A DNA stretch of 64,000 bases, taken from NCBI GenBank assembly GCA_019054805.1, contig JAHQIY010000007.1, positions 3,353,501-3,417,500 on the forward strand, read 5' to 3'. This document shows, piece by piece, positions 1-64,000 of this stretch (the first letter of the stretch is position 1; every line of letters begins with the position of its first letter). The position numbers and the translations under genes are program-made. The notes beneath the pieces were generated by a model that was not told the origin of the DNA, ran no database searches, and saw nothing but the letters and a program-made list of their open reading frames with translations. The stretch is from Brachionus manjavacas (taxonomy: Eukaryota; Rotifera; Eurotatoria; Ploima; Brachionidae).

Positions 1-3000
1 TTGCGTGTTTTATAAAATAAAATTAAAAATAAAAATCAATCTTATTGATTTAAGATTTAGGGACAGATTAAATAAAAATTGATTGAATGCACCTTGGAAT
101 TTAACTTACTTAAATAATTCCATTAGTAATTTTTCTTACAGAGAGTAAAAAAATAGAAAATTTGACAAATCATTAACAAAAATAAAGGTAAGTCTAAGTA
201 AACAACATTAAACAAATATTGCTCTTTAGTCAAATATTGAAAATCAATTTTTAGTAATATTATTAAAAAGTCATTACTACTTAAATCACAAATTTACTTC
301 CTAAATATAAAAAAATGGACATAAATTAATTTTCGCCTTCCTAAATCAAAAGTAATCTCACTCAAGAGACTCCCAAACCTCCCAACTTAAAATTAACTTA
401 AACTGCAATCAATTTTCGTATCAGCCAAAATCAAGGCACTTAAATCATTTTAGAGACAAATTAAGGCTGCATTTTTATTCAATCACATTTATCTATGTTT
501 GAATTGAAATTTGATAGTTAAAATATTTAAATTGCACTCAAATTGCAATCAGCAAACATATGAAGTTATAAAAACCCGACTTAATCATGAGTTTTTTATT
601 GAATTATAATACTTGCCTATTTGATCAAATTCTAATGATTTTAAAATTTTTATCGATGCCTTTAGTTAGGCTCACTGGAGCCGACCAAGTGAGCCTAAAC
701 AGAAAATAAATTAAATATCCTAATGATTGAATGTGTTTTTAAGAGAGACTTAAAAGTTGTTAATTTGTTGTTTAGCCAAAAAAATGGATAGCAGAATCAT
801 TAAAAACAAATTGGCCTTTTGAATTTAAAACAATTGATTTTCTCTAAATAGGTCCATGATCACGTACTGCACTCAATTTGCCCAAGTCTTTTAAGAAAGC
901 AATTATTTACAAGAGGCGTCGTCGTGTTTTTATGTGAATTTTTTCTTCCGCTTAAATCCTGAGTGAGAAATAGGCCTAGTGATTTGACAAGCTTTGTAGG
1001 GTTTTGTTTAAACGGGAACCTTGTTTTTTAAATCGAGTCACCGCTTTTTGTTATGGTTTTAGTTGCCTGGAAATAGTTTTGTAATTTCTTTACAATAAAT
1101 CAACACAAGACGAATTTTTTCTTCAAAAAGAAAAAATAAAATTTTTTATTATTAGCTCATTTAAAATACTAACTTGAACAAATAAATCATCAAAAAGAGG
1201 TTATTTATTTGAATCGAAAAGAGTGAAGAAATATTCAGCCTCGTCAAGTCAGGTGATTCTTAACTCAATTTTTTTTGAATTAAAATAAAAAATTAATTTC
1301 TTTTTGTTGGCACTTTTTTTATGGAGTTTCTTGACAAAAAGCAAACAAAGCGTTCTCAAAGACTGTTGAAGATTGAAGACAAAACAAAGATTGAGTAAAT
1401 TTATTTTGGTCAATTTGCTGCAAATTGAATTAAGATTTTTAAGTCTGCCTATTTAGCGCTGAAACTTTGTCCAAACCTGTCAAAATTTTGAAGCCTTTCA
1501 TATCTATTTAAAATATTCTTTTGCACTCAAAAATAAAATACAATAAAGCCAAATAAAAATAAATTTTTAAAGATTGGATTGACTTCAGAACCGGCTTTTT
1601 TTTAAATGCATAATTTTTTAATTAAATAAATTGATGTTTATTCTTTCAATTAAACCAAAAATAAAAAATAGATTATCCTTTTTATATGAAAAGTATTAAA
1701 TTATGGAGTATTGTAAATGATCAGTGAGTTGCTATTGTCCAACTTTAGTTTTAAATTGATAAATAGTTTATTGATAAATAGTTTTTAATTTTTTTCAAAT
1801 ATTTACTCTTTTTTGTATAATTATTAGTCAAATTTTTAATTTTTGAGAAAAAATTCGACTAAGATTTTTTAGTATTTATCTTTATTAGAAACAAAATTTA
1901 ACTTTACAAATTCATTAAGTCAATTTTAATTAAGTCAACTTTAGAAGAAAATCTTCATGAAGCATAATTTAAGACTTTAGTATTGATTAGGAAAATAAAT
2001 GACTCTGTATTATTTAATGTTCAGAAAAAAAATTTGGTTTTTATTTTTAAAGGAAAAATTTTACAAATTAAATTCGAAATAAACTGCAAAACATACATTT
2101 AATTCTGAAGGAAATAAAAATCACAAAATTAGTTTCCGAAAAAAGAGCAGGTTAAAAAAAAATATTGATTTCCAGACTTCCTGATTTTTTATTATTTTAG
2201 CAAAATGAAGCTTAGAAAAAAGGACAAAGTGATTGTATTGAGAAATGATGGCGCCGAATTTCCTTAAGAAATTGTTCTTAAAATTTAATGGATTAAACTT
2301 ATTTATTTTCTTACAATTAATGCTTATTTTTTTCAATCATAAACTAAAACATTTTCCCTATTATTTAAATTCTCTTTGTACTTTCTACAATCAAAATAAA
2401 AATTTAGCGACTTGCCTTATCTAAATTTAATAATAAATAATAAACTTTAAAATTTTATGCATCAAGCCGTCAATGTCTAAGAAAAATATTAAAACTATGA
2501 AAGTTTACAGATTTGATAAGCATGTACTTAATTTATTTAAAGTGGACAATAGATGCATGAAAATAAGGTCGATTTTTCATACAGTTGTGCATTACAGCCT
2601 AGCAGTGGTAATTTGTTCATAACAGCAAACATTATTATACCGATGACCCTTCTCTCCAAAGCATATTTTGCTCATTTAATTTTTTGAAATAAATTAAATT
2701 TAATAAAAATTGTAATTTAAATAATCAGTTTATTCAAATTGAGAAACGGCTTCAACTATCTAAAATCTTGCGCTGCAGATATTAAAGCTGAAATTTTTTT
2801 GACTAAAAAAATTGACTTGATTTACCCTTGATTTATTTTATTAATATTATTTTTTATTTAAAAAAGTTATTTTAGAAAATCAAGTTTTGAAGTCAATAAA
2901 ATAAATCTTAAACTTTATTTGTTTTTTGTGTCAAAACTTAATAATGACTTAATAAGTTGGAAAATTTTTTATTTAAATAAAAATCAAAATTTTTAATTTG

Positions 3001-4558
3001 GCTAGATATTAATTATTTTGACTAAAAAGATATGCTATTAATTTTGAATTAAATGATTATTTAATTATTTAGTTACCATTTAGATAAAAAAGAGTTATGT
3101 GTAGACGAAGGACAAACCAATTATTATTAAAGCCACATTTTAAATTTTAAATTATATTAAATATTTTCGACCAGAAAATTTTGAACATTTAACGAGTCAT
3201 TTTTGAAAAAAAACTTTAAATTTTCATCTAATATAGAAATTTAGTGTGTAATACTGTGTGTTTAAAAAATCCTTTATATCCATAATTTAATCTTTAAAAA
3301 TCTAAAGTTTTATCTTTTTTAACTAAAAGAGAAACTATCTTTTGTGAAAGCTTGCAAAATACTTTTCATTAAAGAACTTAAAATAATTGTCCAACGATTA
3401 ATTAAATTTTTACACTAAAATATACAATTTTATTCAGAAAAAAAACGTCAATTTACTTTTATTTGAAATAATCTAAGACCATTTTTTTTGCTAGTAAAGT
3501 CTTTGTTCTATTGATTATGAAGTAAACAAAAAATAAAATAAGAAGTTGGTTTGTTTCCAAAATACAGAATATTGAAAAATGAAATCAAGAAAAAAGGAGC
3601 TTTTTTAAAATGATGACTGTTTAAGTATCAGAAGAGCCCTGAGGCAAATTTTTATGGTGCTTATTAAAATAAAATTAATTTTTATTATTGAAATATAAAA
3701 TAAGAAATTTTTGTAGGAAAAAACTAAATATCTAAATTGATTGTTTTTCAGGTTGTTAATTTTCAGCATAACAGTACAGAGCACTTATTGAGATATTCTT
3801 TTCCTAGGTAGCCAAAATTTTATTGTTGTGAAGTAAAACATAATTTAATTCAAATGGATATACTAAACATTATTAAGATTTTACATTATTAAATTGAATA
3901 TTCTTTTTAGTAAATCATTAAAAATTTTCGTTTTTAAATTCTAAAAAATTGCTTTTTTTTTTACTTTTTATTAATCATTTTTCAGACATAAAAGTACAAC
4001 ATAATATGAATGAATTTTTTATGTTGGCTCTCCACTAAAGTAAAAGTTTTGTTTAGAAGTAAAAATTTTATTCTACAATCAACTTTATTTATGGAAATAA
4101 ATGGAATTTATGTGTCACAAACTGACCTCGCTAAATTTGCATTAATTTATTCCAAATAACTTAAAGAAAAACTTTAACAGAATTAAATAAGTCGTTTAAA
4201 ATTTGAAGATAGATCAATTTTGTTGAAATGATTACAAAATTTAGAAACAAATTTTCAAAATTTCTAATTCAAGATGCTTTCATCAACAGAACATATATTT
4301 GCTAATAATAAATACGATTTTATTTTAAGATTAAGATTAGATAGAAACAAAATTCAAATCAAATTTACAATTTGAAAAATTCTAAGATTATAAAATTATT
4401 AAAAAATTTATTCAAAATTTACTAACAAAAACCGATGATTGATTTAAGAATTCAATAAAAAAAACATGGCTAAATAGGTTTACTGGTAGATTATAAAAAA
4501 TGAAAAATTGATTTAAAAAAATTATCGAACAAATTTTTTAAAGGTGTACGAATTAAAT
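1..4558. other. Gene-free A+T-rich stretch
   Basis: No open frame here looks like a protein and no RNA gene was recognised. The stretch is homopolymer-rich A+T DNA downstream of LZTFL1. The only structured item is the perfect hairpin at 666-698, listed separately. The minus-strand open frame at 2121-2336 is Lys/Asn/Phe-rich, as expected of chance translation of A+T-rich DNA. Confidence 0.6.
666..698. repeat. Perfect 11-bp hairpin
   Basis: TTAGGCTCACT (666-676) is followed by an 11-nt spacer and its exact reverse complement AGTGAGCCTAA (688-698). It is much more G+C-rich than its surroundings. It could be a cruciform, the core of a small fold-back element, or an RNA hairpin. No gene is near enough to suggest a role. 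Confidence 0.6.
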
Positions 4559-5642
4559 TTACTCATCATCTGGCGGTTCGTATCGATTCAATCTTCTTCT
4601 CAAATCTTTAATTTGTTCATTCTTTCTATCCAACATTTGCTTCATATTTTTGTAAGCATTTGTTTGATTAAATTTTTTTTCCAGTTCCTATTTTTGAAAA
4701 TTTATTTAATTAAATTTGCTTAAATTTCGTACACAATTTAATACTTTTTCCGCCATTCTCAATTGTTCCTGGATTTCAAGATACCTGTGCTTGATCGAAA
4801 TCATCTCATTCTCAATCGATTTTTGAGTGGCCTTGCTAGAATCGCTTGACTGAACACAAATCATAATTTTATTAAAAAAATCAAAATTCAAGCTCAATTA
4901 CCCGCTGCAATTCATTTCTCAATTGATTCATTTTTTCCTCTAAATCTCTATTTTCATCATCATCTTTCTTAACAATGTTCCAATTTAGTTTAGGTATTAC
5001 AAATTTTTGCCAACAAATCTTACATATCTATTTGAACTTTTTTTCGCATTATCTCGCGATGAAGACCTAGCTTCGCTATACTCGATCAACTTTTCCTCCA
5101 AATACTTGATTTTATCTTTTAAAGCATGATTTTCTGTCTGTAATGAACTAATTTTCTTAATAGGAATGTAATTATTTTTGCCAAATTTAATTAATTCAAA
5201 CTACCTCTTTCAATAGCATTGTACCTCCGGTTTCATTCACTGGTTCCAATTTAGGGGGTTGATAGTTGGTTTTTTTATTTGAAAATGTTTCCTCTTCAAA
5301 CATTCTTACTTTGTCCAACAGCTCTTTATTTTCAAGTTCGGAAATATCTGCTTGAAGCTTTAGATGCCAATTTTCGGCCTGGATAAATAATTGCCGCAGC
5401 AAGAGAATGTAAGTGTGAGATTGATGACTGAGCTCTCGGTCGATTTCTTCGTGGGCAATATCCCATAGCTCTTCGAGAATGTCTTGAACTTCATCAACTG
5501 TCAGAGTTGTTTCATTTTTTAGCCGATGATTTTCAACATCTTTGTAAGCAGCTCGGACTGAACGCAAACTTAGAGCTCTTTGAGCGCGGGAAAATCTCAT
5601 AAAATTAACTATGCTCGCTTCATGATAGTCTTTTAAATCCAT
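4559..5642 (-). CDS. LZTFL1: LZTFL1, leucine zipper transcription factor-like protein 1
   Basis: LZTFL1 is a cytoplasmic coiled-coil protein that binds the BBSome and regulates ciliary membrane traffic (family knowledge). Five exons fit in frame on the minus strand: 5642-5205, 5137-5024, 4967-4902, 4849-4745 and 4687-4559, giving 283 aa against about 299 in human. The introns are about 55-65 nt, GT-AG, all in phase 0. The N-terminus (NFMRFSRAQRALSLRSV) and the segment LLLRQLFIQAENWHLKLQ match the conserved LZTFL1 head, followed by DISELENKELL. The last two exons carry IQEQLRMAEK and a C-terminus ending RRLNRYEPPDDE, as in the family. The middle exons are charged heptad-like coiled coil. The start is the first ATG of exon 1. 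The gene lies 182 bp downstream of the ARL2 stop on the same strand. ARL2 and LZTFL1 both belong to cilium/tubulin biology, but the pairing may be chance. Confidence 0.93.
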
Positions 5643-5824
5643 CTTAAATTATAAGAAAAAATATTTTTAACTCGTCAAAAATTTAATTCGAATTTAAAAA
5701 AAAAAAAATTAAATGGATTCCAAGCCATTTTTTCACTTCTAAATTAAAGTTTTAAAACAATATTTTTTATTAATCGATTTAAAAAATTTTTTGGATTATT
5801 TAAAAAAAGTAAATATAAAATTAG

Positions 5825-6722
5825 TTAATCTAAAGTGAATATTCTTGATGCTATGTCATTGACTAGCCAATCTATGCCCTCAACTAGATTTTCACCGGTA
5901 ACAGCACTGCAACCTTGGATTTGCCAATGATGAGTGCTTATATTGTCCAAATCTAGAAGCTTTAAATGAATGAATTAGAGACTTTCTCTACAATTTTGTT
6001 TAAAATTACTTTTCGAATTTCCTCTGAAGTTAAAGATCCTGGAATATCTTGTTTGTTTGCAAAAACTAAAAGTGTTGCACCAGCTAACCTCTGAATTAAA
6101 TGAATAATTAAGTAAGCTTCATTAATTAATTTAATTCTGGTTTGAATCAAATTTTAAAAGTATTTTTGTTTAAAAAAAATGAATACTAGTTACCTCTTCC
6201 TGTAATAGTGAATGAAGTTCTTGTTTGCAATCAGCCATTCTTAATTTATCAGCACTGTCCACAACCCAAACTAAACCATCCGTAGACTCAAAATAATTTC
6301 TCCAATATGACCTTAAAGATTTTTGTCCACCTACATCCCAAACATTTAGCTTAAAACTAAAAAAAATTGTTATATAGAAGTTTATAAATTATCCTTAAAT
6401 ACTTTTTGTGTTCCAAAGTTTTGATATTAAAACCTAATGTTGGAGATATAGTGTTTATGTCTTCCCCGTTGAATTTTTTTAGTATTGTCGTTTTTCCAGC
6501 ATTGTCTAAGCCTCTTAAAAAAATAATCGAAAAATGATTTTGGTAAAATGGTTTTTTCGAAATTTTTTCTAAAATCAAAAATTATAATAATCGTTTCCAT
6601 TGACTACTTAATTTTTATTTATATAAAAAAATTAAAATAGATTTCCAAGTTTCTTACAGCATCAAAATTCTCATTTCTTTTTCTTCCTGTTTCATTTTTT
6701 TCAAAATTGTCAGTAGACCCAT
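5825..6722 (-). CDS. ARL2: ARL2, ADP-ribosylation factor-like GTPase 2
   Basis: ARL2 is a small GTPase that regulates tubulin folding cofactors and release of prenylated or myristoylated cargo (family knowledge). Five minus-strand exons join in frame: 6722-6658, 6513-6403, 6356-6194, 6090-6010 and 5959-5825. They give 184 aa, exactly the human ARL2 length. Visible motifs are the N-terminus [13 protein letters not shown]-loop GLDNAGKTT (residues about 23-31), the switch segment [18 protein letters not shown], the base-specificity motif NKQD, and CSAVTGENL. The introns are 46 to about 145 nt. The exon 4/5 junction uses a 50-nt intron (6009-5960); this choice restores the family spacing between the EIRK helix and LDNISTHHW. 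The ATG is fixed by homology. Nothing is missing from the GTP-binding site, so the gene looks functional. Confidence 0.95.
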
Positions 6723-6731
6723 GGTGATTGA

Positions 6732-7271
6732 TTAAACAGTCGAATGTATTTTCAAATTCAAAAATTTAAACAAAAATTGACTCGAAAAATAAAACTTAAA
6801 ATTCAGAACGTTAAAATGTTTGTATGTAAATTTTTGATTAAATTTTTGTGACAAAATCTTCTCAACATTTTCTGTATTTTTTAACAATTGTTCAGTTGTT
6901 TTTAATTGAAATTCTGCTTGCTTATGCAATTTAAATTGACAGTTTAATTATTGATGTTTTATTTTATTTATCACTGTTAATTTTTAAAATAAACTTATTT
7001 TACTGTTTTCATTTTAAGCTCTAAAGAATTAAGTTTTGATGCTGAAAATAATTTTATTAGAATAAATTTTTGAAAAATTTTACTCGTAAAAATAATTAAA
7101 ATTTAAATAAAATTTATGTTTGTCACGATATGCTGGTATATTTTAGAAAAATTTCATTCTCTTGGCAATCGATCTTAATATAAATTAATTTTTTCAATAA
7201 AATATTAATAAAATACCCAGAAATTTTGATTCAATGAATAAAAAAAATATTTCAATTTAAATTTTTGATTT
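6732..7271. other. Short intergenic stretch between ARL2 and PANK4
   Basis: This should hold the ARL2 promoter and 5' UTR and the PANK4 3' UTR. A minus-strand open frame at about 6780-6950 reads as a charged coiled-coil-like segment (HKQAEFQLKTTEQLLKNTEN). It has no ATG and no match I recognise, so it is recorded but not called as a gene. Confidence 0.4.
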
Positions 7272-10200
7272 TCATGAGAAAAATTTCTCAAATTTAAACA
7301 TTACAGGAAATTTGTCTTCTTTGAGAAACTCAATGCAATTGGAATTTTCTATTTTTGAAAATTTCTTAAAGCGTTCTGCCAACCATCTATTTTTGATTAC
7401 AGCTGACTTTAAGCTATCGCAATTAAACCGTGCATCAAAATTTGTGTGAACAGCTCTGCCCATTCCTTCCAATATAATCAAATCAACTCGATGAAAATTA
7501 ATAGCCTTGGCCAAGTCTATGTTTATCCTTGACAAATCCAAGCAAGGACTTGCTGATCCATTTTCAAACAAAATCAAGTTTTCAGTCTTATAAAAGGCAT
7601 CGTTTAAAACATGATTTATTTTGCAAGCTTTCTTGATAACCAAGACAAGCTCTTGAAAAGTAATATCATTAATGGCAGCTTTTGAATTAGCACATAAGAT
7701 GACTCTTTGTTCACTATTTTTAAGTAGTTCTACGACCAGTGGAAGAACGCCCAAAATCAGATCAAAACCACTGTTATCTGCAAAAATACACACACACTTG
7801 TACTGATTTGACTTTATTCTGTGTACAAGCTCCGAATAAGAATCAGTTTTATTAAAATTTTCATCTATTGAATCCAATGCTTGAGCGAACTTTTCTAAGT
7901 GGCCTTTTTTTTGTTTTTCAATGAAAGACTGAGCACCGTAGTCATAAACATTACCAGCCAGAAATCCACGGAATATTTCCAGCCATCTCTGATCGATGCT
8001 TTGAATATTTTCTAAATAAGTTAGTCTATCATCGAGCAGTTCTAAGCCTTGTTTATTTTCTTCACGTTTTTCTCTTGAATAAACATCAAAAAACTGAAAT
8101 TCAGCCATGCAATGCTCCCTCAGATCCAACAAACTTCGTACTGTTAATCTTCCAAAAGCGAATGGTGATTTTTTAAGCTCATTTAACTTGTTCAAATAAG
8201 ACTTTTTAAATTCTCCAGCTCGTTTTAATGTCGCCTCATCTTTTTCATCCGTATGACTTTTAATACACTGTTTCTCATACTTCATAATATTTATCATTAA
8301 ATAAAATTTTTTACTAAAAATTTTTAAATTACTGTTTCGATTGTTTTCTCAAAACAGTTGAGCCAATATTGTCGAGCTTCTTCATCTTTGGTTAAATCGA
8401 TTAAATCCGGAACATAGTTTTCATGGTCCAATAAAGGACAATTAACCAATTTGAACTCTTCTTGGTTTAATTCAAATCGATCGAACTTAATTTTTCGAGA
8501 AATATTTTAATTTTTTTAATAAATAATACTAATTTTATTCGTATTAATCCCTGCTACTTTTCGAGTCCTGCTAGGAATGTTCTGTGTGAACAACTTTTTG
8601 CCAAATAAAATGACCAGTTATAGTCCAAGAGAAATCAACTGAGTACTTCGAATTTAGAAAAAATAATTTACCACAAAGAAAAGTTAAATTAAAAATTTAG
8701 ATTTTTTTTATTTTTAAAAAATGATTTTATTTCATTTTTGACTTTTTTTTGGAAATTCAAATTCCGTTCTAATCAAATGAATAAAAATTAAGTCAAGTTT
8801 AATTGAGTTTTACTATTTTAATGCTTAAATCGAAGATAATGAGTAATTAAATCCAAAGTGAAAAATCTCTCACAATGTTAGAATCGTGAACGATTTTCGC
8901 TACCTATCTTTCAAAAGAAAGTAAATGTATTGTCGTTATTAAATCTGTGGATATCATCAGATATAATTTAAAAATTTTAATTTATACCAAATTGAGGTGG
9001 CATAAAAATAAAAGTAAATGCCTCGAAAAATTTTTGAAAATAAAATTAAAAAAAATGATATTTTTTATTATCAACTGAGGGCTGTTATAAATTTAATATC
9101 GACACTGTAAGTTTACAGTTAGCTTTAAATGTAATTACGTTTCTAAAATGTTATTTGTGGCTCTGAATTAAAAATCGACTTGATAAATTTAACGTTTTTT
9201 AACCCAAAATATTTTGAACTTATTTTTAAATTTTTTTTATCTGTCTTTAATTTAAAAAGGCGGTTTTTTCTATGCACTTATTTTAAAAACTTAAGATGTC
9301 AGCAAATCTTCAAATATAAAAACTATTAATATCAATTATGATTAAATAAATCTTGGTTTTTTGAAATTCATCTCAAAAAACGACAGGACAAAATTCTAAA
9401 AACCTTTATCCTAGAATCACAAAATTTTTCATCAAAAATTTTAAAGTTTAAAAAAAAATTTAAAATTGAAAAATTTTATTTACCTACATTTGATTAATCA
9501 TATGGCACAAATGACATATTGTTATACTTAATTATATAATTTAAGAAAAATGATAGTAAAGAAAGGTAAGAAAATATGAAGATTTTTTCAACACAATTTT
9601 ACTTAAACAAACATCATTTACTTAAAGCTTTACTTAATCAATAAAAAAAATATAATAAAAAATTAGTTTTATATCTCTATGAGTTCTAAAAAAACCGAGA
9701 AATTAAAAGATATTATATTATTAATTATTTATGTCTTAAAGGACACCAATTTTAGAATTTCAGCAGTTTGTCTTTTTTTTACAAAATTTACTTATTTTCA
9801 ACTAATTTAAGGATAAATGCTCAAACGACGTAGGAATTTTCTTTTGATATTGATTAATTTGAATGAAAATTCTAATCATCACATTGTGATTTACAAGATC
9901 CTTTTAAAATTCACTGAAAATAGAAAAGTTTCTAAATCAATACTTTTTCGATTAAAATTATACTAATTATTCCTATTTAACTTTTATTTATGATTTAGTG
10001 ACCTTAAATCAAATTCTAATGCTCTAATAAATAAAAAATTACCGGATTGGTATCGCTTTTTCCTCTGGATATTGTATGAGTCGAACTATGAGCGAAGTTT
10101 TCAAACCATGAAAAATTTGCGTGATCAAGGTCTTGAGAAGTTTTCAAAAAAGCTCCAATTGCTCCAATGTAGCCTTCGTGACGCAAAAAAAGACAGTCCA

Positions 10201-11464
10201 TTTTGGCCTAAAAAAGTTAATTCTACTATTTAAACTAGCTAGTTTCATTTAATTGTTTACCTGACTCCAATATGATATTCCATGCTTGAGAAACTTCATG
10301 CTGAGTCGACAATTATGGATAAAATAGCCACCAAAATACAGTTTATCAATTCCATGTATCTGAGCATACAAAGTAGCTATTTGACTAACATCATAGCAAA
10401 TCATAATTAAAATAGATTTAACCAAGTCTTCTTGTTTGAATTTTTTGGCAAATTCTTCTCTAGTAGGACCATCATATAGCGATCTAGTTGCTTTACCTAA
10501 AGAGCTAGCGATTAGATCTTCCTCAAGACCAAATAAATCATAGCTCTTGCCATAAATATCTCTCACAAGCATGTCAACATTTCTGTTGTCACCTTTTTCC
10601 GCAAGATCAATTATTTCCTCAAAATTCTTTAATAGATTTCGTTGTTAATTTTTTTATAGACATGTTTGAATATACTTTTGCCTCAGTGAGCAAAGAACCA
10701 AGTCCCCATAACGTGGCTCCTCCGATTGTGCTTCCACCAATTCGTTGATATTTTTGGTCAGATTCTACTTTTAGAATACTCACACCGGAGCCTATATTTA
10801 CCAAGAGATAAGGAAAAATATTTCCAGTCTGGACTGGTTTAAACTCATACTCCAAAGTATCATAATTAATTGTGAATACTTCATTAGGCACATGTCGCAG
10901 GAGAAAATTGCATCCTATAATTAAGCATGAAATTTCATCTTCTTTATTTACTCTTGAAAAATGTTCAATTTTTTAATTAAAAAATTTTAATTTCTGTCAA
11001 CTCACTCGATGCCTAATTTTTCAAAGAGTAACTCTTTGTATTTGTACGAACCTCCACCGGTGGCACGAACACTTTTCACATTTTCTGTTGCCTAATCAAT
11101 TAAATTTTAAGAATTTAAATAATTTCCTTTTTCTGGTGAATACTTGTAGAGGATTTAGGTTTTTTTTCATATAATCAATGGCTGTGTCGATATATTTAGT
11201 TTCGAATTTTATGAAATTTAAAGTTGGTACTGTCTTTTTAACCTCGTTAACGGAATAAATTGAATTTGAGTTTGTCTCTGTGTCCGAAAAAAAAGCAGTT
11301 CTGCATTCAAAGCTTGATGAGTAGGCAATCTTGACCAAAGATCCACCAATATCAATTCCAACTCTGTTGGCATTCTCAAAATTTTTAAATGCTTCTTGTG
11401 TTAACTCTATAGATTCGGTGAAGCTCTCTTGATTTTGGCAAATTTGAGTCAAATCAATAGACAT
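7272..11464 (-). CDS. PANK4: PANK4, pantothenate kinase-like / 4'-phosphopantetheine phosphatase
   Basis: Animal PANK4 fuses a degenerate pantothenate kinase domain to a metal-dependent DUF89-type phosphatase that dephosphorylates 4'-phosphopantetheine and related compounds, opposing CoA synthesis (family knowledge). Seven minus-strand exons join in frame: 11464-11144, 11091-11006, 10952-10676, 10626-10261, 10207-10043, 8485-8333 and 8279-7272. They give 791 aa against about 773 in human. Kinase part: VGIDIGGSLVKIAY (about 35-48), RATGGGSYKYK (116-126), LLVNIGSGVSILKV, GGSTIGGATLWGLG and FLRHEGYIGAIGAFLK. Phosphatase part: LTVRSLLDLREHC, FADNSGFDLILG (Asp624 and Asn625 are likely metal ligands) and EGMGRAVHTNFDA. 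The position of the PANK1-3 catalytic Glu seems to be Lys126, while the Arg of the YxR motif is retained (Arg206). The intron between exons 5 and 6 is about 1.56 kb; the others are about 50 nt. The start is the first ATG of exon 1. Confidence 0.93.
8486..10042 (-). other. Long PANK4 intron
   Basis: The 1,557-nt intron lies between the exon ending ...SDTNP and the exon starting FDRFELNQ. It begins GTAATT and ends TTAAG on the minus strand. It is A+T-rich, and I see no nested gene or element in it. Confidence 0.7.
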
Positions 11465-11930
11465 ATTTAAAATGTTTTGTTTTCTTTACTTAATTTATTT
11501 TTGAATATTTTAGCTTGTTAATTTATATCAAAAGTAACACGAATTGTTTAGTTCATTGTTTTTCTTAAGTGTAAGCTGATTTAAGTTTTTCTAGAGATAA
11601 TTTTAACTAAGACTAAGTTAAACGCAGAATTAAAAAGAGGTAAATTTAAGAAGAATTGGATAAATTAGAAACGATTTGTTTCAAAAAAGACAAAAAAGAT
11701 TTTCTTCAAAATTGTTATTTTGCTAAATAAAATTAACTAATTAAATTTTTTAAAGATTTAATACATGCAGTTAATTTTAGTTTTCATTTCAAGAATAAAC
11801 TATTGAACCCCTATTCGCCTTTACCCTAACCCTCTAACTAACCCTTCACCTGAATTTTTTATACGGTTAAAAATAAAACACTGGATCGTGCGATTTCGCA
11901 GTCTTTATTCTCAATAGAGTGACTAAATGT
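11465..11930. other. PANK4 upstream region
   Basis: This is A+T-rich DNA that should include the PANK4 promoter. A C-rich run (CCCTAACCCTCTAACTAACCC, about 11824-11844) interrupts it. No other structure was seen. Confidence 0.4.
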
Positions 11931-11959
11931 CTCTGATTTTGTTCTTGTGTATAAGTCAG

Positions 11960-12260
11960 CATTCGAAAATGTTTCAGGCCAGTGTATCCCGAGGATCCTC
12001 CACAGGCTTCCAGTGTGAAATGTGTTCAGGCTTTTCTTGTCAGCGATGGCTTGGGCATGTACTTAGAATGAAAGAAACACGAATACCAAAAGGAGCCTTT
12101 CAATGGACACCTCAAGGACGACGTAAGGGAGGATGATCAACATGGAGGTCAACAATTACGAAAGAGCTTATCGAAATGAGAATGACATGGGGAGAAGCAA
12201 TGTTAAACCAAAAGATCGACTTGAGTGGAAATCAAATGACCCTATGATCCACAAGAAGTG
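11960..12260 (+). mobile_element. Decayed 3' end of a LINE reverse-transcriptase ORF
   Basis: The plus strand reads RWLGHVLRMKETRIPKGAFQ, then WTPQGRRKGG, a stop, then a continuing frame with STWRSTITKELIEM and TWGEAMLNQKIDLS. This is the typical C-terminal tail of many animal non-LTR retrotransposon ORF2 proteins (RWLGHVLRM..RIPK...GRRKRGRP..TWR). Only the last roughly 90 codons survive and they contain stops, so this is a 5'-truncated dead copy. The clade cannot be decided from the tail alone. Confidence 0.75.
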
Positions 12261-12623
12261 AATAAGGAAAAAAAAATTATGAGATTTAGTCTAAATTTTA
12301 TTTTACAAAATTAAAACTTTTGAAAATAAAAGTTTTAAATAAAAAAATGATCGTAAATTTCTAGTTCTCAAAATAATTTTACGAAAAGCGATGAGTTTCT
12401 TAAATATCTAGAATCTAGAATCTATTACTGGTTAATTATTTTACTTAGTTATTCCAAAACTTCTTATTGTTAATAAAAAAGATGACTAAAATTTTCGATC
12501 ACTTTTTTATTTCTAATTATTTTTTCAAAAGTGTTGAATTAATAAAAAAATTCAGAGTAAGTCTCCCGATCCAGTTAGTTGAAAAATGTTTTTTAATTAA
12601 TTTGACAAATTTTTGGAAATTAC

Positions 12624-12861
12624 AAGAATTTCGGCAAAGTAAAATTTATGTTCAATTTACAATTTGCACTTTTTGCTCAAAAATTTTAAATGCGCAATTT
12701 AATTGCATTGCATTTCTGCAATAATTTTAAATTGAAATTTGAAAGCTTTAAAAGTTAAAAACTGTGTAAACTGCAATACAATTAAATTGTGCATTTAAAA
12801 TTTTTGAGCAAAAAGAGCAAATTGAAAATTGAACAAAAATTTAACTTTGCCAGAATTTCTT
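12624..12861. repeat. Fold-back element with about 90-bp imperfect inverted arms
   Basis: The left arm (about 12624-12713) and right arm (about 12771-12861) are imperfect reverse complements. AAGAATTTCGGCAAAGT on the left faces ACTTTGCCAGAATTTCTT on the right, and the core word TTTTTGCTCAAAAATTTTAAA is inverted in the right arm. The loop is about 60 bp. The shape suggests a small non-autonomous MITE or fold-back element. The plus-strand open frame over the left arm (12467-12724) is a by-product. Confidence 0.65.
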
Positions 12862-13274
12862 GGGGGTGATACAAATAGAAGCAAAAATTGCTCTTATTTG
12901 GATTTTTCTTAAGAAAAGCTTTTGTTCTTCAAAATTGCTTTCGTAATGAAAACAGCAAATAAATGGAGAGTGTATAGCTCGAGATTGCTGCAAAATTTAA
13001 TTAGTTGATCCTTATTCATAAAAAATAAGAATTTTTAAATGTAAATAAAATTAATTTAATACTTTATTAATTAATGTTTATTATGATAAAATTTTTAAGT
13101 TCAAAAATTAAATTTTACAAAAAAAATTTAAGATAATTATGAAAAAATTTATAAAAATCAAGTTAATAAGGAAAAAAAGAAAAGTAAAAAAATTACAATT
13201 AATTCATAGATGAACCTAAAATTTAAATACACTTTTTAAAATTTTCAATGATCGTTTTCTTGAACAAAATATTC
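12862..13274. other. Spacer 3' of TFIIS copy 1
   Basis: A+T-rich DNA with no gene seen. It is unrelated in sequence to the region downstream of TFIIS copy 2, so the duplicated block stops at or near the stop codon. Confidence 0.5.
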
Positions 13275-14303
13275 TCAAGAAAATTTCCACCTATGACCAC
13301 AATCTTGACAAAATGCAAACACAGTCATGGGCTCATCAGCACTTCTTGTTTGCATTTCACTGTAAACTATATTTTTCTTTTTGCATCTACGACAAGTAAG
13401 AAGACTTGTTTTGGCGCCTTCTCTGCGCGCCATCTGATGATCATCAATGGCTTCCTTTGTAAATTTGGCTCTCAATTCTTTCAAATCATCACTTGCCATT
13501 TCTTCGGTAGTCATTACAGCTAGTTTGTCTGGGCTGATCAAGCCAAGTCGAACATTTTCTCTCAATTTGGGATTTTTGGCATCCTTTAGATTCAAAACTC
13601 GACTCCTGATGCGATTCTTGTACTTCATGTCCGTGGCTCTGAACTCATTGAAAATCACCTCTTCGCACCGAGCAGCTATCAAATTAACATCACACAAGGC
13701 AGCACCATTCTCAATAGCCTCTGTTATTTCAAGAGCCTGGGAGAGCATTTCTCGGCACTTTTGCCGAACAGGGTCTCTTGTTTCGCTGAATTTAATGCTC
13801 GAGTTTATTTCTCTTATTCTCTGCTGATCTGCCGAGTTTAATGGATGCGATGAGCTTTTGTGAATTGCTGGTTGCTTACCATTTTCTGTTTTCATATTTT
13901 TGTGGTCGTTTTTGACCTCGGGCGAATCACTCATTGCTCGCTTGAGACCGTTTCCATTGGTGGTGTTTGGTGTAGATGGTGACCTTGAAGACTGGGTTGG
14001 TGAATCGTTTGAATTGGAGTTGGGTGAATTGTCTGCTGGCGCTGTTTCAACTGCGACCAATTTTTTCCAGTTCTTTAGTAAATTCTTTGCCAAACTTCCA
14101 AGTTCTTCTGAATTGCAGCTCTTTCGCAAATTGTTCAGCACCACGCCTATTCCCGTTGCTTTCAGAATCTGAAAATCGATCTGAAGTTTTTTCAATGTGT
14201 TCAACATGTCCATTGATACTTTGACATCGATATCGTTCGATTTCATCATTTTCTCCAGGCGTTTTTTAATACGCATTACGTCTTCTTCGGTTGACACGGA
14301 CAT
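13275..14303 (-). CDS. Transcription elongation factor TFIIS (TCEA-like), copy 1
   Basis: TFIIS rescues backtracked RNA polymerase II by stimulating transcript cleavage in the nucleus (family knowledge). The protein has 342 aa in one uninterrupted exon. Residues about 1-83 form the N-terminal LW/TFIIS helical domain. About 85-155 is a Ser/Pro/Asn-rich linker. About 160-285 is the central Pol II-binding domain (RDPVRQKCREML ... IRSRVLNLKD). About 301-342 is the zinc ribbon, with Cys304, Cys307, Cys332 and Cys335 and the catalytic acidic loop RSADEP (Asp323, Glu324). The ribbon starts CRRCKKK, where copy 2 and human TCEA have CGKCKK. Apart from the ribbon the protein is identical to copy 2 at 23889-24917. 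Homology also covers about 75 bp upstream of the ATG but not the 3' flank. Lack of introns is unusual here, since neighbouring genes have several. Confidence 0.95.
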   Translation of the reverse strand: MSVSTEEDVMRIKKRLEKMMKSNDIDVKVSMDMLNTLKKLQIDFQILKATGIGVVLNNLRKSCNSEELGSLAKNLLKNWKKLVAVETAPADNSPNSNSNDSPTQSSRSPSTPNTTNGNGLKRAMSDSPEVKNDHKNMKTENGKQPAIHKSSSHPLNSADQQRIREINSSIKFSETRDPVRQKCREMLSQALEITEAIENGAALCDVNLIAARCEEVIFNEFRATDMKYKNRIRSRVLNLKDAKNPKLRENVRLGLISPDKLAVMTTEEMASDDLKELRAKFTKEAIDDHQMARREGAKTSLLTCRRCKKKNIVYSEMQTRSADEPMTVFAFCQDCGHRWKFS

Positions 14304-15079
14304 ATTTTTTTAAACAAGTAAATTGATCAACTAATTACTAAACGGGTGTTTTTTTTTAATTATCTAAATTTTAAATTAAAATATTCAAGTTAATTTTCAA
14401 ATTTTTCTAGACAGTGATCATTTATGTTCATTTTTCTTTAAAGTAATTTAATATGTAAAATCCAAAAAAATTAAAAATGTAAATTTTTATTTAAAAAATT
14501 ATTTAAAAAAATAAAATCAAAACCTATTTTATAAAAATCAATTTTTAGACTTGGAATAAATTGTTTAATTAAAAAAGATAGCGAAACATTCTTAGTCTTA
14601 TGCTCTTAAAATTTTTAATCGTTCTTTTATCAATTCAAAATTTTATTCTATTTTTTTAATTAATCTTTTAAAAATCTAAATCTGTGAAATTTTTTTAGTG
14701 CTAAAATTCTGAAAATAAATTTTTTTAAGCTTGAATTTGCAAATAAAATTATTTTTAGAAATAATTCTATTTGTGTTACCGTAAATTTCTTAAACACGTA
14801 AAATTGTAAAAATTGTAATTTTTACTGAAATAAATTCCTGAAATGAAACGAATATTTTATAAAGATAAAAAATAAATTTTTTTCTCTTTAAGATTTTGTT
14901 TTGGAACTGGTAGGATTTCTGCTGATTCTACTCTGAAATTCATCTAAAATTTTATGTTTTAATTTTCTCTAATTCCGACTGCTGTAAAAACCGTATAATT
15001 TGTTTTAGATTCATTGATGACAAATTTGTTTTTTTTTGCAAAAAGTACAACATAATTAATTGCATTTTGCAGAATATTT
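14304..15079. other. TFIIS copy 1 upstream region
   Basis: About the first 75 bp next to the ATG match the 5' flank of TFIIS copy 2, including the word TTGATCAACTAATTACTAAA. The rest is A+T-rich with no gene seen. Confidence 0.5.
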
Positions 15080-15850
15080 TTGAGTTTTTTTTTTTGCTTT
15101 TAGTTGAAGTCAAAAAACATAAATCGTCTGCAAATAAACCTACTTTGACATTACTTGGAATGCTCTTTATTACATCGCTAAAATAAATGATGAATTGAGT
15201 TGGTGGTAAGCAACTTCTTTGGGGTACCCCACATGAGATATTTCTTATTTGGGAGGATTAAGATCTGTATTTGACCAAAAATGATCTGTTGTTGAGGAAA
15301 TCAATGATCCAGTTTGTTAAATTATTTCCCATGTTTAGAGATTTAATTTTTTTTTATTCCTTGATGCGGTGTTTTATCAAATGCTTTTTCAAGATCGAAA
15401 AATACTGCGCCGGTTATTTGTTTGTTGTTGAAGCCTTGGACTACTGTCTGTGTAAGTCTTGGAAAACGATCTTGATTTGATTTTGATCTTCTGAATCCGG
15501 ATTGTTCGTCTGGAATAATATTTTTGGACTTAATCAAATTTTGTAGCTTAGTATTTACAATCATTTCGAGTAGCTACATCAATTAGTTAAGAAGAGAGAT
15601 AGATCTATACGACGCATATTCGTCTGGTGGTTCACCTTTCTTTGCTATCATCATTATCTTAAAGATTTATTATTATTTGTGGTATGTGTCCAATTTCAAA
15701 TGAGTGGTTATATAAATACAGCAAGGGTTTTTGAAAATTGATTGAAGTTTTTAATTGTTTTGTTAATGATGCAGTCTAGACCCAGGGATGCGTTTTAAAG
15801 AAACTGATTTACGTGAAGAGACCGTAATTGTGCCCAAAACTTTTTATTGA
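15080..15850 (-). mobile_element. Decayed LINE reverse transcriptase fragment
   Basis: Reading the minus strand from 15850 down: NHSFEIGHIP, then IIPDEQSGFRRSKSNQDRF, palm motif A FFDLEKAFDKTPH, then GVPQRSCLPPTQFIIYF and motif C GLFADDLCFL. The motif order is correct for a Jockey/CR1-like non-LTR RT, but stops and frameshifts separate the pieces. The GVPQGS motif reads GVPQRS. There is no endonuclease and no 3' end, so this is an internal relic. It differs in sequence from the LINE at 16575-20365, so it comes from a different family or a much older copy. Confidence 0.8.
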
Positions 15851-16574
15851 CATATTCAATATCATATATATCCGAAATTTAACCAGTAAAGCATATAAAG
15901 CAGAAGCCTTATTTGACATACAGATGTCTACAATTCATGATATTTAATTAATATATAATATTAATATATAATATAATTAATATAATATAGTTTATTAATT
16001 ATTATAATATTAATATATAATAATAAATAATAATTAATTAATAATTATTAATAATTTTAATTATTATTAAAAGTCTGAAATCATTTTTTTTTAAATCTAA
16101 ATAAATTAAATTTTATTAAAAAACGATAGCTTCTACTTCTATTTTCTATTTTTCTGGATATAATCACCATTCACTGGGTTGTGAAGTTCATTTCAATTTG
16201 ATCGTTTCAATTAAAAAAAACTTGAATAACTTTTTTACTAAAAAAGATAATTTAGTTTTGTAAAATGCTTAATGGTTGAGCTACTTTTCTTAATCCGAAA
16301 ATATATGTCTGCAAAAACTATGCAATGAAATTACACATTTGATTGTAATACTTTTCTTTTCACAACCCCATCATGCAACACTTTTATTTGTATGCTATAT
16401 TTTGGACAAATAATTTGCCCTTAATTATTTAATTAGTTTATTTTATTGTTTTTGATATAAAATCAAAATTGGCAGCAATTACATCATTTGTGTGTTAGCA
16501 ATTTCGCTAACCAATCCTAACCTAAATAGACGCTGGACTTTAAAAATTCGGTCAAACTAAACCTTAAAAAGTAA
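15850..16574. other. A+T spacer with (TAATAT)-like low-complexity tract
   Basis: About 15940-16070 is a low-complexity tract of TAATATA/TTAATTA words. The rest may include the 5' UTR of the LINE that follows, since a more balanced base composition starts near 16470. No gene was seen. Confidence 0.5.
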
Positions 16575-17711
16575 GATAAACCAGTCACCCACAAAATTAT
16601 ATTTGACTCTCTTGATGTCGCCCTTAATCAAGTCGAGAATGACGCAATCACGTCTATTTACAACTTTTCGTCGAATAAAATATGGATTATCGAATTCAAA
16701 GACTCGTCTTATGTCGAAGAAATTTTTGGTCGAGAAATTGACATTAATGGCACAGTTTTTAAGCTTGAAGATGCGAATAAAATCCCGGATCTTAGAAGAT
16801 ATTGTACCTTTAGATTTCATTTTTTGCCAACAGATTTCGATAACAATCTTCTGAAAAACTTTTTCAACGCGGTTCGTATTGATGGACTGAAAATAGAACA
16901 AATTTCAGAGGAAAAGTACAAAGACAGACCTGAGAGAAAAAATGGTGTAAGAAGAATTAGAATTTCTTATCCAAAGGAAGTAGACAACATTATTAGAAGC
17001 TTGTCTGACCCAACAATCATATATGGTCTAAAATGTGTTGTTAGAATCGTTGAACAAAAACAAAAATGCTACTTTTGTGATGAAGAAGGACATAATATAG
17101 CGAAATGCCCAGTCAAAGATTCAACATGTGAAAGGTGTAAGCAAAAAGGCCACATGACTCAAAAATGCTCGATTGCCGAAAAACTTAAATCTCTTTAGAG
17201 AAAAAAAGTTGATTATAGTGAACTTTTTGTGGAACAAGAAGAAATCCAATCAATCCATGAACAAAAACAAATCGATTCTGAAGAAATTAGTAAGCCAAAC
17301 ACACGAGTATATCAGCTAGATTCCAACAATAGCAATGATTCAAATCTAATCCATCTTACAGGATCTCAAATCCTTAAAACGCCTGTTTTAGAGGATCATC
17401 TTCTTGATGTGCAAAAGTCTTACACTCAAGACATTTTAACACCAGTTCAAGCAAATAAAACTGACAAAACAAAACATTTTATTCAAACGAAAATCCAAAC
17501 CAAGAGACCATCTGAATCCGAGCCCAACAAAAATGATTCAAACGAAGAGAAATCAGACATAGAAAATGATGACCATAATCCTTTCGAGTCAGAAGCAATG
17601 AGTTCAACGAGAAGTTTTCTACAAGGAACTGAACAATCTAAAAAGTTTAGAGCGAACAAAGTAATTGAACAACCAACTGGTTCAAACAATAAACAAGAAA
17701 ATTTAGAATGA
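16575..17711 (+). pseudogene. LINE ORF1 (CCHC zinc-knuckle protein), with one internal stop
   Basis: The open frame begins after the stop at 16572-16574 and runs in one frame to TGA at 17709-17711, broken only by TAG at 17196-17198. The first in-frame ATG is at 16824, but family-like sequence starts before it. Two tandem zinc knuckles are visible: CYFCDEEGHNIAKC and CERCKQKGHMTQKC (about 17069-17171). ORF1 proteins of this kind bind the element RNA and help form the RNP (family knowledge). The part after the stop is Ser/Asn/Lys/Glu-rich and probably disordered. Confidence 0.8.
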
Positions 17712-20213
17712 TCGTTTCAAAAAACAACTCTCTTATGAAAAAAAGGTTAGTAGTTACACACTGGAATTGTTTTCATCTTCCTAGTAAGACTAAACTTTTG
17801 GAAAATTTTTTGGTTCAGAACTGTCCCGACATTGTTTTGCTCAATGAAATAAAAATTGATTTGAGTGAATCAAATATTTATTTAGACTTTAAAAACTATC
17901 ACTCAATAACTAAACCACGCAATAGATATGGAGGAGGAGTAGCTATTTTGATTAAAGAAGGAATTGAATTTTTACAAGACTTTTCTTTTGAGCACTTAAA
18001 TTGTTAACTGCTTTGTATTAAACTAAATCTAGGAAAGAGTAATGAAATATCTGTGTTTAGTCTATACAATCCACCCAACAAATTACTTAATATTGAGCTA
18101 TTTAAAACAATAAAAAGGAGCTGTAGAAAATACATTTTGTGTGGGGACCTTAACGCCAGGACGAAGCAAATAGGCTGTTTAGGAGAAAATGAAAACGGCT
18201 CATTGCTAGAAAAAATAATCAATGAATTAGATTTTTCAGTGATTAACGACCCATGTCCTACATTTAATATTTTTAATAAGAATTACTTTGAAATTCTTGA
18301 CATTTTTTTAGTTTCTTCTTCATTAATAGATAAAGTTACTGATTTTTGTGTTCTCAATAGTCAAGATATGACTAGTGATCATTTTCCAATTGAAGCATCT
18401 ATTTCCATTGACTACTTAATTAAAAGCAAATCTACAATTAGGAAATTCAACAATAAGAAAGCAAACTGGCAACTTTGTCGAGACACCTTAAATGAAGATA
18501 GAGATTACCTTAGTGAAAACACACTTTCAATAGATGAGCTGAATAACAAAATTACAAAAAAAATCATTTCTGTTTCACATAAATGCATACCATATCAATC
18601 AGAGAAAATATACAAAACGAGTCTACCACCAGATATAGTAATGCTGATTAAAGAACGTAGGAAAATTAGAAGAAACTTTCAAAGAACTCGTTGTCCATTA
18701 CTTAAGAAAAGATTTAATCACTTAATCTCAGAGTTAAAAATCTCAGTAAGAAAATTCTGGAATCAAAATTGGTTTGATTTCATTCAGAAAATGGGGAAAA
18801 ATCCACTTTCAAGCAGGCCTTTTAGGAAAAAAATAAACAAATTTAGAACACAGAAAGGATCAAAATTGATTCCAAATTTGATCTCAAATAACAAGGAATT
18901 AAAAACTGATAAGGAAAAAGGAAAATGCTTCGGAGATATATTATCTTCAACATTTAGTCCTAACTCTGATCTAATAGATACTGAAAAAGATAATGAAATA
19001 ATTAGCTTTAATTTTGAATATCTCAAAAATTACAATCAGTGTAATTTCAATGATCCTATTTGCCCAAACGAACTTATATTGGCTTTAAAAAGACTGAAGA
19101 CTGAAGCGGCCTCAGGACCTGACCAAACACATAATCTAATGCTTAAAAATTTACCAAGAAATTTCTTAGTAGAAATCTCAAAACTTTTTAACTTATCTCT
19201 GCGACATGGTATTATTCCAAAATCATGGAAAACTGTGAACATAACTATGATTCAAAAAAATGCATCTTCTCAACAAGATCCTTCAAACTATAGACCAATC
19301 AGTATAACAAGTTGCCTAGGAAAGTTACTTGAGCGTATAATCTACACAAGACTCTACAATTTTTTAGAAAAATTTTTTTTACTTATCCAGGAACAATCAG
19401 GATTTAGGAAACATCGGCGAACTTTCGATAATCTTTACTTTTTGATTCAAAAAATTGTAGAGTCATTTAATAGAAAGAAAAGAGTTTGTTCCCTTTTCTT
19501 TAATATTTCTAAAGCCTTTGATAGGGTTTGGCACGAAGGTTTAATTTATAAATTAATAAAAATAAATCCACCACAATACTTAATTAACTGGATTAGATCC
19601 TTCTTAGACTCAAGGACATTTAGGGTAAATGTGAATGACCACTTGAGCGACGAATATCAAATAACTGCAGGTGTTCCTCAAGGCTCAGTTATTAGTCCTC
19701 TTTTATTTAGCATTTATATTAATGATATCCCTAAAAGAAACAAAACAAATAATGAATGCTCTCTTCTTTTTGTAGATGATCTAGTTACTTTTTTTATTTA
19801 CAACAAAAAGGGTAATCTTGAAAATAAGATAAATAAATACACCAACCAAAGAACAATGCCTAATTAAGTGGAAAATGAAGATGTCAGTTGAAAAGTCGTG
19901 TTCAGTAGTATTCTCTAAGTACAAGAAAGAAGGTGATGATCTTAACTTAAAAATTTATGGAAATAGAATAAAAAGCCAAAAAGAAATTAAGTTTCTAGGT
20001 ATTAAATTTGATTCTAAATTATATTTTAATACACTGGTTGACGAAATAAAAGAACGTTGCAATACAAGGCTAAATCTAATTAAGATTCTGTCAAACAAAA
20101 AATGGGGTCTTAATCAAAAAACGTTGGGAAATCTTTATAAATCTTTAGTTGGTTCAAAACTCTCTTTATCATATATCTATTTTTTATTCCAGGTTATCTA
20201 TTTTTTTTATTAA
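17708..20213 (+). pseudogene. LINE ORF2 (endonuclease and reverse transcriptase), broken
   Basis: It starts at the ATG that overlaps the ORF1 stop (ATGA). AP-endonuclease part, about 17745-18420: THWNCFHLPSK, LLNEIKI, the divalent-metal motif CGDLNART and TSDHFPIEASI, so the catalytic Asn, Glu, Asp and His are present. RT part, about 19050-19850: ASGPDQTHN, NYRPISITSCLGKLLE, EQSGFRKHR, palm motif A FFNISKAFDRVWH, GVPQGSVISPLLF and motif C LFVDDLV. Motif A has Asn where the first catalytic Asp is expected, and motif C has Val in place of Ala. An in-frame TAA lies at 18005-18007. The frame shifts near 19840-19865 and continues from 19875 as KMKMSVEKSC..KEIKFLGIKFD. The C-terminal region usually found after the thumb is missing. 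Confidence 0.85.
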
Positions 20214-20589
20214 CTCTTACAAATTTTTTTTTTTTTTTCCTTATTTTTTGATTTTATTTTACTTAACTTTTTTTAATTTTTAATTTTACTTAACTTAATT
20301 TTTTTTTTTTTTTTTTTATTCTGAAGGAGCTTTAGCTCGGTACAGTTAACAAATAAATAAATAATTTGTATCCAGGCAAACTTTACCTGAGTTTATTTAG
20401 AGTTGGTTAATTAGTGCTAGAAGTTTTACTAAACTTAGAGAACAGTTTTCAAAAATGTTATCTATAAAAATGTTAATTTGCTAAAACATGAGTTTCAATT
20501 TTTATCATCAACAATTAAATTAATGGTTAAAAGAATAATATTTTTGTTAAATATATTTTGAAAAGATAATAGAAAATTTAAAAATTATG

Positions 20590-20800
20590 AAAAGCCACTT
20601 TTCACAACGAAGTTAAGATTCTGGGGGCTATTCCATTCCAGGCTTTGTTTAATGGTGTTTCCAAGTACAAATATTTGGTCTATGCATCCTCTGCCGCGTC
20701 TAAATCCTGTTTGTTCTTCGTTAATGATCCTTACCTTTTTTACATTTAAGAAATGATACTAGATCGTTTGCGTAAAGCATACGGTATTTATTGTTTGTTT
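20590..20800 (-). mobile_element. Small rearranged LINE RT fragments
   Basis: On the minus strand 20735-20600 reads RIINEEQTGFRRGRGCIDQIF, a conserved RT segment. The neighbouring upstream piece (about 20795-20745) reads MLYANDLVSFLK, resembling the YADD motif C. In an intact RT the YADD motif lies downstream of EQTGFRRG, so the pieces are out of order or come from two copies. One D of YADD is N. Confidence 0.65.
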
Positions 20801-23800
20801 ATCCTTTTTGGATGAATCATTGATAAATATTCAAAACAACAAAAAAATTATTACCCAGTCTTGGAGAACTTCTGAATTTATTAAAAATTCACTTCTTCGA
20901 TGTGACCATTTGCTCTTATTGAATCTTTGCGAAATATTTTAAATTTTGCAAGTCGACTACAACTTTTAACAGTCGAATCTAATCAAAAGTCAACTTTGAG
21001 GCAAAATGAAGTTGTAGTACAAAAAAGAAACTGGTTCTGCAGACAGGACAATATTGGACAAATTTGTACATAAGAATTATAAGTTCTACAAAAACCTTAC
21101 ATTTTTCTGTAATGAAATACACACCATGAAAAAACATTTGATGAAAAAATGCAATAAATTGCAGCACAATGCATTTAACAAATAAATTATTGACAATTAT
21201 ATTTAAAATTTAATTCATTTGACAACAATTTACTACATACCGTTTTTATGACTTTCAAATTTTATTTTTTTAGTAGTTTAATTTAGAAATGAAAAAATCT
21301 CATCTTGAAAAAACTATAAACTTGTTCAATTAATTTTAATTTGCGACCTTTAAAATGGTCAGAAAACCTTTTGAAGCGCTTGATAACTTTGCAAATGACT
21401 CAATATAATTCATTTATTTGTTTTCTGTAAAAAATTAAATTTAGTCAATAAATTGCTTCGTCCATGAATTTAATCATTTTTCATTGTTTTTCTCTTTTAA
21501 TTGTTTTCTATTTTAATTGATTTTTTGATACTTTTTCAAAAGTATAGTCAATTCTTTGTTTTGAAATTTGTGTTTTTTTTCTACTCAAACTATTGAATAG
21601 TGCCAATTAAATTATATATGAAATAATTTGCATAAATGATCGATTAGGAAAAAATCAAAGGAGTTTTTACTATAAGTGTCCATTTTTTTCTTGCTCGAAT
21701 TTTGTCAAAAGGTTAACGGACAAATTAAAGCTCATTTTGAAGCTCTTGGGACAAAAATTTATAAAGTGTACACCTCTTTGATTTTTAAAGTTGGCCTTAA
21801 AAATTCCCCTAAGGTTGCCAAAAATAAAGTTTTACCATATTTACCAAGTCTTTACTTTATATAAAGGCTTTTTTAATCTATTGATATATCCAATGTATTT
21901 TTCTGTTGTAAGAGATCGTTGAAACTTTCCAACATCTTCGTTATTCCGGATAACTATTATTTTTAAATAAAATTAGATAAAAATGGAGTATTATCCGTTC
22001 TGCGGTTTAAAGTAAATCCCTTTATAAAGTTCTCCACAATTTTTTCTGAGAAATATTGTTTTATGAAGGCTTGTTTATGTTTTGGTTTTTTGATTTGGTC
22101 AATAAGTGTTTATTTTTATTTTTTTTACCCTTTTTCTTTAAAAAAAATATATGATTGCAATAATAATTTTTTTTTTTTATACTCATGAAAAAATCTGACA
22201 TGAACAAATTGGATGATTATTTTGAATCATTCAAGGGTTTTTTTTTGTAGTGATAAAGATAACTTAAATTTAAGTTTTATTTATTCATTGTTGGAAAAAA
22301 GATTGATCTACGGATTAAAAAAAAAAAGATTGAGAAAATTTTTGAATATCGGGTATTTTAATAGAAAACACAAATATACAAAAATATCTTTATTTTATTT
22401 ATTTTTTTTTTAATTCAGAATTAATTTTTAAATTTATTTTTAAGACATCGTCTGAATTGGCGTTTATATGAATTCAATAAAATTAATAAATTAAATCAAT
22501 AGTTTTACCATCCACCTTCTCTAGCATTTTAAATTTTTTTAGTTATTTTTTGGAAAATTGTTAGTTTCAATTTAATTTTTTTTAATGATATTGCTATTAT
22601 CTGATAATTGGTAATATTTTGACAACTAACTGAAGTCAATAAATCATAATTCAAAGATTCAAGTGAAACTCATGAAATTCTGAAACGGATTTTTCAATAA
22701 TTCTTAATTCTTTATTCCAAATAAAAAATATTCTTTTATAATAAACCAAACAACTATTTTACACAAATTTAATTTACTGAAAAAAAAATTAACAAATTTT
22801 TAATTATTTAAACATAATTTTTTTAAAGAATATTTATCAATTTATTTTAAAAAAATATTTATTAAGTTATTTTTGTGCTAAAAACTTTTTCATTGTGGAG
22901 ACTAAGTTGACACATAAACTATATCCCTTTACTTCGATCCAAAAAGAAAATTTGTTTTCTATGATTTTCTTTTAAATAATAATCAGATTAATTGAAAATT
23001 CTATTCTATTTTTATTTTTTTACAGTTTGTTCACCAAAATTTGACATTAAGAAAGTAAAACTCAGTTAAAAAAATTTAAAACCATTTTTCTATTAAAGTT
23101 GCTAAAATAGTTTTTTTTGGGGAGCTTTAAATTTTTACCAAAAATTGCCTAAAAAATGTTACATTCCAATGATAAAATCAATACTGTTTGCTTCTCAATC
23201 GATAGACAACATTTTATAAATTTTAAAATATATCTTAAAAAATCTTGATAATGGATCATTAAAACTAGAAAAAAATCTTGATTTGTACCCTAAATTTGTA
23301 GCAAATTGAAATTTATAATCATGTACAAAAATTGCTCTAAAAAAAGGTTAATTACATAGCAAATTTTTTGAGTAAATTTACAAGTTTTTATATCTGCAAA
23401 TTTCTGCGAATGATTAATGAATGCAGAATTATTAATTTTTAAATTAAAAATATTTTTTAAGATAAGTTTTTAGCATGATCATGAGAATTTGATCATCATT
23501 AATCATCAAATTTGAGATTAAATTTGCGAAATTTGGGATAAATGGTAAAGCAAAAAATTGATTTTAAAATTTTATTAGGTTTCTGTTTAGGAAAATAATA
23601 TACAACTGACAAAACAAATTTTAATTATGGTTAATTATCAATTGCTTAAAGAAAAATGTAGAATGAAAATTTTTTAATGAATTAACGATAAAGGCCAGCA
23701 CATAAAATCATACATTAAGAATAGGTAGTCTTGAATATGTAGGAAAACAAATGAAACTTTTTATTATCAATTGAAAAAAAAAAACCAAAGGCAAAAAAAA

Positions 23801-23888
23801 ATAAATACTTTTTATTTAAATTTACAAAACAAAATTTTGTCTCATCTTGGCAAATGGAACCATAGATGAGAAAAATTGGGCGAATAAG
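20800..23888. other. Gene-free A+T-rich stretch
   Basis: No gene with recognisable homology was seen. Open frames at 21676-21864 and 22213-22413 are short, start with GTG or are Lys/Phe/Leu-rich, and match nothing I know. The stretch lies downstream of TFIIS copy 2. Confidence 0.5.
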
Positions 23889-24917
23889 TCATGAAAACTT
23901 CCATCTATGACCACATTCTTGACAAAATGCAAACACAGTCATGGGCTCATCAGCGCTTCTTGTTTGCATTTCACTATAGACAATGTTGTTCTTCTTGCAT
24001 TTGCCGCAAGTAAGAAGACTTGTTTTGGCGCCTTCTCTGCGCGCCATCTGATGATCATCAATGGCTTCCTTTGTAAATTTGGCTCTCAATTCTTTCAAAT
24101 CATCACTTGCCATTTCTTCGGTAGTCATTACAGCTAGTTTGTCTGGGCTGATCAAGCCTAGTCGAACATTTTCTCTCAATTTGGGATTTTTGGCATCCTT
24201 TAGATTCAAAACTCGACTCCTGATGCGATTCTTGTACTTCATGTCCGTGGCTCTGAACTCATTGAAAATCACCTCTTCGCACCGAGCAGCTATCAAATTA
24301 ACATCACACAAGGCAGCACCATTCTCAATAGCCTCTGTTATTTCAAGAGCCTGGGAGAGCATTTCTCGGCACTTTTGCCGAACAGGGTCTCTTGTTTCGC
24401 TGAATTTAATGCTCGAGTTTATTTCTCTTATTCTCTGCTGATCTGCCGAGTTTAATGGATGCGATGAGCTTTTGTGAATTGCTGGTTGCTTACCATTTTC
24501 TGTTTTCATATTTTTGTGGTCGTTTTTGACCTCGGGCGAATCACTCATTGCTCGCTTGAGACCGTTTCCATTGGTGGTGTTTGGTGTGGATGGTGACCTT
24601 GAAGACTGGGTTGGTGAATCGTTTGAATTGGAGTTTGGTGAATTGTCTGCTGGCGCTGTTTCAACTGCGACCAATTTTTTCCAGTTCTTTAGTAAATTCT
24701 TTGCCAAACTTCCAAGTTCTTCTGAATTGCAGCTCTTTCGCAAATTGTTCAGCACCACGCCTATTCCCGTTGCTTTCAGAATCTGAAAATCGATCTGAAG
24801 TTTTTTCAATGTGTTCAACATGTCCATTGATACTTTGACATCGATATCGTTCGATTTCATCATTTTCTCCAGGCGTTTTTTAATACGCATTACGTCTTCT
24901 TCGGTTGACACGGACAT
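23889..24917 (-). CDS. Transcription elongation factor TFIIS (TCEA-like), copy 2
   Basis: The role and domain layout are as in the copy at 13275-14303: LW domain about 1-83, disordered linker about 85-155, Pol II-binding domain about 160-285, zinc ribbon 301-342. The ribbon is CGKCKKNN ... RSADEP ... CQECGHRWKFS, closer to the human CGKCKKKN ... CNECGNRWKF than copy 1, so this copy probably keeps the ancestral ribbon. The protein is 342 aa, intronless, on the same strand as copy 1 and exactly 10,614 bp away. Only a handful of nucleotides differ over the first roughly 900 coding bases, but about 15 of the last 125 differ. The gene looks intact. The start ATG is shared with copy 1 and sits right at the family's usual N-terminus. 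Confidence 0.95.
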   Translation of the reverse strand: MSVSTEEDVMRIKKRLEKMMKSNDIDVKVSMDMLNTLKKLQIDFQILKATGIGVVLNNLRKSCNSEELGSLAKNLLKNWKKLVAVETAPADNSPNSNSNDSPTQSSRSPSTPNTTNGNGLKRAMSDSPEVKNDHKNMKTENGKQPAIHKSSSHPLNSADQQRIREINSSIKFSETRDPVRQKCREMLSQALEITEAIENGAALCDVNLIAARCEEVIFNEFRATDMKYKNRIRSRVLNLKDAKNPKLRENVRLGLISPDKLAVMTTEEMASDDLKELRAKFTKEAIDDHQMARREGAKTSLLTCGKCKKNNIVYSEMQTRSADEPMTVFAFCQECGHRWKFS

Positions 24918-25342
24918 TTTTTTTTAAAGAAGTAAATTGATCAACTAATTACTAAACGGGTGTTTTTTTTTAATTATCTAAATTTAAATTTCAAATAATT
25001 AGCTTATTTTAACAAAAATCATTGACGGTGCGTTTTAATTTAGTTTTGTATATTTAAGGACATCAATAAGATAGTTTTAAAAAATTTTGAAATTTATTTT
25101 TGATCAACAATTGAAAAAAAAATAGAAAATTTTGATTAAAATATTTATTCAAAATAGATTTTGGCCAAAGTAAATTTGTAAAACCACTAAAAGATTCTTT
25201 GGTTCTTTTCGCGGCGTTTTCGGAACGCGTAAAGCCCGCTCTAGTAATCAAATTTCATTTTAATTTTTTTTGATTCCAAAAACTTTAAAAAATTGAATGA
25301 AAATGGTAGTTTAAAAAAGAAGTTACTAATTCAAAATGGTGG
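24918..25342. other. TFIIS copy 2 upstream region
   Basis: About the first 70 bp match the 5' flank of copy 1. A G+C-rich islet (about 25200-25245, containing GCGGCGTTTTCGGAACGCG) stands out in A+T-rich DNA. It lies inside a minus-strand open frame (25063-25251) that I do not recognise. It could be an exon remnant. Confidence 0.35.
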
Positions 25343-25579
25343 ATGTCGATATGTCTAAAAATTTTTGTTAAAATTCTACGTCGTTCTAATTTATTTTATA
25401 GAATTTATAAAAATTCTTCCATAAGATTTATAACAACTCCAAATAATACTGCATTTTCCTCTTCAAATTTAGCAAAACTTTATTCAAATGAACTTGACTA
25501 CTCAATTTTTGTTTATTGTTTTATATTTTTTGTCTTTTTTATTTTTATAAACAATCTTAACATTCGTTGTTGCCTCTAA
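25343..25579 (+). CDS. Hypothetical 78-aa small membrane protein
   Basis: I do not recognise this protein. It starts with a true ATG. The N-terminus is positively charged and could form an amphipathic helix (KILRRSNLFYRIYKNSS), like a mitochondrial targeting peptide. Near the C-terminus is one strong hydrophobic segment (YSIFVYCFIFFVFFIFINNL, about residues 53-72). It lies about 430 bp from the divergent TFIIS copy 2 start. The layout resembles small single-pass mitochondrial membrane proteins, but A+T-rich DNA readily makes Phe/Ile-rich chance frames, so it may not be a gene. Confidence 0.25.
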   Translation: MSICLKIFVKILRRSNLFYRIYKNSSIRFITTPNNTAFSSSNLAKLYSNELDYSIFVYCFIFFVFFIFINNLNIRCCL

Positions 25580-26520
25580 ATATTTACAAATCATTTTCAT
25601 TTTAAAATGCTTCCATTCATTTCATCAATCTTTAGACTTAGGTTTCTTATTTTTTTAACTTATTTAATTTAAATTCACAAAATTTTATTCTTTTTAATTT
25701 ATTTAAAAAAATTTATAATTTTTTGATCAAAATATCAAAAAAAAAGATTTTTATTTTCACACATTATGTTAAAATTTTTATAATTGATTTAAAAAAGATT
25801 AAATTAATAAAAAAAAATGATAAACTTATTTTTTCGTGACCATTTTCTTCCCAGTTTATTTTGATCTTGTATTTGAATTTTTCTTCATTTTGAGCATTTT
25901 CACAATAATGGGTTGCTGCTCGGACTTATTGTTTTGGTCTTTTTCTATTCTATAAAAATTAATGTCTTCATTTTCGGAATCAATTATTTGGATTTTTTTG
26001 GGGTCTCAATTGATTAGTTGGTCGACCTTTTTTCGATTCTCAGCAAGCAGGAAATCCCATGCATTTTCTTTCCATTCGATTTCTCTATCACGACAAGCAA
26101 TAAGAATATGTTTACACATCGAATTTTTCTTTAAAATCGGAAAGTACATGTTCTTTGTTTCCAATCATCCTCATTTAACTTTATCGCTTACATCTTTGAG
26201 GTTTTCATATAAACATTTTGAAAATCCCTGGTATTTTACCTAATAAATTAAAAAGATTTACAGCTTTTTGTTGTCGTGTTGAAATTAAATTATTCTGTAA
26301 CATAAAAAAAATTGTCACTTAAAAAAATATTTAGAAATTATTTATATTTTTCAATCAAGGTGTTTAATTTGATATCATTTTTTTATTTTGGAGTAGAAAA
26401 ATAATTTTTAAATCAACAAAAAATAAATTTCATAAAAAACTGTTATTTTTTTAATAATTTGAAATTTAATCCTGTAACTAAAATAAATTATTCGATACTT
26501 TTTGTCATTCAAAAATTAAC
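25580..26520 (-). other. Possible decayed gene on the minus strand (about 25830-26245)
   Basis: Minus-strand translation gives HILIACRDREIEWKENAWDF, then LLAENRKKVDQLIN, a stop, then DPKKIQIIDSENEDINFY and an Asn/Lys/Gln-rich tail. The acidic/basic composition is protein-like rather than random, but stops interrupt it and I cannot name it. It may be a pseudogene or short exons with an intron I cannot place. The remaining sequence is A+T-rich. Confidence 0.25.
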
Positions 26521-26525
26521 TATTT

Positions 26526-26874
26526 TTGGTTTTCACATATTATCTAATGAATGGTATCAACTACACTAAAAATAGCACAATAAACCTAAGGAGACCACAC
26601 GACAAACTACTTGTCCGTGAAATAAATCGTAGAGGTTCATCAAGATATAATTTTTTAACAAACCGTTTGGCAAAGGATTGGAACAGTTTGACAAAAAATG
26701 CGATTGATGCGAAAACAATCAACAGTTTCAAAGCAACTGTTGACAAAGAAGTGTTTGGATTAGTGAGAAGCATAGACTGCCAAAGCCTTACACTAGATAA
26801 GGCTAAACGCCTCAGTGCGTTGGTATAGATAGAAATATCTATACTGCAGTTTAACTACTACTACTACTATTACT
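26526..26874 (+). mobile_element. 5'-truncated LINE 3' end with (CTA)n tail
   Basis: An open frame ends at 26828 and reads RRPHDKLLVREINRR, then NFLTNRLAKDWNSLTKNAID and INSFKATVDKEVF. This is the standard C-terminal end of Jockey/CR1-type ORF2 (FF..R....WN.LP..V..A.....FK..LD). After a short 3' UTR the element ends in a CTACTACTACTA repeat (about 26854-26874). The 5' boundary near 26530 indicates a heavily truncated insertion. Confidence 0.75.
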
Positions 26875-27949
26875 AATTTGAGTTTGAAAATCACTTTAAA
26901 TCATACTTCATTTTTAAATTGAAACTTGAGATCATTGTAAAAGATGCCTTAGCACTAATCAATTTAGTCCTTTGTATTTATATTTATTAAATAAATTTTA
27001 TTATAGTTTTTTTAATATTAATCGTTAAAGCTATTTTAATCTAAGTTATTAGCTTACCATCTTTTTTAAAAGTGTATGTCTGATCTTCTTTTAATAGTAA
27101 TCTTATGGTGTTAATTTATATCATCAGCTATTTTATTCTTTCCAGAAAGAATAATTTTCTTAAGTTGTCGAATTTTACGATAATGGAATAACAAAGCCAA
27201 AAGCAATAATGAATCAGCTAACTAAAATAGGTAAAAAAAAATTAATAATTATGTCTTAATATAATCCTGATGTTTTAAACAGAGCAATAGAATTTATTTG
27301 CCTTTTTTTATCAGGAACAAATTTATTTCAGAGTTGTTTGTTTTAAAGTCCCAAATTAAAGTCCAAATAATTAATAAATAAAAGTATTTGGTTCGAACTT
27401 TTAAAAAAAAGTCTGGACTTAGACTTGAACTTAAATTTTAAGAAAAAAACTTAAACACACTTAAAAATAGGCTTCTAGAGATCCGATAGTCGAATTTTTA
27501 TTTGATTTAATAAGAAAAAAAATATTATATACATATAACTTTATATCTTCAAACTAGAACAAAATAATAAACAGCTCTAAAATTGTTAAAATCTTTTTAA
27601 TCGTTAAAATTAGATTTTTTGCAATTTTTTTTTAATTTTTAAATAGAGACCTTTACAGTTATCAAAGTTAAATTTTTTTCAATTAAAATTAACATTTTTT
27701 TACTATTTTCTCAAATTTAGGGTTTTTTCTATAAATTAGTAATTTTTAAAATAAAAAACTTAAATCTAATAATTAGATAAAACCTTTGGTTTCAAAATAT
27801 AATTGTTTTTATTCAAAAAAAAAATGGAATCTTAACAAAAAAACCTAGAAAATGACAAATTTTTGAATAATTTTTTTAAATGTTTTTTTCATCGTTACAC
27901 AAATAATCTCCGAAAAATTAGTATGGCTGAAGAAAAATTTTTTCTAAAT
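26875..27949. other. Gene-free A+T-rich stretch
   Basis: No gene or element was recognised. It lies downstream of the minus-strand TDP2-like copy, whose homology to copy 2 ends only about 30 bp beyond the stop codon. Confidence 0.5.
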
Positions 27950-29270
27950 TTAAATCGCAATGTTTGATTCAAGTTGACAGTAGCTTTGAATCGCCCAATG
28001 GTCTGAACAAAATCTACCACAACATTTTAATTTTTCCAGGCCTTCTAACTCGAAATAAACTGGCATCAAAGTCAACTCTGGTTTTTTGCCATTACTTTTT
28101 TTGGATTTAGATTCGATCAGTGGTCTATAATAGAGCCTGTCAAACCGACATCTAGGCTTGGATTTTCCATTCATTTTTAAATTTGTATTCCTCAAACAGT
28201 CCCAAGTAAACAAGCATTCTTTGCGCGAACCAGTCGACTCCCACATATCATAAATTTTCTCTGGTAATCCACCTATTGCTTTCAGCTTACATAAAATAAA
28301 ATTCAGTAGGTTTTGTTTTTAAAAACTAAACAAAAAAATACTTCTGAGTCTCTTAAATTTAAATCTCCGCCAAAAAAGACAACCGAATCATTATCTTGCT
28401 CAATCATCTCTTCCATGCATCGTTTTAGCTGATCTATTCGCTGCTTGGAAAATTCGGCCGTACTCTCTAAATGACTTGTCATGGCACATATTTTAATTTT
28501 GTTCAAAAAATTCAAATCAACTTTCAACAAATTTCTTCCCATTACAGAATTATCAAACCAAATAACATTTTTGTTTTTCACACTACATGTTTTGTTTTTG
28601 GTCAAAATCAAAGTATAGTAGCCGAATGGCGATGGCTTGTTTAAGTTGTCATTATAATTGCTAGATGTGAATGTGTATTTTAAAGCTAAATGCTCAGAAA
28701 GCATTTTTTCAGAATGTTCGATAACCTCTTGTAAAAAAATTACATCAGGATTTTCACTACAACAAAATTTAATAAGTCTGCAACAATTCTTATCAAATTA
28801 ATTTACTTTTCGATTTTTTTTACAACCCCTAAAGTTCGACTTTCTAAATCTGATTTATGTAAGCCATCAATGTTCCATGATAGTATTTTGAAGAGATTTT
28901 TTTCAATAAATACCTTTTTATTAGTACTATTGACTGAAAAATTTGGCTCTTCTTGATTTTCGGAGCAATCTGATGACTCATCGCTAGTCATTTGTTTTTT
29001 TTTACATTTTCTAAAATAGAATTTTAATAAAATTTAATTATTAACAAAAGGTATTTTTATAAAAACTCTGCATCTTTATCCAAAATTCCAGTATCGAAAT
29101 AAGTAGCAACTTTAGCTTTTGTGATTTTATTTTTTGTAGCCCTTAAACCTTCGTCTTTTTCTTTATGAATAATCCATTTTGTATCTTGAGAATAATATTT
29201 TGCAAAAGTAGTACCATTTCCTGTAATTTCTGCATAAATTCTCAATTTAGAATCATTTTGTAACAATCGT
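27950..29270 (-). CDS. TDP2-like tyrosyl-DNA phosphodiesterase 2, copy 1 (5' end decayed; possible pseudogene)
   Basis: TDP2 removes topoisomerase II peptide adducts from DNA 5' ends (family knowledge). Minus-strand exons are about 29270-29067, 29010-28807, 28756-28342 and 28285-27950, with the same phases and sizes as copy 2 for the last three. Catalytic motifs are intact: SWNIDGL, FLQEV, SHLEST, GGDLNLRDS and CSDHW. Exons 3-4, the intron between them and the intron before exon 3 are nearly identical in DNA to copy 2 (36361-37217). Exon 2 is only partly similar. Exon 1 keeps a recognisable UBA-like end (YAEITG ... SQDTKW) but has no ATG and meets stops just upstream (about 29272). The donor of exon 1 reads GTTTTT. 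Either an unseen 5' exon supplies the start or the 5' part is dead. Last-exon differences from copy 2 are three missense changes. Confidence 0.75.
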
Positions 29271-29820
29271 TTACTTTACTTTTACTATTTGGTATTCTGA
29301 TCGATTTTTTTAGACGATTTAGCGTCATAAAATAAACAAATTTTCTTGAAATCATTTCATAATCTTTAATAAAGACAATTGAATTATTTTTATTTTTGAT
29401 ATTTTTTGTTAAATTTTTCCAATTTTTTAGAGCATAGCAAAAATTAATTTTTTTTTTACAAAATTTGTTCACATTTGTTTAATTCTTTTTTTTCTAAAGC
29501 TAAAAATTTTTAACAAATTTCATGTATTGACACATAGAATTTTAAAAAATTATGCTTTAGTACTTTATTAATTTAATATTTTTATTTATTTAAGTGTTGA
29601 AGGTAGGGATTTCAAGCCATTTAAATTTAAAAAAATTACATTAAGTAATAAAAGTACAATAAGGTTTATTATTATTTTTCTTTTATTATTCAACGTTAAT
29701 CATCAGTATAGTGCCTTTTTCTACAGTTCAATAATGCCCTGAAGTAATTGCAGTGTAATATTCACTCATTCTTTTTTAAATATTTTTTGCAAAAGTAATA
29801 AAAAGAAAAATTCATTTTAT
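29271..29820. other. Upstream region of TDP2-like copy 1
   Basis: A minus-strand open frame (29242-29472, GTG start) contains KNWKNLTKNIKNKNN, which faintly resembles the WNxLP tail of LINE ORF2. This is too weak to call. Nothing else was seen. Confidence 0.3.
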
Positions 29821-29824
29821 TATT

Positions 29825-29905
29825 TTTTAGCTTTATTTCTAAGACAGCGTCACCATATTTAGCATGACGACGAGCAAGTGGCCGACAATCGGCCTCTGGC
29901 TAAGT
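29825..29905 (-). mobile_element. Possible 3'-terminal fragment of a retroelement
   Basis: A G+C-rich island in A+T-rich DNA. On the minus strand it contains the hairpin GGCCGATTGTCGGCC (29880-29894), then a C/G-rich word and GACGCTGTCTTAGAAATAAA, ending with an AATAAA signal and an A-rich run. Non-LTR 3' UTR ends commonly look like this. No coding part is attached, so the assignment is tentative. Confidence 0.35.
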
Positions 29906-30359
29906 AAAAAAATAATTGTAAAAAATTTTGAAATTTATAATCTTTTGTTACAACTAAAACATAAATCTTTTCTTATAAATACTTGTAAATAAAGCTTTTG
30001 CTTACAAACATTAAAATATTGTAACTCCAAGTTACCAATTAAATCAATTAATAAAATATAAATCATATCTAGGGAACAATAACTAAGAAATTTAATGTTA
30101 ACTAAGAACCAACCAGTTATTTAAAAAGCAAATAATTTATCTTAAATTTAGATCTATTTTGTTTATTTTTTGTTAATACACAAGGACTGAAAAGATTGTC
30201 ACAGAGTTCTAATCCAAAATTATTTTTCTTAAAGTTTAAAAGAAAAGCTTAAATTAATTGAATGAAATTTATCGTTGATTTGTACTGTAAATTTCACAGA
30301 AAAATTGTAAAGTTTATAAAAATAATAATATAAAAAATAAGGGATCCTTGATCGGACTC

Positions 30360-31534
30360 CTGAAAAAGCACACCCCCTTTTTTGACTAAAATGCACACCT
30401 GGATGTATTTTAAAAAAGTAACATTTTGGTCACGGCAGATTATATGTCAAAAAAATTCTCTTTTTCTTCTCATTAATTTAGTGGTAATTTAAAACAATTT
30501 TATTTTATCAAATGAATAAATCTTCTACAAATTTATTTGTTATGAATATTGTTGACGTGCGGTCAACGACTTGTTAGTGCTCATAATAAAAGAGTGAAAA
30601 GTGCTGTTTTGAAGAATTTATTAAAATTTCTTATCAAAATTCAAGTTTAAGAACACACACACATTTATCCAAAAATCTTGGTCCATTTATACGAAGAGTA
30701 TTTCTTATCAGTTATAAATTAGGCTTAGCAACATTTTGTATTTATTCTATTTTATTTTATTAATGAAGTAACAACTACTAGCAACAATTAAGTTACTAAC
30801 ACTTAAACTAAGGACTTTTAATTATTATTTTCTCCAGAGAGACTGTGTAGCATTCCAGCTTCTCATTACTGTGATAAGCCGCTAACACTAACTTCTACAA
30901 ATTTATTTGTTATGAATATTTTATAAATAAACGGGAGTTAATTTTGCAACTCCCATTTATATTTTCTTTGTCATTGCATTGAAATTAAATAGATAAAAGC
31001 AAATATGGGATATTTAATTTTTAATGTTTTAAAGCAAAAATCTTTAAATTTTTTTCATTTATTTATACAAATAGGAAAATAACTTTCTTTAAAAAGATAA
31101 ATTTTATATAAAATCTTAAATAATGAAGATTATAGTAAATAATAATGTTTTTAACTTAAAAATGTTAAACGGTCTATTAAAAAACTCCTATTTTTTTTAA
31201 AAAAAGATTTGAAACATCGCTTTTTTCATGTTTTTTCAAACTTGTATGAAAATTTTCATTAAAAGACGAAAAAATACACCATTTTAATTTTTATTTTTTT
31301 CTTTGCTTACAACTTTTTCTTTTTGGTTGAGTAAACTTAGTTTTTGAGCTGTTTTTTAGAAGAAATATCCATTTAATAAAATTTTATATAAGAATTTATA
31401 AAATCACGACTCAATTAAAAGAGCAAAAAAATAGAAATTTTTTGACTTATATTTTGTCGTGACCAGAATATTAATTTTTTAAATGCACTCAGGTGTGCAT
31501 TTTAGTCAAAAATGAAAATGGGTGCATTTTTCCA
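30360..31534. mobile_element. About 1.2-kb element with about 115-bp terminal inverted repeats
   Basis: The left end (30360-30478) and the reverse complement of the right end (about 31415-31534) share a long imperfect match. It runs from CTGAAAAA/CTGGAAAAA through TTTTTGACTAAAATGCACACC to TTTTGGTCACG and TATGTCAAAAAA. The interior has no transposase, so this looks like a non-autonomous DNA transposon. It contains a second insertion flanked by a 29-bp direct repeat (listed separately) and a small palindrome GGGAGTT...AACTCCC (30933-30954). Target-site duplications could not be fixed by eye. Confidence 0.7.
30522..30920 (-). mobile_element. Nested 341-bp insertion flanked by a perfect 29-bp direct repeat
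   Basis: The 29-bp sequence at 30522-30550 recurs exactly at 30892-30920; the bases between (30551-30891) are unique. Long perfect flanking repeats are typical target-site duplications of LINE-mobilised SINEs or truncated LINEs. Read on the minus strand the insert begins TTAGTGTTAGCGGCTTATCA, weakly resembling the box-A end of a tRNA-derived SINE. The opposite end contains the hairpin GTTGACgtgcgGTCAAC (30551-30567). Confidence 0.6.
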
Positions 31535-31559
31535 GTATACCTTTCATCCTCATCTGTTT

Positions 31560-33560
31560 CAAGTAAGGGACTAGATTTTGATGCGCCATGTCTCGCGATT
31601 CTTCGATTCATGTACTCATTTTGTCCAGACGATTCCATCTCTTTTACAATCCTCTTTTAAACAGTTCGTCCACTCTCTCTTCTACACTTTCCAGCTTAAA
31701 TATCACCGAAAAGCACTATTTTTGAGTAATGTGTGGCCATCATTCGCCGAATACGTCCCGTCCATCTGAAGCTTATTGTTTTGTCGATGTTACCAAGCGA
31801 AACAGTTTTTGTTCTTTAAAGCCAATTTTTCGATGACCGATTATCTACATCAAACGTTTCATATCAAAACTATTTATTTTTTGATCAGAAATGCTGCATG
31901 TCCCTGGATTGCTGTCTTTACTATGGCTAAATAAATCGTACTATTTGTCTTGATGCTTATTTCCGGTTTGTCCCATATCGATTTCAAGCAATGAAATTTG
32001 TAAGCCCCGAGCCCTTTTCTTCTCTGGATCTCGGCAATTTGTCACACGACTTATCAAGTAGATAAAACTATCTACTTGTTCATCCTCTTCACCCCTGATT
32101 GCCAAGCTCTCGTGTACTACATCTTCAAAATTAATTGACATCTTTTGATGCTTTCTTTAACTTGATTTTAACTCCCCACTTCATCATAGTCTCATCGAGG
32201 CGTTTCATTCATTCTAACAGAGCCTGTTCATTCTCGGATAGGAGTACTAAGTCTTCCAGCCACTTTCGTAGCCAGCAGGATTTTACAATTTGGCATTGAG
32301 TACTCAACTTCCACTCCAAGATGCTTAAAACCACTAATAGCCTCTTTTGCTATGAAGTCTATGTAGAAAATTTAAGAACAGTAGTGACAATAAGCGGCAT
32401 TGTCTGAAACGACTGTTGACCCTGAGCCGGTCTGTCATCTTACAGCCTCCGTATTATTTAAAAAAAGGACTTATTAGGCTTTGTATTTTGGTCGACATCC
32501 CATACTGTTCCAGTACAATCATAAGCGCCCTTTTGTCTACTGAGTCATTTGGGGCTTTAAGATCGACAAAACACATATGTACCGTTTGTCAGTGCGACAT
32601 TTCATGATCCTTCTCAGCGTAAATATTTGGTCGCAACTTGGTTCAGTCGGAATCCACCTTGTATCTCTGGGAGTTGATTTTCTAAATTCTTAACTAATCT
32701 TCTCAGGATCACTTGTGTGAAAACTTTGCCTATTTTACACTGCGTAAGCTTATTCCTTTGCAATAATTAATAATTAATAATTAATTCTCGTACTCTAATT
32801 GATCATCTCTCTTATGAAGGTGTACAAAATCTGTCCTGATCTATTATAGCCCGTATAGCTGAAAGGTTTTCGTGTTATTCATTCAAACAGAGGATCGATG
32901 GTTCAAAACCCGCTGAGGGTGAAAAAATCTTTAAAATGCCTCTGCAACACGGGGCGGATGCTTTCATAAAAATAGGGGGCCGGTTTGGACTGGGTAAAAA
33001 TTGCGGGCTAGATGATAAACTCCATGCAGGAACCTCTGTGTCAGATCGGAGCCGTTGTCCAAAAAGGTACTAGAAAAGGAGATGAGCGCCTCCCATTATC
33101 CACTTAGGTCTCCCACACTATCTCAAAGATATTTTAGAGACCCTTGTCATTTTTCAGTTAAATTATCTCCACACAGACTATTTGCTGGCATCTGAGATAG
33201 TCTTTGTTCCTAGTGTCAAGCATCTTTACTAGCTCTTCATTTAATCACTCGGTCTTTTTCCTCGCCTTTTTTCCACACAATTCCGAAGCAGTTTTGGTCA
33301 GCACATTTTGCATTATGATCTTCTGTGTTTCTATCCCGGCGGTCCTTTGATAAAGTCAAAGCTGTTTGTAAATTGAATCTCAAACTAATATTAATTCATT
33401 CAACCTGCCTACTTCTATGTTGATTTTTCCGCATCTTTGACTCTTTTTAAGCTTTGAATTAAACTTTTCCACTCCCAGTTTATGGTCAGTACCCCGGTAG
33501 ATCCGAGGGTCCAACACCGACAATCTCCATCTTTGACTAAGTGTACATTCTTATGTTCGC
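31560..33560 (-). mobile_element. Decayed LINE (endonuclease end, RT and C-terminal tail), interrupted by a SINE
   Basis: Minus strand from 33560 down: DPRIYRGTDHKLGVEKFNSK (end of the endonuclease domain), KTASELCGKKARKKTE (linker), then after the SINE at 32847-33120 VHLHKRDDQLEYEN, GKVFTQVILRRLVKNLE and PEIQGGFRLNQ. Then come a palm A remnant with DSVDKRALMIVLEQYGM, MTDRLRVNS, and the C-terminal pieces EQVDSFIYLISRVTN and RWTGRIRRM. The order is that of one element of the type often annotated as craniofacial-development-protein-2-like LINEs (RTE-like). Stops and frameshifts are frequent, so it is old and dead. Confidence 0.8.
32847..33120 (+). mobile_element. tRNA-derived SINE
   Basis: Pol III promoter-like boxes are present: TAGCTGAAAGG (32856-32866) approximates box A and GGTTCAAAACC (32900-32910) approximates box B. 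Their spacing of about 33 nt is normal for a tRNA. The unrelated body extends to about 33105, and part of it (33032-33103) recurs at 44233-44301. The SINE sits inside the decayed LINE at 31560-33560, splitting it. It is probably mobilised by a LINE of this genome, but the partner is unknown. Confidence 0.6.
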
Positions 33561-33796
33561 AAAAGTACTATCACACCTCGCCAGTTTTGTACTCATCCTT
33601 TCAAGGTAGATGGCTTAAATGATCATTTTTTTACTTGATAAAACTTGTAATACTTGGATTTGATGCGGATTAAAATTTTTGATAGTTTTTCAATAAATTT
33701 GAAAATTTTAAAAAACCATTGAAATTTTACTAAAAAAATAATTTATCAAATTTTATTTTGTTTACGTAAATTTACATAAAAACCTTTTTCTGAAAT

Positions 33797-33848
33797 GGTA
33801 AAAAATTGGTAAAAAATAGTAAAAAATAGTAAAAAATAGTAAAAAATT
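33797..33848. repeat. 10-bp tandem repeat (AGTAAAAAAT)n
   Basis: About four to five head-to-tail units of GTAAAAAATA with minor variation, in A+T-rich DNA next to the Tc1-type remnant. No function is implied. Confidence 0.6.
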
Positions 33849-33960
33849 TTTATTTGATAAAATTTAAATTAAAAAAATTAATCATTTGACAAATCTCCGT
33901 ATTTTTCGATCACTATAGGTAATACCTTTATCAAAAAATTAGCTTTTATGAAATTATTTA

Positions 33961-34346
33961 TCAATTAGGTTTCTTTTTTGTACCTTTTTTGTTAAGGTGC
34001 TTGATGTAACTCATGCATTTCTCCTCATCTAAGATATTATTAAATTTGAAAATTGCTTTAATTACATCTTCTTCATCTTTTGGATCTCGAGAGAAAATAA
34101 ATTTCTTCCATTCTAAACCATTTCAATCGGATTCAAATCAGGAGAATTCGGTGGGGACTTTAACAAAAAAAATACTATATTATTAGTTATTTTTTTGAAA
34201 CCTTTTCCTACCCATTTTATTCCATTTCTTTCTAAGTAATTATGGCAAATCGCAGACGTATGTTTTGGGTCATTATCTCGGTGCAACTTAAAATTGAAAT
34301 CAAATTTTTCTATTTTGTAAAAAATCTCATTAATTTTATGACACTT
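33961..34346 (-). pseudogene. Tc1/mariner transposase C-terminal remnant
   Basis: Minus-strand frame: KLHRDNDPKHTSAICHNYLE, then NGIKW, then SPPNSPDLNPIEMV, a TAG stop, then NGRNLFSRDPKDEEDVIKAI to a TGA at 33961-33963. DNDPKHTS and SPDLNPIE are the hallmark second Asp and final acidic motif of DDE transposases of the Tc1/mariner superfamily. Between NGIKW and SPPNSPDLNPIE lie 54 in-frame bases that begin GTAGGA and end TTAAAG. Removing them restores the usual spacing, so they look like a small intron. The first catalytic Asp region and N-terminal DNA-binding domain are absent. The palindrome TTTACGTAAATTTACGTAAA just upstream (about 34353-34373) and TTTACGTAAATTTACATAAA near 33762 may be remains of the terminal repeats. 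Confidence 0.8.
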
Positions 34347-34399
34347 TTTTTTTTACGTAAATTTACGTAAAAAAACAAGTGTCAAATCACTACTGTATT

Positions 34400-35821
34400 A
34401 TTAATATTTGAAGTGTGAAATGATTTAACTCTTGGATAAAAAGCTCTGATACTGAAGTTTTTCAAAATAGACATTAATTAATGCAGAATTAAGTCAAACA
34501 ATATTCTTAAATATTACACTAATTCGAAATTAAACACCAAATATTAAGAAATATATTTGTATTAATATCTATTTAATAAAAGAGATCAATTTTTGGATTT
34601 TTGGATGATGTCGAATTTTAATCTCAAATTGAGATTTTTTACAAAATTCAAAAAATTCTTTAAACAAAATATTTTATAAGATTAAAAAAAAATTAAAAAA
34701 TTTTTTGTTACACTGATATTTTATTTTTCTTGGGAATAAACTTGTTAAGATCTTGAATTTAATCAAGTAATGGAATCTCATAACAAAATTAATTAAAAAG
34801 TCATTCATTCTTTAATAACAAAAGAAATAAGAAAATTTAAACTAAAGTTATTGGAATTTTCAAAAAAGATAGTGTCAAGTGTTTGCGCCAATTATGAATC
34901 AGTCGAAAAAAAATATTTATAAATCGGTCAATAAATAGGGAATTATCTTTTTCAGTAGAATTGCTTTGAAACCTTTTGTAAATTTACGTCTAATTTAAAG
35001 TATTGAATCAAATTTTTACTGATCAATAAAAAAAAATAAAAAAAGAATTTTTAAAAAATAAATAAATTTGACTTTAAATATTGTCAAATAATATAAAATA
35101 TAAGACCCCAGGTGTCGTTCTCATTAGGATCTCATATGAGATCTAATTGAGATTCAATGTGGATTACATGTAGAAAATTGGAGATTCATATGAGAACTCA
35201 TTAGAAAAATGTATGAAGATTTGCGTGAAAATCTCAAGAGCTTCTCGTTTATTTTCTCATTACTTTTCTCACGTATTCAATCTGGTGTCGTAAATCATTT
35301 AAACATTTTTGATAAAAGAAAAAAAACTTCCTAATAGAAATAAACGAATTTCATTCTTAGAACTTCAGAACATTCGATAAAGCTTTTTTAACAATGTATA
35401 AAGTATCTTTTATAAACCGCTTACAATTATATTATATCTGTATTTTGATTATTATAAATATAACTTGAGGAGTATCCAGCCAGGTTGGAATGGAATTCGA
35501 TCCTTTTTTTTCAACCAAATACTTATAATATTTTAAATTAAAAAAAATCTGATTAATGATTTTGATTAACAAAATTTTTGATTTTTACCAAATCAATGTT
35601 ATTATAAAAATTCAAGATATTTTCAAAATTACTTTGCTTAACCATTCCCAAATTTTGAATATGTTTAAATTAACTACCAAGCTAATTATTTCATCTAAAA
35701 ATTCGAAGACAAAAACGGCATCATTCTTCAAAATTAATTTCAAACCAAAATAAAAATTTTCAATATTTAATAATCAAATAAATTTTTCTTACAAATTTGA
35801 AATTTTTTTAATTGAATTACA
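34400..35821. other. Spacer upstream of TDP2 copy 2
   Basis: Mostly A+T-rich. At 35105-35290 there is a cluster of GAGAT/CTCAT words, including the perfect 16-bp palindrome GATCTCATATGAGATC (35128-35143) and an inverted GTTCTCAT/ATGAGAAC pair. This may be a small palindromic element. The rest should hold the TDP2 promoter. The open frame at 35556-35753 is not recognised. Confidence 0.4.
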
Positions 35822-37217
35822 ATGACCTCAAGTGATGATGACATTCAAATAATTGGTGATGAGAATTCATGCAATAATTCAAATATTTTTCCTGATGATG
35901 AAAATCAACCATCAGGAGCTGAATGCCTTAGTAGATGCAAAGAATTTGCAGAAATAACGGGAACCGATACCGCTTTAGCAATGTTCTATCTTCAAGACAC
36001 AAAATGGAATCTTCAGAAAGGACTAGATAAATACTTCAAGGCTACAAATAATAAGAAAGCAAAAATTGTTGCTTGCTTCGATGTTGAAACTTTGGATAAC
36101 GATGAAAGGTGCATATCTAAAAGAAAATAATTTTTCATTTGTAGCTTTTATTTTAGAAAAAGCAAAAAAAAACAAAAAACTAGCGATGAGTCATCAGATT
36201 GCTCCGTAAATCTAGTAGAGTCAGATCAATCAATTGAAAAGATGAGTCAAGAGGAAGAAATTGAAAACAATCACTTCAAAATACTATCATGGAACATAGA
36301 TGGTTTAGATAAGTCCAATTTGGAAAGTCGAACTTTAGGGGTTGTAAAAAAAATCGAAAAGTAAATTAATTTGATAAGAATTGTTGCAGACTTATTAAAT
36401 CTTGTTGTAGTGAAAATCCTGATGTAATTTTTTTACAAGAGGTTATCGAACATTCTGAAAAAATGCTTTCTGAGCATTTAGCTTTAAAATACACATTCAC
36501 ATCTAGCAATTATAATGACAACTTAAACAAGCCATCGCCATTCGGCTACTATACTTTGATTTTGACCAAAAACAAAACATGTAGTGTGAAAAACAAAAAT
36601 GTTATTTGGTTTGATAATTCTGTAATGGGAAGAAATTTGTTGAAAGTTGATTTGAATTTTTTGAACAAAATTAAAATATGTGCCATGACAAGTCATTTAG
36701 AGAGTACGGCCGAATTTTCCAAGCAGCGAATAGATCAGCTAAAACGATGCATGGAAGAGATGATTGAGCAAGATAATGATTCGGTTGTCTTTTTTGGCGG
36801 AGATTTAAATTTAAGAGACTCAGAAGTATTTTTTTGTTTAGTTTTTAAAAACAAAACCTACTGAATTTTATTTTATGTAAGCTGAAAGCAATAGGTGGAT
36901 TACCAGAGAAAATTTATGATATGTGGGAGTCGACTGGTTCGCGCAAAGAATGCTTGTTTACTTGGGACTGTTTGAGGAATACAAATTTAAAAATGAATGG
37001 AAAATTCAAGCCTAGATGTCGGTTTGACAGGCTCTATTATAGACCGCTGATCGAATCTAAATCCAGAAAAAGTAATTGCAAAAAACCAGAGTTGACTTTG
37101 ATGCCAGTTTATTTCGAGTTAGAAGGCCTGGAAAAGTTGAAATGTTGTGGAAGATTTTGTTCAGACCATTGGGCGATTCAAAGCTACTGTCAACTTGAAT
37201 CAAACATTGCGATTTAA
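35822..37217 (+). CDS. TDP2: TDP2, tyrosyl-DNA phosphodiesterase 2, copy 2 (complete)
   Basis: A nuclear Mg2+-dependent phosphodiesterase that repairs trapped topoisomerase II cleavage complexes (family knowledge). Exons 35822-36108, 36157-36360, 36411-36825 and 36882-37217 give 413 aa against 362 in human. Residues about 35-75 form a UBA-like domain (EFAEITGTDTALAMF..DTKWNLQ). The exonuclease-endonuclease-phosphatase domain follows, with LSWNIDGLD (catalytic Asn), FLQEVIE (Glu), MTSHLEST, GGDLNLRDSE (Asp) and CSDHWAI (His). The introns are about 48, 50, 56 nt. For intron 2 the acceptor TTGTTGTAG at 36410 is chosen over TTGTTGCAG at 36389 because it gives the family's spacing before NPDVIFLQEV. 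The ATG is followed by an acidic tail. Homology to the inverted copy 1 jumps from moderate to near identity at about 36330. Confidence 0.93.
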
Positions 37218-40200
37218 ATTTAGAAAAATTTTTTTTTCGCCATCATCAATATTTAAATGAACCTTTTTTACTTTATTAATTTTTTTCTCAATAAATTAAA
37301 TTAAAATTCGACAATTGAATTTCTAGAAACACACTGTTATTGCGTTTAATCACTTGGAAACCTTTTTTTTTTCCTTCAGTATGCTTTTTTTAGATATTTG
37401 AATATAAAAATGTATTTTTTACTTCATTTATTTCTTAGATTATATTTTAACATTCCAAACTTAAGTCTGAAAAATTATTGATAGTTTTCAGATGAACGAT
37501 TTTGTGCGTTTAAATTTTCTCATTATGATTCTTCAATGGTTTCTTCCAATTTAGATTTGATTTATTTGAATGAAATATTTAATTTTTTGATTTTATGTTT
37601 TTTTAATGGAAATTTTTAAAAAGAGTTTTCAGTTAGCTATGAATATTTTTAAATATAATTATAGGAAATCTATCCAAAATCCTGAATTTATTCAATATTT
37701 ATACTAGTTTTTTTTTCCAATTTTTTAGAGCCCCATTAAATTATCTCATTCATCCTCCATAGGTTCATCCCTTTTTTTTAAAAATTATTTATTAAGTAAT
37801 TTTGAACGCTTGTTTTTTAAGTTAGATTTTAAGAAATAATGATCTAAAAGGCTGCAAATTTTATTTTTTTTTAGAAATTAAATTAGATGAAGAAATTTTT
37901 CGGCTGAATTAAATTGTCAATTCAGTCGAAAATAAATTTTATGCTTGGCCAAAATTTACTAATCGATCATTTCAGAGTTTGTAAAATATAATTGGCATTT
38001 GTGTACCTAACCTTATTGCATTAAACCTAGCTAAAATAAAACCAAGCGACTAACTCAAATTAAACTGAGATATTTGCGTTACCTAATCAATCAGCACCCA
38101 AACAAAAAATCTTAATTTGTAACTATTGATGTAACTAAATGTAGTTAACTAAGACTTTGCTCTTGTTTGTTTTAATAATTCTTCGAACGAAATCATTATT
38201 TTCCCAGTGAGTGATAAATAATTAATAACCATAAAAGCATTAACTAACTATCGAGCTCATTTTTCAATCATTTTTTAATATTACATTGAACAGCTTATAT
38301 ATAACTTAGCTCGATTTAAAATTTAGACAATCGATTTTAGAATTCTTAAAATTAAAATCTGCAAAATGAATAAACGAGGTAATGAATTTCATTAATTTTT
38401 TCTAGATTTATTTTTCATGTGTTTTGTTTTTTTTTCAAATTTATCAGAAAATTAATTAATTGATTTATCTTAGATTTCTTGAGTTCAATGCTGAATTTCA
38501 CTTTGAGTTTTTTTCAATTATTACATAAATCAGAATTAGTCTAAATAAAATTAAAAAAATTAAAGTTGTTCTAAATTACATATTTCCAAACTTAGAGAAT
38601 AGGAACAAAATCAATGAAAAAATCAAAAAGGTTTTAGAAAAAATGTGCCGGAAAGATCAAGTCTAGCAAAAAGATTTCCAATTTTTTATTTAAACGAATT
38701 TATAATTTTTTGAATTCAAAAAGTTGTTAAAAATCGTTTAAGACTAGAATTTTTAATTATATTAAAATTTTATCAATAATTGATGATTTCTTGAAATTTC
38801 CCAAGTCAAAATTTTAAATTTTATTCCCTATATATTAAGTAAGTTTATGAAAATGTATTATTCATTGCTAAATTAATTTAATTTAAACTGAAAAAGAATT
38901 CTAAAATATCTTGGATGTTATAATCTATTTAGAAATAATTTTTTTTCTTCAAGCTAATTTCCATTTTTTTTCAAACGGCTAAAGGAATTTTTAGTATTTA
39001 TATTTTCTATTAAATTTGCTTTTTCCTATAAAAATATCCTATTCTATTTCAATTTTTTTGCAATTTTTTCGCAATAAATAAAAAAAAATCATTAATTCTA
39101 ATTAATGATTTGAATTATTCTCAAGTTTTTGAATCAAAACTCTCAAGCTATTTTAAAATTATCGGTCTAGTCATTAGTGAATTTTTACATCAAATACTAG
39201 CTAGTCTTTAATAAAAAAATTATAAATTCTTAGATACAAATTAACTTTGCACTAAAGAAGACTCTTTTCGTCAAGTATAAATTTAATAAAATTTTTATCA
39301 ATTGAATAATTAATTTTAAAATATTAAAAAAAGGCAGTAAAAATAAAATTGTTACAAAAAGTTTATTGATAAATTCGAAAATTTATTTTTAAGAGCATTA
39401 ATCTTTTATTATTTTATTGTAATCAGAATTCGGTTTGTTTGTGAATGGCACTGATTGAATCGTGGAGAAAATAATTTTTCCTCTTATGTAAAATTTATGT
39501 TTCTTTCTCGAAAAGTCTTCGCTTGAGACCGGAAAGACAAATGCTTGTAATTGCTTCAAGTTCTTTGACAAAATTATTTTTTCATGGTTTTTTGTTGAAG
39601 AGACGTTCGAGGAAAGAAATTAGTTAAACAGAATCCAATTTTGGATAAGGCTAAACTAGAGAGCACTCAGAGCCCAATTACCTAATCATTGGTTCTGATT
39701 TGGCGCATAATTAGTCACCAAAATTAGACAATGTATCATTAAGAGAATAAGAAAATTGAAAAAGTTTTAACCATTCAATAGAATTTAATTCTAATTTTTC
39801 CTTTGAATAGAGATCTTTTTAATATATATATTTCCAAAAATATATTCCAATATTTGAAAAAGGAAAAAAGCTCTTGAAATCGATAACACTTTTGAAACCG
39901 TTCTTGTGTGTTGATTTCTATGCCATTGTGAGAAATTTTAATTCAAAAACTCATTGCTGGCTGCAGAAATAAATTTTGTTCCTTCAAATAATTTTAATCA
40001 AAATGATAAATAAATAATTATTTGAGAAATGAGACCGAAAAATAAAATTAAGAAAAGCAACTTAGCTTATACAATTCAAAAGAAAGACTTTGTTATTAAG
40101 ATAAAAATATTTAAGGAAAACTAATCAATTCCAATCAGAATATTTGATATGTTCTCTTGAATGCTTTCAAGTCAATATTTCTTTCCGTATATTAGCTCCT

Positions 40201-41144
40201 TGATCTAATTCTTTCAAAGTGAGACACTGCCTCTTTCAATTTTTCTATTTTGATCTCCTTTTTAATTTGTCTAATTATTATTTGAATTCAAAACAGACAC
40301 ATAAACTCTGATTAGGTACAATTATTTAAATTGATATTTTTGATTAAAAATTGTTCAATAAGCATAAATCTGTTTCTTTTTCAATTTTGATAGATTTTAA
40401 ATTCAAAATTCATAATTAATTTAGATGAAAGCTGAGCCAAATTTTCTCTTCTCTAGTTCAACAGTTGAAAACTAAGTGGAAATGTAATTTTCATTTTTTG
40501 TTTAAGTCGATAATATATTTTTATCCCCGAAAATCACATTTTTCAAATTTTTAAGTAAAATTTAAATTTTTAATTTTGACCAAGGTGTTGTTTAGATTAA
40601 AAACACATTAAATGGCAAGGCATTAGAACAATAATTGTAAAAATATATTTAAGTGAGTATTAAATCGTTTTTTCTCTATTAAATTTTTGAAAATTCTTAT
40701 TGTAAAAACCTAAAATTGAAAATCAAAAAATTTCCATATTCGATGATTATATTTTTATACGATTTTAGTGAGATCTATTTCAGATGAAAGAGTCAGCAAA
40801 TTAGGAAATTAAATTCCAAAGTAGAATAACTCGACATTACTCAAATGTGAACTGGAATTTATTTGAAAAAATTATCGGCAAACTTTCAGCTTAACTTAAT
40901 ATCAATTAGAAATTCCTTTAAGATAAAATGGTCAATGATTTAGAAAAAAAGATATTAAATGTATCGGAAATAGCAAAAAAATGTTGAATGAATCAATAAT
41001 GTTCTTGAGATCAATTGTTTTTTTTATTTTAAAATTTTTAATTTTAAACTACTTTAGAGTATAATTTTTGAAAGAAAATGCTATTAATTTTAGATAGTTT
41101 TTAATCAAAAAGATATAGAAATGAAAAAAGTTAAATGAACTATA
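37218..41144. other. Gene-free A+T-rich stretch upstream of acetylcholinesterase
   Basis: Nearly 4 kb with no open frame of note and no element recognised. It should contain the acetylcholinesterase promoter and possibly non-coding 5' exons. Confidence 0.5.
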
Positions 41145-43354
41145 ATGAACAGTTTATTGTTATTTTTTCTTCTATTTTTATCAAATAACTTTTGCTTTAA
41201 TCGTCAAATACCGGAGTTCGATTTGAATACGGCAAGACAAAGTGGAACAGAATTTAATGTAAATAGTATAAATAATAATTTTGTAAATGAGAATCATTTT
41301 TCGGCTCATAAGCACCGTAATCCGAATCGTGTTCATCACACACACAAAACACCTAATGATGATGAAGGTGATGATTTGCTGGTGGAGACCCAAAACGGAA
41401 AGGTAAAAGGCAAAGCATTTTATTTAGATTACCATTTGCCAAAAAGCGGCAGGAGCAGACACTATCCATTTGGCAAAAAAAAATACCAAGTCAATGCTTG
41501 GCTCGGAATACCATATGCTGAAAAGCCTGTCGGAGACTTGAGATTTAAAAGACCGGTCCCAATCAAAAACTGGGATAATGTAATAGATGCCAGTGAACTG
41601 CCTAACAGTTGCTATCAACTGCACGACACGGTCATCACTGGTTTCGATGGAGTTGAAATGTGGAACCCGAATACAAATGTGAGTGAAGATTGTCTTTACT
41701 TGAATATTTGGAGCCCTCATCCAAAGCCGAAAAATTCGGCAGTAATGGTCTGGATTTACGGCGGTGGTTTCACATCGGGCACTGCAACCCTCAAAATTTA
41801 CGACCCCAAAATAATGGTCGCCGAAACGCAGACTATCATTGTGAGTATTCAATACAGGCTGTCAATTTTTGGTTTTTTGTACATGGACGATGAAAAAGCG
41901 CCCGGAAACCAAGGGTTAATAGATCAATATGTGGCTCTTAAATGGATACAAAACAATATTCAATACTTTGGTGGAGACAGTAGCAAGATAACTTTGTTTG
42001 GCGAGAGTGCGGGCTCGGTTAGCGTTAGTTTTCATTTATTGTCTCCCCTATCATCGAACCTGTTTCATAATGCAATAATGGAGAGTGGCACAGCTCTGGC
42101 TGACTGGGCACTGCTGAACCACGAAGATGCTATTAAGCGAAGCACTGGAATACTAAAAAAAATTGGATGCAAAGGAACCACGCCAGAAATGATTGAATGT
42201 GCCAAAAAAGTCAATGCTCGAACAGCATTGGAACAATCCGATGAGTATTTTTATTCACGAGCAACTCATGGTGTGGCCCAGTTTATTTTCGTACCAGTTG
42301 TGGACAAATATTTTTTGGAAGAAGAACCAATTAGTTTGTTAAATAGGGGTAAATTTAAAAAGTGTCCCATTTTGCTCGGCGGCAATAGGGATGAGGGCAA
42401 TTGGCTATTTGTGTACGCGTTTCCCGAGTACAGAAATTTAACCACCAGACCAGCCATCGACTATGGAACATTCAAGGACTTTATGACCAGTTTGTTCTAT
42501 TTTTACCCACAATATCCCGAGGTGAGCTCATTAGCCATCCGAAATGCTATTCTTTACAGATATTCTAATTGGAATAATGTTCATAATGAGGGAAAAAACT
42601 TCGAAAATTTAGATGATGCTGCTGGTGACTTTCATTTTCTGTGTCCTACTATAGATTTTGCCAACATTTATGCAATTAGCCAACTAGATGTTTACTTTTA
42701 CTACTATACACACCGGAGTTCTAATCATTATTGGCCCGAATGGCTAGGGGTTATGCATGGCGATGAAATTTCATTTGTGTTTGGAGAACCTTTGAGTCCG
42801 GAAAAAAATTACACTTTTGAGGAAAAAATTTTGACCAGAAAAATGCTAAAATATTGGTCAAATTTTGCCAAGTATTCTAATCCGAACGGTCCGGTCACTA
42901 AAAACGAAAGAGGCTTAAATGCACAACAAAATTTGACCATTCAAGTTGAGATACCGAGAGCAAGAAGCTTAGAGCCTGTGGCCACTCAAACTCTTTTGCA
43001 GCCTATTGAATATTGGCCAAAGTACCAAGTCCATTTCGATCCGAACAACAATAATCAACGAGCTCATTTGACTCTAAATTCTGAAAAAGTTGAAATTGGA
43101 TATAATTTAAGAGCAGAGTATTGTGCATTCTGGGGCTCGTTTTTGCCAAAGCTGATTCTTGGTGAAGGTAAGATTTGAATTAAATATTTAAATGAATTTT
43201 TTATTTTTTTTTTCTATCAGCCCGTTGTAATTGTGGTGCTTGCTTATATAACTATGAAAAGTACAAGGAGTTAAATTCAAACACAGGAGCTAAAGCGCTT
43301 TATCAAAATACTGCTTTGATAATTTTTTTTGTTTTTCGAGTGATTTTAGCTTAA
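41145..43354 (+). CDS. Acetylcholinesterase-like cholinesterase, GPI-anchored
   Basis: Hydrolyses acetylcholine at synapses and cell surfaces (family knowledge). Exon 1 is 41145-43167 and exon 2 is 43221-43354, joined in phase 1 across a 53-nt intron, giving 718 aa. Residues about 1-18 form a hydrophobic signal peptide. A His/Asn-rich segment follows, then the alpha/beta-hydrolase domain from about residue 78. The catalytic triad is Ser288 (FGESAGSVS), Glu417 (NRDEGNW) and His538 (GVMHGDE). The choline-site Trp is Trp173 (VEMWNPN). SEDCLYLNIW and the GGG oxyanion loop are present. Of the two acyl-pocket Phe residues only one seems conserved (GVAQFIFVPV), as often in invertebrates. Exon 2 encodes a Cys-containing linker and a C-terminal hydrophobic tail (ALIIFFVFRVILA) typical of a GPI signal. 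Neuroligins lack the Ser, so this is a real esterase. Confidence 0.92.
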
Positions 43355-44200
43355 GTTTGTTGAAAAATTTTATAAAATAATTTTTTTTAAAATTTATTAA
43401 CTGATGAAAGAATAGAAGATTTTTTTTAAGAAACACATATCAATTTTAATTCTGTGATAATTTTTCAAAACAAAGAGTTAATGATTCAATAAAAAAAAAT
43501 ATTTTATTTCAAGATTAAATTATTTTATTAAATAAAATTTCAATCTATGTTTTTAGCTTGATTAGTTTTACAATTACATACTTAAAAGATGACAATAAGA
43601 TGACAAAAATAAAAAATCTTTCTTGAAGTTAATTATTTTTTGTAATTTAAAATGAATAAACAATTTTGTTTCTAGAAATTTTATTTTAAAAAAAAATCTG
43701 AATTAATAAACTTAATTATCATTAATAACTATTTAAATTTTTTTTTTTTGAAAAGCTCTCATCTGATTATAATTAAATTTAAAGTAAAACTTCACACCGG
43801 TAATTTTAAAGTAAAATTACGCAATTTTTTAAATCAATACTTCATTAAAAAATTGCATAAAAGATTAAAGGATTAATTTTTTATTAAAATTAAATATAAA
43901 ATAAGTTTTTTTTTTATATTCTCATTTGATTTCTCTGATATTTAATTAAATCGCACATGATTATCAATTTCTTAAATATCAAAATGAAATAAGTAGTGCT
44001 TCTGTGAATTTTTAATTGTAAAATTACGTAAGTAGAATTATCTCATACAACCCATTCGACTTAAACTTAACTTTTTCTATTATTATTTTTATATATTTCG
44101 ATCTAAAGATCCTTCAAAAAAATTAATTTACACTTAAAAAAGCACTCAAAAAATTCAAAACAATTGAGAGAAATAATAATTTATAAAAAGGAAACAAGAA
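43355..44200. other. Gene-free A+T-rich stretch
   Basis: The 3' flank of the cholinesterase. No gene or element was seen. Confidence 0.5.
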
Positions 44201-44202
44201 AG

Positions 44203-44345
44203 CAGTAGTAGTAGTAGTAGTAGCAGCAGTAGCCTCTGTGTCAGATCGGAACCGTTGCTCAAAAAGGTACTTGAAAAGGAGATGAGCGCCTCCCCATTAT
44301 CCAAAAGGATAGAATAGGGACAATTATTATTATTATTATTAAACA
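44203..44345. mobile_element. Truncated SINE copy between two trinucleotide repeats
   Basis: 44233-44301 matches 33032-33103 of the SINE body with only a few differences (both contain GATGAGCGCCTCC). The preceding bases are an (AGT)n/(AGC)n run (about 44203-44232). The following bases include a (TTA)n run (about 44325-44340), plausibly the SINE tail. The tRNA-like head is absent, so this is a 5'-truncated copy. Confidence 0.65.
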
Positions 44346-44929
44346 ACGAAGCGACAAAAATATGATCAGCTAATTATTTTTAAATATTCTTTTGTGTTCT
44401 TTATCAAGGAATTCTTTATTTTACCTAGAATAAAAAGTGTTTTTTTCTGTCCTCTTGTGTAATTTCCTTAATAATCCTTTACATTGTTTCTGACTAATAA
44501 TACAAATAAAAAAAAACTCTCTCTTTTTTAAATTAACCAGATTCTCTAAACCAAAGATCAACCCCAAGTCTCGTTTTTTTATGCCACACGTCAAATAAAT
44601 AAAGGAAAAAAGAACATAAAAAAAAAAAGGACAGGACAGAATATTATGCTTACCAATAAAAGGACACAAAAGAATTTTTGGTATTAAAAATTAATTCATT
44701 CTCAATTCATGCAAAAAATAAACAGAATAATGGCATTTTGAAGTTTATGAACAATTTTTGATGCTCAAAATCAAGTAAGTTTCAATTATGAAATAAATTG
44801 CTATTTCTAAATAGAATTAATGCAGAGGTAAATTTTTGTATAAAAATTACATTGATAAACCTAAAGGTAAAATCTGCAATATTTTTATATTTTTATTTAT
44901 TTCAATAATCTGAAAAAAAAATAACTCAC
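44346..44929. other. A+T-rich spacer
   Basis: No gene was seen. The minus-strand open frame at 44421-44669 is hydrophobic and unsupported. Confidence 0.4.
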
Positions 44930-46440
44930 TTAAAATAGTGTGCACTCAGCAACGTGAATTTTGATATTGCAAACTTTATCTTTAGATTTAACAAAGTATG
45001 TTAAATCCAAAAATGTTCCGATACAAAGGCAGCCATTTTTGCAGTTGGTATCGTCAGTTACCGATTTATCAAGTGCATTAATGTTACTTGTGTTATCAAG
45101 ATTCATCATTTTGTTCACTTCAGCAAATGATTTCTTTTTTCCCTCCTTAGAGAAGGGACCAGCTTGAAGATTTTCGTGTTTTACTTCTGCTCCTTCACGA
45201 TCAAGGTCATCTTCAATATCCATTTTGTAAAAATTACCATCACGGATCATATTTGCTGTAGTTTGTTCTTCGGTTGAGTGGCCTTTTTTGACAAATTCGG
45301 CATAAGAGTGAATAGCGTTCTCTGTGGGACAATCAGCCTTAACATGACCAAAATGATTTTAGCATTTACAGAGAATTGGATCACCGGATTCGAAGACAAA
45401 TGCCTCTTACCAATCGATTGTTTTGATGCCAATTATTTTTTGTTTCATTTCATTTGAAATGACAGATTTTTAAACAATGACATGGATAATACCAGAATAA
45501 ATATGACTCATTTCAGGTTCTTTACTAGGGTTTTTATGAATAATATCGTCTAATTTTAGACCAGATTTTAAGAAATATGATTAAATTTGAAAATATTGAT
45601 CATTTATATTTGATGAAAGATGAAGAACTTTGAAGAAACAAGTATCGGCTACAAGATTTGGGTTTTTAAATTTTTTTTATTCATTGCAAAATTGGTGTGA
45701 TGATAATTTTTTTTATTATGAAAAAGGATGTACAGTTAATTTCAGGTTCTTAGAAACTAATATATCCAAAAAATTGACTTTTTGTACTAAATTTTGTGGT
45801 TTACACCTAGTGTTATTTTTTAACAGTTAAAGCCTAAAATCATTTTTCATTTTTTTAAGTTGAAAAATGATTTTAGGCTTCAATCATTTCCTCATTTTTT
45901 TCAAGAGAAAAAATTCTTAGCTTTTACATAATATTGTAAAAACAATATTTCTAATATTAAATTTTATGCTTATATATAAGCTAGACTTGATGGAACAAAA
46001 CACTAGAAAAAATATCATGTAAAAATAGATCCAGTATTAAATCGGTAAGTGACTTGTACAGTTTAGATAAAGTACTGGGGTAGAGTTTCTAATTTTTAAT
46101 TCATAAAATTTGTACTGTGTAAAAGCATTAAAACATTTATTTTTTTTTCATTTCAGTCAAATTATTTTGATTGTAGCATCAATGCTCATCGATGACTGTT
46201 TTTTTTGTATTTCTCAAAGCACAGACCTAAGATTTTATTTATTTTGAATTTCAATCATTCGAAGTCCTTTTATATTAGAGAAGAAATCTTTTTGTATTTC
46301 ATCTTTTTTTTCTTTCGAGAGTATTTCTTTTAATGCATATTCTTTATATAATTTGAATCTGAACCATACATCACGATCATTTAGATTAGAAAAATATTAA
46401 AACTATCTGAATTCGAGACAATCAAATTTATTTAATTGCT
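44930..46440 (-). mobile_element. Decayed zinc-knuckle ORF1-like remnant
   Basis: On the minus strand about 45400-45240 can be read across one frame change as a CCHC-like knuckle (NHFGHVKADCPTENAIHS). It continues into a 106-codon open frame (45250-44930) starting IRDGNFYKMDIEDDLD with an acidic, Lys-rich composition. Farther upstream 46420-46243 reads HLDVLKQLNKFDCLEF, then SNLNDRDVWFRFKLYKEYAL. The order, basic upstream part then knuckle then acidic tail, resembles LINE ORF1. The pieces are broken by stops and their assignment to one element is inference. Confidence 0.45.
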
Positions 46441-46627
46441 TCAATACATCAAGGTGTCCGTCTTTAAAAAATAATACAAGGATTTTTTCTGATAGTAAAA
46501 AGATTTAAGATTCAAAGTATAGATAATCAAAAATAAATTTTTTTTAAGTAAAATTTATTTAAAAAATGTTTACAAAAATAATATTTACTAAAACTTTTGA
46601 GTCAATCAAATAATTTAATTCTAAAAT

Positions 46628-47506
46628 CTAAACATTTATTTTAAAAAAATTCTCTTTTTTCAAAATTTGAAACGGGGTAGAATTTGAATTTTTTTTGCTG
46701 TCATTTCTATCACTAGACATTTGACTTTTACTATCTACTCTATCAATGGATGGACGGTATTTACACTTTGTACAATCCTTCATATTAAGCTTATAATAAC
46801 TAAGTTCACATTCAATAGAATATTCGTATCCGGAAAAGTCATTCAAAAGGTTTATATTAAAAGTAGTCCTTATATCTACAATTTCATTAAAATTATACTG
46901 ACCGTGAAAATCTTTATTGGGTTTAGAACTTGTGCTTGACTTTCTTAGTCCCAATACTCTAAAACTTCGGTACAAATGTCTGTCCAAACTCTTGCCACCA
47001 TGATTCAAAATCGAATTTTGTTTCGAATTTAATGACATGGTCACTTTCTTTGTATTTTGATTATGAATTTTTACCATTTGGGTTAAATAGTTAGCCACAA
47101 AATCTTCATCGTGGAGTTTTTTATCCACTGATGGATCACTTTTAGAATTTAAAATTCGAAAATTTGTCGAACTACGCTGACTGGCACTCAGCGAATAGGC
47201 ATTCCACCAAAAATCCGATGCTTCCAAGAGCTTTAAATAGCAGGAAAGGGCTGAATTATTGAAATTTTTGATGAATAATTGATTATTGACTTTGGGTTCA
47301 ATATTTTTGGTAGACATAGACATTTTTGATCTTTTGCTGGACATTTTTCTTTTAGACAAGATCAAGTGATCTGTTCTCGATAAATCATTCAACATTCTAA
47401 GGGCATCGGCTTCATTTTCTCCATAATTTTGGCCAGAATAAACAAAAATTTTGTCCATACGTGCCCTGTTAGTCAAATTATATCCACTTTCTTTAGCTTT
47501 ATCCAT
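46628..47506 (-). CDS. Hypothetical protein, 292 aa, not recognised
   Basis: A single uninterrupted frame with a true ATG, longer than any chance frame in this A+T-rich DNA. It is rich in Ser, Lys and Asn, with no signal peptide, no membrane segment and no repeat. Residues about 50-70 form a basic cluster (KRKMSSKRSKMSMSTK), possibly a nuclear signal. A hydrophobic/aromatic patch LLEASDFWWNAYSLS lies near 92-106. Near the C-terminus is YYKLNMKDCTKCKYRPS with a CxxC pair. The Asp/Ser-rich tail is probably disordered. Neither neighbour suggests a function. It could be a lineage-specific protein or one exon of a larger gene. Confidence 0.55.
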   Translation of the reverse strand: MDKAKESGYNLTNRARMDKIFVYSGQNYGENEADALRMLNDLSRTDHLILSKRKMSSKRSKMSMSTKNIEPKVNNQLFIKNFNNSALSCYLKLLEASDFWWNAYSLSASQRSSTNFRILNSKSDPSVDKKLHDEDFVANYLTQMVKIHNQNTKKVTMSLNSKQNSILNHGGKSLDRHLYRSFRVLGLRKSSTSSKPNKDFHGQYNFNEIVDIRTTFNINLLNDFSGYEYSIECELSYYKLNMKDCTKCKYRPSIDRVDSKSQMSSDRNDSKKNSNSTPFQILKKENFFKINV

Positions 47507-49559
47507 AAGTAGTATCTTTGTAATAAGGTTTTTATTGTTAGTAAAATTCTAACTTTAAATCATTGATTTTTAAGCTTAAAGTCTTCTCAAATCACACTTG
47601 TAATTGAAAAATGAACAAATCTATCAAAATTTGCGAGCAATATTTTAAATCTAGAAAAATAGTTTTAAAAGCTTAAAATGCGAGTAAAATAGAATAATCC
47701 TATAGATTTAAAAAATATATGATTCTTTGAAAATGAATGATTATGGAAAAATTGCTAGAGAGTCGAATCTAATTCATTAGGTTGTACGGCTACGGTTTGA
47801 GCATGTCTTGTAGATTAATCAAATAGCATTTAACAAAGATCTTTTTGCTTGACTTGTGTTAGATACAAAATAAATTATATTCTGATTTTTAAGACTTCAT
47901 TTATTCGACTTGTAAATTAGAGTAGATTTTTTTAGATTAACAAATTTGGAAAACTTGAAAAATACTTAAGCCCTTTTGGTTTTGTAATTCGCTACGTAAA
48001 CAAATAATAAAGCTATTTTAAATAATATAAGCCTTTTTATTCCCGAAAATTTAATTCTTACCTATTTAAACAAAAGAACTTTTTTTAAGTGAAAAAATAA
48101 TCATAAGACGTGTGAACAATGGCAACTTCTTCGATTAAAAAATCACAGTAGTAGCTTTTTTTTGACTCTTAAGTTTTCTTGAAAAATTCTGAGAAAAATA
48201 AAAAAATTTAAAGCTTTTACTTCAAACGACCATTAAGTATTTAATGAGTCGATTCAAATAATATATTCCCTTGAAAAATTTGTCACTTAAAACACTTTAA
48301 CTTAAATCCAACAAAATGTATCTTAAATTGAGTTTCTGTGATTTTTTTTAAATTAGGTTCATCCAAAATTTTTGACCAAATGCATTTAAAAGTTGAACTT
48401 TAAAAAGATGCCTTAATTTCTCAGTTAACTCTGAGAGTCAAAAAGTTTTTAATTTAATTAAAGCAAAACCAATTTTTAGTAAAGAAAAAAAGGGAGCTGA
48501 TTAAAATTTTGAACCATTTCCAGGGCGAAACTAATAGTTTTCAAAAGAAAAAAAATTAATTGAATTGTGTTGTTATTTAACTTTTAATGTTTCATTAGAT
48601 TGAATTTAAATTAATACTTGCCATCAACAGATTATTTGGCTTCTTAGCTCTAAGCTTAAATTAAATTTAACTATTAAGGTAAACAGGCCTAAAAAAATTT
48701 ATAAAATTAAAATTCGTAATGACAAAATATAGAATTAATATCGATGTCCAGCAATACAATATTTAATAATCGAGTACTAGCTTTTCAATAAAAAAATTTT
48801 AAATATTTTAAACTTTTTGATTTTCAGAAACCTGAAGCTATTTGCTTCCAATTTTTGTTTAAAAGAGACACCAAAAATACCAAATTTTAAAATAAATATG
48901 GTCTAATAAAGAATGAAAATAAAAAGCAACAAAATTGAATAAATGACCCAACATTTTATTTTATTAACACAAGCAATTTTAATAGGGCATTCATTTGAAA
49001 AAAAAATAAAACTATTTTCTCAAGATTTCATAAATTTTGACGAAATTAAATTTAACTTTAGCAAAAAATATTTTGAACGGACATTGCACAATAAATCAAA
49101 TTTTGGCCAAAGATCTTGTATCAACTGAGCAAATTTCACATATTTCTAATTAACTAGCTATCCATCTTTGGACATGGGTGATAAAATTAATTTAAATTTT
49201 GAAATCAAAAAAGCATTTTTAAAAACAGCTAAATAAAAATTTTTAAATATAAGACTAATTTTTTTCTATTTGATTGTCATTTTCAAAAAAAAAAAAGCAA
49301 TTTTAACTTTAAATTTACAAATAGACTGTTGAAAATTGCATTAAACCAAAACCATATGAAATACGATAATAGTTGAATAAATCTCATCCAAAGTGCTTAT
49401 AGCTAAAAAAGATTAGTATTCAAAAAACATGAAGCTTTATGATATAAGTGGAATATTTTGAACAAAATTTTGATGTGCACGACCTTCACGGATTGTTATT
49501 CTATGACGCTTTTTTTTTTAATTTAGAAAATTAAATTAGAAAATTAAATTAAAGAAAAT
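47507..49559. other. Intergenic region upstream of KANSL1-like copy 1
   Basis: A+T-rich and shared by two divergent genes (the hypothetical gene on the minus strand, KANSL1-like on the plus strand). A short direct repeat of AAATTAAATTAGA words lies at about 49524-49552. No other element was seen. Confidence 0.45.
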
Positions 49560-52500
49560 ATGATGACCACTAATGAATTGATGGACACAGACCAAAATGA
49601 ATCCATAATAGATAATAAAAGTCATCAGAGCCTAAAGCTATCCAAATTCATGAACTCCACACCGGCCTTGAACACACCACCGCCCGAGTCCATCGACTTC
49701 TACCATGAGATTTCTTTGTCCGATATTTCGCTCAACCGACTAGAGCACATAGTCGAGGACACCGGTTTTCAGGAGGACACCGCGCTCACCCCTCTCATTC
49801 ACAGTCCGCCCCAGTCGGCCGCCTCCGTAGAGCGCAAAAATTTTCACAAATTAAACTCCGAATTTATCTCCAAACATTCTTTATTCAAGCTTAATTTGAA
49901 ACGATCTTTCAGTCGATTCAATCGCTTGAGACTAAATTACCTTAGAGTAAAACCGATCGTTAATAGTGAACACGAATCTAACAATGAGCTTACTGATGCC
50001 GAAGCTGAAATTTACGATGACTCATTTTTGCCCTCGAGCAAACAGGACCTAAGTGAATCACCCAAGCTTGTCCACATTAAAAATCAATTGAAACACCTAT
50101 CGAATGAAAAGACAAAAGAAATTAAATATTTTGGAACTAATGTGATCAAATCGAACTGTGAATGCGATTCAATGACAAGTGGTCGAGAGATATGTGGGAT
50201 TTGTGGTCTGTCCAAATCAAATAAAGAACCTAAACGAACACTCAAAAGTATCTATTTTGATCATCCTTATATAAAATTTCCAATGCTGCACTCATCCAAT
50301 GATCCAGTTGATGATTTACACTTTTTGAATTGTGTTTATGATGACGCTTTTAATAAAATGGTTAATGAACGCTTGGACAAGCTATTTAACTCTGTGGACC
50401 ATTTTCCAAAAGAAAGTGACTCTCTACCCGACCTAACAACAGAAGAGTAAGTTTTTTTTTATTTATCATTAATAAATTTGAGAATAATAAAAATGAGAGA
50501 ATTTTTGGGCAAAATTATTCATTATTTTTCAATTTTTATTAGAATTTGAAAGTTAAATTAAATAATTAATTTTGAAAAAAATTAAATGAATGGAAATAAT
50601 TTAAAATTAAAAGCTTGTTAAAGATATTTCTAATTTTTATTTAAAAATTTTTAGTTTATTTTAGTGCACTTAATTTTTTTTAATGTGACCGTTTTTGTTT
50701 TAAAACAGACAAAGTTAAAGACATTTAAAGTCAAAATTTTTAAAAATTTATAAATGACAATTTTTTCACAAATATTTTCAGTGGTTAATCGATACAAGGA
50801 TAATGCTATTTTACGTAATTCACGCCACATTTGGTAAGATTATATATAATGTTATTTCAATAAATTACATTAAATGTTGTTTGTAAAAAAATGTAAAGTT
50901 ACCAAATTTGACGTACCTAAATGTAATTTTTTTAGATTATTTTTATAAAAGAAATATTGAAAATAATAAGCTGGAAAGTATTTGACAAGTGCTTTTCTGA
51001 TTGAATTAAAAAAGAATAAAATATTAACTTTAAACATTTACTAATTTTTATGTATTCCTTTTAAGATTCAAATTAAAAAGAGTTTCAGCATCATTTACTG
51101 AAACTCTTTGGTATTCAGTATAAAATTTTTTAATTTGACCATTTACATATTCGACATAATTTTTAAAATTTGAAAAGCTTAATTTTAGGAAAACTTCAAC
51201 ATTAGGAAAAAAATTAAAGGATGAAATATCACCTAAAATCATACCTTTTAGATACTTAATATTTTAACATTCTTAATTACATGAAATTAACACATCTTTA
51301 TTTTTTATTGTCTAACTTTTAAATCTTCGTAAAAATTTTGGCTCATTTTCGAACTTCATTTGGGGACGAAAATTATTAATTTAAAAAAGCGCGCATTTTT
51401 TTTAGAAATAAATCAATTGGTATTTTGAAACAATGAATTTTAATTAAAAGATAAAAATATTAATTTGAGTACATTAATTTATATTCGCATTGACTAAAAT
51501 ATTGTTTAGATAAATTTTTTTATTATTTAGGATGATATGATTTTAGTTTAATGTAAATTTGGTTTTAATTCAAATAAACAATCACGCTATTTCATACTTA
51601 GGAACAAAAGTGACACATTATTTTTATCTCTTCTGTCTTTAAATCAGTGTTTTATTATAATTTAAATTCTCAAAAGCAAACAAGAGCAATTCAATCTACA
51701 AACCCAACTATAGGTTTAAAGTTAAAACTTTTTTGGGATCAGAATTATATTAGATATTTTAAATATTAAAATGGAGTTTAAATCTTCATAATTTAAGTCT
51801 TTGTTAAATAGTTTTTAAAAAATCAAACTTAGAACTTAAAATCAATTATTTTCTGATATTCATTTAAAAAATTGTTTCAATAATTTTTTACTTGACAATC
51901 TATAAATTTTTAATTGAATATTTCCAAACAAAAAAATTTAGATAAAACAAATATGTCAAAAGATGAACTGAAATAATCTATATTTTATTGAAAACAATAG
52001 AGGCCTTGTCATAAATTGTAAATTAAAAAAATTAATAACAATCTCTAGCACTTTCACCCTTTTTACGTCTACAGTAAAGAAAAAGTTGTGCATAGAAGAA
52101 AGCTCCACATAATTTTAAAAATGAAATTAATATATTTTTAATTCTTTTTAAATGAAAAAGTTAAAATATAATTTTAATGGTAAGCAAATTAAAAATAAAA
52201 CATTTTGATTAAACGAAAATAAAATTAAAAAAAACTTTTCTATTAATTTCTATTCCAAATATTTTATTTTTGATTGTTTTTAAAAACTCAATATATTTTA
52301 ATAAATCTAATGAATAATAATCAGTTCGTATAATCTGTATTTAGAGATAAATTCTAAAAAAATATAATTTCGAAAAAACTTATTCCAAATTAGCAATCGA
52401 CTGAATCAAAATTTAAGCCTCTTTTAAATGGATAATTTTTACCATCAATTATTTTTGGATCTAAATTTTTGTAGGAATAAAGTCTTATTTAAAATTAATT

Positions 52501-53127
52501 TTAAGATTGATGGAGTTTTTTGAGGAGAAGTTTGAGCCTGTTTTGTTGGACGCTGAAAACTTTAGTCCGCGAAGGCCGAGCAAAAAGGCCAAGACTTACA
52601 ATCAAGCCAAACTTAAAGAATTTCGTTTGCGTGCCAAAAAAGCTGCTCTTTGTCAAAGACAGCAAAGGAGTGCAAGAGAGAGTGCCAAGATCAAGAGAAT
52701 GGTTAATTCGCGCAGCTCAAGTACATCTATGATGAACGACGATGCCCAGTACATTTCATCGAACACAGACAAATACAACATAAACAACATCCTAATACCT
52801 AACGAACTGATCAGCAATCAAAAAATATCTTCTATTCCCGCTCACAAAATCACTACTCCTGGCTGGCGAATCATCGAAATTGAGCCCCTTTGTGACGGTC
52901 CAAAGCCTGATGAAGAACTGGACGACACCTCTATTTTAGTCAGACATAAAATTATTGAAATGAAAGAAAAAATAAACTTTTCAAATATAAAAAATTCACT
53001 TGATACCCCTCTTAAAGATAGTGAATCCACTTTGCCTAGCAATGGATCAAATAGAAATTTAGAATGGCCTGTGCGAAATTTTCCTCTGAGTGACCAAGAC
53101 TATAAGGCAATGGTTGATGAAAGATAA
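49560..53127 (+). CDS. KANSL1-like PEHE-domain protein, copy 1
   Basis: KANSL1 scaffolds the nuclear NSL histone acetyltransferase complex and binds KAT8/MOF through its PEHE domain (family knowledge). Two exons, 49560-50446 and 52506-53127, join in phase 2 and give 502 aa. Exon 1 starts MMTTNELMDTDQ, contains TPALNTPPPESIDFYHEISL, and has a CxC-x9-CxxC cluster (CECDSMTSGREICGIC) resembling the Cys pair upstream of PEHE in human KANSL1. Exon 2 holds a basic region (RRPSKKAKTYNQAKLKEFRL). The PEHE core follows: YNINNILIPNEL, ITTPGWRIIEIEPL and LDDTSILVRHKIIEM. It ends WPVRNFPLSDQDY, like the human WERRTFPL. Compared with copy 2, exon 1 lacks about 33 residues, including a Trp-containing segment. 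The intron is 2,059 nt. Further 5' exons cannot be excluded. Confidence 0.82.
50447..52505 (+). other. Intron of KANSL1-like copy 1
   Basis: It begins GTAAGT and ends TTTTAAG. Only its last roughly 70 bp match the corresponding intron of copy 2; the rest has no visible homology to it. The minus-strand open frame at 51048-51242 is unsupported. Confidence 0.7.
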
Positions 53128-53485
53128 AACCGCGAATCAACTAGTGTTGTTTCTCTTGAGCTTCCTGGTACTTAGACAAATCTCGAGCTAAAAGTTTGAA
53201 TTTGTTCACAGATTACTCGTTGTCTATTTAATGGTTATTCGGATGACTTTATTAATAGAGAAAAAAAACAGTCATTAAAAAAGTGTTTAGATGTTTTTTT
53301 GAATTTTAAATAATTGTTTTTTGAATTTTAATAATCTAATTTGTATCAAGTCCATATATTAAATACTTGTTTTTTTTTGGAATATTATTTTTTCACTTTA
53401 GACCGGTTAACTAAAAGTCATGAACATTTTTTCCATTTTTTTGTTGTATTTTCGATTAAAAATAAAACCGGTACTCGGGTCTGAT
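53128..53485 (+). promoter_or_regulatory. 3' UTR of KANSL1-like copy 1 with AATAAA signal
   Basis: The 358 bp after the stop are nearly the same as 62719-63058. AATAAA lies at 53461-53466, and homology to copy 2 ends about 15 bp after it. So the conserved block stops close to the likely polyadenylation site. Confidence 0.5.
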
Positions 53486-56400
53486 TTAGGCTGGTGCGTG
53501 AACTAGTATAAAAAAAAACTCGTTATTTTTTCAAAGAATGATTGATACCTTTTATATTTCACTGAAATATAAAGCCATAAATATTTTTTATTTAAAAATA
53601 CTAAATTACCAGTAAAATTTTACCAAACAACCGTTTTTAAGAAACATTTTTAAAAAAGACCCAGCAGTGTTAGAGCAATTGGTTTCAGGTTCGCCACCTT
53701 ATTTGTTATTAGTATTGTAGTTATTATTCTTGAGCCATATTTTAGATTTTAATGAAACAAAAATTAATACTTTAGGTTTTCTATTGTAAACCATATAAAC
53801 TCATTTCTCTAAACCTCCATAAAATAAATTTAATTAATAATTAATAAATTTTCATCTTCAATTTTAAAATAAAATATTTTCTTTATATTATCTTTTAAAT
53901 GAAAAATAGATTTTCTAAAGAAATTGAAATATTTAAGTCGTTGATTGCCCGAGCAAAAATGTTAAAATAAAAAATTATTGAAGATTTGATTTTTAATTAG
54001 TTAAACTTTAATAAATTTATTTTACTAGTTATAGCAGAGACATTTTTACCTTAAAAAATTTAAAGATTATAAAAATTTAATTTTTTGCATAAATTTTTTT
54101 GTATATTCAAAAAGATAGTTTTTACTTAATATAATCTTTAATTTAAGTATAAATTGTTTTTGTTAAAATGAAAAATTAACCAAGAAAACGTGTATTTAGC
54201 ATTTGTTTCTTTTTTCGTATCATTTAATTAATCAATGTTGTTAGAAGCTTTTTGATTTAGCTAAATACGCCTTATTTATGGCATGCATTTGATGCGCATA
54301 AAAATAGCTTCTTCAAATTTGGATTCTTCTTTCTTATTCTCAATACTAATTTATTAATTATAATCATTATTATTAACCCGGTAACAAAATTTGAAGATTA
54401 AAAAAATTTTTTTTTTTAATTTAGTAATTTTTAATCAAAACGGAACCAAATCGAAATTTTTTACAATATAGATTTGAATATAGAATCTCTCTTTGATAAC
54501 CTTAATGAAAAATAATAAAATAATGGAGTAAAAATAAAGAAAACATTTTATGCTTAAGAAACATTCCTAAGGCTTTCTTTACACTTTTGATTTCTCCAGC
54601 AATAAAATTTTTATGAAACCCAACAAAAATTATAAAATCTAATAAAATTCTTCCTGATGATTGAAAAATTTCTTTGTAAGTATTCAATCTCAATCACAGA
54701 AATGATTTACAGTTGAAAATTGATGAATGAATCATTAATGAGCTAGGAACCATTTCATTTAAATTCGACTATCAAAACTAGTTTATTACATCAAAATATA
54801 AAATGGTATTTTTTAATTTTTCAAATAATTTAAAGGACAAAAAAGAACGAACAATCTAAAAATAAAATATTTAAAATTAAAATTGTTTAGTTTTTGACCA
54901 TTATATTGCTTCATTTTATCAATGTTTTACTTATTTTCATTTGTATGTTATTATTATAATTTTTTATTCTGAAGGAATTAATTTTCCTTTTTGTAGCTAA
55001 TTATTTATTGCTGTTTTAAATAGATTTTATTTTTTTAAAATTCTTGATTTAGAGTATTTAAATAAAGCCAAAAAAATATTTACATCGAAAGCTTTTTAAT
55101 CTAATTTCAGATAAATGTAAAATTTTTTGATATATAATAAAAAATACAAAATGTTTCAGGAGCCTGATTGCTATTCTATGTAACTACGTTTTATTCCAAT
55201 TATTTATGAGATAAATTTTTTATTTTTTTTAGTTTTTTTTTAGGTTTTTTTTTAATTAACTATTAAATAAACTATAAGGTTCAGTAAATTAAATAATTAA
55301 TTGAATCAAATAAAATTAATTTTATTTTCAAAATAAAAATTAACTAAAAAATATTCAATTATTAATAATGCCAACTAATAATAAAGTCCTAATTCTTAGA
55401 TTTAAATTTTTAAATTTTTTTTCATATGTAATGCTGTAGTTCTAATTAATTTTAAAATATTAGATGCATCATTAATTTCGTTTATTTTTACTTCATTTAA
55501 TCAATTTTGTAAAATCATTTGAATCTTAAAGGGTTAGCATTAAAAGATTAAGATTAATTTAGTTCAATAAAACGTGAAATATCTAATTTTAAATATCCTA
55601 GAATCCTTAATTATTCTTGACTTTACTTTTTCTACTATTAAGTTTCTGAACGCTAAATTTACATTTTAAATCAAGTTTGGTTTTTTCTATCGTCTTTGAT
55701 TTCATGGTATCAATTTTTCAAAAAATACATGACCCCTCATTTTGTTTCTTTTTTGAATGAATGTTATTTGGTTTTAATAATAAAAAAAATTAACTTTAAG
55801 TTTAATGGTCTTTTTATTCTAGCCAAAGCTTTTTTAGACATACTGATCGGTATTTAGTGAAGCAGTTAAAGATTTTGGACAAAATAAAACATTATTTTTT
55901 CGTTGCAAAAACAAAAAATAAATATTGATTGATTTTAGATTATTTTTTAGTATTTATTTTAAGCCTGCAGTTTTTGTTAAAAAATGATGTCTCAGAAGAC
56001 ATGGATTAAGTGAAATGGACCAGTATTATAGATTGATGGTCACGAAAAAAGTTATTTTTTTAATGAATCAAAAAAACTTAAGTATTCATTTGAAATTTAA
56101 ACTTGTCCTGAAGCAGTTTTCTATCCAATTTTAATCCTATTTGTTTTTTTTTGTTAATCTAGATTTATATTTACTATATTGTTACAATGAATCGATATTG
56201 AAAGAAATAAGTTAGTTTTTTTTTCAATAAATTTTTCAATTCATTAAAAATAATTTTTAAAATTAATAAAGTATTTATTTCTCGGCCGAAATAATTATTT
56301 TAATTTATAATTTAAATTCAGAAGTTTTTAGAGAAAAAAGTCTTTTGATTTAAAAATTTGATATTTAATTTGATATTAATCATTTACTAATAAATCTTTT

Positions 56401-59400
56401 AGCTCCTATAAACTGTAAGTAAAAATAGTAAGAGGAATTTTAAATTAATTAGCCTTTATTTTTCTTTCAAAATCTGCTTCAATATGTTTTTAAATTAAGC
56501 TATCCAGGGTGTTTAAAATCGAAATTGTTAAATTAATTTTTTGGCTATTCCAGTAAAATATATGGATGGATTAGAGTGCGTAAACTTTTTTTTATGATTA
56601 CTCGAGAATTTTTAATTTATTCATTTTTTTAAAGGTAAATATAATATTTCAGATAACTAAATTAAATTTAACCGTCTAACAATACTATTAGATAAAGATA
56701 ATATAATTTTAAAAAATTTTGGAGCAATTTTTAGAATCCTTAAAAACTCCGAATTTTGATTTGAACTAAAAAGTATATTTAAAAAGTAATTTTGAAATTA
56801 AAAATTAACCCAATTCGTAAAACCTAGTTTTTTCATTAGTAATGATATTTTCAGTTAAAAAGAGAATATTTATATTATAGAATATCTAATTCCCTTGTTC
56901 TATTGCAGCATTATAAATTGAAACACAGCTTTGGTGCATGCGATGGTAGTTTTAACATGCTTCATCGATAATTATCAAAAATTTTATATGATAATTAGCA
57001 ATAATTAATTTTTTCAACTAAGAATTAATGTTAATAATAAAATTAGATTTTAATACTTAAATTTTTAATTGAAAATTTTTTAAATATTTTTAAAAATCAA
57101 AGTAAATAAATAAAGAAATTATGCTCTTACTTAATTGAATTAATTATCGATTGCTTTTTGCCGGTTTAAAACTTGAATTTCAAAATATAAAAACAGGAAA
57201 TTATTTAGAAAAATAACATAACTAATTTTGAATTTTCTAAAACGATTTTTGTTTTCAAACTCACCTAGAAATCATAAGTCTCATATTTAAATTATTTAAA
57301 TATTAAAGTTATAGAGAGATATTATTTTATTGAATTTTTAAGTGAATATATTTTTCTTTTAGTAGATCGAATAATCTTAAACTCTTTAGATTTATGAAAA
57401 TAATCACATAATATTATATTTTAAAAGGAAGAACATTTCAGGAAATATCAACATTTATTGAATTGAGAATTTAATTTTTTGTTGATAGATCTGTTAACTG
57501 GAACTAAAATATTTTCAGGTTCAACCAATATAATAATTTTTTACTTCGTTTTATTTATTTAAAAGAAAAGAGAGGAAAATTTTTGAAAAACAATACTAAT
57601 TTAAGCGTTTATTTAAAAATTTATTCTACACGTCATATTTAAATATAAAATCTCAAATATGGCAATTAATATTTTATTTTAAAACACGTTTACATTTTAT
57701 TCTTAATTATTCAAATAGTAATAATAATAATAATAATATTTTATTTTCAAGAATTTCTTTTTTACTGTTTTTGTGTTCTATTGAATGTTATTTTTATTAT
57801 CTCTTAAAAAAAGCAAGTTTCATCTTGCATGAAGTTTCAACACTTAAAAATACTTAATAAGTTTTTATTTAAGAGTAATAGTAAGTGTATAATTATGAAA
57901 TTAGTTTTATTCTGTGAAATAAATTAGCATTCACTTCAAATGGCGAATATTTTACTGACAAGAAACCGGAATGCTATCTAGACTTATAAGCAGTATCTTG
58001 AACCAAAGTAGTTTTATTTTGTGTGGTTTGAAATAATAAAATAATTTTTAAGAATTTAAGATGAATTAACAATCTAAGAAAAATTCGTATCTAAATATTA
58101 TAAATGAAAAAATGTCTTTTATAAAGATTGAGATATTCTTATTGATAAAATAATCAAATTTCATTAAAGTTTTTTCTTGGCAATAAATATCTAATCTTAA
58201 TTTTAAGAGATATTTTCCATAATTAGTTTCAACTTTTTATTAAATTTAAAATATTCAATTTTCTGATTTAGGATAAAAATGATGCTGGATTTATTTAAAA
58301 AATAGAAAGGCAAAAGCCTTCGTTTGAAAAATTGTTTGAATAATTAATAATAAAAACATTTAAAAAATCAAGACTTTATTATTTAGCTAAAATTAGATTA
58401 AGATTCTCAATTTTTTAATAAAATCAACGATAATTTTATAAACAATAAAATTGAATTAAGATTCTCTATTTTTTTTGAATAAAAGAAATCACATGAAAAT
58501 CTTTAAAATTTCGAACGAAATTTTAAAATAATGTTTTAAGCTAAAAAATCGGCTCGATATTTACAAAAATAAATATTTAAGTCGTTATTTGAAAGAGAAA
58601 ATCGATATAATTCCATGATTATTTCAAAATTTCACAATTCGTGGATTTAATGACCATTTTTAATCAGAAAGATTTCTTTGAAAAATAGTTTTTAAGTTTG
58701 TTGTTGTAAAATGTAAACTTATTGATGTGGCGAAAACTGGCTCGGCAAACAAGCAAGCTAAACACAAGCTATTTTCTAGGCCAGTCTTTGGTTAGCTTCC
58801 AATTTAAAAATCTCTAATTATTATTTATTTTGAACAAAAAAAACTCTATTTCAAAAATAAAAGGCCAGGTAGGTTCAAAAATAAATTTTATTCAACCAAA
58901 AAGCAAATATGTTAGATAACAAGTAAATATTAGGCAATTTTATTTTTTCAAGATAAGCTTCGATCTAAATATACTATTTATTTGGAATAAACAAAAAAAA
59001 TCGAAAAAATTATGAGTCATTTATTGATTTATTGAATTCAGCCTTTGAATATGGAGTCTCTTAAGAAAATAATTAAATTCAAAATTTTTTGATGTTGTTA
59101 TTCCGAAGAATAGATTCACGATTTCGGGCATGCGCTGCCACGTTAGCAAACAGCACCTTGATTTAACTTAGTCACTAAGACCAATTAGCATAATTATTAC
59201 TCACTTGAAAAATTAGCATAAATAATTCAAATCTTATCTTGGTTATGAAATTTGATTGCATTCGTTTTTAGCCATTTTAGCCTTTGAAATAATGTAAAAA
59301 AACAAGCGCATAATAAATTCTCTTTTCTTCTTCTAAAGCAAAAAAAAAGCTTTTAAATTATGTTTTTGCTTTTTACTGTATTTTTCCTCTCTGAATCGAT

Positions 59401-59658
59401 CAACTCTACTAAATCAAGAATTGCTCTCTCTCTTAGCTCTCTTGTTCATTGCGTTTCTCGTAGTTTCCAACACAAACCCGCTTGCAATATTTCAGCGCAG
59501 TTTCATTGCGATTTGAAGTTTTTTTTTTTCAACTTCAATTCATAAACCCCCATCTTTTTCAAAGCTCACATGGTCCTTAGGACCAAACAAAATAAGTTAA
59601 AAAACTGACAAGCGCTCTTATTCTATTTAGAATATTAATTTAACAGCAACAAAAAGTA
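53486..59658. other. Six-kilobase gene-free stretch between the two KANSL1-like genes
   Basis: Almost entirely A+T-rich with no supported gene. Noted items are a tRNA-box-like fragment at 53660-53698 (rejected as a tRNA), a (TAA)n run at about 57718-57737, and a more G+C-rich patch at about 59100-59160. The last few hundred bases should include the promoter of copy 2. Confidence 0.5.
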
Positions 59659-62600
59659 ATGACCGCTTTTGAATTAATGGACACTAATCAAAATGAGGCC
59701 ATAAAAGAGAACAAGAGTCATCCGAGCCTGAAGCTATCCAAATTCATGAACTCCACACCGGCCTTGAACACACCACCGCCCGAGTCCATCGACTTCTACC
59801 ATGAGATTTCTTTGTCCGATATTTCGCTCAACCGACTAGAGCACATAGTCGAGGACACCGGTTTTCAAGAGGACACCGCGCTCACCCCTCTCATTCACAG
59901 TCCGCCCCAGTCGGCCGCCTCCGTAGAGCGCAAAAATTTTCACAAGCTAAACACCGACTTCATCTCCAAGCACTCTTTGTTCAAGCTTAATTTGCAGCGC
60001 TCTCTCAGTCGATTCAATCGCTTGAGACTAAATTACCTGAGAGAAAGGCCGAGCGAGAAAAGTGGACTGGCCTACGAACTCGACAGAATTGACGGCTCTG
60101 ACAACGAGCTGACTGATGACGAAGTCGAGATCGATGATGACTCATTTTGGTGCTCGAGACGCCTCAGACTCGGCTCCGAGTGGAGCAGATGCAGACAAAA
60201 ATTAAGTCTGATCGAGTGCAAACAGAACTCGCTGAGCCAAAGTGAATCAGCCAAGCTTGTTCACATTAAAAATCAATTGAAACACCTGTCGAACAAAAAC
60301 GCCAGAGCCATCGAGTATTTTAGAGCGAATGTGGTCAAATCGAACTGTGTGTGTGACTCGATGACAAGTGGCCAAGAGATGTGTGTGTTTTGTGGTCTGG
60401 AACGATTGTCCACGCCGAACAAAGGGCCTAAACGAACGCTCCAAAATGTCTATTTTGATCATTCCTACACTAAATTGCCCAAGCTGAACTCATCCAATGA
60501 ACCAGTTGATGATTTGGACTTTTTGAGTTGTGTCGACGATGACGCTCTTAATAAAATGGTCAATGAGCGCTTGGACAAGCTATTTAGCTCTGTGGATCGT
60601 TTTCCAAAACAAAGCGACCCTCTACCCAACCTGACCACAGAAGAGTAAGTAGTATTTTTTTTTTTTTGAAAAATTTTCAAAATGAGCGAATTTAAAAAAT
60701 TTAAAATTTATTTTTTTTGAAACTTTTTTTAATTATAATCCAGCTTAACCATAAAATTTATTAAATTGGTTTGAAATTGAAAGTCAAGAAAAAAAAATCA
60801 ATTATTTTACTTTGGAAATATAATTTGAAATTTTTTTAACTTTTCAATTTAGGATATTTTTTTTTTTTCAATTTTAAAATTTCATTAATTTGTTTGTTAA
60901 ATTTAAAATTTGAAATTTTTTTCACCAAAGTTATGTATCATCTTTTCTAAGATATTTAAAATATTGAGAATCTTACGCCTACCAAACTTTAAAAGCCCTC
61001 ACTTAATGAAAATCATTTATTAAATTTTTTTATATATTTTCTGATAGATAATAAATTAATCTTGAAATGATAGTAAAATAAATGAAAAACTTATAAAATG
61101 TAAATAAAACAAAGTAAAAGTGAATCGAACATAAACACAATCTTATTTTTTTAAACTGTCACCGAACACATAAATTTGTTGTTTCATGAATGTTAATTAA
61201 ACATTGCCTTTTTCTATAAATTAAAAAGAAAATCAATTAAAACATTAGAAAAATGTAATTTTGATTTAAAAAAGGGAACAAAGCATTCAAGGTCGATTTT
61301 AGAATTAACCTTGATAATTAAAATTCATTTGAGTTTTTGTCTCATTTTTGGTTCTTATGATTTGTTTTCTTTTATTTAATTTTATGTTTTATTTCACTTT
61401 TTTAAATATTCAAAATTAAAAATTTTAGTTTGTGTTGTTGTTTTTTAGATTCACATTTTATGTGTTTTCTTAATTTCCATTTTTGATTTAATTTCTGGAC
61501 TTATCTCGAATAGAAAATTTTGAATTTATTTTTTACATAAAACAATCAATTATTATTTTATATATTTGCGGACTTTAAAGTGTTCATTTTTTGAACATTC
61601 GTCACAATTTTTTAATCATCAAAATTTTACCTTTTGAACAAATGATATCTAATTAATGATGCAATTAATCTAGCTTCAAATTAAATTTAACAAGTTAGAA
61701 ATTAATTAAAAATTGCCAATAAATGAGCACATGATGCTTATGAGAGAACTTACCAAAAGTTTAATCTTAAATAAATAATTAAAGAAAAAAAGATAATTTT
61801 TTGTTTTTTTTTAATATATTTCTTAATTAATTATGAGAAAATTTTGCTTCCAACCTGAAAAAAATTGCTTTTCTAACATTTAAAATTAAAATGTTTTTTT
61901 TAAAAAACAGTGATGACTAAAGTGGCATCTAAATTAAAACAAAATGAATATCATCTAAAATTTAATTAAAAATGAAAAGTGTAAATAAATGTTCAACTTA
62001 ATAATTTAAAAAAAATAAATTTTAAATTTTTACCATCAATTATTTTTGGATCTAAATTTTTGTAGGAATAAAGTCATATTTAAAATTAATTTTAAGATTG
62101 ATGGAGTTTTTTGAGGAGAAGTTTGAGCCTGTTTTGTTGGACGCTGAAAACTTTAGTCCGCGAAGGCCGAGCAAAAAGGCCAAGACTTACAATCAAGCCA
62201 AACTTAAAGAATTTCGTTTGCGTGCCAAAAAAGCTGCTCTTTGTCAAAGACAGCAAAGGAGTGCAAGAGAGAGTGCCAAGATCAAGAGAATGGTTTATTC
62301 GCGCAGCTCAAGTACATCTATGATGAACGACGATGCCCAGTACATTTCATCGAACACAGACAAATACAACATAAACAACATCCTAATACCTAACGAACTG
62401 ATCAGCAATCAAAAAATATCTTCTATTCCCGCTCACAAAATCACTACTCCTGGCTGGCGAATCATCGAAATTGAGCCCCTTTGTGACGGTCCAAAGCCTG
62501 ATGAAGAACTGGACGACACCTCTATTTTAGTCAGACATAAAATTATTGAAATGAAAGAAAAAATAAACTTTTCAAATATAAAAAATTCACTTGATACCCC

Positions 62601-62718
62601 TCTTAAAGATAGTGAATCCACTTTGCCTAGCAATGGATCAAATAGAAATTTAGAATGGCCTGTACGAAATTTTCCTCTGAGTGACCAAGACTATAAGGCA
62701 ATGATTGATGAAAGATAA
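59659..62718 (+). CDS. KANSL1-like PEHE-domain protein, copy 2
   Basis: Role as for copy 1. Exons 59659-60644 and 62097-62718 join in phase 2 and give 535 aa. Residues about 25-96 are identical or nearly so to copy 1. The middle has an extra segment with RRLRLGSEWSRCRQKLSL that may correspond to the conserved Trp/coiled-coil segment (WTWLQ...) of vertebrate KANSL1. The Cys cluster is CVCDSMTSGQEMCVFCG. Exon 2 differs from copy 1 by two amino acids and carries the whole PEHE core. Exon 1 is clearly more G+C-rich at silent sites than the non-identical part of copy 1, so this copy probably preserves the older codon pattern. The intron is 1,452 nt. Tandem, same strand as copy 1, about 10 kb away. 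Confidence 0.83.
60645..62096 (+). other. Intron of KANSL1-like copy 2
   Basis: Begins GTAAGT and ends TTTTAAG. A+T-rich with no nested gene seen. The last roughly 65 bp match copy 1. Confidence 0.7.
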
Positions 62719-63058
62719 AACCGCGAATCAACTAGTGTTGTTTCTCTTGAGCTTCCTGGTACTTAGACAAATCTCGAGCTAAAAGTTTGAATTTGTTCAC
62801 AGATTACTCGTTGTCTATTTAATGGTTATTCGGATGACTTTATTAATAGAGAAAAAAAACAGTCATTAAAAAAGTGTTTAGATGTTTTTTTGAATTGTAA
62901 ATAATTTTAAATCTAATTTGTATCAAGTCCGTATATTAAACTTTTGTTTTTTTTGGAATATTATTTTTTCACTTTAGACCGGTTAACTAAAAGTCATGAT
63001 AATTTTCCCATTTTTTTGCTGTATTTTCGATTAAGAATAAAACCGGTACTCGGGTCTT
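62719..63058 (+). promoter_or_regulatory. 3' UTR of KANSL1-like copy 2 with AATAAA signal
   Basis: Near-copy of 53128-53485 with a short deletion near 62900. AATAAA lies at 63036-63041. Downstream of about 63058 the two loci are unrelated. Confidence 0.5.
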
Positions 63059-63335
63059 TTTGCGTCGAGTAAAGACTCGAGTAAAATTAAATCTTTTCTT
63101 TCTCTTTCCAAAGAATGATTTTCTTTTTTTTTAGATGTTTAGTTAATTTGTTTTTTTAGACCTTTATTCTTTAATTTTAAAGCTAATATTGCTGGTTTTG
63201 AATTATTAATTATATTTTAAAAAATAAAAAAAAATTTAAAAATAAAAACTTAAAAGCTTAAAAATTTTTTTTTTCAATTTTGAAATCCGAAATCGTGACT
63301 AAAATTTGCAAAGCTTACTTTTTTAAGAAACATTC

Positions 63336-63750
63336 TGAAAGAACGACTCTGTAATGTTCGTTTTATGATCGGCCGGATTAGGTTTAGCCTCGTAATTAGT
63401 GATTACTACTTGTTGTCGTAATCCCTGAACCATAATTTAAATCTTTTAATTAATTAAAATATTAGAACATAACTTACCGCCAGGAATTCTCCCTTGAGGC
63501 CGATATAATAGACCGTAGTTTGAACATCATTATCATTTGCGTAATTTCTAGGCACATAAACAGATAAATGACTGACAGAAGAAAATTTCACCATCCTTGA
63601 CATTTATTTTATTCTTAATGCTTTTTTATCTTTATCAAGGAATACTTTAGCGGATAAGCAACAATTCCTTCGGGATCCTTTACCAATTCAATCTCTTGAT
63701 CACACTCAATTCCTACATCGTCAAAAGTCATAAATGGCTTGTTTTTAAAT
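63336..63750 (-). CDS. PITHD1: PITHD1, PITH-domain protein (3' exons; 5' part not in window)
   Basis: PITHD1 is a small proteasome-associated PITH-domain protein (family knowledge). Three minus-strand exons are visible: 63750-63646 (FKNKPFMTFDDVGIECDQ ... AYPLK), 63595-63478 (MVKFSSVSHLSVYVPRN ... TVYYIGLKGEFLA) and 63424 to about 63336 (GLRQQVVITNYEAKPNPADH, ending FFQNVS). Order, spacing and the NYEAxxNPADH motif match the C-terminal half of human PITHD1. The introns are 50 and 53 nt. The exon before 63750 should encode the GEDDDSHPSEM-like segment. I could not find it between 63751 and 64000, so it probably lies beyond the window. The exact stop is the TAA after NVS near 63336. Confidence 0.85.
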
Positions 63751-64000
63751 CTTAATTTAGACTATCATTAAAATGTTGAATAAAATAATTCGTGAAACTA
63801 AAAAATTTCGAATCATTTAAAAATGATTTTAGAAAAAAAAATATTTTGAACATATGTCGATGAATAGCTTCACCAGCAAGATATGAATGAGTATTAAATA
63901 AAAATAGAAAGAGTTTATAATACATCAAAAATTTGATTCACACTTACAAAAGAAAAGTTTGATTTTAAAATGATGAAAAACGCATAAAGTAAATTATTTT
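63751..64000. other. Right edge, probably PITHD1 intron
   Basis: A+T-rich. A short minus-strand open piece (HSYLAGEAIHRHMF, about 63885-63845) is not recognisable as PITHD1 and is left uncalled. Confidence 0.35.

Follow-up and report, generated by a model that had tools for sequence, protein, structure and literature searches.

Patchwork near-identity between linked paralogs of Brachionus manjavacas is best explained by recurrent ectopic gene conversion

Many neighbouring duplicate genes in the rotifer Brachionus manjavacas are patchworks, in which nearly identical tracts that run through exons and introns stop at sharp edges and synonymous divergence jumps from almost nothing to high values; the same arrangement recurs in neighbouring pairs on other contigs. 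Recurrent ectopic (interlocus) gene conversion between linked paralogs is the best explanation for this pattern, with a probability of about 0.88. The analysis started from a window of 64,000 nucleotides (C7:3353501-3417500, GC content 27%) within a 114.17-Mb, 61-contig genome, and was extended to 200 kb of flank and to neighbouring protein kinase genes elsewhere in the genome.

Patchwork pairs in the window and its flank

Self-BLAST of the window recovers three duplicate pairs, TFIIS (direct), TDP2 (inverted), and KANSL1-like (direct), along with two short self-matches of 161 and 78 bases that lie outside them. The three local pairs with patchwork near-identity described by the sequence-only reading are hence real, and base-level alignments display their sharp edges. 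The tracts measure ~0.2 to 0.9 kb at ~99% identity, with introns and untranslated regions included, and end abruptly in adjoining sequence that differs by 6 to 27%. That reading had put the tracts at about 99% over hundreds of bases, which stands overall but not for the best KANSL1-like 5′ segment (96%, with a single difference in a core of about 200 bases); the divergence of at least 10% that it saw alongside holds for most pairs but not for the KANSL1-like 3′ part (13/213), and for its spacing of 7 to 11 kb the measured distance between matching segments is 6.7 to 9.7 kb. A single large segmental duplication of the window was rejected, given that each gene adjoins its own copy and that the DNA between is unrelated. 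In 10,000 column shuffles per pair, scored by the best tract, the observed score was never reached for any part of the window pairs or for the kinesin pair described below. The longest identical run is a weaker statistic: for the KANSL1-like 3′ part, 137 of 10,000 shuffles attain the observed value, and none does so for the other parts of the window pairs.

The TFIIS gene is intronless and 342 codons long, with Pfam matches to TFIIS_M, Zn_ribbon_TFIIS, and Med26. Copy A (13275 to 14396, coding sequence 13275 to 14303) and copy B (23889 to 25010, coding sequence 23889 to 24917), both on the minus strand, were delimited by self-BLAST and alignment. Codons 1 to 303 carry three synonymous differences and no amino acid difference between the copies (dS 0.016), and the last 39 codons are diverged with a dS of about 1.0, the switch from identity to divergence falling at the Zn-ribbon. 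At the level of bases, the best tract contains 3 differences in 911 positions, against 25 in 211 in the rest of the aligned part. Among its best candidates, a protein search of the animal's own genome lists the two copies, a weak 44% match on C6, and a third piece at C7:3491883-3492068, ~114 kb from the nearer copy. This piece, 187 bases at 97% identity with a TGA and a one-base gap, resembles the TFIIS copies no further in the flanks compared. Retrocopying may be the remote origin of the intronless TFIIS gene; as the source of the TDP2, kinesin, and PKA pairs it was rejected because introns lie in their tracts.

The TDP2 pair is inverted, with a self-BLAST match between 27923-29242 (copy A, minus strand) and 37243-35941 (copy B, plus strand). 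Its tract of ~0.9 kb includes introns, and the 5′ part of copy A is diverged; differences number 8/906 inside the best tract versus 106/397 outside, although the tested exons offer little or no diverged coding sequence for contrast. The name rests on the tract exon, which matches solved TDP2 structures with a best E value of 1.2e-21, and the own-genome protein search lists two places for this gene among its best candidates. Copy B has a UBA-like first exon at 35816 to 36130 (UBA_4, E 6.4e-9). In copy A, the corresponding region (28900 to 29300) contains a weak counterpart, 47% identical over 60 amino acids, and its 5′ end may therefore be decayed.

The KANSL1-like pair, on the plus strand, comprises two tracts separated by an intron that cannot be aligned. 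The shorter tract lies in the 5′ exon (copy A, 49536 to 50504; copy B, 59627 to 60693), where it covers alignment codons 24 to 94 and has diverged coding sequence on either side. Alignment and codon analysis of this exon give a dS of 0.021 inside the tract and 0.63 outside, with 13/308 differences inside the best tract versus 132/652 outside. The longer tract spans the 3′ exon, the adjoining intron end, and the 3′ flank (copy A, 52434 to 53482; copy B, 62025 to 63057), with 3/820 differences inside versus 13/213 outside. Because the entire coding part is near-identical here, the contrast for the 3′ exon rests on the noncoding flank. This exon holds a PEHE match below Pfam's cut-off (E 1.5e-4), and MSL1 chains also match the gene, below threshold (E ~0.1). 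The PEHE domain is common to KANSL1 and MSL1, so the name KANSL1-like is tentative. Two places are listed for the gene among the best candidates of the own-genome protein search.

A fourth patchwork pair, an inverted kinesin duplicate whose motor exon is closest to KIF13B and KIF1A chains, lies ~81 kb beyond the window. Here about 2 kb are alike at roughly 99%, introns included. One edge of the tract falls inside the coding sequence of exon 1, where the diverged part (dS 1.4) gives way to identity, and at the other edge the tract runs into exons of much lower similarity. The 1.5-kb part tested contains 6/1,175 differences inside the tract versus 73/370 outside; the codon test of exon 1 alone is weak, as 118 of 5,000 shuffles reach the observed score. 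Kinesin copy A also contains an insert of about 230 bases that copy B lacks. This insert recurs at 99% identity ~4.8 kb away (238 bases, C7:3500883-3501120 and C7:3495839-3496076), with no other close copy among the matches listed; it could be a small mobile element or a piece inserted during templated repair.

The remaining coding matches in the flank are short, of low identity, or reverse transcriptase– or repeat-like as judged by eye. At C7:3512353-3517334, nested direct and inverted repeats of 99.6 to 99.9% identity occur near an apparent reverse transcriptase fragment. Long open frames in the window at 16575 to 20213 resemble, by eye, a non-LTR retroelement (zinc-knuckle, reverse transcriptase–like), and pieces 95 to 98% identical to them lie ~41 to 45 kb off in the flank. 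Neither Rfam nor tRNA scanning found a match in the window.

Kinase neighbours elsewhere in the genome

The pattern is also found on other contigs, in keeping with the genome-level process that the sequence-only reading proposed. In an own-genome protein kinase search, 126 out of 423 candidates received a score; as the top-scoring portion of a single family, they may not be representative of duplicates in general. The search yielded 19 neighbouring matches at most 30 kb apart on 12 contigs, all of which were examined; the first two pairs were picked for their equal scores, and the other 17 followed afterwards. A blastn match over a long stretch links 12 of the 19, and 10 of these 12 contain a tract, with longest identical runs of 137, 179, 233, 319, 326, 511, 533, 575, 780, and 997 bases; in the other nine census pairs the longest run is 6 to 16 bases. 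The two DNA-similar pairs without a tract are C7:5.965/5.978 and C7:5.978/5.989. In 8 of the 12 DNA-similar pairs, a near-identical tract has divergence alongside. The other two tract pairs belong to one array at C22:1073810-1097716, where three kinase copies ~11.6 kb apart are 99.8 to 100% identical over 0.94 to 1 kb, across nearly all of the fetched sequence; this has the appearance of a simple tandem array of recent origin.

Five of the ten tract pairs are interior patchworks, namely PKA (C9), MEK-like (C2), C17, C5, and C1:370/382, and in these dS stays at or below 0.053 within the tract and jumps to 0.53 or saturation beyond its edges. In the three pairs C1:382/393, C7:5.989/5.998, and C3, the tract borders unrelated or hardly alignable sequence, the fetched stretch of the C3 pair stopping within the tract. 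Codon analysis of seven kinase pairs, with C1:382/393 and C22 left out, gave a dS of 0 to 0.053 inside and 0.53 to saturated outside, and the observed score was reached in 0 of 5,000 shuffles for each; the outside part is short for C3 (7 codons) and C7 (34 codons).

The PKA pair on C9 is the clearest conversion case. Both edges of its tract fall within homologous exons, with 1/709 differences inside versus 126/337 outside. At the first coding edge, the sequence passes from strongly diverged to identical in a few bases. The one intron inside the tract is identical except for one base and a three-base poly-T indel, and within the next exon the sequence returns to saturated synonymous divergence. 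Neither purifying selection nor a fresh duplication would produce this arrangement. In the MEK-like pair (C2:4583085-4588750), two identical islands of about 140 to 150 bases flank a strongly diverged segment. There the kinase motifs HRD and DFG are retained by one copy, whereas the other reads HNN and DIE. The copy lacking both motifs is a probable pseudokinase neighbour.

The 33 fetched kinase loci include no pair from different neighbourhoods that reaches 90% identity in alignment, and the top long match has 71% over 459 bases; since these loci were picked as neighbours, the kinase data do not speak against conversion between unlinked duplicates. For the PKA gene and for the three genes of the window, the matches listed in own-genome searches include no unlinked near-identical copy. 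As regards a possible GC bias of conversion, GC3 is higher inside the tract in 7 of the 10 comparisons in which either side has 30 codons or more, and likewise in all three smaller comparisons outside that count (TDP2 exon 28303, C3, and kinesin exon 1).

Gene conversion and its alternatives

Two features of the tracts speak for conversion. Near-identical stretches are flanked by diverged homologous sequence beyond what chance yields (0/10,000 or 0/5,000 shuffles, bar kinesin exon 1), and neutral sites are homogenised within them, as seen in synonymous divergence and in intron alignments. In the KANSL1-like 5′ exon, kinesin, PKA, MEK-like, C17, C5, and C1:370/382 pairs, diverged homologous coding sequence lies on both sides of the tract, which argues for conversion rather than local duplication alone and supports the frequent ectopic conversion that the sequence-only reading had suggested as the process.

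Repeated recent partial duplication, in which part of a gene is copied next door so that the ends of the copy abut unrelated DNA or an older paralog, is the strongest competitor, although an improbable one. It would suit the tracts that border unrelated or hardly alignable sequence (C1:382/393, C7, and C3), and short stray gene pieces do occur in the region, such as the TFIIS piece and the 238-base copy at kinesin. For C1:382/393, C7:5.989/5.998, C3, and the C22 array, plain recent duplication could suffice, which counts against conversion as the cause there. In the seven pairs with diverged coding sequence on both sides, however, the new piece would have to take the place of an internal stretch of a paralog already there, and this amounts to conversion.

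Still less probable is an assembly or polishing artefact, whereby haplotypes were joined or one copy was corrected with reads of the other. Each pair has its two copies on the same contig in unrelated surroundings, and the 264 kb of window and flank contain no N. As the sequence-only reading had argued, the diverged parts are too different to be alleles: their divergence far exceeds the hsp82 heterozygosity of 0.0016 given for the Brachionus plicatilis complex in the available text of PMC3495898. Miscorrection would also have to erase dozens of differences and halt at a sharp edge in many pairs. Strong purifying selection fits the mostly coding location of the tracts but is already contradicted by synonymous and intron sites, which are identical or nearly so within them while synonymous dS nearby is at least 0.5.

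Ectopic gene conversion would therefore have acted on older duplicates, and the local duplication that the sequence-only reading also offered holds as the earlier event that created the pairs. The local duplication of each gene would date far back, and divergence of 10 to 40%, or past the point of recognition, would since have built up between the copies in intergenic DNA, in many introns, and in some coding stretches. Later, pieces of about 0.1 to 2 kb would have been copied between neighbours via homology-directed repair, probably by synthesis-dependent break repair without crossover. Segments that are still similar would stay open to further conversion, and those past a divergence threshold, or with a favoured difference, would leave the exchange and diverge freely, their escape leaving islands with sharp edges. 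We infer the repair pathway, the role of selection, and both the recurrence and the direction of conversion.

Known systems and significance

The process itself is already known, since conversion in Caenorhabditis and concerted evolution of mmr-b are published. The available text of PMC3966223 reviews interlocus conversion between Caenorhabditis paralogs, with tracts that, as here, sometimes extend into introns and with conversion commoner between close neighbours. One statistical screen described there found 143 of 7,829 pairs (2%), compared with 8 of 12 here, although the denominators differ, all duplicates in the one case and linked pairs of one kinase family in the other. Within the same species complex as our animal, PMC3495898 argues, in the part available, for concerted evolution of the mmr-b mate-recognition genes of the Brachionus plicatilis complex, and places two mmr-a copies on a single B. 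manjavacas fosmid at a distance of 7,590 bases, a spacing that resembles that of the pairs described here. Whereas mmr-b is one family built of tandem repeats, the present pairs consist of ordinary cellular genes, and their patchwork lies within exons. In our search of the open-licence literature, no paper turned up that describes conversion as widespread among ordinary paralogs of monogononts, and the breadth of conversion in such genes looks new.

Homology-directed repair acts in the B. manjavacas germline, given the efficient knock-in described in the available text of PMC10395877 (allele in 12 of 18 F2), and this speaks for the conversion reading. The vasa guide RNA target plus PAM given for B. 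manjavacas in Table 1 of that paper has a single exact match in this genome, at C6:3501244-3501266, and its reversed control has none; this one site fits B. manjavacas or a very close relative.

A more tentative proposition, which we consider possible but somewhat short of even odds, is that local ectopic conversion is unusually frequent in monogonont rotifers, such that most surviving neighbour duplicates are mosaics and selection decides which islands escape. If it is true, the MEK-like pair would illustrate it, with identical islands on either side of an altered catalytic segment. Gene conversion is central to ideas on how mutations are purged or spread in asexual and part-time sexual lineages, and in B. 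manjavacas, a small animal that is grown in clonal culture and for which CRISPR methods are published, ectopic conversion is seemingly common enough for direct measurement. Mosaic paralogs can also mislead estimates of duplicate ages, read mapping, and the design of guides or primers in Brachionus.
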